Positions 1 to 64,000 of a DNA stretch of 64,000 bases are shown piece after piece. Position numbers and translations under genes: made by a program. The notes beneath the pieces are model-generated. The model had not been told where the DNA came from. It ran no database searches and saw only the letters and a program-made list of their open reading frames with translations. Position 1 is the first letter of the stretch. The number at the start of each line of letters is the position of its first letter. Origin of the DNA: an uncultured Treponema sp. (GTDB lineage Bacteria; Spirochaetota; Spirochaetia; Treponematales; Treponemataceae); assembly GCA_946535985.1 (NCBI GenBank), contig CAMNDY010000002.1:1-64000 (forward strand), read 5' to 3'.

Positions 1-151
1 TTCTTTTGAATTCTACACCAAGTGGACCGTAGTCCCATGCACCTGCCTGGCCTCCATAAATTTCAGAAGCCTGATAAACAAAGCCTCGTCTCTTACACAA
101 GCTGATAATTTTGTCCAGGGTACATGCGTGTGTGTCATTAGTATTTGCCAT
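1..151 (-). CDS. glyS: Glycyl-tRNA synthetase, N-terminal part (cut by window edge)
   Basis: Only the first ~50 codons are in the window. They read [14 protein letters not shown], then a stretch with YQASEIYGG and [12 protein letters not shown]. That is the start of the dimeric class II glycyl-tRNA synthetase, which charges tRNA-Gly in the cytoplasm. The YGPLG segment belongs to the motif that opens the catalytic fold in this family. The ATG is supported by an AAGGAG ribosome site at 158-164 on the minus strand, about 7 nt upstream. The rest of the gene lies left of base 1, so completeness cannot be judged. Confidence 0.9.
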
Positions 152-288
152 TTTTATCTCCTTACGACTCTGGCGTGGGCCGTTTTGTGATTTTTCGCCC
201 AGTCGGTTCACATGGAATGTGCCTTCCTGCGCGTTTTTTTAGTTGTAAGGGAGAGATTACCATAAAATAGGAAATTTATCTAGTATGG

Positions 289-309
289 AAAAAAGCTCCC
301 ATGGAGTTT
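289..309 (-). terminator. Possible intrinsic terminator
   Basis: Read on the minus strand, a 7-bp hairpin (arms around CTCC/GGAG with a 3-nt loop) is followed by a run of T. It lies downstream of the leftward gene at 547-1059 and of the repeat element, and upstream of glyS. The stem is short, so this is tentative. Confidence 0.4.
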
Positions 310-313
310 CCCA

Positions 314-524
314 GGGCTTCCGCATTATAAATAAAATATCACTATTATAGTGGCTCCCAGTCACAAAACGGAGGTCAAAACCGCGGCTAGCCGCTTGCCG
401 CTGACTGTTGTAGTGGAACTATTAAATGCCGCTCCCGCGGCATCAACAGTCAGAGTCATTTTGCCCTCCGTTTTGTTCCTTCGCGCCACTAGATTTTATT
501 TTAATATTTATAATGCGGAAGCCC
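314..524 (+). repeat. Structured repeat element, copy 1 (divergent, 211 bp)
   Basis: The element is bounded by a perfect 20-bp inverted repeat (314-333 against 505-524). Inside are nested stems: AGTGGC/GCCACT, ACAAAACGGAGG/CCTCCGTTTTGT, CTGACTGTTG/CAACAGTCAG, and a GC hairpin ATGCCGC/GCGGCAT. It shares unpaired motifs with copies 2-4 (GGCTAGCC core, TGGAACTAT, CAGAG), but nearly all its stem sequences differ from theirs. It lies between two leftward genes. Apart from this element and the possible terminator, the gap between 152 and 546 shows nothing I can name. Confidence 0.75.
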
Positions 525-546
525 TGTCTAACAATATTAGTATATT

Positions 547-1059
547 TTAGAAGTATAATCCTAAACCTACAGAAACCTTCAATTTTGTTTTAGTAAGTTT
601 ATCGTATATAGAAAAAACTAACTCACCTTTTGTTTCAAAATCTAATTGAGTATTAATAGCCTGATTATAACCAGCAATAAACCCTATTGCATAATTAATA
701 TATGGATTCTTTAAAAATAAATTCCCCAAATTGCATTCACTCAGGGGCGAAATTCCAAAAAATAGTCCTGTAAAATCTTCATGCATATATCCTTTAACAT
801 TTATTGAAAGAGAATAAACATTGATTAATGGATTTAAATTAACAGCGGTTTCAACAGAAAAATTACAAAAAGTATTTTCAAATGGTTTGGTAAGAAATTC
901 ATATGAAAAACCTGCCAATATATAATCATATACCTTATCAGATGAGGAATTTATTTCATCCATATAGCCTGATAGCACAAAATTAGCCCGATTTTCATGT
1001 GCAAACAAAAATAGATGAGAAAATAATAAAAGCGAAAACAATAAAGAAAATTTTCTCAT
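547..1059 (-). CDS. Small exported, barrel-like protein of unknown function
   Basis: A 170-aa protein with a clear signal peptide (MRKFSLLFSLLLFSHLFLFA, cleavage near residue 20). Alternating hydrophobic and polar residues follow, and the protein ends in an aromatic residue (GLGLYF). That pattern suits a small outer-membrane beta-barrel, but I do not recognise the family. It resembles in size and plan the 173-aa protein at 6648-7169. There is no Shine-Dalgarno site. A TATATT hexamer sits 6 nt before the ATG, so the mRNA may be leaderless. Function unknown; the outer-membrane location is inferred. Confidence 0.6.
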   Translation of the reverse strand: MRKFSLLFSLLLFSHLFLFAHENRANFVLSGYMDEINSSSDKVYDYILAGFSYEFLTKPFENTFCNFSVETAVNLNPLINVYSLSINVKGYMHEDFTGLFFGISPLSECNLGNLFLKNPYINYAIGFIAGYNQAINTQLDFETKGELVFSIYDKLTKTKLKVSVGLGLYF

Positions 1060-1065
1060 AGGTTA

Positions 1066-1071
1066 AATATA
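1066..1071 (-). promoter_or_regulatory. Candidate -10 box, leaderless start of the gene ending at 547
   Basis: TATATT on the minus strand, 6 nt before the ATG at 1059. No AGGAG-like site lies between them. I found no convincing -35 box. Confidence 0.35.
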
Positions 1072-1318
1072 TATTATTATTTCGAATAAAATTATTTTTA
1101 AATATAAGCACTACCCCTCTACTTTAATTTTATGCTAGAATTTTTAAATTGTCCATCATTTTTTATTTACATCATTAATCAATTATTTCTTAAGAATCCT
1201 AAATGTATAGATTATGAGTTATTCTGTAGTTCTGAGTAAAAAACTTCTTATTCAACACCTGCTCAAGAAATCTTTTCGTACAAGTAATTAATTCATGGAA
1301 TTTTACCTGCTATTACAT

Positions 1319-1324
1319 TATAAT
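1319..1324 (+). promoter_or_regulatory. Candidate -10 box, leaderless start of the M16-like gene
   Basis: A consensus TATAAT ends 6 nt before the ATG at 1331, and no ribosome site is present. Transcription starting ~7 nt downstream would begin at the start codon. The -35 region (1296-1301) is poor. Confidence 0.45.
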
Positions 1325-1330
1325 TAAAGC

Positions 1331-4153
1331 ATGAAAAAGTTTTTTTCGCTGGTGATTTTTTGGCTGATATTTTTTTCGGTGCATGCAATTCCTTATGATA
1401 ATGTGCGCGAGTATACGCTGGAAAACGGACTGACTGTTTTTGTGCTCGAAGATACTTCTACTCCACTCATAAGAATTGAATATAGCGTGCGGGCAGGATT
1501 TTCTAATCAGACTAAAGAAAGCTGCGGATTTTTTAAGTTGTATACAAGGATTTTTGAAAAGCTTTCGCCACTGGATTTTGAAATTGCAGAATGTAATGCT
1601 GATTCTTCAAGATATATTTTAACTGTGCTTCCTTCGCAGCTCGAAAACACTTTTAACGCTCTTGCGCAAAATGCTTTTTCTCCTTCTTTTTCTGATGATG
1701 TTTTAAAAAAAGAACTTTCGCAATTAAAAAAAGAAGTTGCAGAAGAGGCTGCGTCGGCAGGTGGTTTTATAAATGCCGCCATAGATTCCCGCGTTTTTTC
1801 TACAGCCCCCTGGAAGCATGATTCCGGAGTTTACCCTGCCCTTTTTAATAAGACCACAGTTGAACAGGCAAGAAATATTTTACGTACAATTGGAGAGCGT
1901 TATTATACTCCGCAAAACAGTGCACTTTTTATAAGCGGCAACGTAAATGCAGATGTAATTCTTTCTCTTATAAAGGACAGCTTTGGATATTTTTATTCTT
2001 CATATTCTGTTCCATATAAGTTGAATACCACTGCAGTAAAAAATTCGCCAAGCTATAAAACTAAAAAATTTGTAATTCACAGTTCTGATATTTCCAAAGA
2101 CATGACTCAGCTTGTAATGCAGTATACGGGTTTGAACATTGAAGAAACAGAATTATTTGCCCAGCTTTTGAATAACGATAATTCCTTTTTCAAATATAAT
2201 CTTGTGAATCAGCCAAGCCTCAACATTCCGGGCAATGAATATATAAATGCTGCTGGCGCTCACAAAAAAGACAGTTCACGCCTGATTATTCAAAGTCTTT
2301 TGCAAAAACCTCAGGGCAAAAATGCTTCGTCTATAACTTCGCTGGACCAGGCAAAGCTTTTTATAGAAACTGTTCTTGGCGGAATTAAAGATACAAATTA
2401 TCTTGAGTTTTATGCCGCCCAGATGTTGACTGCAAGTAACCTTAGTGCAAGCAATTCTTCTTCTACTGATTTTATGACAAACCTTGCTTCTTACTGGGCC
2501 CTGGAGCCGGAAGATTCTTTTATTGAAGATGTTCTTGAAGAAGGTCAGAAATCTTTAACAGCAAGAAATCTTTTTTCAAAAGAAGAAAAAATTACCGGGA
2601 TTGATTTTGAAACAATAATATCCAAAGTCCAGGCAGAAGAACCTTATATTTTTGTAATCATAAACTCTGATGATTTTAAAAAGAATAAAGCCAAATATAA
2701 AGAAGCAGGTTTTGAAGAAGTAAATACAAAAAATGCAGCCTGGTACAATCAGGAAATCTTTGCAAAATACCAGGACCCCGAAATTGAAGCTGCTGCACAG
2801 TTAGTAACCGCTAACAAGAGTTCGCCGGCCTTTACAAAAGATTTTTTCACAGAAAATCTCAGCAAGATTTCTATTACTTCACTTTCAAACGGAATTCCTC
2901 TTGTTACAAAAAATAATGACAATTCTTCAAACATCACGATTCTTCTTTCTATCAGGGGTGGCAAACTTAACTCTGCAGACAATAATGGTTATGAAGAAGT
3001 TTTGATTACCCTGCTGGCCTGGAACATTCAAAAGGAAATTGCAAAAAAACAGCAGGAAGCAGTAATTCTTGGAAATGCTCTTGTTGATTATAACTGCGGT
3101 GTTACAAGCGGTACTGTTACCATTGAATGTTCACCTTATGATTTTGCAGCCTGCTGTAAAGCCATTTCCGATGCAATAATTTACAGTGATATTCTTCCCT
3201 CGCAGGCAGACAGGGCTGTTGCTAATGCCCAATATAAAAAGCGCCTGGAAAATGGAAGTGTTTCCAGACAGATGCTTGCGGCAGTTATGAAGGAGCTTTA
3301 TCCAAAATCCTCATTTCAGAAGATTTTTGATGCAAAAGAAGAAATCCTTGTTGATACTAAATACCAGAAAATTATGGAAGGTTACCCAGCACTGCTTGAT
3401 GCTACCCGCTACAGCATAATTTTAACAGGACTTGTTCCTCAAAACGCGCAGGAGCTTTTAGAGTCATCTATGGGAATTTTAACCCAGCGAAACTCAAAAC
3501 AAAATCTTTTGACTGTTCAAAGCAAGCTCAAAAACTCAAGCACAAAAAAATCGGTAAAGCTTACACATACTTTCTTAACTGATGTTCCGGCAGAAAAAGC
3601 GGGTCCAATGCCTGCAAAACTAATTCCAACAACAAAGTTTCTTGATCCTGTTATGTATGTTTTTAAGCTTCCTCAGACCGGAACAAAAGAAAATGTGCTT
3701 ACAATTGCGGTTTTGAAATATATGGAAAAACTTGTACAGGCAGAGATTGCTTCGAACAGTAAAATTAATTCAGCCACCGCACAGTTGAACCAGCCTTATC
3801 CAAATACAGACACAATTGTTTTTACAATTCAAAATGTCGAAGTCCAGAAAGAAGCCGATGTCTGCTGGGCCGCTGCTGTAAGTCAGCTCAACAATCTTTT
3901 AAACGGACCTTCTCAGGCAGAGATTTTGCAGCTGATTAAAGATTACTGGATAAAGGATGCACTTTTGCAAACACAAACAAACACAGGTACTGCATATCTT
4001 TTGCAAAAGGGCTTTGAGTTTTTCCCTTACGAAATCCAGCCTGATTTTTATTTAAAAGAGTATAAATATGTTGCCGATGCAAGCCGCGAAGATATTCTTG
4101 AAATTGTAAAAAACATCCCTCAGCAGCCAGTCTTGAGATTTTATGCAAAATAG
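1331..4153 (+). CDS. M16 (insulinase/pitrilysin)-fold exported protein lacking the zinc site
   Basis: A 940-aa protein with a signal peptide (about residues 1-19), so exported, probably to the periplasm. The first mature segment (VREYTLENGLTVFVLEDTSTPLIRIEYSVRAG) is the typical opening of an M16 metallopeptidase domain, and the length fits a protein of four half-domains. A second M16-like start is visible near residue 517 (ITSLSNGIPLVTKNNDNSSNITILLSIRGG). The family's HxxEH zinc motif should follow VRAGF; here the region reads SCGFFKLYTRIF, with no His or Glu pair. The second half also lacks it. The likely role is therefore non-catalytic, for example as a partner of an active M16 subunit, which is inference. 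The start is leaderless-like. Confidence 0.75.
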   Translation: MKKFFSLVIFWLIFFSVHAIPYDNVREYTLENGLTVFVLEDTSTPLIRIEYSVRAGFSNQTKESCGFFKLYTRIFEKLSPLDFEIAECNADSSRYILTVLPSQLENTFNALAQNAFSPSFSDDVLKKELSQLKKEVAEEAASAGGFINAAIDSRVFSTAPWKHDSGVYPALFNKTTVEQARNILRTIGERYYTPQNSALFISGNVNADVILSLIKDSFGYFYSSYSVPYKLNTTAVKNSPSYKTKKFVIHSSDISKDMTQLVMQYTGLNIEETELFAQLLNNDNSFFKYNLVNQPSLNIPGNEYINAAGAHKKDSSRLIIQSLLQKPQGKNASSITSLDQAKLFIETVLGGIKDTNYLEFYAAQMLTASNLSASNSSSTDFMTNLASYWALEPEDSFIEDVLEEGQKSLTARNLFSKEEKITGIDFETIISKVQAEEPYIFVIINSDDFKKNKAKYKEAGFEEVNTKNAAWYNQEIFAKYQDPEIEAAAQLVTANKSSPAFTKDFFTENLSKISITSLSNGIPLVTKNNDNSSNITILLSIRGGKLNSADNNGYEEVLITLLAWNIQKEIAKKQQEAVILGNALVDYNCGVTSGTVTIECSPYDFAACCKAISDAIIYSDILPSQADRAVANAQYKKRLENGSVSRQMLAAVMKELYPKSSFQKIFDAKEEILVDTKYQKIMEGYPALLDATRYSIILTGLVPQNAQELLESSMGILTQRNSKQNLLTVQSKLKNSSTKKSVKLTHTFLTDVPAEKAGPMPAKLIPTTKFLDPVMYVFKLPQTGTKENVLTIAVLKYMEKLVQAEIASNSKINSATAQLNQPYPNTDTIVFTIQNVEVQKEADVCWAAAVSQLNNLLNGPSQAEILQLIKDYWIKDALLQTQTNTGTAYLLQKGFEFFPYEIQPDFYLKEYKYVADASREDILEIVKNIPQQPVLRFYAK

Positions 4154-4157
4154 GATT

Positions 4158-6551
4158 TTATTTTTGTAAAACAGAATCAACCAGAGTTTTGAATTCCTGA
4201 TTCAAAAATACGTTTGTATAAGAAAGATTATCAGAGATTGAATAAACCCCGTTGTGTTCAACAATTGTATCTTCGTTCTGATCAAGGTCGCCTTTGAGTT
4301 CAATTACAGGTTCATCGTTCTGACCAAAGCGAGTCATTACAAAATATGGTTGAGAAAGCGGCTTTGCTTTCTGGTCATCTTCAGAAGCTTCTTCAAGCAG
4401 TTCGGCTTCTTCTTCAGGTTCCGGGATAGGCTCTTCTTTTTGAATTTTGAAGACAGGTTCTTCAGCTGTAAAGGTATAGCCTTCCGGGATTTCGCCAGCT
4501 TCTGTTTCTGCAGGCAGGCCGTCAGTACCGATTTTTCCAAGGCAGAGCTCTTCGTAAAAACGAGGATCGTCATTAGTAACAAAGAAGAGGGATTCTCCAG
4601 GTGCAGCTGGCGCAAATACGGCAGGCTTGATTTCGTATTCTTCTAGTTCTTCGATTTCTTCTACTTCTTCGACTTCTTCTATCTCTTCTTCTGCTGGCCC
4701 TTCGACAGGCTCAGGGGCCGCAGGAGGCTCTTCGGCTGGCTGGGCTTCTTCAATTTCTTCAATAGGCTCTGCTTCTTCTATCTCTTCAATTGGTTCGGTC
4801 TCTTCAATTTCTTCTACTTCTTCGATTTCCTCTATCTCTTCAACTGGCTCGGCATCATCAAGGGCTTCAACCTCTTCGACTTCCTCTACTTCTTCTATCT
4901 CTTCATCTGCCGGCTCTTCAACAGGCTCAGCGTCGTCAAGGGCTTCAACTTCCTCAATCTCTTCAACTGGTTCAGCATCATCAAGGGCTTCAACCTCTTC
5001 AACTTCCTCAATTTCTTCTACAGGCTCAGCGTCGTCAAGAGCCTCTACCTCTTCTACTTCTTCTATCTCTTCTACAGGCTCAGCATCATCAAGTGCTTCA
5101 ACCTCTTCAACTTCCTCAAGCCCTTCGGCTGGCGGTTCCTGAGCTTGTCGAAGGACAGGGACCGCACTTACAGTAGGAGCAACTGCACCGGCAACATTCA
5201 CATTTATCTTTGAGGTTTTAAGAACATCTTCAATTACGCGGCGGATTTCTTCTATGCTGGCACCGCCTGATACTGCACCAGAGGCAGCTTCGTTTGTACC
5301 AGTCTGAGCTTTTAAAAGCCCTATTATTTCTTCCCAGCTTGAATCAAGATAGGCATCAACCTGTTTAGAATATTTTTTTGACTTACCGCCAATGCTTTTT
5401 TTAATTTCTTCCGACAGTTCTGCCTTTCTGTTTTCAAGCTGGCGTGCAACCTGGGCCCATTCTACCTTTTCTTTATTTTCCAGGTACTCATTAATAATTC
5501 CAAACTGAACTTTCTTAATTCGGCTCTTTATAACTGCAACATAATCCCGCTTTATATTAAACAAAAGTGCTGCAAGTAAAAGCAGAGTCATGAAGACACA
5601 GGCATATATTAAATATTCAAGTTCAATCGGAAGTTCAAAAAGGTCACTGGAATAAACAGCCGAAACTTTAAAATAATTACTTTGTGCACTGGTCATCAAA
5701 AGCCAGTAGGCACCATCCGGCTGCTGAAGGATGCGTTCAAGGCCAGGCTTTTTATCTTGTGCAGCTGTAAACTTTTTCCAGGTATTTATGATTGGTGCAT
5801 AAAATTCTTCCTGAGAAGTTTTAGGCAAACCTAAGACAAAACCGCCGCTGTAAGAATCCTCTGCAGTAACTGTAACAAAACTGTCGCCAAGATTGATGAT
5901 TTTTTCATTTATCAACTGCTTTTCAAAAGCGTGAATGTCAAAATAGCAGACAAGAGTTGCAAAATATGTATTATCAGTAATATAAAATGGGAAAGAAATT
6001 ACAAGACGATTGTTAGGCTTATCTAACATCATCTTAGTTTCGGGCTTATCGGCATTAACAAGAAGGACTTCGCCGTCGAGTTCATTGGAATCTTTTATAA
6101 CATCGGTATAAAGCTTATAGGTTGTATTAAGGCTTACACGCTTAAGAACATCGCTTTCAAAAGAGCTGTAATGCAGGGTACGGCCATTTTTTTCTATAAT
6201 ACGAATTCCATCAAGGCCATAGTCTTCCAGTTCGTCAAATAACTGGGCCGTAAGATTTTTTCTTTCTGCAGAATCTTTTTCTGAAGGATTTTGATGTACA
6301 AATGTTTTTACTGCCGACGATTTTAAATATGCATTATCGCCGGTTTGAATCTTTGTGAGAATATCAGAAATGTAGGAATTGCAGCTTTGTGAGAGTTTTT
6401 CGAGCTGATCGTCCTTTTCGTTTATTTTTGTCTGTGCATAAAACTTTGTTTCAATCTGCGCCATTAAACCAATCTGCGCAAAAAAAACAAATCCTGCAAA
6501 AAGAACAAGTGCTGATAAAAAACTCAATGCCGCCTTCTGACCCGAAGACAT
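4158..6551 (-). CDS. Two-TM Cache-like protein with long acidic repeat tail
   Basis: A 797-aa protein. TM1 is at about residues 8-28. An extracytoplasmic region (~30-310) follows, resembling a Cache-type sensor (IIEKNGRTLHYSS, a segment like those in methyl-accepting receptors). TM2 is at ~313-334, then a charged, helical cytoplasmic region, then Glu/Val/Ala/Asp-rich repeats (~470-641) and a ~150-residue C-terminal region. No HAMP, kinase, GGDEF or MCP signalling domain is visible, so the output is unknown. Two short palindromes are read in frame within the tail (PEPVEGPA near 4710, LRQAQEPPAEG near 5150). A clear AAGGAG site precedes the ATG. The gene converges with the M16-like gene, 4 nt away. 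Confidence 0.65.
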   Translation of the reverse strand: MSSGQKAALSFLSALVLFAGFVFFAQIGLMAQIETKFYAQTKINEKDDQLEKLSQSCNSYISDILTKIQTGDNAYLKSSAVKTFVHQNPSEKDSAERKNLTAQLFDELEDYGLDGIRIIEKNGRTLHYSSFESDVLKRVSLNTTYKLYTDVIKDSNELDGEVLLVNADKPETKMMLDKPNNRLVISFPFYITDNTYFATLVCYFDIHAFEKQLINEKIINLGDSFVTVTAEDSYSGGFVLGLPKTSQEEFYAPIINTWKKFTAAQDKKPGLERILQQPDGAYWLLMTSAQSNYFKVSAVYSSDLFELPIELEYLIYACVFMTLLLLAALLFNIKRDYVAVIKSRIKKVQFGIINEYLENKEKVEWAQVARQLENRKAELSEEIKKSIGGKSKKYSKQVDAYLDSSWEEIIGLLKAQTGTNEAASGAVSGGASIEEIRRVIEDVLKTSKINVNVAGAVAPTVSAVPVLRQAQEPPAEGLEEVEEVEALDDAEPVEEIEEVEEVEALDDAEPVEEIEEVEEVEALDDAEPVEEIEEVEALDDAEPVEEPADEEIEEVEEVEEVEALDDAEPVEEIEEIEEVEEIEETEPIEEIEEAEPIEEIEEAQPAEEPPAAPEPVEGPAEEEIEEVEEVEEIEELEEYEIKPAVFAPAAPGESLFFVTNDDPRFYEELCLGKIGTDGLPAETEAGEIPEGYTFTAEEPVFKIQKEEPIPEPEEEAELLEEASEDDQKAKPLSQPYFVMTRFGQNDEPVIELKGDLDQNEDTIVEHNGVYSISDNLSYTNVFLNQEFKTLVDSVLQK
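4627..5142 (-). repeat. Internal tandem repeat coding an acidic tail
   Basis: Imperfect tandem DNA repeats encode units such as EEVEALDDAEPVEEIEE, about 14-18 residues long (42-54 bp). Units vary mainly by whole-codon gain or loss of EEVEE blocks. The opposite strand shows a Ser/Thr-rich open frame that is only a shadow of the repeat. Confidence 0.85.
4696..4719. repeat. Short palindrome read in frame (family B)
   Basis: The palindrome GGCCCTTCGACAGGCTCAGG continues to GGCC and lies within the acidic-repeat gene, where it codes for PEPVEGPA. It belongs to the same family as the copies at 5134 and 31926, recognisable from the CTTCGACA..GCTCAGG core. Confidence 0.7.
5134..5163. repeat. Short palindrome read in frame (family B)
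   Basis: CCTGAGCTTGTCGAAGGACA lies between arms GGTTCC and GGGACC. In the leftward gene it codes for PVLRQAQEPPAEG, a translation seen wherever this palindrome invades genes. It marks the N-terminal edge of the acidic repeat block. Confidence 0.75.
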
Positions 6552-6647
6552 TTTACTCCTTTAATTTAAAATAATACACTTTTATTATCGGCATGAAAAG
6601 GGGAAAAAAACAGTAAAACAAGTAAAGATAAGTGTTCTAGATAAGAA

Positions 6648-7169
6648 TTAAAAACTTTTTCCAAAACCTATAAGAATTTTGACAGGAGAAAAAAACTCTT
6701 TACTATAAAAAACTAAATCTGGACGAAATACGATTCTATAGTCATTTGAAAATGAATAAGAAAAATCTATCAATGCCCCATAACAGAAAAAATTCAATGC
6801 TTTTGGGAGAATTTCTTGGTCACCATAAAAATAATACCTTGCATAACCAAGATGTAATTGAGGAACTATCGAAAATCGATTAAAACTTAATAAATATCCA
6901 AAATTCAAAGTAAAATCATATAAATAATTTTTTAACAGATTTTCTTTAACATCTCGTTTTTGATAAAAAAAACTAAAATCAGTTTCAAGAACTATATTAT
7001 TTGTAAAAGTGTATGAATAAGCAATATCAAGGCAAGGAGCATTAATAAAATACTTCTGCTCCTCATATTTTATCGGGGTCGAAACTCCCCCAAACACTGA
7101 AATTAAATTAGCAGCAAAACAATTTGAGAAGAAACAAATAAACGATAATATAAATATATTTCTCTTCAT
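6648..7169 (-). CDS. Small exported, barrel-like protein of unknown function
   Basis: A 173-aa protein with a signal peptide (MKRNIFILSFICFFSNCFAA). The mature part is rich in aromatic residues in alternating patterns (YSYTFTNNIVLETDFSFFYQ) and ends in Phe (GFGKSF), as small outer-membrane barrels do. It has the same plan and size as the product of 547-1059, but I cannot confirm homology by eye. No strong ribosome site is seen. The gap to the Cache-like gene (6552-6647) shows no clear terminator. Confidence 0.6.
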   Translation of the reverse strand: MKRNIFILSFICFFSNCFAANLISVFGGVSTPIKYEEQKYFINAPCLDIAYSYTFTNNIVLETDFSFFYQKRDVKENLLKNYLYDFTLNFGYLLSFNRFSIVPQLHLGYARYYFYGDQEILPKALNFFCYGALIDFSYSFSNDYRIVFRPDLVFYSKEFFSPVKILIGFGKSF

Positions 7170-7253
7170 TATTTTTTAATGTTACATAAAAGATATGTAA
7201 TGTCAAGTTTGTATATAACCCTTAATTTTCCTGAACTTTTCTTTCTCAAGCTA

Positions 7254-7280
7254 TTGACAAGATCCTCATAATTATATAAC
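7254..7280 (+). promoter_or_regulatory. Promoter of tRNA-Asn
   Basis: A perfect TTGACA (7254-7259) lies upstream of a TATAAC-like -10 (7275-7280), about 28 nt before the tRNA. The 15-bp spacing is short; an overlapping register (ATAACA, 16-17 bp) is possible. Confidence 0.55.
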
Positions 7281-7308
7281 ATATCTCTTACATTCTTAAT
7301 GAATGAGT

Positions 7309-7381
7309 GGTTCTTTAGCTCAGTCGGTAGAGCAACGGACTGTTAATCCGTGTGTCGCTGGTTCAAGCCCAGCAAGAGCCG
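7309..7381 (+). tRNA. tRNA-Asn (anticodon GTT)
   Basis: A complete cloverleaf: acceptor GGTTCTT/AAGAGCC, D arm GCTC/GAGC, anticodon arm ACGGA/TCCGT with loop CTGTTAA, and T arm GCTGG/CCAGC with TTCAAGC. The anticodon GTT decodes Asn. CCA is not encoded. An intrinsic terminator follows directly, so it is a single-gene transcript. Confidence 0.95.
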
Positions 7382-7388
7382 TAAAAAT

Positions 7389-7420
7389 AAAACTCACCAA
7401 AAGGTGAGTTTTATTTTTTT
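7389..7420 (+). terminator. Intrinsic terminator of tRNA-Asn
   Basis: A perfect 10-bp stem AAAACTCACC/GGTGAGTTTT with an AAAA loop, followed by a T-run, begins 8 nt after the tRNA. Confidence 0.9.
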
Positions 7421-7444
7421 AACGAGTATTTGCCTTGCTCACAA

Positions 7445-7473
7445 AGTTCGCATTTTTGCTTCGCAAAAAACGT
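7445..7473 (+). other. Hairpin upstream of fthC
   Basis: A TTTTTGC/GCAAAAA stem with a TTC loop lies between the tRNA terminator and fthC. A nearby CGAGT/ACTCG pair and two GCTCGCAT copies (7502, 7512) surround it. It may be a leader structure or a degraded repeat; I cannot assign a function. Confidence 0.35.
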
Positions 7474-7535
7474 CAAAACTCGAGATAAGTTAGAACATAT
7501 AGCTCGCATAGGCTCGCATTTTTTTGCTACACAAA

Positions 7536-8126
7536 ATGGATAAACAAGAAATTCGAAAAGAAATTAAAGCTCTTTGTTCTCAAAATGCAGACCTGCTTGC
7601 AGCTAAAAGTACAGAAATCTGCAAAAAAATCCTCTCATCGCCCCAATACAAGACCGTCACAACCCTTTTTGCATACATGGCGCTGCCAGATGAAGTTGAT
7701 CTTACTCCTGTAATCCTGGACGCCCTGGAAAAAGGAAAAAATGTTGCTCTTCCAAAAATCATTTCACAAACAGAAAATATCATAAAATTTTTCTATTTAG
7801 ATAAAACCAAAAAGCTCACAGAACAGACTGCCACAGGCACTTATAACATTCTTGAACCAGATGAAAGTCTGCCGACCACCCCGGATCCAGCCCAAAAAAC
7901 TTTGATTCTTGTTCCGGGACGAGCCTTTACAAAAGAAGGCGACAGGCTAGGACGTGGCAAAGGATATTACGACAGATTTTTGAGTGAAAAGATTGTCGGA
8001 TCAAGTCCGACAATGACAAGCTTCCCGAATTTCATGCTGGCCGGTGTTTGTTTTGATTTTCAAATAAAAAAATCCCTGCCGGTTGACGACAGGGATATTA
8101 AAATGGATATGATTTTTTACAAATAA
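7536..8126 (+). CDS. fthC: 5-formyltetrahydrofolate cyclo-ligase
   Basis: A 196-aa enzyme that converts 5-formyl-THF to 5,10-methenyl-THF with ATP. The family is recognised from the N-terminal MDKQEIRKEIKAL helix, the central PDEVDL segment, and the C-terminal LVPGRAFTKEGDRLGRGKGYYDRFL, which matches the family signature (PG.AFD..G.RLG.G.GYYDR.L). An upstream TTG (7524) is in frame, but ATG 7536 matches the family start better; neither has a ribosome site. Just after the signature, residues IVGSSPTMTSF are encoded by a palindrome (7991-8017), an in-frame insertion in a loop that is shorter in relatives. Confidence 0.9.
   Translation: MDKQEIRKEIKALCSQNADLLAAKSTEICKKILSSPQYKTVTTLFAYMALPDEVDLTPVILDALEKGKNVALPKIISQTENIIKFFYLDKTKKLTEQTATGTYNILEPDESLPTTPDPAQKTLILVPGRAFTKEGDRLGRGKGYYDRFLSEKIVGSSPTMTSFPNFMLAGVCFDFQIKKSLPVDDRDIKMDMIFYK
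7991..8017. repeat. Palindrome (family A) inside fthC
   Basis: ATTGTCGGATCAAGTCCGAC followed by AATGAC: arms ATTGTCGGA and TCCGACAAT around a TCAAG-type loop. It is read in frame as IVGSSPTMTS. It is related to the intergenic copies at 8129, 26417, 26451 and 60018. Confidence 0.75.
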
Positions 8127-8128
8127 CT

Positions 8129-8158
8129 GTCATTCCCGGGCTTGACCCGACAATGACA
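8129..8158. repeat. Palindrome (family A) between fthC and the OmpA-tailed gene
   Basis: A hybrid copy with one arm of the CCCGGG type and the other of the CCCGACAAT type, around CTTGA. It sits between convergent gene ends. It has no T-run, so terminator function is doubtful. Confidence 0.7.
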
Positions 8159-8166
8159 CATTCGTG

Positions 8167-11100
8167 TTACTTTACAAGAATAAATTCAACACGTCTATTC
8201 TTCCAGTTGTTGTCGCTGTCTTTTGGATTAACTACTGGTTTTGTACCGCCCATACCTTCGGTTGTAATGCTTGAAGCACTTACACCCTTCTTAACAAGAT
8301 AAGCCTTAATAGCATCGGCACGTTCCTTAGAAAGAGGTCCAAGTGCTCTACCCCAGTCGCGTGGGTTATCAACTGTCTCTTCGTCAAGGTTATCAGATAC
8401 GCGGTTTGCGTGTCCCTGAATTGTAATCTTATAATCAGAGAACTTCTTAAGAATATCAGCAATACGGTTAAGGATTTCTACGTTCTTAGCAGCCTGTTCT
8501 GCAGAAAGCTTAGCATTTGCATTCTGGAAGTTAGATTCATCAGACTCAAAGATAATAGAAGGAACTGCCATCTTAAGAACGTTTCCTTCGCGAATAACAA
8601 GAACGTCAACAGGAATAATTCCTTCAACTCTGTTTGTCATTCCAAGATTATCAGTTACAGTAAATGCATACTTATAATCCATAGCTGACTGAACGCGTTC
8701 TGCATTACCCTTAGCATCCTTTTGAATATTACTCAAACCATCCCAGATAATTCTTTCTGTAATCTGGCTCTTTCCTTCTGTCTTCCAGAAAGCTCTTCCC
8801 TTAGGATCATTAATTACAAATGACCAGTTCTTAACCTTAGCCTTTGTTGCACCTGTAAGCTTGATGAACAAATCATCATCAATACCGTCGTTATCAGGAC
8901 TGAAGTATTCCGGTGCAGTCTGAACCTTAAGCTGAGGAGGAGTTGCTGTACAGATAAATGGAGAAGAAACTGCATTTACTCTGTTACCCTTCTTATATAC
9001 AACATTCAAAGTTCCTGTAAAGGTTCCTTCGCAAACAGTTCCGGTTGAGTCGGCTCCGTTCCAGGTAATTGTTGCAGGAAGGTTTGCCGAGTCTTTATCA
9101 GAAAGTGCAAATACAGAAGTTCCATCTTCGCGGCGAACATCAAAGTTCCATGAAAGCAAATCTTCTTTTACAGTAGTACGAACTTCGAAGGTTTGTGTAT
9201 CCAGAACATTGTCGTTGTTTGGAGAAATGCCTTCGCGTTCTGCTGTGAGGTAAATCTTTGTTTCGCGGTTATCAAGAACAATACCGTTCAAGTCTGTGCT
9301 AAAGCTGTTTCCGGCATCATCTGTACAGAAAATTACTACACTGTATTTTCCGTTAGCAGCAATGTTTCCTGATTCGTCTGTACCATCCCAGATAACTTCG
9401 TTCTTAGCACCAGACCAGGTATATTTCTTTACGCTCTTTCCTTTTGCATCACGAACATCTGCAGTCCAGAGCTTTTCTGCTGTAGACTTAGAAAGTTTAA
9501 CAGTGATGTTATCCTGATTTCCATCGTTATCAGGAGAGAAGTAGGTCCATGGAGTTTCCCATTCCAAAGAAGGGAACTTTGTATCAAGTTCGAATTCCTG
9601 TGTAGCGGCAGCGGCATCGGCACCGTTTGCAGCCTTTACAGAAAGCTGTGCAGAATAAAAACCATCATCACAGCGGGTATTATCATCGTCGTTTCCATTC
9701 CATACAAAGTTTGCAGGAAGCTTTTTATTTTCTTCTTTTGTATAAACAGCTTTTCCGCTCTTATCTTTGATAATGAATTTGTAAGAAACAATATCCTTTG
9801 TCTGTGTTACAGGAGTAAAGGTGATTGTATCTTTAACCTTGTTGCCGTTTGGAGAGAAAGCAGTGTCTGCCATAGCAAGCAAAAGCTGAGTTTCTGTAGT
9901 ATCAAAGGTAACAAGATCATTTGAACGGGCTTCGCCGGCATTTCCTGCAAGGTCAGTTGCTGTAAGTACAAGAACATACTGTCCCTTTTCTGCAATACCG
10001 CCCTTGTCATTAATACCGTTCCATGTAATTGACTCCGGAGGATATTCACCAAGGTCATAGGTCTTTACAACAGTAGTTCCATCTACTGTGCGGATTTCTC
10101 CCTTCCAGGCAGGAACCGGAGCACCGTTTGATGGAGTAATCATAATAGTATACTTAACGTCGGTTTTAGAACCTGCTCCAAATACCTTGTCGGAAGCACG
10201 AATCTGTGCGGCTGGCTTTTCTGTATCGAGCAGGAAGACAGGAGAAGAGATTTTTGCAGGAACATAACCGTTCAAATATTTTGCAGTTACATAAGCCTGA
10301 TATTCTCCGTCGGCAAGCTTCTTTCCTTTGTCATCAGTTCCATCAAGAACAATTGTAGAAGGAGGTACTGCCCCCTTTGTATTCTGATTAAAGGCTTTTA
10401 CAAGAGTACCGTTCTTATCTGTAATTCCAACTTCCCATTCTGTAAGTTTGTTTCCGGTTTTTTCTTCTGGAACAGGAATTGTTACATTAAGAGTGATTGT
10501 CTTGAAGCTTGAATCTGTTCCCGGTGAGAAATAGCGGGAACCGTCAATGTAAATATTTGTTGCAGGTTTTTCTGCTGAATAAATGATGTTAGTGATACTT
10601 GTCTGTGGAGCAACGTTACCGGCACGGTCTGTTGCGCTGATTTCGTATGAGTAAACTCCATCTGGAACCTGAGACTCATCATCGGCAATACCACGCCAGC
10701 TGAATTCTGCAGGTTCAGCGTTTGTCCATTTGTAAGTGCGGACAACAGTTCCGTCAACAGCTTTGAATACACCAAGCCATTCATCTTCTACAGATCCTGT
10801 CTGACTGATTTTTAAAGCAGCCTTAGCGCCTTCTCCAAAAATCTTATCTGACGGCTGATTAAGTTCGATGTCCGGAGCAACTGTATCTACAACAACTACA
10901 TATTCCTGAGTTTTACCTACGTTTCCGTTGTCGTCTGTAGCAGTAACATAATAAGTATATTTTCCGTCAGGGGCTGTTTCACCATTATTCATTGCACCAT
11001 TCCAGGTAATTGATTCCGGAATTGGTACTCCTTCTTTTTTTGCAATAAGCTGCTTAAAGAAAGATTTGAAGCCCAGCTTAGAAGGAAGTGCTACTTTGTT

Positions 11101-11307
11101 TTCGATTGTACGAATAACTTCGCCGCCTTCATTCATAATAACAAGGCTCCAGCCCTGAACATAACGTCTGTCAGAGATGTTTAAAGGAATTACAAGTTCA
11201 TCCTGAACACCATCATTATTTGGCGAAATATATTTTTCTTTTGCAAAGCCAAATCCTGCGCACAAAGCAAAGAGGATGGCAAAAGTTATAAATCTGATAT
11301 TTTTCAT
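8167..11307 (-). CDS. Ig/FlgD-like repeat protein with C-terminal OmpA peptidoglycan-binding domain
   Basis: A 1046-aa exported protein with a signal peptide (~residues 1-22). The body is a series of FlgD-type Ig modules, each marked by segments such as ISPNNDGVQDELVIPL or YFSPDNDGNQDNITVKL and by WNG..D.G....DG.Y repeats. Residues ~915-1046 form an OmpA-like domain (ITIQGHANRVSD, LSKERADAIKAYLVKKGV, NRRVEFILVK), which in the family binds the peptidoglycan stem peptide. It probably anchors an envelope or surface structure to the wall. Its ATG overlaps the stop of the upstream UPF0164-like gene (ATGA at 11304-11307), so the two are translationally coupled and probably act together at the outer membrane. 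Confidence 0.85.
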   Translation of the reverse strand: MKNIRFITFAILFALCAGFGFAKEKYISPNNDGVQDELVIPLNISDRRYVQGWSLVIMNEGGEVIRTIENKVALPSKLGFKSFFKQLIAKKEGVPIPESITWNGAMNNGETAPDGKYTYYVTATDDNGNVGKTQEYVVVVDTVAPDIELNQPSDKIFGEGAKAALKISQTGSVEDEWLGVFKAVDGTVVRTYKWTNAEPAEFSWRGIADDESQVPDGVYSYEISATDRAGNVAPQTSITNIIYSAEKPATNIYIDGSRYFSPGTDSSFKTITLNVTIPVPEEKTGNKLTEWEVGITDKNGTLVKAFNQNTKGAVPPSTIVLDGTDDKGKKLADGEYQAYVTAKYLNGYVPAKISSPVFLLDTEKPAAQIRASDKVFGAGSKTDVKYTIMITPSNGAPVPAWKGEIRTVDGTTVVKTYDLGEYPPESITWNGINDKGGIAEKGQYVLVLTATDLAGNAGEARSNDLVTFDTTETQLLLAMADTAFSPNGNKVKDTITFTPVTQTKDIVSYKFIIKDKSGKAVYTKEENKKLPANFVWNGNDDDNTRCDDGFYSAQLSVKAANGADAAAATQEFELDTKFPSLEWETPWTYFSPDNDGNQDNITVKLSKSTAEKLWTADVRDAKGKSVKKYTWSGAKNEVIWDGTDESGNIAANGKYSVVIFCTDDAGNSFSTDLNGIVLDNRETKIYLTAEREGISPNNDNVLDTQTFEVRTTVKEDLLSWNFDVRREDGTSVFALSDKDSANLPATITWNGADSTGTVCEGTFTGTLNVVYKKGNRVNAVSSPFICTATPPQLKVQTAPEYFSPDNDGIDDDLFIKLTGATKAKVKNWSFVINDPKGRAFWKTEGKSQITERIIWDGLSNIQKDAKGNAERVQSAMDYKYAFTVTDNLGMTNRVEGIIPVDVLVIREGNVLKMAVPSIIFESDESNFQNANAKLSAEQAAKNVEILNRIADILKKFSDYKITIQGHANRVSDNLDEETVDNPRDWGRALGPLSKERADAIKAYLVKKGVSASSITTEGMGGTKPVVNPKDSDNNWKNRRVEFILVK

Positions 11308-12404
11308 TTTTCATCTCCTGCAACTGGGATTGTCTGAGCCTGTGGAGCGTCATCATCGCCAAGCCAAAGCTGAATTACAGGTGGAGTTTCATCCTTAAGT
11401 CCAAGGTTTACATCAACGCCTGCAGAAACAGCATTTACAGTTTCATTAAACTGCCTCCATGCAACAGAAGCAGACATTTCGCTCTGGCTCCATCCGTTCT
11501 TATTGAGGTAATCATTATTCTTTACGTCAAATGTAAAGCGGAAGGTAAGACCTACAGAAGGCATAAGGTTTTTAACACCGTTAGCAAGTTCTGCAATATT
11601 GAGTTTTTCTGATACGCTTATGAAAAGCATATCCTTAACTGCAAACTGAAGTCCCATATCTGTAATAAGATTCATAAAGGCCGGAATTGTAAAATCAAAG
11701 TTGAAGCCAAGCTTGATTATGTCGTTTCCAAAAAGAGTTCCTGCAGCACCGGCTTTAACGGTTGCAATTGTAGGAAGACTGCTGACTGCACCCTCTTTAA
11801 TTCCAGGAAGACTTGTCTGGCCAAAGTTCTTTCCAAGGTTCAAAACAGAAAGTCCGTAGCGGAAGTCTTTAAGGAAGCCCAGGTTTCCATAGTTATAAAG
11901 GAAGCCGATATTTGCAGACAGTGCCCAGTCTGTACCGGCACCCCAGAAGATTCCGGAGTTGAGGTTGGTTCCAACTGTAAGCTTATCTGTAATTTCCTTA
12001 GCAAGACCAAACTTAAAATCAAAGCTGTTACCAAGCTTCATTTCATTAAAGTTTACCATTGTGCCGTTGCCGTAACCACTGAAGACAAAGCGCTTAAAAG
12101 GAATAAGAATACCAAACTGGAAAGCATTTCCGTAACGCTTGTCATTTGATTCATCTGAAGAAAAAAGTCCTGTATAGGCAGCATTCAAATCAATGCGCTG
12201 TTCTGTAGCAGTAAGCGCAGGGTTTGCTACCAGAGATTCAGGACTTGCGTAAAAAAGTCCTCCGCCCACACAAGATGTACCGTTTACAAGCTGACGCGGA
12301 CTGGAAAGCTCAAAAATGTTGTCGCCATAAACAGGCGGATTGTAAGCATTTGCAGCAGTCAGAATTAAAAGAAAAACTGCAGCTGCACTAAAGAATTTTT
12401 TCAT
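11304..12404 (-). CDS. UPF0164/FadL-like outer-membrane protein
   Basis: A 366-aa protein with a signal peptide (~residues 1-20). The start of the mature part (GGGLFYASPESLVANPALTA) is typical of the PorV/FadL-like barrel families, including the UPF0164 proteins of treponemes, with repeated Gly-aromatic strands after it. The C-terminus is not a classical barrel end (DAPQAQTIPVAGDEK), so a short tail follows the last strand. AAGGAG precedes the ATG. It is first in an operon with the OmpA-tailed Ig protein. Its role in transport of hydrophobic substrates or in surface assembly is inferred from the fold family only. Confidence 0.65.
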   Translation of the reverse strand: MKKFFSAAAVFLLILTAANAYNPPVYGDNIFELSSPRQLVNGTSCVGGGLFYASPESLVANPALTATEQRIDLNAAYTGLFSSDESNDKRYGNAFQFGILIPFKRFVFSGYGNGTMVNFNEMKLGNSFDFKFGLAKEITDKLTVGTNLNSGIFWGAGTDWALSANIGFLYNYGNLGFLKDFRYGLSVLNLGKNFGQTSLPGIKEGAVSSLPTIATVKAGAAGTLFGNDIIKLGFNFDFTIPAFMNLITDMGLQFAVKDMLFISVSEKLNIAELANGVKNLMPSVGLTFRFTFDVKNNDYLNKNGWSQSEMSASVAWRQFNETVNAVSAGVDVNLGLKDETPPVIQLWLGDDDAPQAQTIPVAGDEK

Positions 12405-12507
12405 TTCTAAAAAATCTCCTTATGTAAAATAGCTAGTTTCCACTTTATTACTAAACTAATATTATAATTCATTTTGCTTTTTTGTACCATACGCGCATTT
12501 TATGATG

Positions 12508-12513
12508 TATAAT
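12508..12513 (+). promoter_or_regulatory. Candidate -10 box of the PP2C phosphatase gene
   Basis: A consensus TATAAT ends 9 nt before the ATG at 12523. It overlaps the upstream in-frame ATGs (12502, 12505), which argues that 12523 is the real start. A second TATAAT at 12463-12468 could serve a longer leader. Confidence 0.45.
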
Positions 12514-12522
12514 ACAATTAAT

Positions 12523-14139
12523 ATGAAACATAAAATAAAGATATCTATACTGGCTGTAGAACTTATAGTTGCAACTCTTTTATTTGGTGGCCTCATGTGC
12601 CTGGTAAACAGTCTTACCGGTTACAGAGAATTCAAGCAGGAACTTGAAAACATGTACGGTGACATTACCATTCAGCTTGCCAAAACTGCTGCAACTTATA
12701 TTCATGCCGACAGCATTCCCTACTGGCTCAAGCATGGAACTGACGAAGAATGGGAAGAAACAAACAAAAAGCTTGATATCCTTACAAATACCTCCGACCT
12801 TGCCTACATTTATGTAAGCGTAATTTCTCCAGATTACAAACAACGCACTTATGTTTTTGATACAGTAAATAAGCTTTCTCTGGCAGCAGGCAGTAAAGTA
12901 ATTCCTTTTGGAAAAGTGAGCTCCCTCGAAGACAAGGATGAAGAATATATACATAACCTGAGGATTGTTCTTGAAGAAGGAAGGGACTACACTGCCTTTA
13001 CATATAAAAACGAAGGCGGACATGTAACAACAGCAATTCCCCTGCCAAATACGGACGGAACAACCAGAACAATCCTTAGCATTGTAAAACCTATGAATGA
13101 AGTAAAAGAACACAAAAGAAACTTTTTGCGTTCAATAATCATTTCGGCAACAATTCTTACCCTGCTCTTTATTGCCCTTTATGCCTTTTTGCTTTACATG
13201 GGAATTATCCGCCCTATTCTTTTTGTAACTTATGAAACCTCTCATCTTGCAGAACATCACGGGGAACTTACGGGCCTGCTCAAAAAAATCCACCACCGCA
13301 ATGAAATTGGCAAGCTTGCAAAATCTGTAGAAAAAATGAGCCATGACATGAATAAATATATAGAAGATTTAACTCAGGCCACGGCAGAAAAAGAACGTCT
13401 CAGTGCAGAGCTCAACGTTGCAACCCAGATTCAGGCAGAAATGCTTCCAAGGGTTTTTCCTCCTTATGAAAATCATCCCGAAATTGAACTTTATGCAAGC
13501 ATGGAACCTGCCAAAGAAGTTGGTGGTGACTTTTATGATTTTTACATGATTGATGATGATCACTTTGCAATGGTTGTTGGAGATGTAAGCGGCAAGGGAG
13601 TTCCTGCAGCCCTCTTTATGGTAATTACAAAAACTTTATTAAAGGATGCTTCGGCTCACTCCTGTAATCCGGCTGAAATTTTTGAAAGAGTAAACAATAT
13701 TCTTTGCGAAGGAAATGAGTCGGGACTTTTTGTAACCTGCTGGATGGGAATCTTAAGTCTTTCGACAGGAGAACTCAATTTTGCAAATGCAGGCCACACT
13801 GCTCCAATTATAAAAGCAGACGGCCAGATAAAATATCTTTCTACAAAACCAAATCTCATGCTTGCGGCAATGGATGGCATACCTTATACAAATCACAGTC
13901 TTACAATGAAAAAAGGCGACCGTCTCTTTATATACACCGACGGAATTACCGAAGCCACAAACGAATATGATGAACTTTACGGAGAAAACAGACTGCTTAA
14001 AATTCTTAGTTCTGCCCAGGATAAGGGAAAAAGTCCTAGAGACATTCTTGATATTGTTCGCAACGATTTGAGTGATTTTGTTCTTGATGCCCCGCAGTTT
14101 GATGATATTACAATGCTTTCGATGGTTTATAAGGAATAA
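12523..14139 (+). CDS. Membrane-bound SpoIIE/RsbU-type PP2C serine phosphatase
   Basis: About 538 aa. TM1 (~5-28) and TM2 (~203-227) flank an extracytoplasmic sensor region; a HAMP-like linker (~228-285) and a short coiled segment (EKERLSAELNVATQIQAEMLP) follow, then the phosphatase domain (~310-538). The metal-binding motifs are visible: EVGGDFYDFYMI, VVGDVSGKGVPAALFM, FANAGHTAPII, YTDGITEA and FDDITML. In this family the enzyme dephosphorylates a STAS-domain antagonist. The next gene is an RsbW-like HATPase 6 nt downstream and a STAS gene lies just beyond, so the substrate is probably local. I prefer ATG 12523 to 12502 because a -10 box overlaps the earlier codons. Confidence 0.9.
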   Translation: MKHKIKISILAVELIVATLLFGGLMCLVNSLTGYREFKQELENMYGDITIQLAKTAATYIHADSIPYWLKHGTDEEWEETNKKLDILTNTSDLAYIYVSVISPDYKQRTYVFDTVNKLSLAAGSKVIPFGKVSSLEDKDEEYIHNLRIVLEEGRDYTAFTYKNEGGHVTTAIPLPNTDGTTRTILSIVKPMNEVKEHKRNFLRSIIISATILTLLFIALYAFLLYMGIIRPILFVTYETSHLAEHHGELTGLLKKIHHRNEIGKLAKSVEKMSHDMNKYIEDLTQATAEKERLSAELNVATQIQAEMLPRVFPPYENHPEIELYASMEPAKEVGGDFYDFYMIDDDHFAMVVGDVSGKGVPAALFMVITKTLLKDASAHSCNPAEIFERVNNILCEGNESGLFVTCWMGILSLSTGELNFANAGHTAPIIKADGQIKYLSTKPNLMLAAMDGIPYTNHSLTMKKGDRLFIYTDGITEATNEYDELYGENRLLKILSSAQDKGKSPRDILDIVRNDLSDFVLDAPQFDDITMLSMVYKE

Positions 14140-14145
14140 GAGTTT

Positions 14146-14565
14146 ATGGAATTAACAATACAGGCCGACGACAAAGAACTTGAAAGAGTCCTCGATTTTA
14201 TACACCAGCAGCTTCCCTCTGACTGCGAAACCGATTTGCTTTATAAAATAGACCTTGCCGCCGAAGAGATTTTTGTAAACATTGCCCACTACGCCTATAA
14301 AGATAAATTGCCGGAAGCAGGAGGAAGTGTGTGGCTCAACTGCTCCATGGAAAACGACACCCTTACAATGATTTTTAAAGACACCGGCATTCCTTTTAAT
14401 CCCCTGGCAAAAGCAGATCCCGATATTACACTTTCGGCAGAAGAAAGAAACATTGGCGGCTTAGGCATTTTTCTTACAAAGAAATATATGGATAGTATAG
14501 ATTACAAATACGAAGACGGTGCGAATATTTTAACAATGAAAAAAACGATTTTCAGGTGCCACTAA
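14146..14565 (+). CDS. RsbW/SpoIIAB-like serine kinase anti-sigma (HATPase) protein
   Basis: A 139-aa cytoplasmic protein of the GHKL ATPase fold. The N box is KIDLAAEEIFVNIAHYAY, the G1 box is FKDTGIPFNP, and the G2 region is GGLGIFLTKKYMD. Members phosphorylate a Ser in a STAS partner and may bind a sigma factor or other target. It lies 6 nt after the PP2C phosphatase gene, so the two are co-transcribed. Its stop overlaps the convergent STAS gene by a few bases. What it inhibits in this organism is not shown by the sequence. Confidence 0.88.
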   Translation: MELTIQADDKELERVLDFIHQQLPSDCETDLLYKIDLAAEEIFVNIAHYAYKDKLPEAGGSVWLNCSMENDTLTMIFKDTGIPFNPLAKADPDITLSAEERNIGGLGIFLTKKYMDSIDYKYEDGANILTMKKTIFRCH

Positions 14566-14864
14566 CCTTCGATGGTCAAGATACTATCCATTCCTGTAGC
14601 AACAAGAACCTGCTTGCAGAAAGATGACGGCTGTTTAATAACCATTTTTCCGCCGGAAGGGAGCATGAGCTTGTGAGCAAGAAGAACAACACGTAAGCCG
14701 GAGCTTGAAATATACTGAACATCCTTCATATTCAAATAAAGAGTCTGAGTCTGAGGAGCAACTTCCTTGAGTTTTACTTCGAGTTCGGGAGCGGTCCCTG
14801 TATCAAGACGACCTGCAATAACAAGTTCTATAGAAATTGGTGTTTTGTTTTCGGTAATTGTCAT
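14562..14864 (-). CDS. STAS-domain anti-sigma factor antagonist (RsbV/SpoIIAA-like)
   Basis: A 100-aa single STAS domain. The signature MKDVQYISSSGLRVVLLAHK contains the Ser that is phosphorylated in SpoIIAA/RsbV proteins (first or second Ser of SSSG). Its natural kinase and phosphatase are probably the products of 14146-14565 and 12523-14139, whose genes run toward it. It follows the SUMF1 gene by 24 nt with an AAAGGATG ribosome site, so it is transcribed with that gene and apart from its partners. Confidence 0.9.
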   Translation of the reverse strand: MTITENKTPISIELVIAGRLDTGTAPELEVKLKEVAPQTQTLYLNMKDVQYISSSGLRVVLLAHKLMLPSGGKMVIKQPSSFCKQVLVATGMDSILTIEG

Positions 14865-14888
14865 ATATTCATCCTTTTGGTAATAATT

Positions 14889-15866
14889 TTACATTTCTGA
14901 GCCTGCACTGCAGACAACTCTAAAGCCTAAGTTAGAGCTCTTGCCGCTTGGAACGCTTCCGCTGCGATGGAAAACAGTACACTGCTGTGGGTCATCAAGC
15001 CAGCTGCCGCCACGTTTTACATGCATTTCGCCGGAGCTTGGTCCATGAGGGTTTGTCTGTGCCCCCGAAGCAAGAGTTGGTGCATAATAATCCCAGCACC
15101 ATTCTGCTACGTTTCCGCACATATCATACAAATTAAGTCCGTTAGGCTCTTTTGTTGCAACATCATGGGTGCGGATTCCGCTGTTTTCACCATACCAGGC
15201 AACATCATTTATATTTGTACTTCCTGCATAAGGAGTTGGGGAAGAACCACGGCCATCGCGAGCAGCAAATTCCCACTCTGCTTCGGTAGGAAGTCTGTAT
15301 CCGTTTGCAACAAAATTACATACAATGCGTTTCCATACAGGACTTGTTGCTTCAAAACCACTGAGGTCTGTTGTTGTACCAATGCTGTAGCAGGGAGTAA
15401 GTCCGTTCAGGCGGCTGAGCATATTACAGTAAATAATTGCTTCGCACCAGTTTACGCATTCAACCGGTCTGTTTTCGCCCTGTAATTTAGAAGGATTTTT
15501 TCCCATGACATATGAATACTGAAGCTGTGTAACCGGAACCTCTGACATATAAAAGCCAACAAGTGTTATAAGGCTGTTCATTGTTCCTGCACCCATTACA
15601 AACTGTCCGCCAGGAATTAAAATCATCTTTGGATTCTTGCCAAGCTGAACTCGAGGCTTTGCGTCATTATCAAAAGAGCCTTCGTCTCCTTCTTTAATTA
15701 CTTTTACAGGCACTCCGCACTTTGAGCAGAATTTATCTACGGCACTCAAAGCGTTTCCACACTCGGTACAGGATCTGAACACCTTTACGGTTCCAACAGG
15801 AAAGCCGCAATTAAAGCAAAAATGAGCCTCTTGAGGCAACTCCGTATTACATTTGTCACATTTCAT
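14889..15866 (-). CDS. Zinc-ribbon protein with SUMF1/FGE-like domain
   Basis: About 325 aa. Two CxxC zinc ribbons lie at the N-terminus (MKCDKCNTELPQEAHFCFNCG, then CTECGNALSAVDKFCSKCG). After a linker comes a formylglycine-generating-enzyme-like sulfatase-modifying domain (~80-325), with MILIPGGQFVMG, RLPTEAEWEFAARDG, GNVAEWCWDYY, GGSWLD and NLGFRVV. Most bacterial members are not sulfatase activators, so the activity is open. ATG 15866 is chosen because the ribbon begins there and a TATAAT box lies 7 nt upstream; the nine upstream codons would overlap that box. Downstream is the STAS gene, so the protein may feed into the same pathway. Confidence 0.82.
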   Translation of the reverse strand: MKCDKCNTELPQEAHFCFNCGFPVGTVKVFRSCTECGNALSAVDKFCSKCGVPVKVIKEGDEGSFDNDAKPRVQLGKNPKMILIPGGQFVMGAGTMNSLITLVGFYMSEVPVTQLQYSYVMGKNPSKLQGENRPVECVNWCEAIIYCNMLSRLNGLTPCYSIGTTTDLSGFEATSPVWKRIVCNFVANGYRLPTEAEWEFAARDGRGSSPTPYAGSTNINDVAWYGENSGIRTHDVATKEPNGLNLYDMCGNVAEWCWDYYAPTLASGAQTNPHGPSSGEMHVKRGGSWLDDPQQCTVFHRSGSVPSGKSSNLGFRVVCSAGSEM

Positions 15867-15873
15867 AGCATTT

Positions 15874-15879
15874 ATTATA
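15874..15879 (-). promoter_or_regulatory. Candidate -10 box, leaderless start of the SUMF1 gene
   Basis: TATAAT on the minus strand, 7 nt before the chosen ATG. There is no ribosome site and the -35 is weak. Confidence 0.4.
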
Positions 15880-15953
15880 TCACCATAAGTCAAAATTGAC
15901 TAGAATTAAATTATTATGGAATTTTTTTGAAATTAATTTAAGGTGCCTACATA

Positions 15954-16110
15954 TATAAAAAAACAGCTTCCGCCGAATTCCGTCTTGCAAAAACCGGCGG
16001 TTAACCGCCTAAACGCTGAAGTGCCTTGGAACTATATAATTGGCCGCCTTGCGGCCGCACTTCAGAGTTTTTTTTTCAATCCGGAATTCGGCTCGCGCTG
16101 TTTTTTTATA
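15954..16110 (+). repeat. Structured repeat element, copy 2 (157 bp)
   Basis: The outer stem is TATAAAAAAACAGC/GCTGTTTTTTTATA. Inside it come GCCGAATTCCG/CGGAATTCGGC, the palindrome GGCGGTTAACCGCC, CTGAAGTGC/GCACTTCAG and the hairpin GGCCGC-CTT-GCGGCC. Unpaired motifs TTCC/TCGC, TAAACG, CCTTGGAACTATATA and CAGAG match copies 3 and 4. It lies between divergent genes, so transcription termination cannot be its only role. Confidence 0.85.
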
Positions 16111-16147
16111 CGGGTTCTGGAAAATTTATTTCAAAAGAATTTAATAG

Positions 16148-16176
16148 TTGAAAATTCGCTAATTTTAACTTATAGT
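16148..16176 (+). promoter_or_regulatory. Promoter of the 16184-21027 operon
   Basis: TTGAAA (16148-16153), a 17-bp spacer, and TATAGT (16171-16176), 7 nt before the ATG at 16184. The start would be leaderless. Confidence 0.6.
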
Positions 16177-16183
16177 TAACAAT

Positions 16184-17764
16184 ATGGACGTAGGTAATAT
16201 CGGAAAAGAAAAACGAGAAGAGGCAAAGGCGGCTCAGAAGCAGGAAGAAAAACAGTCTTTCTTTCAGAGTTTGTTCTCTAATTTGTTTAAATCTTCAAAT
16301 CCGGAAGCTGAAAAGAAACGCAAATTAAAGGCTATTGCTAAAAGTTTTTCTAAAACCAAGTATCATAGTTTTTACAAGGCCTCTACTATTGAAGTTTTAC
16401 CTCCGTTTGCAAAATTGTTTTATGATATTTATAAATTTGTAGCTCCTGCGCAGGCAATTTTTAAGGCAAACCAAAATCCTAATCTTTACAAGGCTCAGGT
16501 AATTAATTTTTCACTTTCTGAAAAACAGGTTGGACTTCTGGAGCATTTTGACCAGCAGAAAATCATGGAAATGGCCAGAACAATTCCAATCCAGCAGCTT
16601 TCGACAAAGCTTGAAGAAGAGTTTTCAATTTTTTCTGCAGAGTTTGATAACGAAAGAATGAACAGAACAGAAAATCTTTATAAGGCCTTTAGTGCCCTGC
16701 AGGATTTCTGCTGCTTTGATTATTATATGCTGCTTAAAAAGTTTACTAATTCTATTCAGGAATACAATTTTAATACTCTTCCTAACTTTGAAAAAATCAA
16801 CGGTGAATATATAACAGACGACCTTAAGGATTTTTGTGCCATAGCCTACGCAATCACAGATGAAAATCTTTTCTGGAATGACCTTTTTGCTTTCTTTAAG
16901 GCAACTCAAAGTACAGAAACAATCACTCTTGGAAACTGGAAAAAAATCATTGCAAAAATGAAGAACATCCAGCAGTCGGGAGCCTTTGATTTGATGATTC
17001 GCCATATTTCGGGCAATACCGATTATGTTACACAAATTCCTTCACACTACACTTCTCTTATTGAACCTTACATGGATAAGATTCAGGAAGAAATCCGTAC
17101 TACAATTTCAAAAATCGGAAACCAGCAAAAAGAAAATAAAGCTAACCAGATTTGCGAACAGATTTTTGGAAGCACAGATTTTCAGACACTTCATTTTTAT
17201 ACTACAGGAATTAATGAGACCTTTATTAAAAAAGAGCTTGGTACCTATATTTATACCGAGCCTTTGAATTATTTGAAGGCCTTCCTGCTTGAATATGTAA
17301 AGAAAGATATCCGCGAGTTCTTTGATGTTGTTGTTGTGCGCGGTCAGTGGGATGCTTCGCTTGCAAATCCTATGTCTAATGCTTATCAGGAGCTTCTTAA
17401 AATTTCTGATGAAATTACTGCCTTTGACAATGACTTATCGGAAGACGGAGGCTCTGGCCTTAAGATTAAAAACCTTCTTCCAAAAACAGCACACGACCCT
17501 GGAGCAGAAAATATCATCAACAGAGTAATTTCTGATTCAAACGAGCAGGCAAAAAGTTTCCTTGTAACTGCTGCTCAAGATTTAATCACAATCGGAAAAA
17601 CACTCAAACAGCTTATAGAAGATTATTCTAAGCAGAAGCCGGAAATTGTACAAAACTGGCGCGAGCTTGAACGCTTTATTGACCATCCTATGAAAGAGTT
17701 TAGTATAGGCATTTATAAAAAGATTTATCTGTTTGTACAGCTCATGCAGCAGTATCTATCGTAG
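16184..17764 (+). CDS. Conserved cytoplasmic protein of unknown function
   Basis: 526 aa, without a signal peptide or membrane segment. The N-terminus is highly charged (EKREEAKAAQKQEEKQ), then mainly helical and aromatic-rich sequence to the end. I do not recognise an enzymatic motif. It may belong to a spirochaete-specific unknown-function family (possibly DUF5312, from memory only). It opens an operon with hflX (23 nt downstream), a FliL-like gene and an S41 protease. The start ATG has no ribosome site and lies just after a good promoter. Confidence 0.7.
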   Translation: MDVGNIGKEKREEAKAAQKQEEKQSFFQSLFSNLFKSSNPEAEKKRKLKAIAKSFSKTKYHSFYKASTIEVLPPFAKLFYDIYKFVAPAQAIFKANQNPNLYKAQVINFSLSEKQVGLLEHFDQQKIMEMARTIPIQQLSTKLEEEFSIFSAEFDNERMNRTENLYKAFSALQDFCCFDYYMLLKKFTNSIQEYNFNTLPNFEKINGEYITDDLKDFCAIAYAITDENLFWNDLFAFFKATQSTETITLGNWKKIIAKMKNIQQSGAFDLMIRHISGNTDYVTQIPSHYTSLIEPYMDKIQEEIRTTISKIGNQQKENKANQICEQIFGSTDFQTLHFYTTGINETFIKKELGTYIYTEPLNYLKAFLLEYVKKDIREFFDVVVVRGQWDASLANPMSNAYQELLKISDEITAFDNDLSEDGGSGLKIKNLLPKTAHDPGAENIINRVISDSNEQAKSFLVTAAQDLITIGKTLKQLIEDYSKQKPEIVQNWRELERFIDHPMKEFSIGIYKKIYLFVQLMQQYLS

Positions 17765-17787
17765 AATGACAAAACCGGGAGGGTCCT

Positions 17788-19044
17788 ATGGTTGAAGTTG
17801 AAAAAGAAGAGAACAAGGTTCCTCGTGCGCTTCTTGTTGGAGAGCCCGGAAATGATTTACAGGAATTAAAGGGCCTTGTTCAAACACTTGGGCTTGATAT
17901 TGTTCAAAGGCTCACTCTTAACCGCATGGAAGTTCATCCTCAATACGGAATTGGAACCGGTAAAGCCAAAGAAATTGCAGAGCTTGCAAAAGAACTCAAT
18001 GTAGACTGCATCATTTTTGATTTTAATATTGAACCACGCAAACAGCGAAACTGGGAAGAACTTACAGGCCTTTCCTGCTTTGACCGTCAGGAAGTAATCA
18101 TAAAGATTTTTGCACAGAGGGCTACTACAAAAGAAGCAGTACTTCAGGTTGAGCTTGCACGACTTTCTTATATGCTGCCACGCCTTAGCCATGCAAGAAA
18201 TGATTTTTCTCGCCAGAGAGGTGGAGCATTTGGAGCAAAGGGTTCCGGAGAAACTCAGCTTGAGCTTGACCAGCGTCTTATCCGCGAAAAGATTTCTGCT
18301 GCAAAACACGAGCTTGCCGAAATTGAACTCAACCGAAAAACTCAGCGTAAACAGCGCGAAAAAAATCCTACCTGCGCACTTGTTGGATATACTAATGCCG
18401 GAAAATCTAGTTTGCTCAATGCCCTTACCGGTTCCGACGCTTATGTAAAAGATCAGCTTTTTGCAACGCTTGACCCTCTTACAAAAAAACTTCCCCTCAA
18501 TGACAGTGCAGGCGTTCTTATTACAGACACAGTTGGATTTATTAATAATCTTCCACATCATCTTATAGACGCTTTTAAGTCTACGCTCGAAGAAGCAACT
18601 TTTGCAGACCTTCTTTTAATTGTTCTTGATGCTGCAGATCCAAATGCACATTCTCATTACGAAACTGTCTGCAATGTTCTTGAAGATATTGGTGCTACAA
18701 AAAATCCTCGCCTCATTCTTTTAAATAAAATAGATAAAGCAGAAGACGAAGCTGTTGCCGCAAATTATACTGCCCTGCGCCATGAGTTTCCTGATGCAAT
18801 TTCGGTAAGCGCGAAGGAGCAGAAGGGCTTTATTGAACTCAAAGATAAAATCACCGGGCTTTTATATGGCGACATTGGAGACTATATAATTCCTGCAAGT
18901 CAAACAGCCCTCATAACAGAGCTTCGTAAAGCAGGCTGCATTTTGTCGGAAGAATGGCTTGATGATGGAGTTCATATTCAGGCAAGAACAGTTGGCCGCC
19001 TTGCAGTTCTTTCTTCTACTTATCTATGCAAAAAGGATAATTAA
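17788..19044 (+). CDS. hflX: GTPase HflX, ribosome-associated
   Basis: A 418-aa GTPase that in characterised bacteria binds the 50S subunit and splits stalled ribosomes. The N-terminal HflX domain (GIGTGKAKEIAELAKEL) is followed by the signature linker (GGAFGAKGSGETQLELDQRLI) and the G domain: G1 GYTNAGKSS (~residue 198), G3 DTVGFI, G4 NKID, G5 VSAKE. Length is typical. A GGGAGGG ribosome site precedes the ATG. The following GTG-start gene begins directly after its stop, with its own ribosome site inside the end of hflX, so translation is probably coupled. Confidence 0.95.
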   Translation: MVEVEKEENKVPRALLVGEPGNDLQELKGLVQTLGLDIVQRLTLNRMEVHPQYGIGTGKAKEIAELAKELNVDCIIFDFNIEPRKQRNWEELTGLSCFDRQEVIIKIFAQRATTKEAVLQVELARLSYMLPRLSHARNDFSRQRGGAFGAKGSGETQLELDQRLIREKISAAKHELAEIELNRKTQRKQREKNPTCALVGYTNAGKSSLLNALTGSDAYVKDQLFATLDPLTKKLPLNDSAGVLITDTVGFINNLPHHLIDAFKSTLEEATFADLLLIVLDAADPNAHSHYETVCNVLEDIGATKNPRLILLNKIDKAEDEAVAANYTALRHEFPDAISVSAKEQKGFIELKDKITGLLYGDIGDYIIPASQTALITELRKAGCILSEEWLDDGVHIQARTVGRLAVLSSTYLCKKDN

Positions 19045-19560
19045 GTGAAATTCAAATTTAAACTTTCAAAATCAGACATAATTCTCTATTCAATTATTGC
19101 AGCCCTTGTGCTTGTAATTTTATTCGGAACATTAATAGGCTTTGCTTCAAAAAAAGCAGCACCAGGTAAAAATCTCCGCGACTCCGACCCTGCCCCAACA
19201 GTGCGCGAAATTGAAAACTTAAATAAAGGTTCCGAGTCAAAAATTGCCGCCTACACAGGACTTGGAACTATCCGCTGTATAACTGCCCCACAAGACGAAG
19301 AAGATATTGGAACTGTTGTTGTAATTACACCATGGCTTTCATATCCGGAGGACGACACAATTTTCTTTGAAGAGCTTGCACGAAAACGTCTGATTATATC
19401 AGGCATCTTTACAAACTATTTTTCTTCTTACACAAAAAACGAACTCCTTTCTCGCACAGAAGATAAAATTAAAGAAGAGCTGCAGGACAAAATAAACGAA
19501 CAGCTTTCTCTTGGAAAAATCCTGCAGATTTATTTTACAGATTATATATTCCTGGAGTAA
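19045..19560 (+). CDS. FliL-like single-pass membrane protein
   Basis: 171 aa. A short cytoplasmic N-terminus is followed by one TM (~residues 12-32), then a periplasmic domain that ends in LSLGKILQIYFTDYIFLE. That ending closely matches the C-terminus of FliL flagellar basal-body proteins (..G.I..V.FTDF..Q), which stabilise stators around the motor. Its place here, after hflX and before a protease and away from motility genes, suggests a paralogue rather than the main FliL. GTG start; an AAGGAT site lies within the end of hflX. Confidence 0.7.
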   Translation: MKFKFKLSKSDIILYSIIAALVLVILFGTLIGFASKKAAPGKNLRDSDPAPTVREIENLNKGSESKIAAYTGLGTIRCITAPQDEEDIGTVVVITPWLSYPEDDTIFFEELARKRLIISGIFTNYFSSYTKNELLSRTEDKIKEELQDKINEQLSLGKILQIYFTDYIFLE

Positions 19561-19599
19561 TCGGCCGGAGAAAAAATCATATTAAAAAAAGGTGTAAAA

Positions 19600-21027
19600 A
19601 TGTCAAAAAAGAAAAAGTCATTAATTGTATTATCTTCAATACTTGCTGTAATTTTGCTTCTGGGTCTTTTCTACAAATTCCTTTTCAAGCGCGTAGATGT
19701 TTCTAAGATTGATTCCGACTGCGAATTTCTGCGTACAATTCTTAGAGAAGGGTCTGTGGATATTTCTAAGACAATTGATGATGGACTTGATTTGGACCAG
19801 TTGATTGAAGAAATAAAGGAAGCCTATGCAAAAGATGTTAAGAAAACCAAGTTGTTTATGAAAATCAACGAGAATGGAATTGCCTCTAACCGTTTTGCTT
19901 TGTGTATAAGTGATGTTTTTGAAAAAAGGCTTACACGTCCAAATGGTCATTTATCAGTTACTTCTCCATACGGGACCTATTCTCCTTTTAGAACAAAAAT
20001 TCTTTTTTATTCGAACATTTTATTTGAAAAATCAGGGGCAGATTATAAGGTTTACAGCTCTGACAATAAAAACATCACAGCCGGAATGCTTTACACAGGA
20101 GAAGAAGAAAATCTCTTCAGGACAATTGTAGATGGAAAGATTTTGTATCGTTATGGCTGCCGCTCAAATAAATTCATGCGTATAGCAAAAATCAACGTAG
20201 AAGGAAAAGAATATAAATCTCTTGTTAAAGCAAATCTTGGAGAAGTTCAGGATATTAAGAATTTTTCTTTTTATACACAGGACGACACTTTATATATTTA
20301 TTCAAATACCTTTGCCTGGCATACAGAAGCTGACCAGAATAGATTTTTTGATGATATAGACGAGATTGGTAGAGAAATTCAAAATCAGGATATAAAAACA
20401 ATTGTATTTGATTTTCGTCATAACTCGGGCGGGAGCTCTTTAATCTGCTATAGATTACTGGGAGCTTTAGTTTGTGGAGCTGCAGACAAAAAGAGCAAAG
20501 AGTATGATGATTATGGAAGATATTATGCTTACCTCAATTCAAATGAAATCTGTATAAATACTCTTACTTCAAGAAATCGCCTGACCCTGCAGGGACGTGG
20601 AGATGACAGATTATCAAGAATTCTTCATAACAATACAAAAGAAAAATATACTTCTCTCAATTATGATGATAAAGATTATATAAAAAGTGTATCTCCTGTT
20701 TATGACGGGAAAATCATTTTTGTTACAGACTATAATACCGCCTCCAGCAGCGAAATGCTTATTCTAGAGGCAAAAACGATATTTAAAGACAAGGTAACAA
20801 TTGTTGGACAAAACACTTATGGGGCTTTTGATTACGCAAATGTTTTCCAGTTTAATCTTCCAGATTCAAAGGATTCTCTTCTTCTTTGTTTCTCTGATTA
20901 TACGACCTCTCCTTTCTTAACAGATTCCGGCATCTGGGATGGAGACTGTATGGGAATTGCCCCGGATTATTGGTTTACTTTTAAGGATGATTTTGAGCTT
21001 GAAAAAGTGGTTGAGTTTTTACAATAA
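19600..21027 (+). CDS. S41-family (C-terminal processing type) peptidase
   Basis: 475 aa. An N-terminal signal or membrane anchor (~5-28) is followed by a helical region and a C-terminal S41 protease core. Visible motifs are TIVFDFRHNSGGSS (the substrate-cradling Gly segment, ~residues 268-281) and IIFVTDYNTASSSEMLILEAK, whose Ser near 383-385 aligns with the S41 nucleophile. The later VGQNTYGA fits the same core. No PDZ domain is evident. It is probably periplasmic and last in its operon, 39 nt after the FliL-like gene with an AAGGTG site. Substrates unknown. Confidence 0.8.
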   Translation: MSKKKKSLIVLSSILAVILLLGLFYKFLFKRVDVSKIDSDCEFLRTILREGSVDISKTIDDGLDLDQLIEEIKEAYAKDVKKTKLFMKINENGIASNRFALCISDVFEKRLTRPNGHLSVTSPYGTYSPFRTKILFYSNILFEKSGADYKVYSSDNKNITAGMLYTGEEENLFRTIVDGKILYRYGCRSNKFMRIAKINVEGKEYKSLVKANLGEVQDIKNFSFYTQDDTLYIYSNTFAWHTEADQNRFFDDIDEIGREIQNQDIKTIVFDFRHNSGGSSLICYRLLGALVCGAADKKSKEYDDYGRYYAYLNSNEICINTLTSRNRLTLQGRGDDRLSRILHNNTKEKYTSLNYDDKDYIKSVSPVYDGKIIFVTDYNTASSSEMLILEAKTIFKDKVTIVGQNTYGAFDYANVFQFNLPDSKDSLLLCFSDYTTSPFLTDSGIWDGDCMGIAPDYWFTFKDDFELEKVVEFLQ

Positions 21028-21036
21028 TTCTTACAA

Positions 21037-21750
21037 TTAGAAAATTGCTTTTGAAAGGCCCCAGAGCAGCAGAAGATGAGCTGGATAAAAAATATAGAAA
21101 AACCATTTGTGAAAAGCTGCTTTTGAACCAGGCTGACCATTGTATAAAAACAGCAGGGGAATAAAAAGAAAAAGTCCCAGCTGCCATAATTCTGTATACC
21201 AGGCAAATCCATTCATTGGAAGAATCAGACACGACATGATATTTACCAGAATTGCGAGAAGGCAATAAGTCATAATCTGATTTTTGCGGTCTGCACGGAA
21301 AACATAAAAGAACAATACCATTAGCGGTGCAAATAATCCCCAGTCGCAGAAAAGGGAAAGGCATGTAAGAATTACAAGCAGCACAATTTTTGGTACACTT
21401 TCAAGACGGCTTTCCCAGATACACAAGATGGCAAAGCTTATGAGGAGTACAAAAATCATATTAAAATCAGGGGTAAGCAGACTGTGTTTACGAGCTAAGG
21501 CATAAGGGATTTGTGAAAGGAGCGCAAAAATAGCAAGGCGGATTGCGTATTGTTTTTTTGAATGAGTGTAGATAAAGCCCTGTACAAGAAAGAAACACAT
21601 TATTGGGGCTGTTAGACGACCCAGCACGCGAAAGACTGTATAAAGTACACTACCCCATACAGTTGCCGTTAACTGGCTTGAAAATATCATTCCAATATGA
21701 TCAAGAAGCATGGCAAGAATGGCAATGTACTTTAATTGATTCCGGTTAAT
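21037..21750 (-). CDS. TraX-family polytopic membrane protein, possible ATT start
   Basis: About 237 aa with seven or more hydrophobic segments. The opening NRNQLKYIAILAMLLDHIGMIF is the typical TraX N-terminus; members include the protein linked to F-pilin acetylation, but chromosomal ones are mostly uncharacterised. The first ATG (21711) cuts off the conserved LKYIAILA segment. Upstream in frame there is only an ATT (21748-21750), placed exactly 6 nt after AAGGAA and 15 nt after the thyX stop. I therefore extend the gene to this ATT. Two genes on the minus strand (thyX, then traX) form an operon. Confidence 0.75.
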   Translation of the reverse strand: MNRNQLKYIAILAMLLDHIGMIFSSQLTATVWGSVLYTVFRVLGRLTAPIMCFFLVQGFIYTHSKKQYAIRLAIFALLSQIPYALARKHSLLTPDFNMIFVLLISFAILCIWESRLESVPKIVLLVILTCLSLFCDWGLFAPLMVLFFYVFRADRKNQIMTYCLLAILVNIMSCLILPMNGFAWYTELWQLGLFLFIPLLFLYNGQPGSKAAFHKWFFYIFYPAHLLLLWGLSKAIF

Positions 21751-21765
21751 TTGCTTTTCCTTTAA

Positions 21766-22602
21766 TTAAAGCTGAACGCCTGTACGGATTTTTTCGTTAA
21801 AGCGGTCAAGCTTTTTGCCTTCGAGAGGATTTGGTTTTCCTTCCATTACATCGCGGAGAGCCTGCATTTCTTCACCGCTAAAGGTTACTCCGTGATTCAT
21901 ATGGTTGATAAAGCTTTCTGTTGCCATTGGAGCAACCTTTTTACAGATTTCAAGAATTACTTCGGCATAAACACGGATTTCGTACTGGGCGTGGCTGTCG
22001 AGTCTGAGTTTTAAGAAGTGGAAAAGATTGTGCAGATCCATTTCCCAGTAGAATTCTGTATACAAAGAAAGAGGCAGGTTGATGCGGGCAATTTCGCGGG
22101 CAAGACCTGAGTCAATAAGTTCGTTGTAGCTTTCGTAAGCAGCCTTCTGACCTTCTTCGAGCTTGTTTATGATTTTGTCTGCAGTTTCTTTATCAAAAGC
22201 CTCTGTAGCGCGGCCCTGTTTGTTGTCTGTGCTCTGAGGAGAAACCTTGTCTTCTGCAGGAACATAGAATTCATCCTTCATGATTGAATAGCGGCCGGAA
22301 ACTTCGTTCATGCGGCCTGTACGATGGCGAACCCACTGGCGGGCTACGAAAATAGGCATTTTTACATGGAAGGTCATTACAACCTGTTCAAATGGAGATG
22401 TATGCTGGTGGCGGAGCAGATAATCGATGAGGGCGCCGTCCTGGCTCACGCTCTTTGTTCCTTCGCCATAAGAAACGCGTGCAGACTGGACGATTCTCTG
22501 GTCTCCTCCAAAATAGTCTACAAGTCGGACAAAACCTTTGTCCAGAACGGGGTATTCCTTGTCCAAAATTTCTTCTGCGGCGGGTACAACGCAATGTGCC
22601 AT
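21766..22602 (-). CDS. thyX: Flavin-dependent thymidylate synthase
   Basis: 278 aa; makes dTMP from dUMP using methylene-THF and FAD. The ThyX signature is intact (RHRTGRMNEVSGRYS, the RHR..7..S motif), with SPFEQVVMTFHVKMPIFVARQW before it and LDSHAQYEIRVYAEVI after it. ATG 22602 is chosen over a further upstream codon because it has a GGAG site 8-11 nt away and gives the family N-terminus. It is the first gene before traX, with structured repeat copy 3 upstream of it. Confidence 0.95.
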   Translation of the reverse strand: MAHCVVPAAEEILDKEYPVLDKGFVRLVDYFGGDQRIVQSARVSYGEGTKSVSQDGALIDYLLRHQHTSPFEQVVMTFHVKMPIFVARQWVRHRTGRMNEVSGRYSIMKDEFYVPAEDKVSPQSTDNKQGRATEAFDKETADKIINKLEEGQKAAYESYNELIDSGLAREIARINLPLSLYTEFYWEMDLHNLFHFLKLRLDSHAQYEIRVYAEVILEICKKVAPMATESFINHMNHGVTFSGEEMQALRDVMEGKPNPLEGKKLDRFNEKIRTGVQL

Positions 22603-22693
22603 AGTATTCTCCAAAATAAAAAAATATATGTATATAATAATATAAAAAAAGTTTACGTTCAATATAAGAGAATACGATTAATACAATCATGAG

Positions 22694-22843
22694 AAAAAAT
22701 TGCTTCCGCCGAATTACGTCTTGCAAAAACCGGCGGCTAGCCGCCTAAACGCTGAATTGCCTTGGAACTATATACGTTGCCGCTCACGCGGCAGCAATTC
22801 AGAGTTTTTTTTGCAATCCGTAATTCGGCTCGCGCAATTTTTT
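22694..22843 (+). repeat. Structured repeat element, copy 3 (150 bp)
   Basis: The outer stem is AAAAAATTGC/GCAATTTTTT. Inside come GCCGAATTACG/CGTAATTCGGC, GCAAAAA/TTTTTGC, the palindrome GGCGGCTAGCCGCC, CTGAATTGC/GCAATTCAG and the hairpin TGCCGC/GCGGCA. It lies between the leftward thyX and pyrophosphatase genes. Flanking A and T runs would make it a bidirectional terminator if transcribed. Confidence 0.85.
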
Positions 22844-22901
22844 AAGCTTGTTTTACGAAAGGATTTCTCCTTGAGCCGTATTTTTTCATACTATTATTTT
22901 T

Positions 22902-24557
22902 TTATTTTAGATAATTCACCACCTGTTCGGTTAGTAAGGGGATGAGTTGTTTTTTGCGGGAGACTATGCCTTGGAGGAAGTAGACATCTGGGTCTTGCTG
23001 GGGAAATGTTATGAACTGGTTGAACTTTGGATCGCAAGACATAAAGAGGATGCTCGAAAGAGTTGTGATGTCTGTTACTAGAAGACATGAGAACAAGGCT
23101 TTTCGGCTGCGGGCTTCAATTTCTAGTTCTTTTAAGAAGTCGGCTTTGCGTTCTAAAACTTCTTTTGTGTTGCCTACTTCTATCTGGCTTACGGTGTAGG
23201 TGACTTTGCCTTCGGTGTATTCTTTGAGGTCCTGGCGGACAAGGTCTCCGGCGGCGCGGCCACTTATGTTGCTTCCGGCAATCAGAATTTCATTTCCAAG
23301 CTTTTTAATATCCTGGTCCGAAATATTTGAAAGATACTCTGCGGTTTCGCGGTCAACATCTGTTGTGGTAGCAGACTGAAGAATTAAGGTATCAGAAAGA
23401 ATACCGCAAAGCAAAAGTGGAGCAATATCCTTTGGAATTGGAATTTTATATTCGCGGTAAAGATTTGCAATTTGGGTTGCAGTAGAACCAACAGGACGGT
23501 TTATAAAGGTAATAGGATTTTTTGTAGGAATGGCGCCAATGCGGTGATGATCTACAACTTCCTGAATTGTATAATGCTCAATGCCTTCTACAGCCTGAGA
23601 CATTTCGTTGTGGTCTACTAAAATCACTTCTATGTTTGGCTCTTTCATAAGGTCGTGCTCAGAAATAATTCCAATTACTTTATTGTCGTCATCAATAACT
23701 GGAAGATATTTGCAGTGAGCCTCAGAAAGAAGTTCCTTGATTTTTGAAACAGTATCATTAATGTGAACTGTTTTAATTTCGGTGTCGCCCATTACACTTA
23801 CAGGCATTGAATAGGCAATGAGCATAGAAGTTGGAGATGTTGAATAAGGACTAACAATTACACTCACTCCATTTTTTTCGGCAAGTTCACGCAGCTCTTT
23901 GTTAATAACATAGCCCGAAGTTGTTATAAGAAGCTTTACCTTATGCTCAATACAAATCTTGTGGATATCTGTACGGTCAGAAGCAATTACAACAATATTT
24001 TCGCTGGCATGTGCATCAAGACGGCGAACAAAAGTTTCGGGCGACGAAGAACCAACATGTATAGATGCCTTGAAATTTTTATCTGCATCATCGGCAATTA
24101 TAATCGGCTGAGCATTTAAGGTTTTTTGAATAAGATTTATTGTTGTAGAAAAGCGGTGCTTTTTTTCGGGGTTCAAAATTGTAAGAACGCTTTTTGCAAA
24201 ACCGGAATAATGAAGAAGAGAAAGGTAATGTCCGTCTTTGTCTACAACAGGCATTACGCGGTTTTCTGATTTTTCCATGCGGGCAATTGCTTCCCAAACA
24301 GAAATATCTTCGGTAACAGTTTCTACATCATTCTGCATAAAGTATTTTACTTTTGGGATAAGGTCCGGCAGATACTCAGGACGAGGCACATCAAATTTTT
24401 TGAAAATATATGCTGTCTGAGGATTTAAGTGTCCTGCTCTTGCAGCCTTATACTGAGGATAGCCCAGAAGATTTTTTAAGCGGGCATAACCTACAGCAGA
24501 AACTACTGCATCGGTGTCGGGATTTTTGTGTCCAATGATGTAAACTGTCTTTTCCAT
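22902..24557 (-). CDS. ppaC: CBS-DRTGG family II manganese-dependent inorganic pyrophosphatase
   Basis: 551 aa, long for the family because regulatory domains are inserted. The DHH core is split: GHKNPDTDAV near the N-terminus, LVDHNE (~319) and VDHHRIGAI (~336) afterwards, with a DHHA2 domain at the end. Between them are two CBS parts (QNDVETVTEDISVWEAI and TVHINDTVSKIKELLSEA) flanking a DRTGG-like region (~residues 120-245). In characterised CBS pyrophosphatases adenine nucleotides bind there and set activity. It hydrolyses PPi to phosphate. Its ATG directly follows the deacetylase stop (TAAATG). Confidence 0.92.
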   Translation of the reverse strand: MEKTVYIIGHKNPDTDAVVSAVGYARLKNLLGYPQYKAARAGHLNPQTAYIFKKFDVPRPEYLPDLIPKVKYFMQNDVETVTEDISVWEAIARMEKSENRVMPVVDKDGHYLSLLHYSGFAKSVLTILNPEKKHRFSTTINLIQKTLNAQPIIIADDADKNFKASIHVGSSSPETFVRRLDAHASENIVVIASDRTDIHKICIEHKVKLLITTSGYVINKELRELAEKNGVSVIVSPYSTSPTSMLIAYSMPVSVMGDTEIKTVHINDTVSKIKELLSEAHCKYLPVIDDDNKVIGIISEHDLMKEPNIEVILVDHNEMSQAVEGIEHYTIQEVVDHHRIGAIPTKNPITFINRPVGSTATQIANLYREYKIPIPKDIAPLLLCGILSDTLILQSATTTDVDRETAEYLSNISDQDIKKLGNEILIAGSNISGRAAGDLVRQDLKEYTEGKVTYTVSQIEVGNTKEVLERKADFLKELEIEARSRKALFSCLLVTDITTLSSILFMSCDPKFNQFITFPQQDPDVYFLQGIVSRKKQLIPLLTEQVVNYLK

Positions 24558-25214
24558 TTAGCCTCTCCAGATATTTTCATCCTTATTATTATTTGCAACA
24601 TACCACAAAGCTTTTTCTTTTTTAGGATTTACTCCGCATTTTTCAAAAAGATCCGGAAGATTTACAAACTCGTAGCCTTGTGCCAGAAGTTCCGGAATTG
24701 CACGCTCAAGAGCATCAAGAGTTGCCTTGTTGCCTTCCATTACATGAAGCAAAAAGATTGTTCCATTCTGTGCTGCCTGCATTATATGCTCGTATCTAAA
24801 ATCAGCATCCTTATCAGCTTCCCAGTCATTACAGCCGCAGCCACAAATAAAAGGAACATTAATGTTGTCATACATAGTCTGCGAAAGATTTATATAAGGA
24901 GGGCGGAAGAAGGTTGGGCGTTTGCCTGTGATTTCTATAATTGCATCATCACATTTTTTATATTCGTCGCGGATCTCTTCTGCAGACATCTGGGCCATAA
25001 AAGAATGTGTCCAGGAATGATTTTGAATATCACAGCCCATTTCTACAGCCCTGCGGATTACCTTTTTATTTTCTTCTGTAATTTTCTGTCCAATTAAAAA
25101 GAAGGATGCCGGAACCTTGTATTTTTCCATAATATCAAGCATGTCGTTCATTGTGTTATCGCCCGGAATATTATTTGGCCCATCATCAAAACTCATACAT
25201 AAATATTTACTCAT
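24558..25214 (-). CDS. Polysaccharide deacetylase (NodB-type, CE4)
   Basis: 218 aa without a signal peptide, so it appears cytoplasmic. NodB motifs: LCMSFDDGPN (metal and base Asp), HSWTHSF (the HxxxH metal pair) and RPPY. It removes N-acetyl groups from a sugar polymer or related amide; the substrate is not shown. ATG 25214 is chosen: AGGAG lies 9 nt upstream, the conserved start falls there, and it overlaps the galK stop as ATGA, so it is coupled to galK. Confidence 0.88.
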   Translation of the reverse strand: MSKYLCMSFDDGPNNIPGDNTMNDMLDIMEKYKVPASFFLIGQKITEENKKVIRRAVEMGCDIQNHSWTHSFMAQMSAEEIRDEYKKCDDAIIEITGKRPTFFRPPYINLSQTMYDNINVPFICGCGCNDWEADKDADFRYEHIMQAAQNGTIFLLHVMEGNKATLDALERAIPELLAQGYEFVNLPDLFEKCGVNPKKEKALWYVANNNKDENIWRG

Positions 25215-26395
25215 AATTCTTTTACTCCTTGACCGGCACCACAAGCAAAGAAATCTCCTGGGTAACCGATTTTTTTTGTATATTCATCCTGAACATTTTT
25301 TATAAAATTCTGAACTTCGTCTTTATGAACAAAGGCAATTGCACAGCCACCAAAGCCTGCCCCTGTCATGCGGGCTCCAAGACAACCCTTCTGTTTGCCG
25401 GCAGCTTCTACAAGAGTGTCCAGTTCTATACCTGTAACTTCATAATCATTTTTTAGAGAGTCGTGAGAGGCATAAAGAAGTTTGCCAAGACTAACAAGGT
25501 CATTTGCTTTAAGAGCATCAACGGCGCGCAAAACTCTATCCATTTCGGTAACGCAGTGACGTACCCGTTTATAAATAACTGGATCTGTAATTGCACTACC
25601 CCACTCTTCAAACTGATCTGGTGTCATTGAGCAGAGATTTGGAATATTATGACCTGCACTCTGCAGCATTGTTAGTCCTGTCTCACACTGACTTCGTCGT
25701 TCGTTATATTTTGAGTCGGCAAGTTTACGCTGCTTTTTTGTATTCATAACTATAAAGCGGTAGTCGCCAAGAAGGAGCGGAACATATTCATGCGTGATGT
25801 TAGCACAGTCTAACAGTTCTGCTGTATCTGCACGGGCTGTAGCAATTATGTACTGATCCATAATTCCGCAGTTTACATTCATAAACTCGTGTTCACTCTG
25901 CTGGCCCATAAGTGCTATATCTTTGCGGGAAATTCCAAAATTAAAGGTCTCATTTACAGCCCAGGCAAAACCGCATTCCAAAGCAGAAGAAGAAGATATT
26001 CCACCGGCGCTAGGGACATTACTTGCAATGAGAACTTCAAAACCGGAGTCAAAGGAGTAGCCCTGTTTTTTCATGCAGGAAAGAATGCCATTTAAAAAGT
26101 TTGCGTAGTCGTTGGTTTTATCAAACTTAAAATTATCGTTTATATCAAAAGTGTAAGTGCCGTCAAAAAACAAATCATTGTAGATGATTTTTGAATCGCT
26201 GCGCTTACGGATGGCAACATAAAGATATCGGTCTATGGCAGCAGGAAAAACTTTGCCCCCGTTGTAATCAATGTGTTCCCCAATAATGTTGATTCGTGCA
26301 GGAGATGCAAAAAGCCGCGGAGACTCGCCAGTGCCATACACCTCGAAAAATTCTTCGCGAAGCTTTTCTGGAGTTATTTCATACTTTGGTTTCAT
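25211..26395 (-). CDS. galK: Galactokinase
   Basis: 394 aa. A GHMP-family sugar kinase that phosphorylates galactose at C1 (Leloir pathway, cytoplasm). Signatures: RINIIGEHIDYNGGKVFPAAID (the galactokinase motif), VPSAGGISSSSALE (the ATP-binding Ser/Gly loop) and GARMTGAGFGGCAIAF (motif 3). AAGGGAA is close to the ATG. No galT or galE is nearby. It shares an operon with the deacetylase and pyrophosphatase. Confidence 0.93.
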   Translation of the reverse strand: MKPKYEITPEKLREEFFEVYGTGESPRLFASPARINIIGEHIDYNGGKVFPAAIDRYLYVAIRKRSDSKIIYNDLFFDGTYTFDINDNFKFDKTNDYANFLNGILSCMKKQGYSFDSGFEVLIASNVPSAGGISSSSALECGFAWAVNETFNFGISRKDIALMGQQSEHEFMNVNCGIMDQYIIATARADTAELLDCANITHEYVPLLLGDYRFIVMNTKKQRKLADSKYNERRSQCETGLTMLQSAGHNIPNLCSMTPDQFEEWGSAITDPVIYKRVRHCVTEMDRVLRAVDALKANDLVSLGKLLYASHDSLKNDYEVTGIELDTLVEAAGKQKGCLGARMTGAGFGGCAIAFVHKDEVQNFIKNVQDEYTKKIGYPGDFFACGAGQGVKEL

Positions 26396-26416
26396 AGCAA
26401 TTCCCTTTTTGTAAAA

Positions 26417-26476
26417 GATTCCCGGGTCAAGCCCGGGAATGACACTTTTGTCATTGTCGGGCTTGACCCGACAATC
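26417..26476. repeat. Two palindromes (family A) between the PHP gene and galK
   Basis: ATTCCCGGGTCAAGCCCGGG continuing to AAT (26417-26445), then a second one of the ATTGTCGGG type (26451-26476). The second abuts the PHP gene, whose TAG stop runs directly into it. Two arm types occur side by side: CCCGGG and TGTCGGG. Confidence 0.8.
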
Positions 26477-27201
26477 TATCTTAAAATTTTTCCCTCTTTA
26501 TTCTTAATACGTTCTGCGTAATCATACACATCTTTTATTGGCGTATCAAACTCCATACCACCAATATTAAGCTTGCCTTCTGCAGGTGGAATAAAATCAA
26601 CATTGTGAATATCGCTGCCACTTGTCATAGGAAAGTCGTACTCCCTTGCATAGTGCTCGGCCAGATCGTTTTCAAAAGCCCGGTTTCCTGCATTGTAAAT
26701 TTCTACTCCATGCACATCGCGAGGATGCAGATGAATTGCACGAATATAACCCCGCATTCTAAAAGGATGAGCCTGAATCATAAGTCCACCTTCGCGGTTT
26801 ACTGCATCAAAAAGCTCTTCGTGGCTCATAGTTTCCACCTCGGAATGATCATAAAGCCAATTCTTATCTAAACCATATATAAGATAGTCATCACCATCAA
26901 AAGTCTGTTCAATTCCAAAAAATACTTTAAACTCTTTGTCGGTACCGGTCAGGCCTTTTTCTTTATTGAAAACCTGAGCCTTTGCAAAAGCTGCTTCGTA
27001 GCCACTGCAGTAAACATCAACTCTGTCCTTCCAGCGCCCCTCGTGCGGTGCAGCGGTATTTCCCCCAAAAAAGTGATCCGTAACAAAAATCCCGCTATAC
27101 CCAATATTAAAAAACGCTCCTATATAATCAGCCCCGTCAGTACGCCCACACAAGCTGCCCTGTGATGTATGCAAATGAGTTTCGTATTTATATGTTTTCA
27201 T
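26476..27201 (-). CDS. PHP-domain phosphoesterase
   Basis: 241 aa. The polymerase/histidinol-phosphatase fold is recognised from YETHLHTSQGSLCGR (HxH motif), FVTDHFFGG, LMIQAHPFRMRG and MTSGSDIHN, the last supplying metal ligands near the C-terminus. It probably hydrolyses a phosphomonoester or phosphodiester; substrate unknown. It is followed after ~80 nt by galK. A TATAAT box lies 9 nt before the ATG with no ribosome site. Confidence 0.85.
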   Translation of the reverse strand: MKTYKYETHLHTSQGSLCGRTDGADYIGAFFNIGYSGIFVTDHFFGGNTAAPHEGRWKDRVDVYCSGYEAAFAKAQVFNKEKGLTGTDKEFKVFFGIEQTFDGDDYLIYGLDKNWLYDHSEVETMSHEELFDAVNREGGLMIQAHPFRMRGYIRAIHLHPRDVHGVEIYNAGNRAFENDLAEHYAREYDFPMTSGSDIHNVDFIPPAEGKLNIGGMEFDTPIKDVYDYAERIKNKEGKILR

Positions 27202-27210
27202 AATGGAATT

Positions 27211-27216
27211 ATTATA
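27211..27216 (-). promoter_or_regulatory. Candidate -10 box of the PHP gene
   Basis: TATAAT on the minus strand, 9 nt before the ATG. No ribosome site is seen; the -35 is weak. Confidence 0.45.
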
Positions 27217-27278
27217 TAGAATTTTATATAAATGTTATAGAGATATATTTAATACTAAAAAAATTGTTGATTTCATAT

Positions 27279-27426
27279 AAAAAATAGCGCGAGCCGAATT
27301 ACGAATTGCAAAAAAACTCTACAGTGCTGCCGCGAAAGCGGCAACGTATATAGTTCCAAGGCACTGTAGCGTTTAAGCGGCTAGCCGCTGGTTTTGCAAG
27401 GCGTAATTCGGCGGAAGCTATTTTTT
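27279..27426 (-). repeat. Structured repeat element, copy 4 (148 bp, opposite orientation)
   Basis: Read on the minus strand: outer stem AAAAAATAGC/GCTATTTTTT, GCCGAATTACG/CGTAATTCGGC, GCAAAA/TTTTGC, palindrome AGCGGCTAGCCGCT, CTACAGTGC/GCACTGTAG, and hairpin TGCCGC/GCGGCA. The unpaired CCTTGGAACTATATACG is as in copy 3. It lies between the divergent PHP gene and argJ. Confidence 0.85.
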
Positions 27427-27540
27427 CTATATAGAGGAACATATTTATTATAAAATATATCTATACAAACACATCTACTTTCTGTATAATTATTCATTAT
27501 ATTTGCATATTTATGCATATATGATTTCAGGAGGTGCTTT

Positions 27541-28818
27541 ATGAGCAATATAAAATTCATTGACGGCGGGGTTTGCGCTCCACAGGGCTTTACTGCTAAC
27601 GGAATGCGTGTTGGAATTAAGGCAAGCCGTAAGATAAATGATACTGCACTTGTTTATTCAGAAGTTCCATGTAATGCTGCAGGTGTATTTACTAAGAACC
27701 GGGTAAAATCAGAAAGCGTAAAAATTACCCAAAAGCACCTTGCCGACGGAAAGGCACAGGCCGCAATAGAAATCAGCGGAAATGCAAATACCTGTACAGG
27801 ACCTCAGGGTGCCGAAAATGCCTTGCGCATGGCTAAAGCTGCAGCCGGAGCACTTGGCATTAAAACCGAAGATGTAATGGTTTATTCTACCGGAGTAATC
27901 GGCGCTCAGTTTGATGTTACAAAAGTTGAAAATAATATAGAAACCCTCAAGGCAGGCCTTAGCAAAAAAGGCCACGAAGAAGCACGTATTGCAATTATGA
28001 CAACCGACACCCACTACAAAGAGTGCGCAGTTGAGTTCACAGTTGGCGGAAAAGTTTGCCGCATGGGAACAATGTGTAAGGGCTCAGGAATGATTCACAT
28101 CAACATGGGAACAATGCTCAGCTTTATTACAACCGACTGTGCCATTTCAAGCGCAATGCTGGACAAGGCCCTACACTCTTCAATAGAAGGAACCTATAAT
28201 TGCGTGAGCGTAGATGGAGACACTTCTACAAACGACACACTCATCATCATGGCAAACGGAATGGCAGGCAATACAGAAATCACAGGCCCTGGTGCCGACT
28301 ACGATGCCTTCCTTGAAGCACTCAACAAAATGAACACAATCATGGCAAAGAAAATTGCAGCCGATGGCGAAGGTGCCACCCGACTTGTTGAATGCAATGT
28401 TCACGGTGCCGCCACTGTTGAAGCTGCCCGCGCCCTTGCAAAAGAAATAATCTGTTCTTCTTTGGTAAAGGCCGCAATGTTTGGTGCCGATGCCAACTTT
28501 GGACGCTTCCTCTGCGCCATGGGTTACAGCCCTATTGAGTTTGATCCTGAAAAAACAAGCATCTGGTTTACAAGCAAGTCCGGCGCCAACAGATATTTTG
28601 AAAACTATGACGACTTTGAAGTTCACGGTGAAAACGTTGTTCAGGTTTACAAGGACGGTGTTCCAATGAACTTTGACGAAGAGCTTGCTAAAAAAATCAT
28701 GAGCGAACAGGCTGTAGAAATCCTTGTTCAGTGTGGAGAAGGAAATGCAAGCGGCACAGCATGGGGTTGCGACCTTACGTATGACTATGTTAAAATTAAT
28801 GGAGATTACAGGACATAA
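27541..28818 (+). CDS. argJ: Bifunctional glutamate N-acetyltransferase / ornithine acetyltransferase
   Basis: 425 aa. The enzyme recycles the acetyl group from N-acetylornithine to glutamate in arginine synthesis. It is an autoprocessed Ntn-type protein: the motif GEGATRLVE carries the Thr (about residue 280) at which the chain is cut into alpha and beta. TTDTHYKE and the C-terminal GNASGTAWGCDLTYDYVKIN are also typical. A strong AGGAGG site lies 6-7 nt before the ATG. The stop is followed 2 nt later by argB. Confidence 0.95.
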   Translation: MSNIKFIDGGVCAPQGFTANGMRVGIKASRKINDTALVYSEVPCNAAGVFTKNRVKSESVKITQKHLADGKAQAAIEISGNANTCTGPQGAENALRMAKAAAGALGIKTEDVMVYSTGVIGAQFDVTKVENNIETLKAGLSKKGHEEARIAIMTTDTHYKECAVEFTVGGKVCRMGTMCKGSGMIHINMGTMLSFITTDCAISSAMLDKALHSSIEGTYNCVSVDGDTSTNDTLIIMANGMAGNTEITGPGADYDAFLEALNKMNTIMAKKIAADGEGATRLVECNVHGAATVEAARALAKEIICSSLVKAAMFGADANFGRFLCAMGYSPIEFDPEKTSIWFTSKSGANRYFENYDDFEVHGENVVQVYKDGVPMNFDEELAKKIMSEQAVEILVQCGEGNASGTAWGCDLTYDYVKINGDYRT

Positions 28819-28820
28819 TT

Positions 28821-29693
28821 ATGGCAAACGAAAATAATGAAATAACTACAGAACAGTGGTCGGAAGTACTGGTACAGGCTCTGCCTTATTTTAAGAACTG
28901 GTGCGGCAAGGTTGTCGTTGTAAAATATGGCGGCAATGCCATGCTCAACGAAGAACTCAAAATGGCCGTAATGGAAGATATAGTTTTGCTCAGCACAATC
29001 GGAATTAAGGTTGTACTGGTTCACGGCGGCGGCCCTGAAATTAACCATATGCTCGAGCGCGTTGGCAAAGAAAGCAAATTTGTAGACGGACTACGCTACA
29101 CCGACGGCGAAACAATGGAAATTGTTCAGATGGTTTTAACCGGAAAATTGAACAAGGATATTGTAGGCATTCTGCTGCAAAAAGGCGGCAAGGCAGTTGG
29201 ACTTAGCGGCGTTGACTCAGGCCTGCTCCGTGCAAAGAAAACAGAAAAAGACCTTGGCTTTGTTGGAGAAGTAACAGAAGTTCATCCGGAGATTTTGACA
29301 TCCCTTCTGGATGAAGGCTTTATCCCGGTTGTTTCTACAGTAGCTCTTGGCGAACAGGGCGACGATGCCCGCTACAACATCAATGCAGACACAGCAGCAG
29401 CAAAAATCGCAGTTGCATTACACGCCGAAAAATTTGTTCAGCTTACAAATGTTCCGGGAATCTTGCGTAACATCGATGATCCTTCTACGCTCATCAAACG
29501 CATAGAGCGCACCGCTATCGGATCCCTCAAAGCAACAGGAATCCTCTCTGGCGGCATGCTCCCAAAAATCGACTGCTGCGAAGTAGCCCTTGATGGCGGA
29601 GTTCCAAGAACCCACATCATCGACGGCCGTGTCCCACATTCCCTTCTCATAGAAATGTTCAGCGACCGCGGTATTGGTACGATGATTTATTAG
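28821..29693 (+). CDS. argB: Acetylglutamate kinase
   Basis: 290 aa. It phosphorylates N-acetylglutamate, the second step of arginine synthesis. Amino-acid-kinase motifs: VVVKYGGNAM (ATP), VLVHGGGPEI and YNINADTAAAKIA, and the C-terminus PHSLLIEMFSDRGIGTMIY. The N-terminal extension (~25 residues) is of the type found in arginine-regulated hexameric kinases, so feedback inhibition is possible. It is transcribed with argJ; no further arg genes follow. Confidence 0.95.
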   Translation: MANENNEITTEQWSEVLVQALPYFKNWCGKVVVVKYGGNAMLNEELKMAVMEDIVLLSTIGIKVVLVHGGGPEINHMLERVGKESKFVDGLRYTDGETMEIVQMVLTGKLNKDIVGILLQKGGKAVGLSGVDSGLLRAKKTEKDLGFVGEVTEVHPEILTSLLDEGFIPVVSTVALGEQGDDARYNINADTAAAKIAVALHAEKFVQLTNVPGILRNIDDPSTLIKRIERTAIGSLKATGILSGGMLPKIDCCEVALDGGVPRTHIIDGRVPHSLLIEMFSDRGIGTMIY

Positions 29694-29709
29694 ACCTCGG
29701 GGGCCCCTG

Positions 29710-30005
29710 AGTACATATATTCTGGCTCTTTAACCCAAATTATATGTACTTCCCCCTCCTTCCGGATCTTAATTTGCACTCTGACTACGTATAATTTGAC
29801 TAAAAACCTTCATTTAGTACGTAAATCTAAAAGAAATTATCCGCCTTCCACAACTTTTATTGTATTTTTACAGGATTCTTTCTCCCTAAGTACATATATT
29901 TTGCTAGTTTAACCCAAATTATATGTACTCTACCTCCTTTCTGGAGCCTTAATTGCAGCTTCACTACGTATAATTTGACTAAAAACCTGCATTTAGTACG
30001 TAAAT
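29710..30005 (+). repeat. Imperfect direct repeat of a 117-bp unit with inverted motifs
   Basis: Two units, 29710-29826 and 29889-30005, keep the same internal spacing (74 nt from motif A to motif B). Motif A (41 bp) starts AGTACATATATT and ends ATTATATGTACT; motif B (43 bp) starts ACTACGTATAATTTGACTAA and ends TTAGTACGTAAAT. Read on the other strand, A resembles the start of B (AGTACATATAATTTGGGTTA), so four related sites exist. It fills the gap between argB and the lipoprotein gene. Neither function nor family is recognised. Confidence 0.75.
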
Positions 30006-30015
30006 TTCATAAGAA

Positions 30016-30044
30016 TTGACAAATAACCTATCTGATGAAATAAT
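30016..30044 (+). promoter_or_regulatory. Promoter of the InlB-repeat lipoprotein
   Basis: A perfect TTGACA (30016-30021), 17-bp spacer, and AATAAT (30039-30044), ending 7 nt before the ATG at 30052. The upstream in-frame TTG coincides with the -35 box, so it is not the start. Confidence 0.7.
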
Positions 30045-30051
30045 CAATTAT

Positions 30052-31158
30052 ATGAAAAGACGCGTATATTTTTTATCTTGCATTTTATTTCTGTTCATAA
30101 TCCTTTTTTCATCCTGTTCATATGTTCATGGACTGCAACTTGTTTATTTCTGTGATGAAAAGGACAATACATTAACTATGTACGCAATTGAATATGGAAA
30201 AAAAGTTTCTGCACCAAAAAATATTGAAAAAGAAGGTTACATTTTTATTGATTGGTACACAACAAAAGACTTCACAAAGAAATTTGATTTTAATACTAAA
30301 ATAACTGAAGAAACACACATCTATGCAAAATACGAAAAGAAAACATACACTATTAGCTTTCAGACAAATTCTGATTCCCTAATTAGCAATAAAATAATTC
30401 CTTATGGCAATTTACTGGATCGTCCTGAAGATCCTGTAAAAACTGGTTGCTATATATTTTATGACTGGTATACCGATGACACTTTTACTACAAAATTTGA
30501 TTTTAACACTCCCATAAAGAAGAATTATATTCTTTATGCAAAGTGGAACGAAAATCATCAATATGACGAAGGCGTTATAACAACACCTGCAAACTGTACG
30601 AATGACGGAGTTAAAACTTTTGCTTGTAAAAAATGCGGCAACAAGATAACAGAATCAATTCCAGCGAATGGACATAACTATGATGGCATTACATGTACTT
30701 CATGTGGAAATAAATTGATTGATAATTTAGCAGAATTAAATCATGAATATACAGATGAAGATGGATTAATAGTTAATCTAACTTCATTTACACATTCAGA
30801 AATTGACGGTTATAATGATTATTCATTTTCTTATATAATAACAAATAGTTCATCCACAATAGGACTCGTACCTGGCATATTTAAAATTGTCTATATAAAA
30901 CCAAATGGTGATTTTGGAATCCAATATCAATCAAAGATGAATATTTTTTTAAATGCTGGTGAATACATATCAAAGGATTATACAATTCGTCTATCACCAG
31001 AAAAACAATTTGTTTGTTTAGAATATATCCCCAATACCAAACAGCCTGATTATCTCTTTATATATACCCCACTAGAAGAACTATTAAATTGGATTATTGA
31101 AAAAATCCAAATACGAACAACTTATTCATCTAAATACAAACCTTTTTTTTTCAATTAA
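30052..31158 (+). CDS. Lipoprotein with InlB-type B repeats
   Basis: 368 aa. A lipoprotein signal (MKRRVYFLSC... ILFSSC, lipidated Cys22) is followed by two Listeria-Bacteroides (InlB B) repeats: EKEGYIFIDWYTTKDFTKKFDFNTKI and KTGCYIFYDWYTDDTFTTKFDFNTPI, each ending near YAK. Then come CxxC pairs (CKKCGNKI, CTSCGNKL), as in the ribbon-like modules that often follow these repeats, and a C-terminal region of unknown fold. It is probably exposed at the cell surface. The gene is AT-rich compared with argJB and flanked by direct repeats; recent acquisition is possible. The start is leaderless-like. Confidence 0.8.
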   Translation: MKRRVYFLSCILFLFIILFSSCSYVHGLQLVYFCDEKDNTLTMYAIEYGKKVSAPKNIEKEGYIFIDWYTTKDFTKKFDFNTKITEETHIYAKYEKKTYTISFQTNSDSLISNKIIPYGNLLDRPEDPVKTGCYIFYDWYTDDTFTTKFDFNTPIKKNYILYAKWNENHQYDEGVITTPANCTNDGVKTFACKKCGNKITESIPANGHNYDGITCTSCGNKLIDNLAELNHEYTDEDGLIVNLTSFTHSEIDGYNDYSFSYIITNSSSTIGLVPGIFKIVYIKPNGDFGIQYQSKMNIFLNAGEYISKDYTIRLSPEKQFVCLEYIPNTKQPDYLFIYTPLEELLNWIIEKIQIRTTYSSKYKPFFFN

Positions 31159-31165
31159 TGTATGA

Positions 31166-31171
31166 TAAAAT
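31166..31171 (+). promoter_or_regulatory. Candidate -10 box of the DUF2442 gene
   Basis: TAAAAT, 6 nt before the ATG at 31178; TATGAT (31161-31166) overlaps it. No ribosome site is seen. Weak. Confidence 0.3.
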
Positions 31172-31177
31172 GAAAGT

Positions 31178-31471
31178 ATGTCAACAATTCTAAACGAGAA
31201 CGGATATAAGATTCTATTACATTATGCACGAGCTCAAAAAGTTTGGACAGATTCTGAAAATCTTTGGCTTCTGCTTTCTGACGGCAGACAACTTTCTGTC
31301 CCTCTTATGTTTTTTCCAAGATTAAATCATGCAAAAAAAGAATTGCTGGATGATTATGAATTAAGCGGTAATGGGATTGGAATTCACTGGGATAATCTTG
31401 ATGAAGATTTATATGTTCCAAATCTTTTACTTGGAATAACAGATATAAATAGATTAAATAAACCCGCTTAA
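31178..31471 (+). CDS. DUF2442-domain protein
   Basis: 97 aa. The pattern LWLLLSDGRQLSVPLMFFPRL and the end GIHWDNLDEDLYVPNLL are typical of DUF2442, small proteins often found next to a DUF4160 partner in toxin-antitoxin-like pairs. No DUF4160 gene is visible here: the upstream neighbour is the lipoprotein and the downstream neighbour is the convergent thiQ, overlapping it by 4 nt (TTAA). Function unknown. Confidence 0.8.
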   Translation: MSTILNENGYKILLHYARAQKVWTDSENLWLLLSDGRQLSVPLMFFPRLNHAKKELLDDYELSGNGIGIHWDNLDEDLYVPNLLLGITDINRLNKPA

Positions 31472-32163
31472 TTCATTCTTACAATTTTATCGGCGACGGT
31501 TTGGGCTTCCTGCTGGTCGTGGGTTACCATGATGGCAGTGAAGCCTAATTTTTTTTGCTGGTCACGGAGCCACTGGGCCATACGGTGACGAAGATCGGTG
31601 TCGAGGGCAGAAAAAGGTTCGTCCAGTAAAACGAGTTTTGGTTGGGTTATAAGAGTTCGGGCAAGGGCAACACGCTGTTTTTCGCCACCACTTAAATTCT
31701 GGGGCATGCGGCTTTCAAAACCTTCAAGGTCAAAATGTTTAAGATATTCTGCGGCACGGGCACGGGCTTCCTTCTTTTTTACTCCCTGAGAAATAAGGCC
31801 GTATGCAACATTGTCTTCAACTGTAAGATGATTAAAAAGTGCACCGGACTGAAAAACCATGCCGATATTTCGTTTGGCAGGAGGAAGGGATTCTATCCGC
31901 TGGCCGTCCAATTCGATGAGGAATTCTTGTGGGCCCTTCCCTTCGACAAGCTCAGGGCAAGCTATGCTCTGAGACCTCTTCTGGCTCAGGGTCCCCAAAG
32001 GATCATTTTTCTCTAAACCTGCAATAATGTTCAGCACTGTTGATTTTCCACAGCCGCTTGGGCCGAGAAGGCAGGTCATTGTGCTTTTGTCGCACTCTAA
32101 AGAAAAATCTACTGTTACAGAAGGCCAGCTTTTATGAAGATTTTGGACTTTTAAATATGTCAT
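31468..32163 (-). CDS. thiQ: ABC transporter ATPase, thiamine-type (ThiQ-like), with in-frame insert
   Basis: 231 aa. Walker A GPSGCGKST (~34-42), signature LSGGEKQRVALA, Walker B LVLLDEPFSALD and the switch His in VTHDQQEA are intact. It powers the permease encoded just upstream. Between Walker A and the Q-loop, residues ~54-80 (PLGTLSQKRSQSIACPELVE..) have no counterpart in relatives and derive from palindromic DNA. ATG 32163 is chosen because GGAGG is 6-7 nt away; the upstream in-frame TTG overlaps the ribosome site. Assignment to thiamine rests on the operon and its riboswitch. Confidence 0.87.
   Translation of the reverse strand: MTYLKVQNLHKSWPSVTVDFSLECDKSTMTCLLGPSGCGKSTVLNIIAGLEKNDPLGTLSQKRSQSIACPELVEGKGPQEFLIELDGQRIESLPPAKRNIGMVFQSGALFNHLTVEDNVAYGLISQGVKKKEARARAAEYLKHFDLEGFESRMPQNLSGGEKQRVALARTLITQPKLVLLDEPFSALDTDLRHRMAQWLRDQQKKLGFTAIMVTHDQQEAQTVADKIVRMN
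31926..32000. repeat. Palindromic insertion (family B) within thiQ
   Basis: A palindrome CCTTCGACAAGCTCAGG, then a partial second arm (CTCTGAGACC ... CTGGCTCAGGGTCC). It is read in frame as LSQKRSQSIACPELVEGKG. It is the same family as 4696 and 5134. The reading frame is kept and the ABC motifs on both sides are intact. Confidence 0.75.
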
Positions 32164-33673
32164 TTTTTCCTCCAATTACAAAAGGGATTGCCGCAACAAG
32201 TATCATAATTATTGCACAGGCACAAGCTTGATTAAAGCGGAAGGCACCTGCCAGCCTGTAGGTATAAAGTGCAAGTGTAGAAAAGTTAGGTATTGCTAAC
32301 ACAAGAGGCAGAGTTGCGTCCCCTATACTCATAGAAAAACAATAACAAAATGCTGTCATCATTACACTGCGACAGGACGGCAGGTAAAATCGTAAGGCAC
32401 AATCAAACGCCCCCCGCGAAAGCATAAAAGCGGCATTCTGTGTATCATCTGTCAGCTGGTTCAGGCCATTTTGTATCTGTTTGAAAGCCACAGGCCAATA
32501 CAAAAGAGTCTGACAGATAACAAGAGAAAAAACGCTTCCTCCAAAAATCAGACTGAGTACCCAGCCTACGAGGACAGAAGAAATTGCCATTGGTAAAAGG
32601 GGAATCATTTGAAGTGCAATTACATTCTGTTTTCGTCTCATGCGGACAATTACAGAATATACAAAAGCAACAAGACAGCAAAGGCTTGCAGTGCAAAGAC
32701 CAACCAATACAGACCAGCAAAGAGATTTCCAGAAGTTAGCCACTGCAAACAAGGTTTTAAATTGAAAGAGGCTTGCACTTTCTACATTCTGCTTTTTCTG
32801 AGTAAAGGCGCTTACTAAAACACCGGCACCTGGTCCCACAAAAAACAAAAGAATCAGAACCACCAGCAAAATAAAAAATACAATTTCCAGGGCAGCACGT
32901 GGGCTTGTGCAAAAATCACTCTTTCCAATTTTGTATTTTCTGCCAGTAATAAAAGAAAGTCCTTCTACCCCACTCTGATTTTTACGGATAACATAAGAGT
33001 ATAAAAACACAATCCAAAGGGCACACACAGTTTCAATCACAGCAATTTTTGTACCCGCCGTAATATCCAGAGTAGTGCGCACACTGTGATAAAGTTCGAC
33101 TTCAAGCGTTGTAGTTCCGGGTGGAGAAAAAAGCAGGACAATCATAAAGCTGAAAAAACAGAAAAGAAAAACAGGAATGCAGGCAGCACCAATGGCTCCG
33201 CTTAAACGTGGCAAAGTTACGGTAAAAAAAACTCTGCCTTCGCCTGCTCCCAAAAGACGGGCTGCATTTTCATTTTGAGCAGGCAGCCGCTCCCAGGCAT
33301 CATTTACAATTCTTGTAACAAGAGGAAAGTTATAAAAGCCCTGGGCTAGAATTACTCCGGCTGTTGTGTATAAAAAAGTAAGTCCACCAAACTGCCCTCC
33401 GACTACTGCCGCCAGACCTTTAAGCCAGCTGCTTACAATTCCATTTACTCCAAAAAAGCTCACATATCCAAGAGCAATTACAAGAGAAGGGACGCACAAA
33501 GGAACAATGCCTGCAGCAAGCAAAAGCCTGCGCCCCGCAAAGGAACGGCGTGCTGTAAAAAAAGCCGCACTCACCCCAATGACACATGCAATCAGGGTGG
33601 AGAGTACGGCAGTTTCAAGTGTGTATATAAGTATTCTACTCAATTGTCTTAGGAACAGGTGCTGCAGCAGCAT
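32132..33673 (-). CDS. thiP: ABC permease with two fused permease domains (ThiP-like)
   Basis: Up to 513 aa with about 12 hydrophobic segments. Two BPD-type permease halves are present, each with an EAA-like loop: DAWERLPAQNENAARLLGAGEG (~140-160) and NQLTDDTQNAAFMLSRGA (~410-430). That double arrangement is typical of ThiP/FbpB permeases in the inner membrane. The end overlaps thiQ by ~32 nt and the start overlaps the end of thiB by 38 nt. A shorter TTG start at 33644 is also possible (overlap 9 nt); no good ribosome site decides between them. It imports thiamine or a phosphate ester together with the products of its neighbours. Confidence 0.87.
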   Translation of the reverse strand: MLLQHLFLRQLSRILIYTLETAVLSTLIACVIGVSAAFFTARRSFAGRRLLLAAGIVPLCVPSLVIALGYVSFFGVNGIVSSWLKGLAAVVGGQFGGLTFLYTTAGVILAQGFYNFPLVTRIVNDAWERLPAQNENAARLLGAGEGRVFFTVTLPRLSGAIGAACIPVFLFCFFSFMIVLLFSPPGTTTLEVELYHSVRTTLDITAGTKIAVIETVCALWIVFLYSYVIRKNQSGVEGLSFITGRKYKIGKSDFCTSPRAALEIVFFILLVVLILLFFVGPGAGVLVSAFTQKKQNVESASLFQFKTLFAVANFWKSLCWSVLVGLCTASLCCLVAFVYSVIVRMRRKQNVIALQMIPLLPMAISSVLVGWVLSLIFGGSVFSLVICQTLLYWPVAFKQIQNGLNQLTDDTQNAAFMLSRGAFDCALRFYLPSCRSVMMTAFCYCFSMSIGDATLPLVLAIPNFSTLALYTYRLAGAFRFNQACACAIIMILVAAIPFVIGGKNDIFKSPKSS

Positions 33674-34619
33674 ACGAAGCCGGCAATTCTACATTTTTAT
33701 TTGCAGGGAACATCCACTGGGTAAGAGGAATGAGATTCTGAGCTTCGTCACTGATAAGGAAGTCCATGAACTTTTTAGCACCATCAGGGTTTGGAGCACC
33801 CTTTACAATACCAGCTCCTTCTACCTGCATTACGTGACCGTCTGTAAATACAAGAGCCTTGAAGCGGTCTCCTTCGCCATATTCAACATGATAGGCAGGG
33901 CTTGTTGTATAGCTGAAGCACAAAGGAGCTTCGCCGTCTGTAAACATTCCATAACCAATACTCCAGCCCGGAGCAACAGTAAGAATAGAAGGATATATTT
34001 TCTTAAAGAATTTTGCAGCATCATCTTTATAAACCGCACGTACCCATTCTTCATAGCCAACTCCAAGAGTACTTGTCTTAGAGTCCATGATGATGATTTT
34101 TTTTGCATATTCAGGCTTTGTCAAATCTTCAAGACAGGTAGGAGCAGGAAGTCCGCTCAAAGTATCAAAAATAAATGCAAAGTGACTGTAATCATAAGGT
34201 GTTAAATACCATTTTTTTGAATCGGCATTAAGCTTGCTGCTCAGTTCGACTGGAATAAGTGTGTCGGCAGCTGCAGGCTTATAAACATCAAGAACTCCGC
34301 TTGCTACTGCTTTTTCTGCAGAATAGTTATCAAGTCCAACAAGAACATCGGCAACAGGCTTTTTCTTTTCGAGAATTGCTTTAGAAAGAATCTGGCCGCT
34401 GTCTCCAACTTCGGCATAAGTTACTTTGATGCCAGTTTTTGCTTCAAAAAGGCGTGCAATCTCTGGACCTGCCCCCCATTCACCGCTGAATGAGTTGTAA
34501 GTATAAACCACTACTTCGTTTGCACGAGCTGACTTTTTTTTGGAAGCACTTGTAAGCATTCCAAAAACCAAAAATGATGTGATTGTTAAAAGAAAGATTT
34601 TCGCAATAGTCTTGCGCAT
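33636..34619 (-). CDS. thiB: Thiamine-binding periplasmic protein (ThiB/TbpA-like)
   Basis: 327 aa. A signal peptide (MRKTIAKIFLLTITSFLVFG) is followed by the family opening EVVVYTYNSFSGEWGAGPEIARLFEAKTGIKV, and later DVLVGLDNY and LLPLTQ-like C-terminal parts (NLIPLTQWMFPANK). In ThiB proteins this domain captures thiamine or its phosphates. The ATG at 34619 has GGAGG 7 nt upstream; longer in-frame reading would run through the riboswitch. It is first gene of thiBPQ, controlled by the TPP riboswitch. Confidence 0.9.
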   Translation of the reverse strand: MRKTIAKIFLLTITSFLVFGMLTSASKKKSARANEVVVYTYNSFSGEWGAGPEIARLFEAKTGIKVTYAEVGDSGQILSKAILEKKKPVADVLVGLDNYSAEKAVASGVLDVYKPAAADTLIPVELSSKLNADSKKWYLTPYDYSHFAFIFDTLSGLPAPTCLEDLTKPEYAKKIIIMDSKTSTLGVGYEEWVRAVYKDDAAKFFKKIYPSILTVAPGWSIGYGMFTDGEAPLCFSYTTSPAYHVEYGEGDRFKALVFTDGHVMQVEGAGIVKGAPNPDGAKKFMDFLISDEAQNLIPLTQWMFPANKNVELPASYAAAAPVPKTIE

Positions 34620-34626
34620 AATTTTT

Positions 34627-34715
34627 CCTCCGCCGGCATTATCCGGATCAGGTTTTGAGGGTATATTCTCAGCCAGGTCCACTCAACGGGCAGCCTAGCA
34701 CCCCTTTAGATTAGG
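34627..34715 (-). promoter_or_regulatory. TPP riboswitch (THI element) upstream of thiBPQ
   Basis: On the minus strand the conserved aptamer parts appear in order: GGGGTGCT, GGCTGAGA, ACCC, ACCTGATCCGGATAATGCC and GGCG. They end in the GGAGG ribosome site (34627-34631) of thiB. Placement of the ribosome site inside the 3' end suggests translational control: TPP binding would hide it. A TATTAT -10 (34719-34724) lies directly upstream. Confidence 0.93.
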
Positions 34716-34918
34716 AGTATAATACAGAAATCAGAGGGAATAGTAAATAGGAAATACACACTTTGTGATAATCAGCAAAAACTAATTAAAAAAAATCATT
34801 TTTTTTCACTTTTTTATCTAAATTTTTGTAATAAGTCCATTTTTTTTTACATATTATAGTAACGGAATTTCTTTGAAGCAGAATATCAAAACAAATCTTT
34901 TTTTACGGAGTATTAAAA

Positions 34919-35908
34919 ATGGAAGAATTTGAAATCATAACATCAGAATTTAATGATATTATTAATATCATTACCAATGCAAAAGAGACCGCAATTCGAA
35001 AGGTCAATGAAGAACTTATAAAAATGTATTGGGAAATTGGAAAAAAACTTAGTGAAAAATCAAAGGACTCTGTCTATGGGGAGCATTTTATTGATAAAAT
35101 CGCTGAAATGCTAAAAAAGACACATCCAGAATTAAAAGGTTTTAATCGAAGAGGATTATATAGAATGAAACAATTTTATGAAATATATTCTAATGATTTA
35201 ATTGTGTCACCGTTGGTGACACAATTAAGCTGGACTAATAACCTCATTATTATGTCTAGTAGCAAAACAAAAGAAGAGAGAGAATTTTATATAAAACTGG
35301 CAATAAAAGAAAGATACTCAAAGCGAAAACTTGAAAGACAGATTGAAAGCTCATACTACGAGCGGACAGTTCTTTCTCAAACTAATATAACTCCAATAGC
35401 ATCTTCCATGATTCCTACAAATCCATTTCTTGATTCTTATGTAATTGAATTTCTTGATTTACCTGAAACTTTCTCCGAAAACAAATTCAGAAAAAGTCTC
35501 ATCAGTAATATGAAGGATTTCGTTCTTGAACTTGGAAAAGATTTTGCATTTATTGCAGAAGAATACAAAGTTCAAGTCGGTAATTCTGATTACTCAATAG
35601 ATTTGCTCTTTACGAATAGAGAACTGAAATGCTTAATAGCAATAGAATTAAAAATAGGAAAGTTTAAACCAGAATATGTATCAAAAATGGATTTTTATTT
35701 AGAAGCTCTAGATAGACAAGTAAAAAAAGAATATGAAAATCCGAGTGTAGGACTTATTCTATGTGCTAGTAAAGATAATGAAGTTGTTGAATACTCTCTT
35801 AGCAGAACTCTTTCTCCACTGATGATTTCTCAATATCAAGTCAAATTACCAAGCAAAGAGATTCTTCAGAAAAAATTGCAGGAACTAGTCCTATTATCTG
35901 ATAAATAA
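34919..35908 (+). CDS. DUF1016 / PDDEXK nuclease-family protein (YhcG-like)
   Basis: 329 aa. The N-terminal DUF1016 helical domain (KVNEELIKMYWEIGKKLSE, FNRRGLYRMKQFYEIY, QLSWTNNLIIM) is followed by a C-terminal PDDEXK-type nuclease core with YSIDLLFTNRELKCLIAIELKIGKF, supplying the Asp and the ExK pair. Such proteins are often found in defence or mobile regions; an activity on DNA is expected from the fold but not proven here. GGAG lies 9-10 nt before the ATG. A perfect 14-bp palindrome is included in the coding sequence. It stands alone and converges with the giant lipoprotein gene. Confidence 0.85.
   Translation: MEEFEIITSEFNDIINIITNAKETAIRKVNEELIKMYWEIGKKLSEKSKDSVYGEHFIDKIAEMLKKTHPELKGFNRRGLYRMKQFYEIYSNDLIVSPLVTQLSWTNNLIIMSSSKTKEEREFYIKLAIKERYSKRKLERQIESSYYERTVLSQTNITPIASSMIPTNPFLDSYVIEFLDLPETFSENKFRKSLISNMKDFVLELGKDFAFIAEEYKVQVGNSDYSIDLLFTNRELKCLIAIELKIGKFKPEYVSKMDFYLEALDRQVKKEYENPSVGLILCASKDNEVVEYSLSRTLSPLMISQYQVKLPSKEILQKKLQELVLLSDK
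35198..35228. repeat. Perfect palindrome inside the DUF1016 gene
   Basis: Arms TTAATTGTGTCACC and GGTGACACAATTAA around a 3-nt loop, coding for LIVSPLVTQLS. It may be an inserted short palindrome or chance codon usage. Confidence 0.6.
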
Positions 35909-35947
35909 TTAGGACTAATTTCTGCTTCGCATAAAAACAATCTTCTT

Positions 35948-38900
35948 TTACTGCTTCTGGGCAGTTTCCATAAAGCCTGTATCAGTTGATGGACGGATTT
36001 CGTAGCCTAGAACAGGGTTTTTGGTACCGTTGCCGTAAACAGAACCGTCGGTACTTGTGTTACCAGTTTCATCTGCATGTGAATTTGTACCGGTTGTCGA
36101 GTCTTTGATTACACCTTCTGCATCTTTCCATACACCAACATTAATGCGGTCTTTAACTGCATTACTTTGGGTTGGAATTTCGGTTACTTCCCAATAGCCG
36201 GTAAACATGTCGTTTACAGCTCCTGCAACTACACTGTCTTGAGCTTTACCCAAGTCTGAAAGATATGCCATCTTAGGGCCAGAACTACCGTAATAGCCGA
36301 TATATGGAATTACTTTTCCGTTGGTTCCTGCAGCATCAAGAGCAACATCAAGAGTGAGGTTTGAACCAACAATTCCGTTTGAGTCTACAATGCATGATTC
36401 AACAGATGTATCCAAGTAACTGTCAAGTTTTGCATAACATACATCACCGGAGTCACCATCATAACCTGCAAAATGGATACTTCCGTTTGGGGCAACTTTT
36501 ATCTGGCAGTACATACCGGCATCGGAGAAGATTTGCATAGCATCATTCCAAAGACCATTAGGACCTTTTGTACCAGAAGTTCCTGTAACAAAATTGCCGT
36601 CAGCGGTAATATCTTTTTTATTATATGTATACCAAAGTGTCTTGTTTTCCTTATCGTACCAGGTAAGAACGACTATATCATATTTTGCGTTGCCAGTACC
36701 TCCCGCATTAGGAAGAACATCTATTGAAACATAAGGGCCTGCATTTCCAAGAGCTGCGGAATTTGTTATACCTGACTCGGCAATAATCTGGAAGTCTGTA
36801 ATGTTATAATAATCAAGTTCACTATTTCCCGCTTTGTCCACTGTTGAAGATTTTCCATTACAATAACCATATTTATATTTATCATTTAAATAACTTGTTC
36901 CTGTGAAACCATCAATATAATCTGTGGTATTATCTGTTTCTGGGTTTGCTCCCCACTTGAATCTTATTTCCTGATTCAAATGGTCAAAATATGCAAGATA
37001 AACTGTTGCACTAGTACCTGAACCACTTACAGCAATACTTGGGCTTTGAACTCGATTTTTGTCTATATATGTTGTTGTATTATAAGTTCCGTCTTTTAAT
37101 CCAAGCTGGCCTATCTGTTCAACACGAAGATGTTTTCTAGGCAGTTGTTTTGGAGTTTTATCTTTATTAAAAGCCTTTGTTCCCCAGTCAGTTGTATTAC
37201 TTGTTCCCCACAGACTAGACATAAAGGCAAGTTTTGAGTTACTAAAGTCTGTGTTAATATCTCCACCAAGCGCAGTTCCATAAGTATTTCCTTCACTATC
37301 ATAGGCAAAGCCTGTTGCACTAAAATTATCGTAATCTCCTAACCATAACTGATATGAATTAGTCCTGTTTGCCATGCTGAATCGTCTTGTACCACTTACA
37401 TAGGCAAAACCAATTACACCGGCACCATCTCCAGTTTGTCTAGGATTAATCTTCATTATTGGGTCAAAAATGGCTCCACTTGCAGCCGGCTTTGCAGCTT
37501 TATCATTAAACTTCCATACATCAAGAATAACATCATCTGTAAGCATGTAGTTATTCTGCTGATTTGGCTTACGGTTGTAGAAGTTACTGAAGGTTGTACG
37601 GGTACCTGCAAGTCCAGCATCTTCTGCTTCTGGCACTGTTGCACCATAGCTTCCCTGAGCGTCATTCCAGTTTTTGTTGTTAAGACTGATTACCTTTGCA
37701 CCTTCAGCACCTGCTTCTACATAAACAGGGCCACTTATAAATGCAGAAATGTCTGTTACCGGATACAACGTAAAGCCTTTATATGAATCATAGTCATTGA
37801 TTTTTGTGGCAGCACCAAGAGTTGCAGTATGTGGTGTAGCGGCGCTATCGTACAACTTTCCATCTGCAAGGTTGAATCCATACAGGTAAATTGTTTCTGA
37901 AGAAGCTACAGGATAGTGTCCAAGAGCAGTTCTATCATATTCCGAAGAATCTGCCTTCTTTGATTTTGTAGAAAGCATTGTCTTAATTCCACGGATATAT
38001 GGAACTACGTCAATTGAATAAGCATCTGTGTTATTTGCAGTATTTTGTGTGTAACCTACATTTCCGCCACTCAAAGAAGGCTTACCCTTATCTTTTACTC
38101 CAACTGTAATATTAATTCCAGCTTTTGGAGTAATACCCATTGCTTCTGTGTCTATTTCCATAGTCCAGTGAACTACATGGCCGTATTCCTGGCTTGCATA
38201 AGGAAGTTCAAAATCATCATCTTTGACAATTGTATTTCCCTGTTCATCTGTAGGAAGATCATAGCCAGCATCTCTATATTCACCATATGTTGCATGACTT
38301 ATATGTGTAGTCCACATAGTTACAGTTGTTGCATTTGCACCTTCACCAACAGTTTTTGTTCCTGATTTTTCTTGCCAGTTTCCATAAACCTTGTTGTTCG
38401 AAGCATCAAGCGTAAAGTATTCTGCTATAGTAACAGCGTTTCCATTGTTAAAGCCTGGGATTGTTACATAAAGAGAATCAAGCAAAGAATTATCCTGTGC
38501 AATACCTTCGAGTTTTACTGCACCAGAAACCTTTGGATTTGATGAATTAACACCTGTTGCGTTTGCAAGATCTGTAGAAAGTTCAATGTGTCCCAAATCG
38601 GAACTGTTATTCTTGAGAGAGTTCTTCTCTGCACTCTTCCAGTAGAATGGAATTATCTTGTTCTTAGCAGATGTTGAATCAAGCAATGCAACATTCATGA
38701 TTACATTCATTGTGGCACTTTGAGAAGTAGTTCCATAATTAAGACCTGGAGTACTATCCCAAATTGTGAATGAGAATTTCTGATTATTAGCATCGCCAGA
38801 ATAAGGTCCGTTTTGGGTTTCTTTTAGATTTGTAAGTAAATCTTTTACTGTTATCTTTATTTCAGGATCCTTATCGTCTGCTGTTTGTACAAATTTTGTA

Positions 38901-41900
38901 TCATCGTCTTTTGTACCTGTTCCAAGATCTACCGGTGAACTAGAACTATAATAAGCATCTGCCCAACCATCACCAGCTGCATTTCGTTTTGCAACCTTAT
39001 AGGTATATCCAACAGTTCCGTTACCACCAACAATTTCCGGCTTGATAACAAGATTACGTTTTATTGTTATTAAACTTATTGGATTTGCATCTGTAGATGT
39101 TTCTGGGAATGTAATATTTGTTACCTTTTTACCAGATAAATTGTATCCTTTTTCAAATATATTATGATAAGAAACAAATTCTGCTTCATCAACTTCACCA
39201 TTTCCATCTTCATCAGTACCAATCCAGGCACCTGCAATTCTTGGTGCATTATTCTGAACCTTTGCTTCGGCAGAAAGAACTGTAGCATTTCCCGCTTTAT
39301 CAAATACTACATAATGAAGTGTTACAGGACCATCGCTTATATTCTTTGAGTTAATACTTGCCTGCCAGGTACACTTTGTACCAACTTTGCTTAAGCGTTC
39401 CGGCATAAGGTCTTTATCGGTACCTGTTGGAAGATTTGCAGCTTTTATATAACCATAACCATAATCATCGTCATAGTTCAAATCACTAGAAGGAATGTCT
39501 TCTGGGATTGTGTTGTCTATTACATTTGCAAAAGCAAACATTGCAGTTGCAGCAGAACCAGGATTTTCAGAAAGAGTAATTGTATTATTTTCAATTGATT
39601 TTATTAAATAAATAAAACCATTAACTTTTGCGAGTCCGCCTTCATGAATATTGTCATCAACAGCAGATAATGTAAGTTTGTTGTTTTCTACGCTGCTTAC
39701 AGCAACTTTCTGCCAGTATAAGCCGTCTTCGAAGGCTCCAACATTGCCTTTTAGTGTAGAATAATCTGTAAGGTTTCCGTTGTCCTCTATTCCGCTGCGA
39801 ATCATAGGGTCAATGATTTTTGTTTTCTGTCCTGTTATATCTCTTGTAAAGTAGAATGCAACACGTTCTACACCTGTCTGATTTACGTTATTTACACTCT
39901 GTTCAAAAGCTTGTGAACTAAAGGTGTAGAAACCATTTTCATTCATAATTTCAAGATTATCAGCAAGAGGTGTTACTACCGGTGCTTTGTTATCGCAAAT
40001 TACAGAGAATAGCTTTGTAAATTGTTTTTGTGCAGAACTTCCATCTTTTGCTATGAATGATACTTCTGATTTTATTACAGCATCCGTATCATCAGTTCCA
40101 ATTGGAAAACAGAAAATATAACCTGATTCGCCATCTTTTTCATAACTAATGGTAAAGGAACCGTCTGTACCAAAATCTTTATTATTATATGTGATTTCAC
40201 TTATTCCGTTGTCATCATGAACTGCACCAACTACATACCATTTACCGGCCAGGCTCATTGCATCGGTATAATCACGTATAGCAGAATAATTATTAATTGT
40301 ATACTTTCCAGCATTGGAACCAGTTGTAGTTACAGTTATTTTTTCAGTCACGTTATCATCCCATTGAACAAGTTTAACTTCCTGTTCCAATTTAGGAATT
40401 GTATCATCAATTCTTATTTTTTGAGTTTTTGCACTACTTATGAGGCCAATATTGTCTACAGCATAAAGACGAATATTTATTGTCTTTCCACTAAACTCTT
40501 TACCTTCATTAATTTTCTGATTCCATACATCACCATTTGCATCAATCTTAATACCATACTGATTAGTTAAAACTGGAATAGAAACAAGTGTATATTTTCC
40601 ACCAGCATCAGATTCAAGGAAAGCTTTATCCGCATCATCCCAGTCGTTTTCATCGCTTTCGTCATCATAATTTGTATCAATCTGCATATAAACTGTATAT
40701 GGCTGAGCTTTACCCGATACAGAACCAATAACATTAATTGCACCACCTAAAACAGGTATTTTATCAGGATTATCAGCATCTTTCTTTGGATAGCTGAATT
40801 CTACTTTTGGTCTGTCTCCCTGTGGATCTACCAGAATTTCATAAGCCTCTTTAGAAACATTACCGGAAGCATCTTGAGCCATAAGATGCAGATAAAGAGG
40901 TGTAATAGTGTCATACCATTCATTTGGATTTGTACTTTCAAGTCTGGCTTTTGTTGTTTTACCCAATGTTACAAGCCAGGTATTAACAAGGTCTGTATGA
41001 TTAGGGCCTAAAAGGCTTGAGCCGTCAAAATAAACATAGAAGTTTGAAGTTGTATAATCGGTATTTGCGTCATACTCTGAATATGCGTCATCTGCAAGAG
41101 GGGTTGCCTCATCATCAACTGCATAATATAGTTTTGTAAGTTCATTTGTATAACCAACTGCAGTAATTACACCGCTGTGTTCCTTGCCTGCTTCTGGAGA
41201 GTCTACAACAATTTGTGGAGCAGTATTATCAAGTTCAAACTGCATTTCTACACTACTAGTTCTTTCGGCGTTATCTGTAGCAATAATTTCTATTGTTAAT
41301 ATACCATCTTCTGGTATATATGATTTTCTGCAATCAATTTTAGCCATATAATATTCATCTACCTTGTCTAAGGTGTAAGTTTCAACTAGTGTTTCATTAA
41401 TTGTTACTTTTGCTTGTACAGTTTTTACTCCAGTTCCCCCATCGGTTGCTTTTACGCGGAATTTCAAAAGCTTTGATTCGCCACCAGGAATTATGCTGAT
41501 TGAATTTGTTGGACTCCAATCGCCCTCATTTTCTGGATTTGCAGAAGAACTAGTTGAAAGCTTTATTTCTTGAAGTTCTGGAGACATTACATCAAGCAAT
41601 GCATAGATTTCCGGCTTTTTGCTTTCATCATCGCCTAACTTATGACCATCGGCATCTTCTATATAAACTCGTTTCCACTTGGTTTCGTCAGAAGATGTGA
41701 AAATTGTGCCATTATTATCTGTTATTTTGAATTCTACAGTTTGTTTTCCATCATTTGTAAGAGAGAATTTTCCACTTCCATTTTTAAGTTCTATCTCTTT
41801 CCAACTATCATTTTCACCTGTTCTGAATTCTGCCTTTTGAATTGCCCCATCATCATCTGTTATGTTTACATAAACCTGTTTTTCTTTAAGAAGAACAGGT

Positions 41901-44900
41901 TCAGAGATAGTCATTGCAGAAAGATTAATTCCTTCTGTTACAAGTTTTATAACAGGACGGTCTGTATTGCGGTCGATTTTGTATTGTACAGGAGATATTG
42001 TGCTTGGGTTTCCCGCAACATCTGTTGCAACAGGAAGAATCCATACAAACTGAGATTCGTCATCATCTTCTATCAACTCATCAAAACCAGCATCAAATTC
42101 AAAGTTATAGAGCATTGAAACAGTTACGTTATCAACACCTTCTTTCTTAGTCTTCCACTTTGTATAACTAGTGAGGGCTGTTGGAGCAGGGGCTGTTTCT
42201 GTTGCTGCTTTTGAATAATAAATTGAAACTTCTTCAGGACTGCTGCCTTCATCTGATGAAGTACCGGTTATTGTGTTCGCACCGTTTAACGATGAACCAT
42301 TAGTAGGACTTATGTCCGCAACAACAGGAGGTACTGTATCAATCTTCAATACAGCAATCTTTGTTGGATTAGGTGCAATGTTACCTTTACCTTCGTGTTC
42401 TGCCCAGTCTTCGGCTTCAAGATAAATTTCGGCATTGTCGCCAAGAGGTCCAAACCAGTCATCTGCCTGGCCAACTTTTGGAGTGAGTTTTAAAGTCCAT
42501 TTTGCATAAGAAGCAGCACTTGAGAATGAGAACTTTTTGACATTTGTAAGATCAACATTATCTATAGTTGGATTAGTTGGGGCATATCCCGTATAAGAAA
42601 ACTCTCCATAATTATTTTCGAATTTTACTGTTACTGCACTATCATTTAATGGAGAAACTTCATTTCCATTTTTATCTTTTGCAGTAATTGTTAGGGTTTT
42701 ATTATTTTTATTTGGGACATACAATACATTATCTTCTAATTGTGCATTAATCTTAGATGAATCCTCATTCTCAATAATATAATCAGATAAATTACTATCT
42801 ATAACGACAGTTCCTTTAATAAGAACTCTAAGAGATTTTAAACCAGCGGCTTCATCGTAAACAGAGCCCTCTAATTCTATTGGCTTAGAACCGTTTGTAA
42901 GCTGCTCTGTGCTTGTGGCAACTACAGTAGGTGCTGTCTGATCTACTTGGATTTTTAATATAGTTATCTCCCCTTCATTTCCACAATTATCTATTGGGCG
43001 AAGCAGAAGGTAATTGATTTTTTCTGATGAAACAGTATTAAAGCCCGAAATATTTGCTGTGGCTTTTGTTGCCTTTCCACTTACTGTTCCAATTGTATTT
43101 CCGTTTGAATCAAGATTTGAATTGTAGTAAGAATAATCTTGATCTGGTTCTGGAGCGAAGGTTCCGCTTGCAGACAAAGCTGCTATAGAAACATCAATAT
43201 CCTGAGTGCCATTAAAATATGCTTTGAGTGTATCATTAGTTATACTTGCAGTAGCATTAACCGAATACAGTTTATATTCAAGTCGGGCAAGTCCACTACG
43301 CTCTACATTCAATTCTTTATCATTATCATCTACATAAGTTGTTACACTTATAGAAGTCATTCTTCCGTAAGAAGATTCACTGTAGCGTCCTTCTCCAAGA
43401 TTAAGGTTATTGAATTTAATAACCTCATTTCCTCTGAATGTATATCTGTTATCAGGGCACTCACCTGTTATAATTACAGGCGCAGTTTCATCAAACTTCA
43501 AATAGATTGTTTTTGTTTCAGTGTTTCCTTCAGCACCTGCATCTTTTTGTTCTTCTGTAAGAGCAGCTTTTTCTTCATCAGTAAGATCAATTTGATCTTT
43601 TGCAATAAGAGTAATTGTTGCATCTGACCAGCCGTCAAAACTATCAATATCAAAACTCCATGAAGAAGGATCACTACCACTAGCAGCAGGAGTTAATGAG
43701 TGTTCACCATCTGTTACAGAAAGCGCAACGCTCTTTAATACGTTATCATCTGTAGCAATTCCACTTATAGTAATTTTTCCACCAACAACTCGCTTAATGT
43801 AATATTCATTCTCAGCATTTTTATAAGCCTGAGTTGTTTCATAAGTTTGAGTAGATTCATCAATAACTTTTACCTGAGTTATTGAAATATTTTTAATTTC
43901 AGGAGCCTTTTGGTCAACAATAAATGTACAACGGTCAACTTCTGTTTTGTTTCCTGCAACGTCAGTTCCAATAATTCTGAACAAACCGCTTACGAATTTT
44001 TCTTTTGGAATTGTGATGTCGTATTCATCTGTAGACTCACCTTCTGAATCGGTTTTCTGAGTGCATACAACATCCTGAGTTATATCTGTATTACCAATCA
44101 TGAACTGTAATGGTACAGTTCCGCTGGCGCTATCAGAATATGTAACTGTGAAAGCTTTATCTACAGTTTTATTTACATAAACATTTCCTTCTGGGCCATG
44201 TGTAACTTCAAGAACAGGTAAAACTGTATCAACTTTAAGGCTTACTTCTTTTACTTCAGATTCATTTCCTGCCTTATCTACAGCCTTTATATAAAGCTTT
44301 TGTTCCCCTGCATCTGCAAAGGTTATAGTTGAACTCCACTGATTTGCCTGATCATCTGCAGACATATTAATCCAGGTTGGATTTGCACCTTCTGCCTCCG
44401 GATCATCTTTTGTACAGCGTACATTAACTACAGAAGAAGTTTGATCTGCAGTTGTAACAGTGAATTCACCATAATTTGTATGGAACCATTTTTGAATAGT
44501 TGAAATATCCTGGCCTTCAAATTCAACTTTTTCAATAGAAGGTGTATCGTTATCAATTGAGAATGTAATTGTTTGATTTGTTGCAGTTCCAAGCTTATCT
44601 TTTGCAGAATATACAAGCTTATAAGTTCCGCCTTCTTCAGGTTTTACAAATGTATCTGTCCAGTCGGTACCTTGTGCAATCTGAGCAGCAGTAGCGGAGA
44701 TAGCAGAAGTAAGATTTGAAAGGCAAAGTGAATCTACCTTTGTTTCTGTTTCACCTGCAACCTTATATACATCTCTTGAAAGTGTTACAACTCCACTACC
44801 ATCTTTAATAGTTCCGGTAATTGTAACATTTTTATTATAGTAAGTATCAGCAGTTGTATTAGGAGTTTTGATGAGGAACTCTGGAGCGCCATTATCTTTT

Positions 44901-47524
44901 GTTACAGTAACAGTCTCTGTTTTAGTTCCTGTTGAAAGGCCCTTAATATCTTTTGCATAAATTACAAGTTCATATTCACCTTCGGCCTGAGGAAGACTAA
45001 CATTAAGGCTGTATGAAGTTGTTCCTTTTGTGAATGAACCAAGAGTAAGGTTTGTATATTCTTCATCTGGAACAGGACTTGTCTTTTTATATTTTACAGT
45101 TACAGTATCCAGACCATCATCATCCTTAATGTTTCCAACAAGAACATTTGAAGTTTTTGAGAATACAGTATCTTTATTTGTGAAAGAGACTTGAGGATAA
45201 TCTGTAGACTGATCTACTGTAATATTACATGGAATAGTTATGCTGTTTCCAACAGTATCTTCTGCATATATATTGAGGACATATGCCTTCTTATCTTCGA
45301 GACTTGTTGTATCAAAATCAAAGGTCCAGTGGAAACCAGGATTCTGAATTTCGGTTGCGGCATTATTTCCAATTGCATAAGAAAGCTTTTTAAAGCCGCT
45401 TCCTGTATCGCTTATGTTTCCTGTAATTGAAATTGTTCCGTTTACATAAGTTTTGTCGTCTTTACTTACTACAGGTGTAATTACGATATCATCAGATAAT
45501 TCGGGAGCCTTGTTGTCAAGCTTGAACTCAAAATCGGCACCTTCATTAGCTGCAGACAAAGAATCTTCGGCAACAAAAGTAATCTTATATTTATATGCAC
45601 CTTCTTCCTGAGGAATAAGGCTGGCATTTGAAGCCTTTTTTATTATTGCAGTAAAATTATAAGCCTTGCCTTTGTTTTCTGTTCCATTTTCGGCAAGTTC
45701 AAAATCTTTAATTTCGTAAGAATACTTAACCTGAGCTTCTTTATTTTCATCTGCGTCAGCTTTATTAATATCACAAGTGCTTACCGTTATATTTGAATCA
45801 GAAATATCAGTAATAGAGATTGCGGTAATCTGAACATTTTCTTTTTGAACAAAAATATCTTTGTCGGCAGTAGCAACAGTTCCGTGAATTACAATTCCAT
45901 TTTCATTTACAGTAGAACCGCGCTGATATTCATTTGGAGTAAACGCACCCTGAGCAGCACTGAAGGTAAAGCTTGGAGGAGCAAAAGAAGACAAACGTTT
46001 GAATCCGTAGCGGTTACCCTGTTTGCTTTCAAGTTCGTTTCCGGCAACATCGTTTCCCTTTACAATAATTTCGTAGTAATGATTTACATTGAGACCAACG
46101 CTTACTGCAGAATCTGCATCATCGTCTTTGTAGAATTCAATTGATTTTTCATTCTGAGGGCTCAAAACATCTTTTAAAAGTCCGTCTGCATAAGTTCCTT
46201 TTTTGATTAAGGTTGCATGAGGAGTTTGTGCAGTAATTTCTGCAGGAGTTGTACCAAGATGATACAATTCAATTTGAATGGAGTTTTTATCTACAGCAAT
46301 TGCATCGCCACCTGCTTCAAGATTAAGAGGAACTGCAGAACCAGTTTCAAAGGTAGCAAAGTCTCCATTCCAAAGTTCAAAATTTGAAATTGACCATACA
46401 GGATTGTTTTTAGGGTCAACAGAGAATTTTGTAGATTTTTCGGCAGTAATTGTAGTGCTCGAAGCAGAGTTACCAGGATTTTTGAGAAGCTCAACAATTT
46501 TAGTAATCTGCTCTTCTGAATAAGAAGATTTTCCGCTCAACAAAAGCATGAGGTTTCTGGCATTGAGGGAATATGTATTTTCACTGAAAAGCTCTTCGTT
46601 ATAAGAGTCGCTTAAAATATAATACTGATCTGTTTTATTTCCGCCTTCAACGCCTGTGTCGCCCGGATTCTGATAAACTTTTGCATTATCTTCGAGCATA
46701 AAACCACAGTAATAAAGCTTTTCATTTGATTCTGCAAGATTTACAGTTTCATTATAGATTGTAAGATAGTTATTGTGCAAAAGGTCTTGAACACCTTCTT
46801 CAAGAGCCTTGTTATATTTTGCAATTGTAAGAGGGCTGTCAGAAGACATTGTACCAAAACCACTTATTTCAAGAGTTTTAGCTTCCTGATCAATAAATTC
46901 ATTTGTTGTCTTATCAAACTCTTTATAGTAAAGAGTAAGTTTTGCACTTTCATGTTCTTCCGAAACATCACCTGTAATATTAATTGTACGTCCATATACA
47001 GAAGCTTTTTCGCTACCTGTTGCAAGGGGTTTACTTACAAGAAGAACCGGAGCAGTGTTATCGATATCTACAGGAATAGAAGATTCTGGAGAAGCCTTAT
47101 CTTTCTGGTCATAAGCAATTGCCGAAACAATGTAACTGCCATCAGGGAATTCCCACTGCTTGTATGCATTATAAGTATCGTAGTCAGGCTCTGCTTTTTT
47201 ACCACCATTTTTCTGGTTCAACTGAAGGGTCCATGATGTGCGCTCTAAATCGAGAGTAGCAGTATATGGTCCATATTCTTTTTTAGTCGAAGTATTTGTT
47301 AATGTTACTTTTACAGAAGAAACAAGAATATCATCTTCACAAGTTCCGCTCACAATAAACATGTCGCGAACAATTGCATTCTTTGGAGGATAAGAAATTT
47401 CAACTGTAGGAACGGCAATATCAACTGCATCACCAAGTCCTACGTTTCCACAACCATTAAATAGAATTCCTGCAAAAGAGATTATGAAAATAGCTGTTGT
47501 TTTTATTAAGTTTTTCTTCATCAT
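35948..47524 (-). CDS. Giant Ig-repeat lipoprotein, 3858 aa
   Basis: A lipoprotein signal (lipobox LFNGC, Cys25) is followed by a long series of bacterial Ig-like modules, each recognisable from phrases such as VDTVLPVLEV, KAVDKAGNESEV or ITGNISDTGSGF, spaced at about 90-110 residues. The last ~600 residues differ: they contain strand repeats with SPSIAVSGSGTSATVYLAYFD and YVSIDVLPNAGGTG, suggesting a propeller-like or lectin-like C-terminal domain. It ends in METAQKQ. A strong GGAAGGAGG site lies before the ATG, only 14 nt after the upstream paralogue. It is probably a surface adhesin or scaffold, but no binding partner is indicated. Confidence 0.82.
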   Translation of the reverse strand: MMKKNLIKTTAIFIISFAGILFNGCGNVGLGDAVDIAVPTVEISYPPKNAIVRDMFIVSGTCEDDILVSSVKVTLTNTSTKKEYGPYTATLDLERTSWTLQLNQKNGGKKAEPDYDTYNAYKQWEFPDGSYIVSAIAYDQKDKASPESSIPVDIDNTAPVLLVSKPLATGSEKASVYGRTINITGDVSEEHESAKLTLYYKEFDKTTNEFIDQEAKTLEISGFGTMSSDSPLTIAKYNKALEEGVQDLLHNNYLTIYNETVNLAESNEKLYYCGFMLEDNAKVYQNPGDTGVEGGNKTDQYYILSDSYNEELFSENTYSLNARNLMLLLSGKSSYSEEQITKIVELLKNPGNSASSTTITAEKSTKFSVDPKNNPVWSISNFELWNGDFATFETGSAVPLNLEAGGDAIAVDKNSIQIELYHLGTTPAEITAQTPHATLIKKGTYADGLLKDVLSPQNEKSIEFYKDDDADSAVSVGLNVNHYYEIIVKGNDVAGNELESKQGNRYGFKRLSSFAPPSFTFSAAQGAFTPNEYQRGSTVNENGIVIHGTVATADKDIFVQKENVQITAISITDISDSNITVSTCDINKADADENKEAQVKYSYEIKDFELAENGTENKGKAYNFTAIIKKASNASLIPQEEGAYKYKITFVAEDSLSAANEGADFEFKLDNKAPELSDDIVITPVVSKDDKTYVNGTISITGNISDTGSGFKKLSYAIGNNAATEIQNPGFHWTFDFDTTSLEDKKAYVLNIYAEDTVGNSITIPCNITVDQSTDYPQVSFTNKDTVFSKTSNVLVGNIKDDDGLDTVTVKYKKTSPVPDEEYTNLTLGSFTKGTTSYSLNVSLPQAEGEYELVIYAKDIKGLSTGTKTETVTVTKDNGAPEFLIKTPNTTADTYYNKNVTITGTIKDGSGVVTLSRDVYKVAGETETKVDSLCLSNLTSAISATAAQIAQGTDWTDTFVKPEEGGTYKLVYSAKDKLGTATNQTITFSIDNDTPSIEKVEFEGQDISTIQKWFHTNYGEFTVTTADQTSSVVNVRCTKDDPEAEGANPTWINMSADDQANQWSSTITFADAGEQKLYIKAVDKAGNESEVKEVSLKVDTVLPVLEVTHGPEGNVYVNKTVDKAFTVTYSDSASGTVPLQFMIGNTDITQDVVCTQKTDSEGESTDEYDITIPKEKFVSGLFRIIGTDVAGNKTEVDRCTFIVDQKAPEIKNISITQVKVIDESTQTYETTQAYKNAENEYYIKRVVGGKITISGIATDDNVLKSVALSVTDGEHSLTPAASGSDPSSWSFDIDSFDGWSDATITLIAKDQIDLTDEEKAALTEEQKDAGAEGNTETKTIYLKFDETAPVIITGECPDNRYTFRGNEVIKFNNLNLGEGRYSESSYGRMTSISVTTYVDDNDKELNVERSGLARLEYKLYSVNATASITNDTLKAYFNGTQDIDVSIAALSASGTFAPEPDQDYSYYNSNLDSNGNTIGTVSGKATKATANISGFNTVSSEKINYLLLRPIDNCGNEGEITILKIQVDQTAPTVVATSTEQLTNGSKPIELEGSVYDEAAGLKSLRVLIKGTVVIDSNLSDYIIENEDSSKINAQLEDNVLYVPNKNNKTLTITAKDKNGNEVSPLNDSAVTVKFENNYGEFSYTGYAPTNPTIDNVDLTNVKKFSFSSAASYAKWTLKLTPKVGQADDWFGPLGDNAEIYLEAEDWAEHEGKGNIAPNPTKIAVLKIDTVPPVVADISPTNGSSLNGANTITGTSSDEGSSPEEVSIYYSKAATETAPAPTALTSYTKWKTKKEGVDNVTVSMLYNFEFDAGFDELIEDDDESQFVWILPVATDVAGNPSTISPVQYKIDRNTDRPVIKLVTEGINLSAMTISEPVLLKEKQVYVNITDDDGAIQKAEFRTGENDSWKEIELKNGSGKFSLTNDGKQTVEFKITDNNGTIFTSSDETKWKRVYIEDADGHKLGDDESKKPEIYALLDVMSPELQEIKLSTSSSANPENEGDWSPTNSISIIPGGESKLLKFRVKATDGGTGVKTVQAKVTINETLVETYTLDKVDEYYMAKIDCRKSYIPEDGILTIEIIATDNAERTSSVEMQFELDNTAPQIVVDSPEAGKEHSGVITAVGYTNELTKLYYAVDDEATPLADDAYSEYDANTDYTTSNFYVYFDGSSLLGPNHTDLVNTWLVTLGKTTKARLESTNPNEWYDTITPLYLHLMAQDASGNVSKEAYEILVDPQGDRPKVEFSYPKKDADNPDKIPVLGGAINVIGSVSGKAQPYTVYMQIDTNYDDESDENDWDDADKAFLESDAGGKYTLVSIPVLTNQYGIKIDANGDVWNQKINEGKEFSGKTINIRLYAVDNIGLISSAKTQKIRIDDTIPKLEQEVKLVQWDDNVTEKITVTTTGSNAGKYTINNYSAIRDYTDAMSLAGKWYVVGAVHDDNGISEITYNNKDFGTDGSFTISYEKDGESGYIFCFPIGTDDTDAVIKSEVSFIAKDGSSAQKQFTKLFSVICDNKAPVVTPLADNLEIMNENGFYTFSSQAFEQSVNNVNQTGVERVAFYFTRDITGQKTKIIDPMIRSGIEDNGNLTDYSTLKGNVGAFEDGLYWQKVAVSSVENNKLTLSAVDDNIHEGGLAKVNGFIYLIKSIENNTITLSENPGSAATAMFAFANVIDNTIPEDIPSSDLNYDDDYGYGYIKAANLPTGTDKDLMPERLSKVGTKCTWQASINSKNISDGPVTLHYVVFDKAGNATVLSAEAKVQNNAPRIAGAWIGTDEDGNGEVDEAEFVSYHNIFEKGYNLSGKKVTNITFPETSTDANPISLITIKRNLVIKPEIVGGNGTVGYTYKVAKRNAAGDGWADAYYSSSSPVDLGTGTKDDDTKFVQTADDKDPEIKITVKDLLTNLKETQNGPYSGDANNQKFSFTIWDSTPGLNYGTTSQSATMNVIMNVALLDSTSAKNKIIPFYWKSAEKNSLKNNSSDLGHIELSTDLANATGVNSSNPKVSGAVKLEGIAQDNSLLDSLYVTIPGFNNGNAVTIAEYFTLDASNNKVYGNWQEKSGTKTVGEGANATTVTMWTTHISHATYGEYRDAGYDLPTDEQGNTIVKDDDFELPYASQEYGHVVHWTMEIDTEAMGITPKAGINITVGVKDKGKPSLSGGNVGYTQNTANNTDAYSIDVVPYIRGIKTMLSTKSKKADSSEYDRTALGHYPVASSETIYLYGFNLADGKLYDSAATPHTATLGAATKINDYDSYKGFTLYPVTDISAFISGPVYVEAGAEGAKVISLNNKNWNDAQGSYGATVPEAEDAGLAGTRTTFSNFYNRKPNQQNNYMLTDDVILDVWKFNDKAAKPAASGAIFDPIMKINPRQTGDGAGVIGFAYVSGTRRFSMANRTNSYQLWLGDYDNFSATGFAYDSEGNTYGTALGGDINTDFSNSKLAFMSSLWGTSNTTDWGTKAFNKDKTPKQLPRKHLRVEQIGQLGLKDGTYNTTTYIDKNRVQSPSIAVSGSGTSATVYLAYFDHLNQEIRFKWGANPETDNTTDYIDGFTGTSYLNDKYKYGYCNGKSSTVDKAGNSELDYYNITDFQIIAESGITNSAALGNAGPYVSIDVLPNAGGTGNAKYDIVVLTWYDKENKTLWYTYNKKDITADGNFVTGTSGTKGPNGLWNDAMQIFSDAGMYCQIKVAPNGSIHFAGYDGDSGDVCYAKLDSYLDTSVESCIVDSNGIVGSNLTLDVALDAAGTNGKVIPYIGYYGSSGPKMAYLSDLGKAQDSVVAGAVNDMFTGYWEVTEIPTQSNAVKDRINVGVWKDAEGVIKDSTTGTNSHADETGNTSTDGSVYGNGTKNPVLGYEIRPSTDTGFMETAQKQ

Positions 47525-47538
47525 TTTCGTCCTCCTTC

Positions 47539-50500
47539 CTATTGCATTTGCGCAGTTTCGATGCGGCTGTTTGCGGTATCTTTAAGTACTGAATAAGAAA
47601 CGAGTGGATTTGCGGTGCCATTGCCGTAGAATTTGCCACTTCCTGCAGCCGCGTTCGGTATTCCCGTTGTTGAGTTCTTAATCTGTCCTTTTACGTGTTG
47701 GTTATCACCGGTTGTAACTGTATCTATGTATTTCCAGACTCCAACATTTATGCGGCTGTCAACGTTCATAAGACGTTTATAATCAAGATCATCAATTTCA
47801 CTTCCAGTTGGAATATATGTTACTTCCCAGTTTCCTGTGAACATATCACTTTCGGCACCATTTGTTGTATTACCATTTACCGGATATGCAAGCTTTGCCA
47901 TGTTTGAACCGTAGTATGAGATATATGGAACTGGTGTTGTTCCATCGCTTGCAAGAGCAACATCCATTCTCATGTGAGAACCAGCATTACCGGCAGAATC
48001 AACTGTATATTCATTATAGGTGTCGCTATCATATGAACTTAAATATGCATATTTTAAATCACCATATTGTGAATCATAAGCAGCAATATGAATACCACCT
48101 TTACCATCTACTTTTACAGAACAGTATTCGCCTGCACCTGTGAAGATTGTTTTAGCATCTTCCCAATCTTCTCTATTTAATCCTTTATATGCATCTTTCT
48201 TAGTAGTGGTGCCATTTTTTGTTGGCCAAGCTGCATAATTATCTGGATTCTCATTATATGAATACTTTAATGCTTTTGCTTTTGAGTCATACCAAACAAC
48301 AACGACAACATCTTCATCTGTTAGGCCACCTGTACTTCCCTTTGGAATTACGTCAATGTCAACAAATTCACCAGCTCCACCAAGAGGGGTTCCTGTATAA
48401 GCATACTGTGGATCTATTATTGTTTCTCCTGCAGCGTCTGTTGTTGTAGGAAGATTTGTTGTAGCATCTGTTGCAATTACCTGAGAATACTGGCAAGTAT
48501 ATGGATTATTATTATTCCAAGATGATGCATTATTATTTATAGGACGGAATAAATCTGTATCACTCCAATTTTTATTTTTTATGTTAGTAACAAGTTTATT
48601 CATTGAACCGTATTTATAACGAATTTCATCATTAAAACTATCGTAATACACCATATAAATATTTGTATCAACACCATTAGGAGAAGTTGCAATATTAGGG
48701 CTTCTTACCTTATAACGTAAATCCATATATTTACCTGAATTGTCACGTTTTTTGTTTTGATTTACATATTCAAGATAGATTTCCGTTGAATCGCCTCCAC
48801 CAGCTGGTAATATTTCAAAATGCAAACCATCTCCTTCGTTTCCTCCTGCAGACATACTAAAGGCATTACCTTTTGTATCATAAGCTAAGGCAGCGGTAGT
48901 TTGAGAATCTTTTTGACTACTATATTTATCTTTACCCTTTGTATAAGAAGTAGTACCACCTTTAGGTCTTGAGAAGCCTACTGGTCCATCCAGGAATGCA
49001 AAACCCACTATACCATTGTAATTAGAAGCAGGATTTATCTTCATAGTCAATTCATCAATACGACCACCAGCAGAAGGCAAACCTGCTTCACTATTTATAT
49101 TCCATACATCAAGTTTCACATCATCTTTTAATGTATCGTTATTATTTCCATTAGGCTTGCAGTTATAGTCAGGACTATTAGAATTCTTGTTGTTTAAGCT
49201 TTCAACATCGCCAACCTTTACATAAACCTGACCACTTGTAAATGCAGAAATTCCAGAAACAGGATACAATTTAAAGCCTTTGTATGAGTCGTATTTTGTA
49301 AACACATCTAATGGATCATCATCATTTTCTGTTTTGGCAGATCCAAGGCTAGCCATATGTTTTGATTTATCTGCTGCAACTGCAGTTTCATATGCACTAT
49401 CATACAAAGTACCACCTGTAAGATTGAATCCATACAGATAAATTGTCTCTGATTTATTTACAGGATAGTGTCCAATCGCAGTTCTGTCATATTCCGAAGA
49501 ATCGCTCTTCTTTGACTTTGTAGAAAGCTTTGTCTTAATTCCACGGATATATGGAACAACGTCAATAGTATAATTATATGTATAAGCAGAGCTACCGTTA
49601 TCTCCTCCACTCTGAACTACAGGATCTGGTTCAACATATTCTGTCTGACCTTCAGGTATTGTTCCAGTTTCGTTGTAATCAAATTTATTGCTTGTATATT
49701 CTACATTTTCACCATTAAGAGTAGGTTTACCTTTATCAAGAGCCCGTGCTTTAATTGATATATTAGTTGCAGGAGTTATTGACATAGCTTCTGTATCAAT
49801 TTCCATTGTCCAGTGAACAACGTGACCGTATTCCTGGCTTACCTGCTCTACAGTATCATCTGCGTTTTTACCTTCTGGGATTTCGCCAATATAACCTGCA
49901 GCTTTAAATTCTCCATAAGTTGCATTTGTTATTGAAGCAGTTCCTGTCCAACTACCATCATTATTATAAGTTGCAATTGTTATTGGATTACCACTATTAT
50001 AGGTTGAAATTGAAACCGAAAGATCTTTGAGCAGAATATTATCCTGCGCAATACCTTCGAGTTTTACTGCACCAGAAACTTTTGGAGTTTTTGAAGTTAT
50101 TGTATCTGGAAGATCTTTTGAAAGTTCAATATGTCCCAATTCAGAATTGTTATTCTTAAGAGAGTTTTTGTTTGCACTCTCCCAGTAGAATGGGATTATC
50201 TTGTTCTTAGCAGACTTTTCATCATTCAACTCAACATCCATTACAATATCAATAGTTGCAGTCTGACTTTCAATTGCAGCTGCTCCTTCATTATCCCAAT
50301 AAGGAGTTGAATCACTTATTTTAAAGGTGAACTTCTGGTTTTTTCCATCTGGAATTTGAGGTGAATCATTTTTAAGAGTTATAAAATCTTTTACATCAAG
50401 TGTAATATTGCTATCTTCCCAAATATAATTTTGTGAAGCATCGTCATCATCAACAGTTCCGCTTGTTCTAAGCTGTTTAGAAGTCTCCAATGTAAAGTAT

Positions 50501-53500
50501 GGGTCGTCCCAATTAGTATTACCGCTGTTTCGTTTTGCAACACTATAGGTATATTTAATTTCTCCATTACCACCAATAATTTCAGGGATAATTACAGTTT
50601 TACCTTTAATCTTAAGCGCAGAAACAGGGGTTGCTGCTGTTGAATTAGTTGGCAAAGAAAGAGAAGTTATTTTTGAACCACCGTTATAGCCTTTGCTTTC
50701 TTTATAAAGTTCATGATAAGTGGTTATAAACTCATCACCTTCTACTTCATTATTTCCATTCTCGTCGGTACCAAACTTAACTCCTGCAATACGAGGAGCA
50801 TTATTCTTTATAACACCTGTTTTTGTTTTTACCGTAGTAGCATTACCAGCCATATCAAATACAACATAATTAAGAGTTATCGGTCCATCGCTGATATTCT
50901 TAGAGTTGATGCTTGCTTCCCATGTATATTTTGTACCCTCCTGAATAAGGCTTTCTATCATACGGTCGCCATCATCATCAAGTCCGTCACCCTTGGTATA
51001 GCCCCATCCATATTCGCTACCATAATCTTTGAGATTACCTTCGCTTTCGCGGGTAGGATTATCTACAACGTTAGCAATTGCAAACATAATTGAACTTGCT
51101 GCACCAGGGTCACCAGAAAGTGAAACTACGTTTGAATCTACACCTTCGATTCTGTAAATTACACCGTTTATTTTTGCAAGTCCGCCTATGTGAACATTTT
51201 TAAGATTTGAATCAGCAGGAACTGTAACAGCAGAACCAGAAACACTATTAACACTTACAGTCTTCCAGTATAAGCCTGAATCCAGAGTAAGGCCATCTCC
51301 ATCTTTATAACTCAATACATTGCCATCTTTGCCTGTACGAATCATAGGGTCAAAGATTTTCTCTGGCTGTTTGTTAATATTTCTTGTAAAGTAGAATGCA
51401 ATTCTTTCTACTCCAGACTGATCAACAGTACCAACTTTTTCTTCGCTTGCTTCACCGCCAAAAGTATAAACTCCATCACTATTAACAATTGTTGCATTAA
51501 AATCAATATTTGTTGCTACAGGAGCTTTATTATCATACAAAACTGTAAAGTTGGCCTCGGCAGAACGGGCGTCAGAATCTTTGTTTTCTTCGGCACTAAA
51601 CTCTATAGAGTATTCACCTACTGCATCATCTGTTGTATCTCCAATAGGAAGGCAGAATAAATAACCAGAGCCAGAAGACTTTTGTAATGTTACAGGTCTT
51701 ATATATGCGCCAGCTTCTGTATCACTTCCTTCATAAACTTTATCTGCAGCATCTTCTGGTATAATAGCTCTTATTAATGTTCCACCATTAACTTTATAAG
51801 AAACAGAATGTATACCACTATCATCTGTAACTTTACCAATTAAATACCATTTGCCTTTAATACGTTCGCCTTCTATGTATTCACGAGAGGCAATTGTTGC
51901 ATTGGCGGCAAGTTGAATATTGTCGTTGCTATCAAGAGCAAATCCGTTTTTGCCATTATAATTGGTTGCCCACTGAACAAGTCTGATATTCTGATCTATT
52001 ACAGGAAGATCACTATCAATATCAATGTTACGAGCTTCAGGACTACTTGTAAAACCATGAGTATCTGTTGCGTATGCCCAGATCTTTACAGCTTTGGTTT
52101 CTCCTTCTGATGCAGGATTTAATTCTCCACCTATATTGATTTTCTGGCTCCAGCTTCGGCCAGAAACTCTTATTCTGATTGCGTAATCATTTATATCTGT
52201 GTTATCTGCAATTGTGGTTACAACCTGTTTAGATTTCATATATCCAAGTTCATAACCTTTTAATTTAAGAACAGCAAAGTCATCGGCATCCCAGTCACCG
52301 TCAGAATCACAGTCTACCTGGAGCCATGCGTAATCTATACCATTTGTACCCGAAGCAGTACCAATAATTGTAGGAGAACCTCCAAGTGTAACTCGGTTTG
52401 TTCCTCCCGCTTTATCTTCGCTTGGGTAACCAATTTTAACTTGAGGTCTGTTTCCTAATGGATCAAGACGAATTGGATATGAATATCTTGTAATATTTCC
52501 GGCCTGGTCAACAGCCTTTACATGGAAATACAATTTTACAATATCATCAAAAGCATTTGTTGAAGAACTTAAATCTGCATCTGTTGTAATTCCAATATCT
52601 TTAATCCACTGATTAAGAGTTTTTGAATGTCCGGTTGTTCCAGTTTTTCCGTCGAACCACAAGTACATACTTCGCATTGAAGTGGTACTAAATTGTGTAT
52701 ATGTACAAATCTCCTTTAGTGCCTGGGTAGGATTAATTGTATGTCCAGATTTATCTGTTGTTGGCAGATCAACAGGAGTTTTTTCATTATCGTTGCTGTC
52801 GTATGTTACAAAAGCAAATGATTGATTTTCTGCATAGTTATCTGGCGAAACATCAATAGGAGAAATTGCATAATACAAGGTTGCAATTTCGGAAATTGAA
52901 GTATCTATAGTAACATTGCCTGTTAAGTTTTCATCAGAAGCAGGAGAATTAACAGTAATCTCCGGTAACTTATCATCAAGCTTAAATGTAATTGCATCAG
53001 AAGACTCTTTGCCTGCTACGTCTGTTGCTTTTACTGTAAGGATATAAGAAGAGTTATCTTTTTTTGCAGAATCTGCTCTTCCGTTAAGAACAGGAATTAC
53101 AAGATAGTAAATACCGCCTTCTTCCGAAGGAGTTTCAAGAGATGGTTTTTCTGTTAATTCGACTCCATCAAGTGTTGCAGAAAGTTCAACCTTTGCGATA
53201 CCACTACCATCATCGGAAGCTCCTGCTTTTACTCTAAGATATTGAAAATCAGGACCTCCAAGAATATTTCTTGAGAAGCCGCTTGTATCGAATTTAGCTG
53301 CCTCGATTACCGCTGCTTTTTCTGTTTCACTTAATTCATTAAATCCTTGTGGCAAGTACCGTACCTCTTCAATTGTAAGTACAGGAGGCATTGTATCAAC
53401 ATCAACATAAACTACAGGAGTTTCGTAACCATCTTCGGTTGTTCCATATTTATGATTATCTGAGTCGGCAAGATAAATTGTATTTAATTCAGAGCCATTT

Positions 53501-56500
53501 GCAGGTGCTATAGATGTAAATACACCACCCTTTTTATCTGTAATCTGGAATTCAATCTTCTGCTTTCCTTCATCAGAAAGTTTAATTGAAGCACCATTTG
53601 TTGAGATTGTTGAAATTATTGAAGTATCAGTAATTTCTGTCCAGCCAGGATTTTCATTTCCTTTTATAATGCGGTATTCAACTTTCTGAACACCATCATC
53701 ATCGGAAACTTTAAAGTTCAAAGTCTTTATTTCCAAAGGTAAATAGTTTGAATCTGAAAGCGGAGATACAGTTGTATCTGTTGGTTTTGTTACCAGCTCT
53801 GTACTTGTAATAGTAACAACTGGACGGTCTGAATTTCTGTCTACAGTAAAGGTCTTGTAGGCAGCTGAATTGTCTTTCTTGTTTACAGTTACATCATTAT
53901 CAGCCCAGTTAACGTTGCCAGCTTTATCTTGTGAGCAGACAAGAATATGAACTTTTCCAGAAACCGCATCTCCAATGAAGTCATTAAAATTCACATCCTT
54001 TACTTCAAAGTTATAAATTTGCTGTACAGTAGCACCGTATTCATATTCATCACCAGAAGGATCATTTTCACCCTTTGAGGCTGTAGTAATACTCTTTATG
54101 AGTTTCCAGCCGCTAGAGGCATCTGCTGAATCAAGTTTATCTGATGTTTTAAGAGAAGCAGGAAGTTTTCCGTTTGCGTCGACTGCTGTAGAATAATAAA
54201 TTGAAAGGCTCTTTGGTGTGTGATTTTCGGTAATTGTACCTTTTATTGTCTGTTCACCATTCAAGGCAAGATTTGCATTTGAATTTGTAATTGCAGAAAC
54301 AGGCAATGTTTTATCTATATCAAGAGAAGTAATTACAGTTGAAGCTTTGTTTCCGCTGCCGGATGCATCTTCGGCCCAGTCTTCGGCTTCTATAGCAATC
54401 TGTACTACAGATTTATTTAATGCTTTAAACCAGGTTCCGTTCTGAGGAGTAAGATCGAGTGTCCAGTCTGCAAAGGTTGGTCCATTTGCAAAGGAATCTG
54501 GAACACCTGTGCCGCTTGCATTTGTATAATATGCATTATATGTGAGAGTTCCGTAGTTGTTTGTAAATAAAACAGTACTTGCCGTATTATTCTTTGGAGA
54601 AACATAATCTCCCAATGAATTTTTGGCAGTTATTTTTAAAGTTGCATTATCTTTGTTTGGTACATAGATAGTTTCAATTCCATCTTCATCAACTAATTGT
54701 GCATTAATTTCTTCTGTTTTTTTACTAGAAACAATTACATTCTTCAAACATCCGTCAATTACAACTTTACCGTCAACATAAAGGCGGAGTGCTTTTAAGC
54801 CGGAACCTTCGTCTTTATATTTTCCAGTTAGTTGCTGCAAACTGCTTTTTCCATTCGTAAGCAAAGAAGTTGGATTTGACTGTGATGCATCTGATACAAC
54901 CTGTGGAATTGAATCATCGACCTGAATAAGGAGTGCAAACCAGTCTCCTTCGTTACCACAGTTATCTATTGCACGAACAAATACAATATTTGGAGTTCCG
55001 GCAACTGTACTTTCAAAACCACTTAGTGTTCCTTTTCCCAGAGTACAAGGGATTTCGGTAGAATCGTTATAATGTGTATAATTGCTTGACTCAATTGCAA
55101 GGGTTCCGCTTGTACAATCAGCATCTGCAGGAACAGAACCATTATATATTCCTGTTATGACATTTTTATAAGTGTCAGTTACCTTTGAAACAGGAAGCAT
55201 CTTATATTCAATTGTTGAAACTCCGCTGCCACCTTCTTCACCAATGAAGGTTACAGTAAGAGCAATAGAAGTTTCTCGGCCAAAAGAGGCATCGCTATAG
55301 GAACCGGCTCCAATTTTAATTCCACCATATTTCCAAACATCTTTACCTCTTAATTTATAACCGGCAGGGAAAGGATTTGATGAGTCTCCAGTGTCTGCAT
55401 CGTTTGTAAGCACAGCAGGGGCGTCACTATCAAAAATCAATTCAATATCGGCGGCGTTTTTAGTATTTCCGGCCTTATCAAAAGCGGTAATTGTAATAAC
55501 AGCATCCTGTGCAGCTGAAGTATTCTGGCATGAAGACAAATCAATATCTGTAAAAGTCCAGCTTGTCTGGGTTGATTCCTCTTTATATACAACCTGCTCT
55601 ACAACCTGATCTACCTGACCGTCTTCAGTTCCAGTTACTGCTACAGTTCCAGTTACTGTAAGAACTGTTTTATCAATACCAGAGTTATCTGTTGTAGTTC
55701 CAGTTATTGTAAGCTTTTCATCAGAACGATTTCTTACATAGAATTTTCCGTCTGAAGTTTTGTAAGACTCTTTGAAGCCCTGTCCCTTTATTCTGCCAAC
55801 ATTAATACCACTAATTGCAGGAGGAGTGCTATCTTTATTGAGCTTCATTATTTTTATAAATCCACCGTTTATATCATTTCCGGCATGGTCTCTTGCAGAA
55901 ACAATAAGGTCTCCGCCAGCATCATAAGAAGACTTGTCAATTAAAGCTACAAAAGATTTAATTGTTTTTGTGTTTTCATCAGGGAGGTTATTTGAATCAA
56001 GACCATATGTAACTTCGTATGGATTTATTTCAACATTCTGTCCCTGGTCATTCTGAATTGTTTCTTTTGCATTAAGAATTGTTGCAATATCAGCCTTATT
56101 TACAAAACTCTGTGAATAGTATTTTACTTCAGGAGTAATGCCTGTATTAGCACCTGTATTAGCAATCGTAAACACTAATTCTTCTATACCACTGCAGGCG
56201 TCACCATCTGTATAATTTCCGTAGAGTACAATATCCTTTGTGTTTACATAAGCAGTATCACCTGGCTCAAGAATAGAACCATCCTGGCTTTCATCTGCAC
56301 CTTTAATCTGGTACCACTTTACTTCAAGAATAGGCTTTGTTTTATCAACCTTTGTTTGAATTGTTCTATCTATATAGTTACCAACATTATCTGTAACACG
56401 AATACAGAAGCGGACATCATCACCATCAGGGAATGTAATATTTGCACTCCACTTTTCATCACCGTTTGCTTCTTCGCCCAAAACTGAGTGAGTCATATCG

Positions 56501-59500
56501 CTAAAGACAGTTTCTGCTGTTACAGGATTATCAAATGTATAAGTAACGCTCTTTACACCAGAATCATCATCTTTAACCATTACTTCAACAGAAATATTGC
56601 TCTGTGTAATGTAAGAATCAATACTTTCTGCATTCTGTGCAACATCGTTATCGCCAATCTTAATAATGCCATCAATTACAGGTTCATCAACATCAACAGA
56701 ATATTCAATCTTGTATTCAGATTCCTGTCCATAAATATCTTTTGCTTTATATTCAGCCATATATTTTCCGCTTGTAGAAGGAAGTGTTATTTCATCAATA
56801 AATGATTTTGCAGTTACAGACGCAGGTGTTGCTGTTAAATTTGAAGTATGTGTAGTAACAAAGCCACCTTCAGAAGCAAGACCGTTTCCATCAGAAACAG
56901 TACCGTGTACAGTGAGTGCCTTTACATCGCCAGTTTTGCTTCCCATTAACCAGGTAGATTCATTCAAAACAGGAGTTACTGCACTAAATACAGGAGCACC
57001 GTCATCAATTGTTACATAGAATTTTTGTGCAAGAGAATCATAATTTGTTTCTTTCTTGCTTGAATCAGAAGCAGAAGCAACAGCATAAATATCTTTTGCT
57101 TCTACAGAAATTTCATACTGACCTTCAACAGAAGGAAGTGTATATTCAAAATCATAAAGTTTAGTTCCAGATGCAAGAGCCTTTGCAGGAGTAAGAGCAG
57201 CAGGAGTTCCACTTGCACCAGGGCCCACTTTCTTACAGGTTACAACAACACTGCCAAGACCATCATCATCTTTAACAGAACCATAAAGCTTGTTTCCCGC
57301 AGTAGAAGGGAACATGTTTGTACTTGAACTAAGAGAGCTTACAGCAGCAACTGTCTTATCGGCATTAGAAAGATCAAATACAGGCTGGTCTTTTTGCTGA
57401 TCAATTACAATTGTTTTCTGAGTAACAGCAACGTTGTCTACCTTATCCTGTGCACTTACAATAATATCAAAAGAAGCTTCTCCGGAACTACCGCTTGTAA
57501 GCTTTGTTGTTGCAAGTTCAAAACTCCAGGATTCATTAAGAGGAATTTCTACATTATTAAAGCTTTCTACAAGGGTCTGAGTAGAGCTGTCTTTAATAAC
57601 ATAACTTAAAGCCTTTAAATCACTTCCTGTGTTTCCGCTGTCGGCTGCAATTCCCGAAACTTTGATTTTACCGTTTACAGTGCCGCTACCATCATCAGGA
57701 GTAACCGAAATGATTTTTATTTCCGGTTTTTTGTTATCTACATAGAATTTTACATTCTTTTCGCCAGGTGCTGCATCGCCCAAATCCTGAGCACGAACTG
57801 TTACTGTATAATAATATTTGCTTTCTGCAGCAGGAACAAAAGTTTCACCAGACTTTGCTTTTACGCTAAGAGTAAATGGATATTTGTTGTGGCCCTGCTC
57901 TTCCAGAGATTCAACAACGCAATCAAACTTGCTCAAATCAAGATTACTGATTGAACCGTCTTCAAGATTTGTAATAGAAATGCTTGAAACCTGAACACCG
58001 CCATCATTCTTTGATTTTAAAGGAACGGCGTCTGTTGCTACAGTTCCTGTGATTGTAATTCCAGTTTCATTTACAGCTTTGCCAAGAACAATATCTTCTG
58101 CAGGAGAAAGAATTGTAACTTTTGGACTGTTATTACTTGTAGAAAGATTGAACAGATAAACATAATCATTTTCCGGTTCAAGATCTGTTTTGTTACGGTC
58201 TGTACCTGTAACAATCATTCTATATACATGCTTAGATAACAGCTCATAATCTTCGGTGTTAAGTGTGAAAGTATATGTCTTTTCTGAATCGTCGGCACTT
58301 TCATCCCATTTTGATTCACCCTGAGGATCAATAAGACTTATAGGATTAAGACCTGTAACCGGGAGTTCATAATAATTTGTATTTGAATTATACTCGCCCA
58401 AATCATAGAAATCGGCTTTTACAGTTTTTGGATCCGGATAACTTGCATCGCGACCTGCTTTAATTGAAAGAATGAGAGAGCTACCTGCAGAATATGATTT
58501 TATCTGTGCTGCATTCATTGTTGCAGAGAAACCGTATTCATCAAGAGCCCAGGTTGGATTATTATGCGGATTAAGACTCAATTTTGAGAATGTATCGCGT
58601 GAAGTAACTTCATTATTTAAAATATCAAAAGAAGAAGCATAGTTTCCTGTCTTTGAAAGAAGCTCTGTAATGCCTTTTATTTGTGTATCATCATAATTTT
58701 CGCTCTGCCCCTTTAAAATATCTTTAAGGCGTGGAGCAGTTAGAGAATAATTAACTGATAATATGTTCTGGAAATCGCTGCTTAAAAGATAATACTGATT
58801 TGTCTGGTTTCCGTGTCCACTACCCTCATCACCAGGAGTCTGATAAACAAGAGCGCTATCTTCAAGCATGAAGCTGCAGTAATAATACCTGTCTACATTA
58901 TCATTGTTCTGACCATAGATTGTTAAATATCTTTGGTGAGCGTCTGAAGCGGTTTTGTTTTCATCATATTTAGCAAGAATCAGAGGATTACTTGAAGACA
59001 TAGCATTAAGTTCTGCAGAATCTGTAATCTCTATTGATTTAACTTCTGAATCTATAAAAGTATCTGATGAATTGTCATATTCCCTATAGTAAAGTACAAG
59101 TTTTGAAGTTTCGTGATCTTCTGCAATATCACCCGAAAGTTTTAAAGAACGACCGTAAATTGTAGGAATATCATCTCCGATTGCAAGAGGTTTACTTACA
59201 ATTAAAACCGGCGCGGTATTATCAATTGCAATAGGACTGGTAGCGATCTGTGATTTCTTTTTAGAACCATCGTATGCAATTGCATTTATAATATAATTGC
59301 CATCCGGGAAATCCCACTGCTCAAAACTGTCAAACTCATCTGTTGTTTTTGAAAGGTCGCTTTTATTAAGAAGAATAGTCCAGCTTTTTGCATCTTCGCT
59401 TAATTCGGTATCATAAGGACCAAAGCTTTCGTTTGTTTCGGGGTTTGTAAGAGTTACAGAAACAGCAACAACATTAACGTCATCGTTACAGTTTCCGGAA

Positions 59501-59679
59501 ACTATAAAAGAGTCGCGGGCTACAGCATTTTTTGGGGGATATGAAATGCCAACAGTAGGTATAGAAATATCTACCGCAGCTCCAAGTCCAACTTCGCAGG
59601 AATAGAAAAGAAAAAGTAAGGTTGTCAAACACAAAGCAGCCGCAAGAGCAACTGTTGTTTTTTTCTTAAAGAACACCAT
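47539..59679 (-). CDS. Giant Ig-repeat lipoprotein, 4046 aa, paralogue of the next gene
   Basis: A lipoprotein signal (LFYSC, Cys28) and then the same order of modules as its neighbour. The N-termini are closely alike (PTVGISYPPKNAVARDSFIV against PTVEISYPPKNAIVRDMFIV), and so are mid regions (GHVVHWTMEIDTEAM) and C-termini (IETAQMQ against METAQKQ). This is a tandem duplication followed by divergence. The two genes form one transcription unit of ~23.7 kb. GAGG is 8-11 nt before the ATG. No catalytic motif is seen. It may be surface-exposed by analogy with other spirochaete lipoproteins. Confidence 0.82.
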   Translation of the reverse strand: MVFFKKKTTVALAAALCLTTLLFLFYSCEVGLGAAVDISIPTVGISYPPKNAVARDSFIVSGNCNDDVNVVAVSVTLTNPETNESFGPYDTELSEDAKSWTILLNKSDLSKTTDEFDSFEQWDFPDGNYIINAIAYDGSKKKSQIATSPIAIDNTAPVLIVSKPLAIGDDIPTIYGRSLKLSGDIAEDHETSKLVLYYREYDNSSDTFIDSEVKSIEITDSAELNAMSSSNPLILAKYDENKTASDAHQRYLTIYGQNNDNVDRYYYCSFMLEDSALVYQTPGDEGSGHGNQTNQYYLLSSDFQNILSVNYSLTAPRLKDILKGQSENYDDTQIKGITELLSKTGNYASSFDILNNEVTSRDTFSKLSLNPHNNPTWALDEYGFSATMNAAQIKSYSAGSSLILSIKAGRDASYPDPKTVKADFYDLGEYNSNTNYYELPVTGLNPISLIDPQGESKWDESADDSEKTYTFTLNTEDYELLSKHVYRMIVTGTDRNKTDLEPENDYVYLFNLSTSNNSPKVTILSPAEDIVLGKAVNETGITITGTVATDAVPLKSKNDGGVQVSSISITNLEDGSISNLDLSKFDCVVESLEEQGHNKYPFTLSVKAKSGETFVPAAESKYYYTVTVRAQDLGDAAPGEKNVKFYVDNKKPEIKIISVTPDDGSGTVNGKIKVSGIAADSGNTGSDLKALSYVIKDSSTQTLVESFNNVEIPLNESWSFELATTKLTSGSSGEASFDIIVSAQDKVDNVAVTQKTIVIDQQKDQPVFDLSNADKTVAAVSSLSSSTNMFPSTAGNKLYGSVKDDDGLGSVVVTCKKVGPGASGTPAALTPAKALASGTKLYDFEYTLPSVEGQYEISVEAKDIYAVASASDSSKKETNYDSLAQKFYVTIDDGAPVFSAVTPVLNESTWLMGSKTGDVKALTVHGTVSDGNGLASEGGFVTTHTSNLTATPASVTAKSFIDEITLPSTSGKYMAEYKAKDIYGQESEYKIEYSVDVDEPVIDGIIKIGDNDVAQNAESIDSYITQSNISVEVMVKDDDSGVKSVTYTFDNPVTAETVFSDMTHSVLGEEANGDEKWSANITFPDGDDVRFCIRVTDNVGNYIDRTIQTKVDKTKPILEVKWYQIKGADESQDGSILEPGDTAYVNTKDIVLYGNYTDGDACSGIEELVFTIANTGANTGITPEVKYYSQSFVNKADIATILNAKETIQNDQGQNVEINPYEVTYGLDSNNLPDENTKTIKSFVALIDKSSYDAGGDLIVSARDHAGNDINGGFIKIMKLNKDSTPPAISGINVGRIKGQGFKESYKTSDGKFYVRNRSDEKLTITGTTTDNSGIDKTVLTVTGTVAVTGTEDGQVDQVVEQVVYKEESTQTSWTFTDIDLSSCQNTSAAQDAVITITAFDKAGNTKNAADIELIFDSDAPAVLTNDADTGDSSNPFPAGYKLRGKDVWKYGGIKIGAGSYSDASFGRETSIALTVTFIGEEGGSGVSTIEYKMLPVSKVTDTYKNVITGIYNGSVPADADCTSGTLAIESSNYTHYNDSTEIPCTLGKGTLSGFESTVAGTPNIVFVRAIDNCGNEGDWFALLIQVDDSIPQVVSDASQSNPTSLLTNGKSSLQQLTGKYKDEGSGLKALRLYVDGKVVIDGCLKNVIVSSKKTEEINAQLVDEDGIETIYVPNKDNATLKITAKNSLGDYVSPKNNTASTVLFTNNYGTLTYNAYYTNASGTGVPDSFANGPTFADWTLDLTPQNGTWFKALNKSVVQIAIEAEDWAEDASGSGNKASTVITSLDIDKTLPVSAITNSNANLALNGEQTIKGTITENHTPKSLSIYYSTAVDANGKLPASLKTSDKLDSADASSGWKLIKSITTASKGENDPSGDEYEYGATVQQIYNFEVKDVNFNDFIGDAVSGKVHILVCSQDKAGNVNWADNDVTVNKKDNSAAYKTFTVDRNSDRPVVTITSTELVTKPTDTTVSPLSDSNYLPLEIKTLNFKVSDDDGVQKVEYRIIKGNENPGWTEITDTSIISTISTNGASIKLSDEGKQKIEFQITDKKGGVFTSIAPANGSELNTIYLADSDNHKYGTTEDGYETPVVYVDVDTMPPVLTIEEVRYLPQGFNELSETEKAAVIEAAKFDTSGFSRNILGGPDFQYLRVKAGASDDGSGIAKVELSATLDGVELTEKPSLETPSEEGGIYYLVIPVLNGRADSAKKDNSSYILTVKATDVAGKESSDAITFKLDDKLPEITVNSPASDENLTGNVTIDTSISEIATLYYAISPIDVSPDNYAENQSFAFVTYDSNDNEKTPVDLPTTDKSGHTINPTQALKEICTYTQFSTTSMRSMYLWFDGKTGTTGHSKTLNQWIKDIGITTDADLSSSTNAFDDIVKLYFHVKAVDQAGNITRYSYPIRLDPLGNRPQVKIGYPSEDKAGGTNRVTLGGSPTIIGTASGTNGIDYAWLQVDCDSDGDWDADDFAVLKLKGYELGYMKSKQVVTTIADNTDINDYAIRIRVSGRSWSQKINIGGELNPASEGETKAVKIWAYATDTHGFTSSPEARNIDIDSDLPVIDQNIRLVQWATNYNGKNGFALDSNDNIQLAANATIASREYIEGERIKGKWYLIGKVTDDSGIHSVSYKVNGGTLIRAIIPEDAADKVYEGSDTEAGAYIRPVTLQKSSGSGYLFCLPIGDTTDDAVGEYSIEFSAEENKDSDARSAEANFTVLYDNKAPVATNIDFNATIVNSDGVYTFGGEASEEKVGTVDQSGVERIAFYFTRNINKQPEKIFDPMIRTGKDGNVLSYKDGDGLTLDSGLYWKTVSVNSVSGSAVTVPADSNLKNVHIGGLAKINGVIYRIEGVDSNVVSLSGDPGAASSIMFAIANVVDNPTRESEGNLKDYGSEYGWGYTKGDGLDDDGDRMIESLIQEGTKYTWEASINSKNISDGPITLNYVVFDMAGNATTVKTKTGVIKNNAPRIAGVKFGTDENGNNEVEGDEFITTYHELYKESKGYNGGSKITSLSLPTNSTAATPVSALKIKGKTVIIPEIIGGNGEIKYTYSVAKRNSGNTNWDDPYFTLETSKQLRTSGTVDDDDASQNYIWEDSNITLDVKDFITLKNDSPQIPDGKNQKFTFKISDSTPYWDNEGAAAIESQTATIDIVMDVELNDEKSAKNKIIPFYWESANKNSLKNNNSELGHIELSKDLPDTITSKTPKVSGAVKLEGIAQDNILLKDLSVSISTYNSGNPITIATYNNDGSWTGTASITNATYGEFKAAGYIGEIPEGKNADDTVEQVSQEYGHVVHWTMEIDTEAMSITPATNISIKARALDKGKPTLNGENVEYTSNKFDYNETGTIPEGQTEYVEPDPVVQSGGDNGSSAYTYNYTIDVVPYIRGIKTKLSTKSKKSDSSEYDRTAIGHYPVNKSETIYLYGFNLTGGTLYDSAYETAVAADKSKHMASLGSAKTENDDDPLDVFTKYDSYKGFKLYPVSGISAFTSGQVYVKVGDVESLNNKNSNSPDYNCKPNGNNNDTLKDDVKLDVWNINSEAGLPSAGGRIDELTMKINPASNYNGIVGFAFLDGPVGFSRPKGGTTSYTKGKDKYSSQKDSQTTAALAYDTKGNAFSMSAGGNEGDGLHFEILPAGGGDSTEIYLEYVNQNKKRDNSGKYMDLRYKVRSPNIATSPNGVDTNIYMVYYDSFNDEIRYKYGSMNKLVTNIKNKNWSDTDLFRPINNNASSWNNNNPYTCQYSQVIATDATTNLPTTTDAAGETIIDPQYAYTGTPLGGAGEFVDIDVIPKGSTGGLTDEDVVVVVWYDSKAKALKYSYNENPDNYAAWPTKNGTTTKKDAYKGLNREDWEDAKTIFTGAGEYCSVKVDGKGGIHIAAYDSQYGDLKYAYLSSYDSDTYNEYTVDSAGNAGSHMRMDVALASDGTTPVPYISYYGSNMAKLAYPVNGNTTNGAESDMFTGNWEVTYIPTGSEIDDLDYKRLMNVDSRINVGVWKYIDTVTTGDNQHVKGQIKNSTTGIPNAAAGSGKFYGNGTANPLVSYSVLKDTANSRIETAQMQ

Positions 59680-60017
59680 ACGCTACCTCAGACTCTCTCC
59701 AGAATCTTCGAAACACAACAAAAAAACAACACGTTATTAAAAATTTACTTTTTTTAAATACTTCTGCAATTTATATTATCGGCAAAAAATCAAGTTTTAT
59801 TAACTTTCTGACCTCCAGATAGACCTTGAGTTTAAATTAATACTTTTTTGGAAAAAAACTTAAAGAAATTAAATAAGACGTTTTAAATAAAAAAGGCCCT
59901 GGATAAACAATCGGTCATAGTAATGCCAACTTTTCCCCAAAGCCCACAATAAATATAAGGAAATTTGTTAAAAAAAGCAAGAAAAAAAGGAATTTATTCT
60001 ATTATAGGTAAGAAAAA
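59680..60017. other. Intergenic region upstream of the giant lipoprotein operon
   Basis: About 340 bp without a gene. It must contain the promoter of the operon. TATAAA- and TTGATT-like boxes occur near 59770-59790 (minus strand), but with unsuitable spacing. T-rich leader sequence follows. I see no riboswitch or terminator. Confidence 0.4.
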
Positions 60018-60137
60018 GATTCCCGGGTCAAGCCCGGGAATGACACTACAAATTGCCCGGGAATGACACTACAAATTGCCCGGGAATGACATGTCAAATT
60101 GCCAAGGAATGACAGGACAAATTGCCCGTGAATGACA
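60018..60137. repeat. Family A palindrome followed by 23-bp tandem repeats
   Basis: ATTCCCGGGTCAAGCCCGGG begins the run. From 60035 a 23-bp unit (CGGGAATGACACTACAAATT, then GCC) is repeated about 4.5 times, with start positions 60035, 60058, 60081, 60104 and 60127. Units 3-5 are diverged. The unit starts within the right arm of the palindrome. Confidence 0.85.
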
Positions 60138-60145
60138 ATCGACGT

Positions 60146-60181
60146 AAAAAAAAATCGCCACTGCAAAAGGGGCAATGGCGA
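60146..60181 (-). terminator. Intrinsic terminator of the outer-membrane barrel gene
   Basis: On the minus strand: stem TCGCCATTGC/GCAGTGGCGA around CCCTTTT, then a long T-run. It lies 28 nt after the stop of the gene at 60210. Confidence 0.9.
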
Positions 60182-60209
60182 CCTTTTAGCTGCTAGACAG
60201 AAGCCAGAA

Positions 60210-60857
60210 TTAGAAGAATTTCCACTCTACACCAAGTCCACCGTAAACGGTTTTACGTTTTGGAATAAACTCTGGTATTCCTGTATCAACGCTTTGATTA
60301 TAGGCTTCAATCTGTACATTTCTTTTTTCGAATTCGCCTATAAAACGTCCTGAAAGAACTAAACCAAGATGCTTTGTAAAGTAGAACTTAAAGTCTGCTC
60401 CAGCAATGTATCCCATCTGAAAATCTTCTTTTTTGGCAGAGGCTAAATCGCTTTTAAGAGTTGTGCTGATAGGAATTGAAAAGTTTGGACCTGCACCAAA
60501 GCCGATTGTCAACTTCCACAAATCAAGGTTGAGCCATACCATTGGTGCAAGATCAAGCGTGCGGATAGCGTATTCTGTTTCTCTATCTGTTCCTTTTTCA
60601 TTAAAATTCATGGAACTCTGGATATAATTGGCTTCTGCCTGAATTCCAAGTCCACCAAACAATGCAAAATTTGCATAAGCACCAAAACCTGCATCAAAAA
60701 CCTTTTCTGCAGTAGCTTTTGAAGTTTCTGTCTTGAGATCTGAATCAAGAGCCATATTGTAACCCAAGATTCCACGTGCACCAACTTCAAAATCAAGTGC
60801 AAAAGAAGCGCTTACAAGACAAATAGTGGCAAGAGCCATAGCAATAATCTTTTTCAT
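60210..60857 (-). CDS. Outer-membrane beta-barrel protein
   Basis: 215 aa from the ATG at 60857, which has an AAGGAG site and starts the signal peptide MKKIIAMALATICLVSASFA. The mature chain shows OMP-like strand alternation (FEVGARGILGYNMAL, LDLAPMVWLNLDLWKLTIGFGAGPNFSIPI) and ends in Phe (GGLGVEWKFF), as the barrel-assembly signal requires. The family is similar to opacity-type porin-like barrels. Strong promoter and terminator make it a single-gene unit. Confidence 0.78.
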   Translation of the reverse strand: MKKIIAMALATICLVSASFALDFEVGARGILGYNMALDSDLKTETSKATAEKVFDAGFGAYANFALFGGLGIQAEANYIQSSMNFNEKGTDRETEYAIRTLDLAPMVWLNLDLWKLTIGFGAGPNFSIPISTTLKSDLASAKKEDFQMGYIAGADFKFYFTKHLGLVLSGRFIGEFEKRNVQIEAYNQSVDTGIPEFIPKRKTVYGGLGVEWKFF

Positions 60858-60896
60858 AGTTAAAAAACTCCTTCCCTCTCCATAGGGTACATACTT

Positions 60897-60925
60897 ATAA
60901 TACACCAGAAAAGCTCTGGTTACAA
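60897..60925 (-). promoter_or_regulatory. Promoter of the outer-membrane barrel gene
   Basis: On the minus strand: TTGTAA (60920-60925), 17-bp spacer, and TATTAT (60897-60902). It gives a ~35-nt leader carrying AAGGAG. Confidence 0.6.
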
Positions 60926-60957
60926 ACTTTTTTAGAGAAATTTGGGACTTTTTAGAA

Positions 60958-61557
60958 TTACAGATATTTTTTTATTGCATCAAGGAGGTCTGAATATTCG
61001 GTAAATGCCGGATACTGAGGATATTCTTTGATGATTTTTTCTGTTGAACGGAAAAGGAAGCCGGCTTTTGAAGCTTGTATCATAGCAAGGTCGTTAAAGC
61101 TGTCGCCAGAAGCAATTGTTTCAAAACCACATGACTGAAGTGCTTTTACGGTTGTGAGTTTACTCTGAGGGCAGCGCATTTTATAGCCTGTAATTTCGCC
61201 ATTATTGCCAACAATAAGTTCATTACACATGATTGTAGGCCAGCCAAGCTTTTTCATAAGAGGAGTGGCAAACTGGCTGAAGGTATCGCTCAAAATAATA
61301 ACCTGTCCAAGAGAACGAAGCTGGTCTAAAAACTCTTTTGCACCTGGAAGCGGGTCAATTTTTGCAATTGTATTCTGGATTTCTTTAAGGCCAAGCTTAT
61401 GTTCCTTAAGAATTTCAAGGCGGAACTTCATAAGCTTATCGTAATCGGGTTCATCGCGGGTTGTGCGGCGTAATTCCGGGATTCCAACAGCGTCTGCAAA
61501 TGCAATCCAGATTTCCGGGACAAGAACCCCTTCAAGATCAAGACAAGTAATTATCAT
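60958..61557 (-). CDS. thrH: Phosphoserine phosphatase / homoserine phosphotransferase (ThrH-like)
   Basis: 199 aa. HAD-family motifs: MIITCLDLEGVLVPEIW (motif I, DLEG instead of DxDG as in ThrH), VIILSDTFSQFA (motif II), and ASGDSFNDLAMI (motif IV). ThrH enzymes hydrolyse phosphoserine and can transfer phosphate to homoserine. ATG 61557 has GGAGG 7 nt upstream; longer reading would run into the tRNA-Ala gene. The gene lies 41 nt after tRNA-Ala with no terminator between, so both may share a transcript. Confidence 0.87.
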   Translation of the reverse strand: MIITCLDLEGVLVPEIWIAFADAVGIPELRRTTRDEPDYDKLMKFRLEILKEHKLGLKEIQNTIAKIDPLPGAKEFLDQLRSLGQVIILSDTFSQFATPLMKKLGWPTIMCNELIVGNNGEITGYKMRCPQSKLTTVKALQSCGFETIASGDSFNDLAMIQASKAGFLFRSTEKIIKEYPQYPAFTEYSDLLDAIKKYL

Positions 61558-61598
61558 AAAAAACCTCCGGAACCCAAGCCTTTGCAGGAAGAATTTAC

Positions 61599-61672
61599 TG
61601 GAGCTGATCGGACTTGAACCGACTACCTTTTGAATGCCATTCAAACGCTCTAGCCAGGTGAGCTACAGCCCC
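61599..61672 (-). tRNA. tRNA-Ala (anticodon GGC)
   Basis: Minus strand. Acceptor GGGGCTG/CAGCTCC, D arm GCTC/GAGC, anticodon stem TTTGA/TCAAA with loop ATGGCAT (anticodon GGC), T arm GTCGG/CCGAT with TTCAAGT; 74 nt, CCA not encoded. Confidence 0.93.
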
Positions 61673-61689
61673 ATAAGAAAAGATGATTT

Positions 61690-61719
61690 ATTATACGGAA
61701 AAAGGGATTGGTGGGTCAA
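61690..61719 (-). promoter_or_regulatory. Promoter of tRNA-Ala (and probably thrH)
   Basis: On the minus strand: TTGACC (61714-61719), 18-bp spacer, and TATAAT (61690-61695), about 17 nt before the tRNA. Confidence 0.7.
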
Positions 61720-61727
61720 GGGGAGTT

Positions 61728-61761
61728 AAAAACAAAAGGCTGCCCTACAGGACAACCTTTT
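61728..61761 (-). terminator. Intrinsic terminator of the rsmI-flgM operon
   Basis: On the minus strand: stem AAAAGGTTGTCC/GGGCAGCCTTTT with two G-U pairs and a TGTA loop, then GTTTTT; 5 nt after the flgM stop. Confidence 0.85.
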
Positions 61762-61765
61762 CAAA

Positions 61766-62053
61766 TTAAAGACCGATACTGGTCATAAACTTTTCTGCAG
61801 CAGACTGAATTACTGCATCGCTCAGGTAGTTAGGATCCTTAAGCTTTGCTTTTACTTCTGCAATGCGGTCAGCTCTTACATCAGGAGTCTCAGAAGCAAC
61901 CTTGTCAAGGTAGTAAGCTTCGGCCATCTGAACGGCTTCTTTTGAAACAGAAATTGAATCTGTTTCGCTGTTTACCTTAGCAGAGTTCTCTGTCTTGCGG
62001 ATGTTCTGAACATTGTTCAATTGAGAAACATTGTTTACACTATTTATCATCAT
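61766..62053 (-). CDS. flgM: FlgM-like anti-sigma-28 factor
   Basis: 95 aa. A Ser/Thr/Asn-rich disordered N-terminal half is followed by helices matching the FlgM C-terminal sigma-binding part: EAVQMAEAYYLDKV, VRADRIAEVKAKLKDPNYLSD. In flagellated bacteria FlgM holds sigma-28 until the hook is complete and is then exported. It is 21 nt after rsmI, with AGGA near the ATG, and has a terminator. No other flagellar genes adjoin. Confidence 0.82.
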   Translation of the reverse strand: MMINSVNNVSQLNNVQNIRKTENSAKVNSETDSISVSKEAVQMAEAYYLDKVASETPDVRADRIAEVKAKLKDPNYLSDAVIQSAAEKFMTSIGL

Positions 62054-62074
62054 AACGTCCTACCCCTCTACCTT

Positions 62075-62782
62075 TTAATTATCGGCAGATTCTTCAGAAA
62101 GTTGAATTTTTTTTGTTCCCGAAATGAAAACTGCGAACTCACCTTTGATAGAAGGTCTGTTTGCAAAATCATCTCTCAATTCGCCAGCAGAACCGCTTAT
62201 TACTTCTTCATGAAGCTTAGTCAGTTCCCGTCCTACAACGATGCGCCTTGTACTCTCAATATCGGCAATGTCGGAAAGAAGTTTAGTAATTCTGTAAGGA
62301 GATTCGTAAATAATTACAGCATCTCCTGTTTGCATCAATTCTTTAAGGCGGCTTCGTCTTCTTCCGGGTTTTGGAGAGAGAAAACCTTCAAAAATCAATG
62401 TCTTTCCACCGCTGCCGGCAACACTAATTAAGGTTGCAAAAGCAGAAGCTCCGGGAATTGGTACAACTTGAAAGCCTGCTTCTCGCACTACATCAACCAG
62501 AACTGCTCCAGGATCACTAATTCCGGGAGTTCCGGCATCGCTTGCATAGGCTACAGAGTGTCCCTGCTGCAAAAGCTCAACAATTTTAGCGGCTCCTGCA
62601 CGTTCATTCTGCGCTCTGCACGAAATAAGGGGCTTTTTTATCTCCAGATGATTCAACAGCTGAAGCGTATGGCGGGTATCCTCTGCGGCAACAAAATCTA
62701 CGCTTTTAAACGTCTCTATTGCCCTCAAAGTAATATCGCCCAAATTCCCTATGGGCGTTCCTATAACATATAGTACCGACAC
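62075..62782 (-). CDS. rsmI: 16S rRNA (cytidine-1402-2'-O)-methyltransferase
   Basis: 235 aa. The SAM-dependent tetrapyrrole-methylase fold is recognised from VIGTPIGNLGDITLRAIE, DFVAAEDTRHT, YASDAGTPGISDPG and IPGASAFATLISVAGS, all characteristic of RsmI. It methylates the ribose of C1402 in the decoding centre. The start codon is GTG (62780-62782), without a ribosome site but 6 nt after a TATAAT box. It is transcribed with flgM. Confidence 0.94.
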   Translation of the reverse strand: MSVLYVIGTPIGNLGDITLRAIETFKSVDFVAAEDTRHTLQLLNHLEIKKPLISCRAQNERAGAAKIVELLQQGHSVAYASDAGTPGISDPGAVLVDVVREAGFQVVPIPGASAFATLISVAGSGGKTLIFEGFLSPKPGRRRSRLKELMQTGDAVIIYESPYRITKLLSDIADIESTRRIVVGRELTKLHEEVISGSAGELRDDFANRPSIKGEFAVFISGTKKIQLSEESADN

Positions 62783-62788
62783 TCTTCT

Positions 62789-62794
62789 ATTATA
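62789..62794 (-). promoter_or_regulatory. -10 box of rsmI-flgM, leaderless GTG start
   Basis: TATAAT on the minus strand, with TTGTTA 17 nt upstream of it; 6 nt before the GTG. Confidence 0.55.
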
Positions 62795-62840
62795 AACACA
62801 AATTTGTATTCTAACAAGTGCAAAATTCCTTTTTTCATGT

Positions 62841-62846
62841 TATAAT
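62841..62846 (+). promoter_or_regulatory. -10 box of the Cache-GGDEF gene
   Basis: TGTTATAAT, an extended -10, ends 6 nt before the ATG at 62853. No ribosome site. It is divergent from the rsmI promoter. Confidence 0.55.
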
Positions 62847-62852
62847 TTTTAT

Positions 62853-64000
62853 ATGAGGAAAAATTCCCTGCTTCTGGTAACGTCAACAATTCTCATTATC
62901 AGTTTTGGATTTTCAACAATAGTTTCTCTTAAGTCTCTAGCTAAGCTCATAAAAGAAAACAACCGCGAAAACTCCCTGATTTATGCGAATGAAGTTGGAA
63001 ATGCTGTAATTGACGTTTTTTCAGAGGCAGTTGCCGTTTCGCAGACTATAAGCAATCCTTTTATTCGTGACCTTCTTAAAAATTCCCGGAATATTCCGCG
63101 AGAAGACAAATCAAGGGCTATGAAAAATCTGCTTTCGGATATTGTAGTAAAATTTGGTTATTCCACTGCCTTTATTGCTGATGATGCAACCCTAGACTAC
63201 TATTCCGAATGGGGATATTTAAAAACTATAGACCCTCAAAATCCTGATGACGACTGGTATATTCCTTTTAAAACATCTTCAAAGCTTTATGAACTCAATG
63301 TAGATAATGACCAGGCTAACAATAACCGCATGACCATTTACATAAATACCCGTATAAGAGATGACAACGGTAAATATCTTGGAGCCTGTGGTGTTGGCGT
63401 TCCTATGAAGCAGGTAATGACTCTTTTGCAGTCTTTGGAAAAACAGAGTGATATTTCTATAAAGCTTGTTTCGCCGGATGGAATTGTTCGGGTTGCAAGA
63501 AGCGGTCAGCTTGTACTTCAACGGACAGAAGCAGAATTAAAGCAGCTGCTAAAAGAATATGATTCTTCTGAGCAGTATCTTTATAAGCCAAAGGGTACCG
63601 ATGGTTATACAATAGTAAAATACATTCCTGAATGCCAGTGGTTTACTGTAATTGATTATGCCGGAGGAAAAACCTCTATTTTCTCTACAATGCTTTTTCA
63701 GAATCTGATGATTTGTCTGTGTATAATGCTCTTTGTTATTGTAATCATCAACTTTGTACTCTCGAGGGTTGCTAAGCATACAGAAAGATTTGTTGAAGAA
63801 GCCTTGTTTGATCAGCTTACAGGACTAAGAAACAGACGGGCATACGCACTGGAAATTGAAAAGCTTAATAAGTTCCCTTCCCTTACAGATATTTCGGTTA
63901 CCACAATGGATATAAACGGCCTTAAAATGACTAACGACACTTTTGGCCATACTGTTGGTGATGATTTGATAAAGGGCGCCGCTGCAATTATGAAAAAATT
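62853..64000 (+). CDS. Membrane Cache-domain diguanylate cyclase (cut by window end)
   Basis: 382 codons are in the window. TM1 (~6-26) is followed by a dCache-like extracellular sensor (~30-280, including DDDWYIPF and YINTRIRDDNGKYLGACGVGV), TM2 (~285-308), and the start of a GGDEF domain: FDQLTGLRNRRAYALEIEKL and MDINGLKMTNDTFGHTVGDDLI. These are the standard Mg/GTP-binding segments of diguanylate cyclases, which make c-di-GMP. The GG[DE]EF loop itself lies beyond base 64000, so activity cannot be judged. Confidence 0.9.
   Translation, partial: MRKNSLLLVTSTILIISFGFSTIVSLKSLAKLIKENNRENSLIYANEVGNAVIDVFSEAVAVSQTISNPFIRDLLKNSRNIPREDKSRAMKNLLSDIVVKFGYSTAFIADDATLDYYSEWGYLKTIDPQNPDDDWYIPFKTSSKLYELNVDNDQANNNRMTIYINTRIRDDNGKYLGACGVGVPMKQVMTLLQSLEKQSDISIKLVSPDGIVRVARSGQLVLQRTEAELKQLLKEYDSSEQYLYKPKGTDGYTIVKYIPECQWFTVIDYAGGKTSIFSTMLFQNLMICLCIMLFVIVIINFVLSRVAKHTERFVEEALFDQLTGLRNRRAYALEIEKLNKFPSLTDISVTTMDINGLKMTNDTFGHTVGDDLIKGAAAIMKK

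Follow-up and report, generated by a model that had tools for sequence, protein, structure and literature searches.

A tandem pair of giant predicted lipoproteins from an uncultured Treponema as candidate adhesins with an Ig-like body and a lectin-like propeller

The Lig proteins of Leptospira are lipoproteins, and their repeats are of the Big_2 type. LigA and LigB are reported to act as adhesins at the cell surface, where they display 12-13 Ig-like repeats in a long row, and LigB has a 772-aa largely disordered extension at its end (PMC12183334); OmpL47 is reported as surface exposed (PMC2698987). A very long row of Ig-like domains is found in the 7651-aa adhesin of Mobiluncus mulieris, a cell-surface protein with intramolecular cross-links in its domains (PMC10619420). 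The PLL-type lectins of Photorhabdus (PLL, PLL2-5 and PHL) have sugar sites lined with Trp (PMC6943638). The proteins described here recall each of these systems in part. Searches of a library of open-access papers showed no description of them.

The window, that is, the whole stretch of 64,000 bases that was analysed, contains two intact minus-strand open reading frames, P0002 and, downstream of it, P0001, which jointly occupy 23,732 bases, or 37%. Their features are as follows.

47539..59679, minus strand: P0002, 4046 aa, upstream gene of the tandem and first predicted giant lipoprotein
59596..59679, minus strand: P0002 signal peptide and lipobox with the expected lipidated Cys28 (FYSC-EVGLG), from sequence
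47542..49128, minus strand: P0002 propeller, from residue 3518, placed by alignment to P0001
47525..47538, minus strand: 14-nt gap between P0002 and P0001 with an AGGAGG-like, ribosome-binding-like site, GGAAGGAGG, from sequence
35948..47524, minus strand: P0001, second predicted giant lipoprotein (downstream gene), 3858 aa
47450..47524, minus strand: P0001 signal peptide and lipobox with Cys25 (FNGC-GNVGLG), from sequence
38135..47410, minus strand: P0001 Ig-like body, 15 repeats in an in-house repeat model at E<0.01, boundaries approximate
37712..38005, minus strand: P0001 beta domain at the junction of body and propeller, strands 77-172 of the AlphaFold model
35951..37528, minus strand: P0001 seven-bladed beta-propeller, residues 3333-3858, from AlphaFold, Foldseek and VIA-align
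35954..35974, minus strand: last strand of P0001, FMETAQK with the conserved ETAQ, from model strand 752-758 and conservation

The tandem arrangement, the lengths, the 14-nt gap and the share of the window are all as the earlier note had given them, and chance ORFs are ruled out by two open frames of 11.6 kb (P0001) and 12.1 kb (P0002) with counterparts at 76% identity. The spacing makes it plausible that both genes are carried on one mRNA; a promoter scan 5' of P0002 gave no more matches than were obtained in shuffles. As judged from their sequences, P0001 and P0002 are colinear paralogues: BLASTP returns a single colinear match over nearly the full length, which agrees with the common domain order proposed at the outset, and in a global alignment 1486 of 3580 aligned residues (41.5%) are identical. 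Identity peaks just ahead of the propeller, at 62-70% per 100 columns, and drops to 21-38% per 100 columns in the first half of the propeller itself. Both N-termini carry a spirochaete-style lipobox (FNG-C25 in P0001, FYS-C28 in P0002) followed by the motif VGLG.AVD, and by this signal the giants are predicted to be lipoproteins of a spirochaete, as had been thought. The lipobox-proximal segments, which had been called nearly identical, are very similar (22 of 29 residues identical, one P0001 residue left out) and fall short of that description. The motif C..[VI]GLG recurs in 53 of the 95 frames of the giant family, a set that excludes, as Ig-barrels (see below), frames with a terminal F and in which some frames are cut at the 5' end or are duplicates between collections, leaving 90 distinct C-termini.

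Several other features of the window may be recorded here. A TPP riboswitch (Rfam RF00059, 58.5 bits; 34608-34715, minus strand) lies directly upstream of a putative thiamine-type ABC transporter operon (31468-34682). Between the giant pair and the gene of a small outer-membrane barrel (60210-60905) there is a 23-bp tandem array of 4.6 copies (60032-60137), which adjoins a terminator-like hairpin (60019-60041). A palindromic element, CCTGAGC..GTCGAAGG, occurs in three exact copies within coding frames, at 4699, 5138 and 31940, where chance would give ~0.5 even if two mismatches were tolerated; one copy is read as CPELVEG. The minus strand also encodes a 797-aa protein (4158-6551), marked by 27/54-bp repeats in its DNA and by an extended acidic repeat region (EEVEALDDAEPVEEIEEV). 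On the same strand two overlapping genes (8167-12404) code for a likely outer-membrane protein of 366 aa and for a second protein, of 1046 aa, in which Ig-like repeats and a C-terminal domain of OmpA type can be made out by eye.

Most of each giant is an Ig-like body, in which the in-house model detects, at E<0.01, 15 repeats for P0001 and 11 for P0002, with a spacing of ~100 aa in P0001 where detection is good. If the whole body consists of such ~100-residue units, there would be ~30 Ig-like domains per body, and the stalk that they may form could reach 100 nm or more. Pfam gives only weak matches to Big_13 and Big_7 in the body, under the curated cut-offs, and no Big_2 match at E<=1. The NCBIfam model of the OmpL47-type domain (NF047446) scores 41.3 bits in P0001 against a cut-off of 40, over one Ig-like repeat, and has no match in P0002; the whole-protein OmpL47 equivalog (NF047441) reaches 40.9 bits in P0001, far under its cut-off of 250, so that the likeness to OmpL47 is at the level of the repeat only. 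These matches and the in-house repeats agree with the Ig-like body of the earlier note. The giants resemble the Lig proteins in being spirochaetal, in their rows of Ig-like domains and in their lipoprotein signal, but they are two to three times longer, have different Ig families and end in a propeller. Their very long row of Ig-like domains is shared with the adhesin of M. mulieris, for which we know of no lipid anchor or propeller. Between body and propeller, P0001 has a beta domain that looks, by eye, like IPT/TIG, although no family model confirms it. Further on, an Asn-rich segment, YNRxPNxxNNxLTDD (~37541-37606, minus strand; model residues 208-229), is well conserved yet predicted to be disordered.

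An AlphaFold model of the last 759 residues of P0001, made with an alignment of 21 sequences (pLDDT 76.9, pTM 0.81), places a propeller in the C-terminal ~525 residues, where the list of strands from model residue 234, from which the blades were counted, reads as seven blades; this is in keeping with the earlier impression of a propeller-like part distinct from the Ig-like body. The 16 highest-scoring rows of VIA-align are all PLL-type seven-bladed lectins, with Z from 25.7 down to 23.4, the next unrelated chain standing at 22.8, and in the top row 301 residues are aligned at 3.0 A with 8% identity. Foldseek likewise has 6rgg (PLL2) as the best match, at E 2.5e-6, and 48 of its best 50 rows are lectins, sialidases/neuraminidases or other glycoside-acting propellers. 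The PLL lectins have the same seven blades of four strands and are the best match over the whole propeller, but they are free-standing proteins of ~370 aa, whereas the propeller of the giants has long inserts and ends a giant lipoprotein, and there is no match in sequence: neither P0001 as a query nor a C-terminal profile of the 21 sequences (E<=10) found a PDB chain, PLL chains included, and Pfam returned no family for the 21 C-termini, only single weak and unrelated matches. The C-terminal domain has a known fold and belongs to no described Pfam, NCBIfam or PDB sequence family. The combination that the earlier note could not place can therefore be placed by fold, with the PLL lectins closest, and not by sequence family.

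It might be supposed that the propeller is an enzyme rather than a lectin, a glycoside hydrolase or lyase with a sialidase, GH43, GH62 or GH93 fold that is carried on the stalk and cuts plant or mucus glycans. Such enzymes are indeed among the Foldseek matches, hydrolase and lyase propellers reach Z 18-19 in VIA-align, and the relatives come, by their titles, largely from rumen and gut samples. However, the PLL lectins score clearly above these enzymes in VIA-align, no Pfam glycoside hydrolase is matched at E up to 0.1 in the 21 members, and an Asp-box-like motif is present in the last 540 residues of only 4 of the 95 frames, all of which makes an enzyme very unlikely in our view. Propellers are also a common scaffold for protein binding, and as unrelated eukaryotic ones are among the other propeller proteins that reach Z 20-23, the fold is compatible with that function too, which, like the lack of sequence similarity to lectins, speaks against the lectin reading.

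The two proteins end alike, in ETAQKQ (P0001) and ETAQMQ (P0002), as had been pointed out. In the 21-row alignment, which consists of the window pair and the 19 foreign loci that match best and so reports conservation among close relatives, no other stretch of the 759 residues has four invariant columns in succession, and the strand of ETAQ ranks first of 40 for conservation. An exact ETAQxx end is present in 72 of the 90 distinct C-termini, and conservation of the end across relatives agrees with the earlier note. In the model the motif is part of a blade strand that is well ordered (block pLDDT 92) and falls at the expected third strand of blade seven, which would leave the strand at 234-245, after TDDV, to complete the blade and close the ring. 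Completion of a blade by a strand from the other end of the chain is a usual way in which a propeller ring is closed. Since the strand with ETAQ comes last in the final blade and is conserved above all others, the 'unusual end' is most simply read from the model as ring closure. The idea of ETAQ as a detached tail is ruled out by its position inside model strand 752-758.

The same conservation could be taken to mean that ETAQ is more than a structural strand, being a sorting or surface-export signal that is read by an outer-membrane machine, and a title cited in PMC2987989 has OspA crossing the borrelial outer membrane unfolded, in a passage that can start at the C-terminus. We give such a signal little credence, as the ordered blade strand argues against it and there are family members without ETAQ, for example frames of 2150 aa (G132) and 2108 aa (G149) in another genus of the family.

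The giants are widespread in Treponema. Of 118 genomes of the genus, 76 match when one protein serves as query; by profile, giants are found in 125 of 195 genomes of the family (12 of 20 genera) and 71 of 296 genomes of the phylum (33 of 138 genera). When 84,980 species genomes were scanned with a pattern, 113 relatives came to light. Every title among the matches listed, 74 distinct loci, is that of Treponema or of a spirochaete group; isolates with giants include T. zioleckii, T. ruminis, T. bryantii, T. saccharophilum and Treponema sp. JC4. Two cultured rumen treponemes, T. bryantii B25 and T. ruminis RU1, are among the carriers. The 53 frames with a recognised lipobox range from 2121 to 5644 aa (median 3734), as would suit a stalk that varies in length behind a common tip. 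Two open frames far larger than the window's pair, of 10197 aa (G057:C15:128544-130643) and 7564 aa (G101:C97:969-3152), likewise terminate in this propeller. There are two copies in the window's genome, and tandem copies are frequent: 27 contigs bearing more than one giant were picked among the matches listed (G234, with frames partly on opposite strands, being left out), and 25 of them have same-strand giant neighbours less than 1 kb apart, with up to four in a row. P0001 is 76.7% identical to one gene of a related genome (G026) and P0002 76% identical to the next gene there, and in two others (G112 and G093) identity to the window pair is 42-45% within a type and 33-38% across types, so that each of the two has its own counterpart in three related genomes. 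The excess of same-type over cross-type identity shows that the pair is old and that P0001 and P0002 are distinct and have been kept as such, which fits with different specificities of the two paralogues.

New here is a protein of ~2000 aa with Ig repeats and an OmpA-like barrel, the Ig-barrel, which co-occurs with the giants and adjoins them in many genomes. In one relative (L057) the protein next to the giant has 2039 aa; it starts with a signal peptide, contains Big_7 repeats and has F as its last residue. The window's genome (G000) has a counterpart that is not beside the giants:

contig C33, 14399-20431: Ig-barrel counterpart (L118), 2011 aa

The last 170 residues of this counterpart are modelled as an 8-stranded barrel (block pLDDT 65-93; pTM 0.49 for the whole 321-aa piece), with VIA Z of 14.1 for a Legionella porin, 14.0 for OprF, 13.9 for NspA and 13.0 for OmpA. 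The translocator barrel of type V secretion has 12 strands, and an autotransporter is ruled out for this OmpA/NspA/OprF-like barrel of 8. The Ig-barrel was present in 10 of the 11 genomes first examined and then in 91 of the 118 of the genus, where 74 genomes have both proteins, 2 a giant alone, 17 an Ig-barrel alone and 25 neither. It thus accompanies 74 of 76 giant-bearing genomes and 17 of 42 others (Fisher p 2.3e-12, a value that ignores kinship and the completeness of assemblies, many of which are drafts); as the giants were sought here with one protein query, 'barrel alone' may hide giants, as in G108, where one was found by profile. Giant and Ig-barrel are both absent from G137, a genome of the family with a size of 1.1 Mb. 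Among 25 genomes with both on one contig, picked among the matches listed and with gaps taken from match ends and open-frame lengths, the Ig-barrel lies within ~500 nt of a giant in 16, of which 15 have it upstream on the same strand, while in G049 the two genes converge. The distance to the closest giant is 1.8 to 65 kb in the remaining 9, apart from G108, one of these 9, whose overlap is unusable. G132 and G149 have the order barrel-giant with ~20 nt between, and G121 has giant-barrel with almost no gap. In the window's genome the Ig-barrel gene is followed by a 386-aa gene and an HD-domain (HD_5) gene, and by lengths and ends only, genes of similar size and termini stand in the same order in G077 and, after one intervening gene, in G121. 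The HD-domain neighbour suggests, as no more than a lead, control of the adhesin system by cyclic-di-GMP.

It is probable, we believe, that P0001 and P0002 belong, as paralogues that have been stably maintained, to a family of giant adhesins found throughout Treponema, with a lipid anchor, an Ig stalk, a lectin-like tip and the Ig-barrel as partner. The lipoprotein signal suggests that they would be lipidated and held in the outer membrane, with the Ig-like stalk exposed at the surface and the propeller at its tip binding carbohydrate in the gut, be it on mucus, on plant fibre or on another microbe. The major surface function suggested in the earlier note may be of this kind. As the propellers of the two paralogues differ, they may then provide two specificities, and the giants would act together with the Ig-barrel outer-membrane protein that is encoded beside them in many relatives. 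The 25 genomes of the genus that lack both proteins count against an adhesin system of this kind, as does the separate place of the Ig-barrel gene, on another contig, in the window's genome. Moreover, a barrel of 8 strands has no room for the passage of a protein across the membrane, and the Ig-barrel does not explain the route of the giants to the surface.

The latter point, and the fact that we know of no export route for the giants, would be less troubling if the giants were periplasmic or envelope-spanning, with the lipid at one membrane, the Ig body in the periplasm and the propeller as a protein hub that holds the Ig-barrel or other parts of the envelope. The co-occurrence and adjacency of an Ig-barrel with its OmpA-like barrel and N-terminal Ig chain would suit this arrangement, as would the match of the fold to protein-binding propellers. 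Nevertheless we regard it as unlikely: a chain of 3000 Ig residues seems long for the periplasm, and expansion to four diverged tandem copies, together with absence from part of the genus, is more like surface diversification than a structural core. It is tempting to speculate further on a two-part, spirochaete-specific apparatus in which the Ig-barrel docks or guides one to four giants and ETAQ both closes the ring and is read by the export or docking machinery, such that only properly ended giants are displayed, but we hold this to be quite unlikely.

Taken as adhesins, the giants would work like other giant Ig-stalk adhesins, with the Lig proteins as their nearest spirochaete analogues, and they are members neither of Lig nor, by sequence, of the PLL lectins. 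A gene pair that takes up so large a part of the window and is kept in tandem over several species, yet has no described family, raises the questions of how spirochaetes put such large lipoproteins in place and what it is that rumen treponemes attach to.
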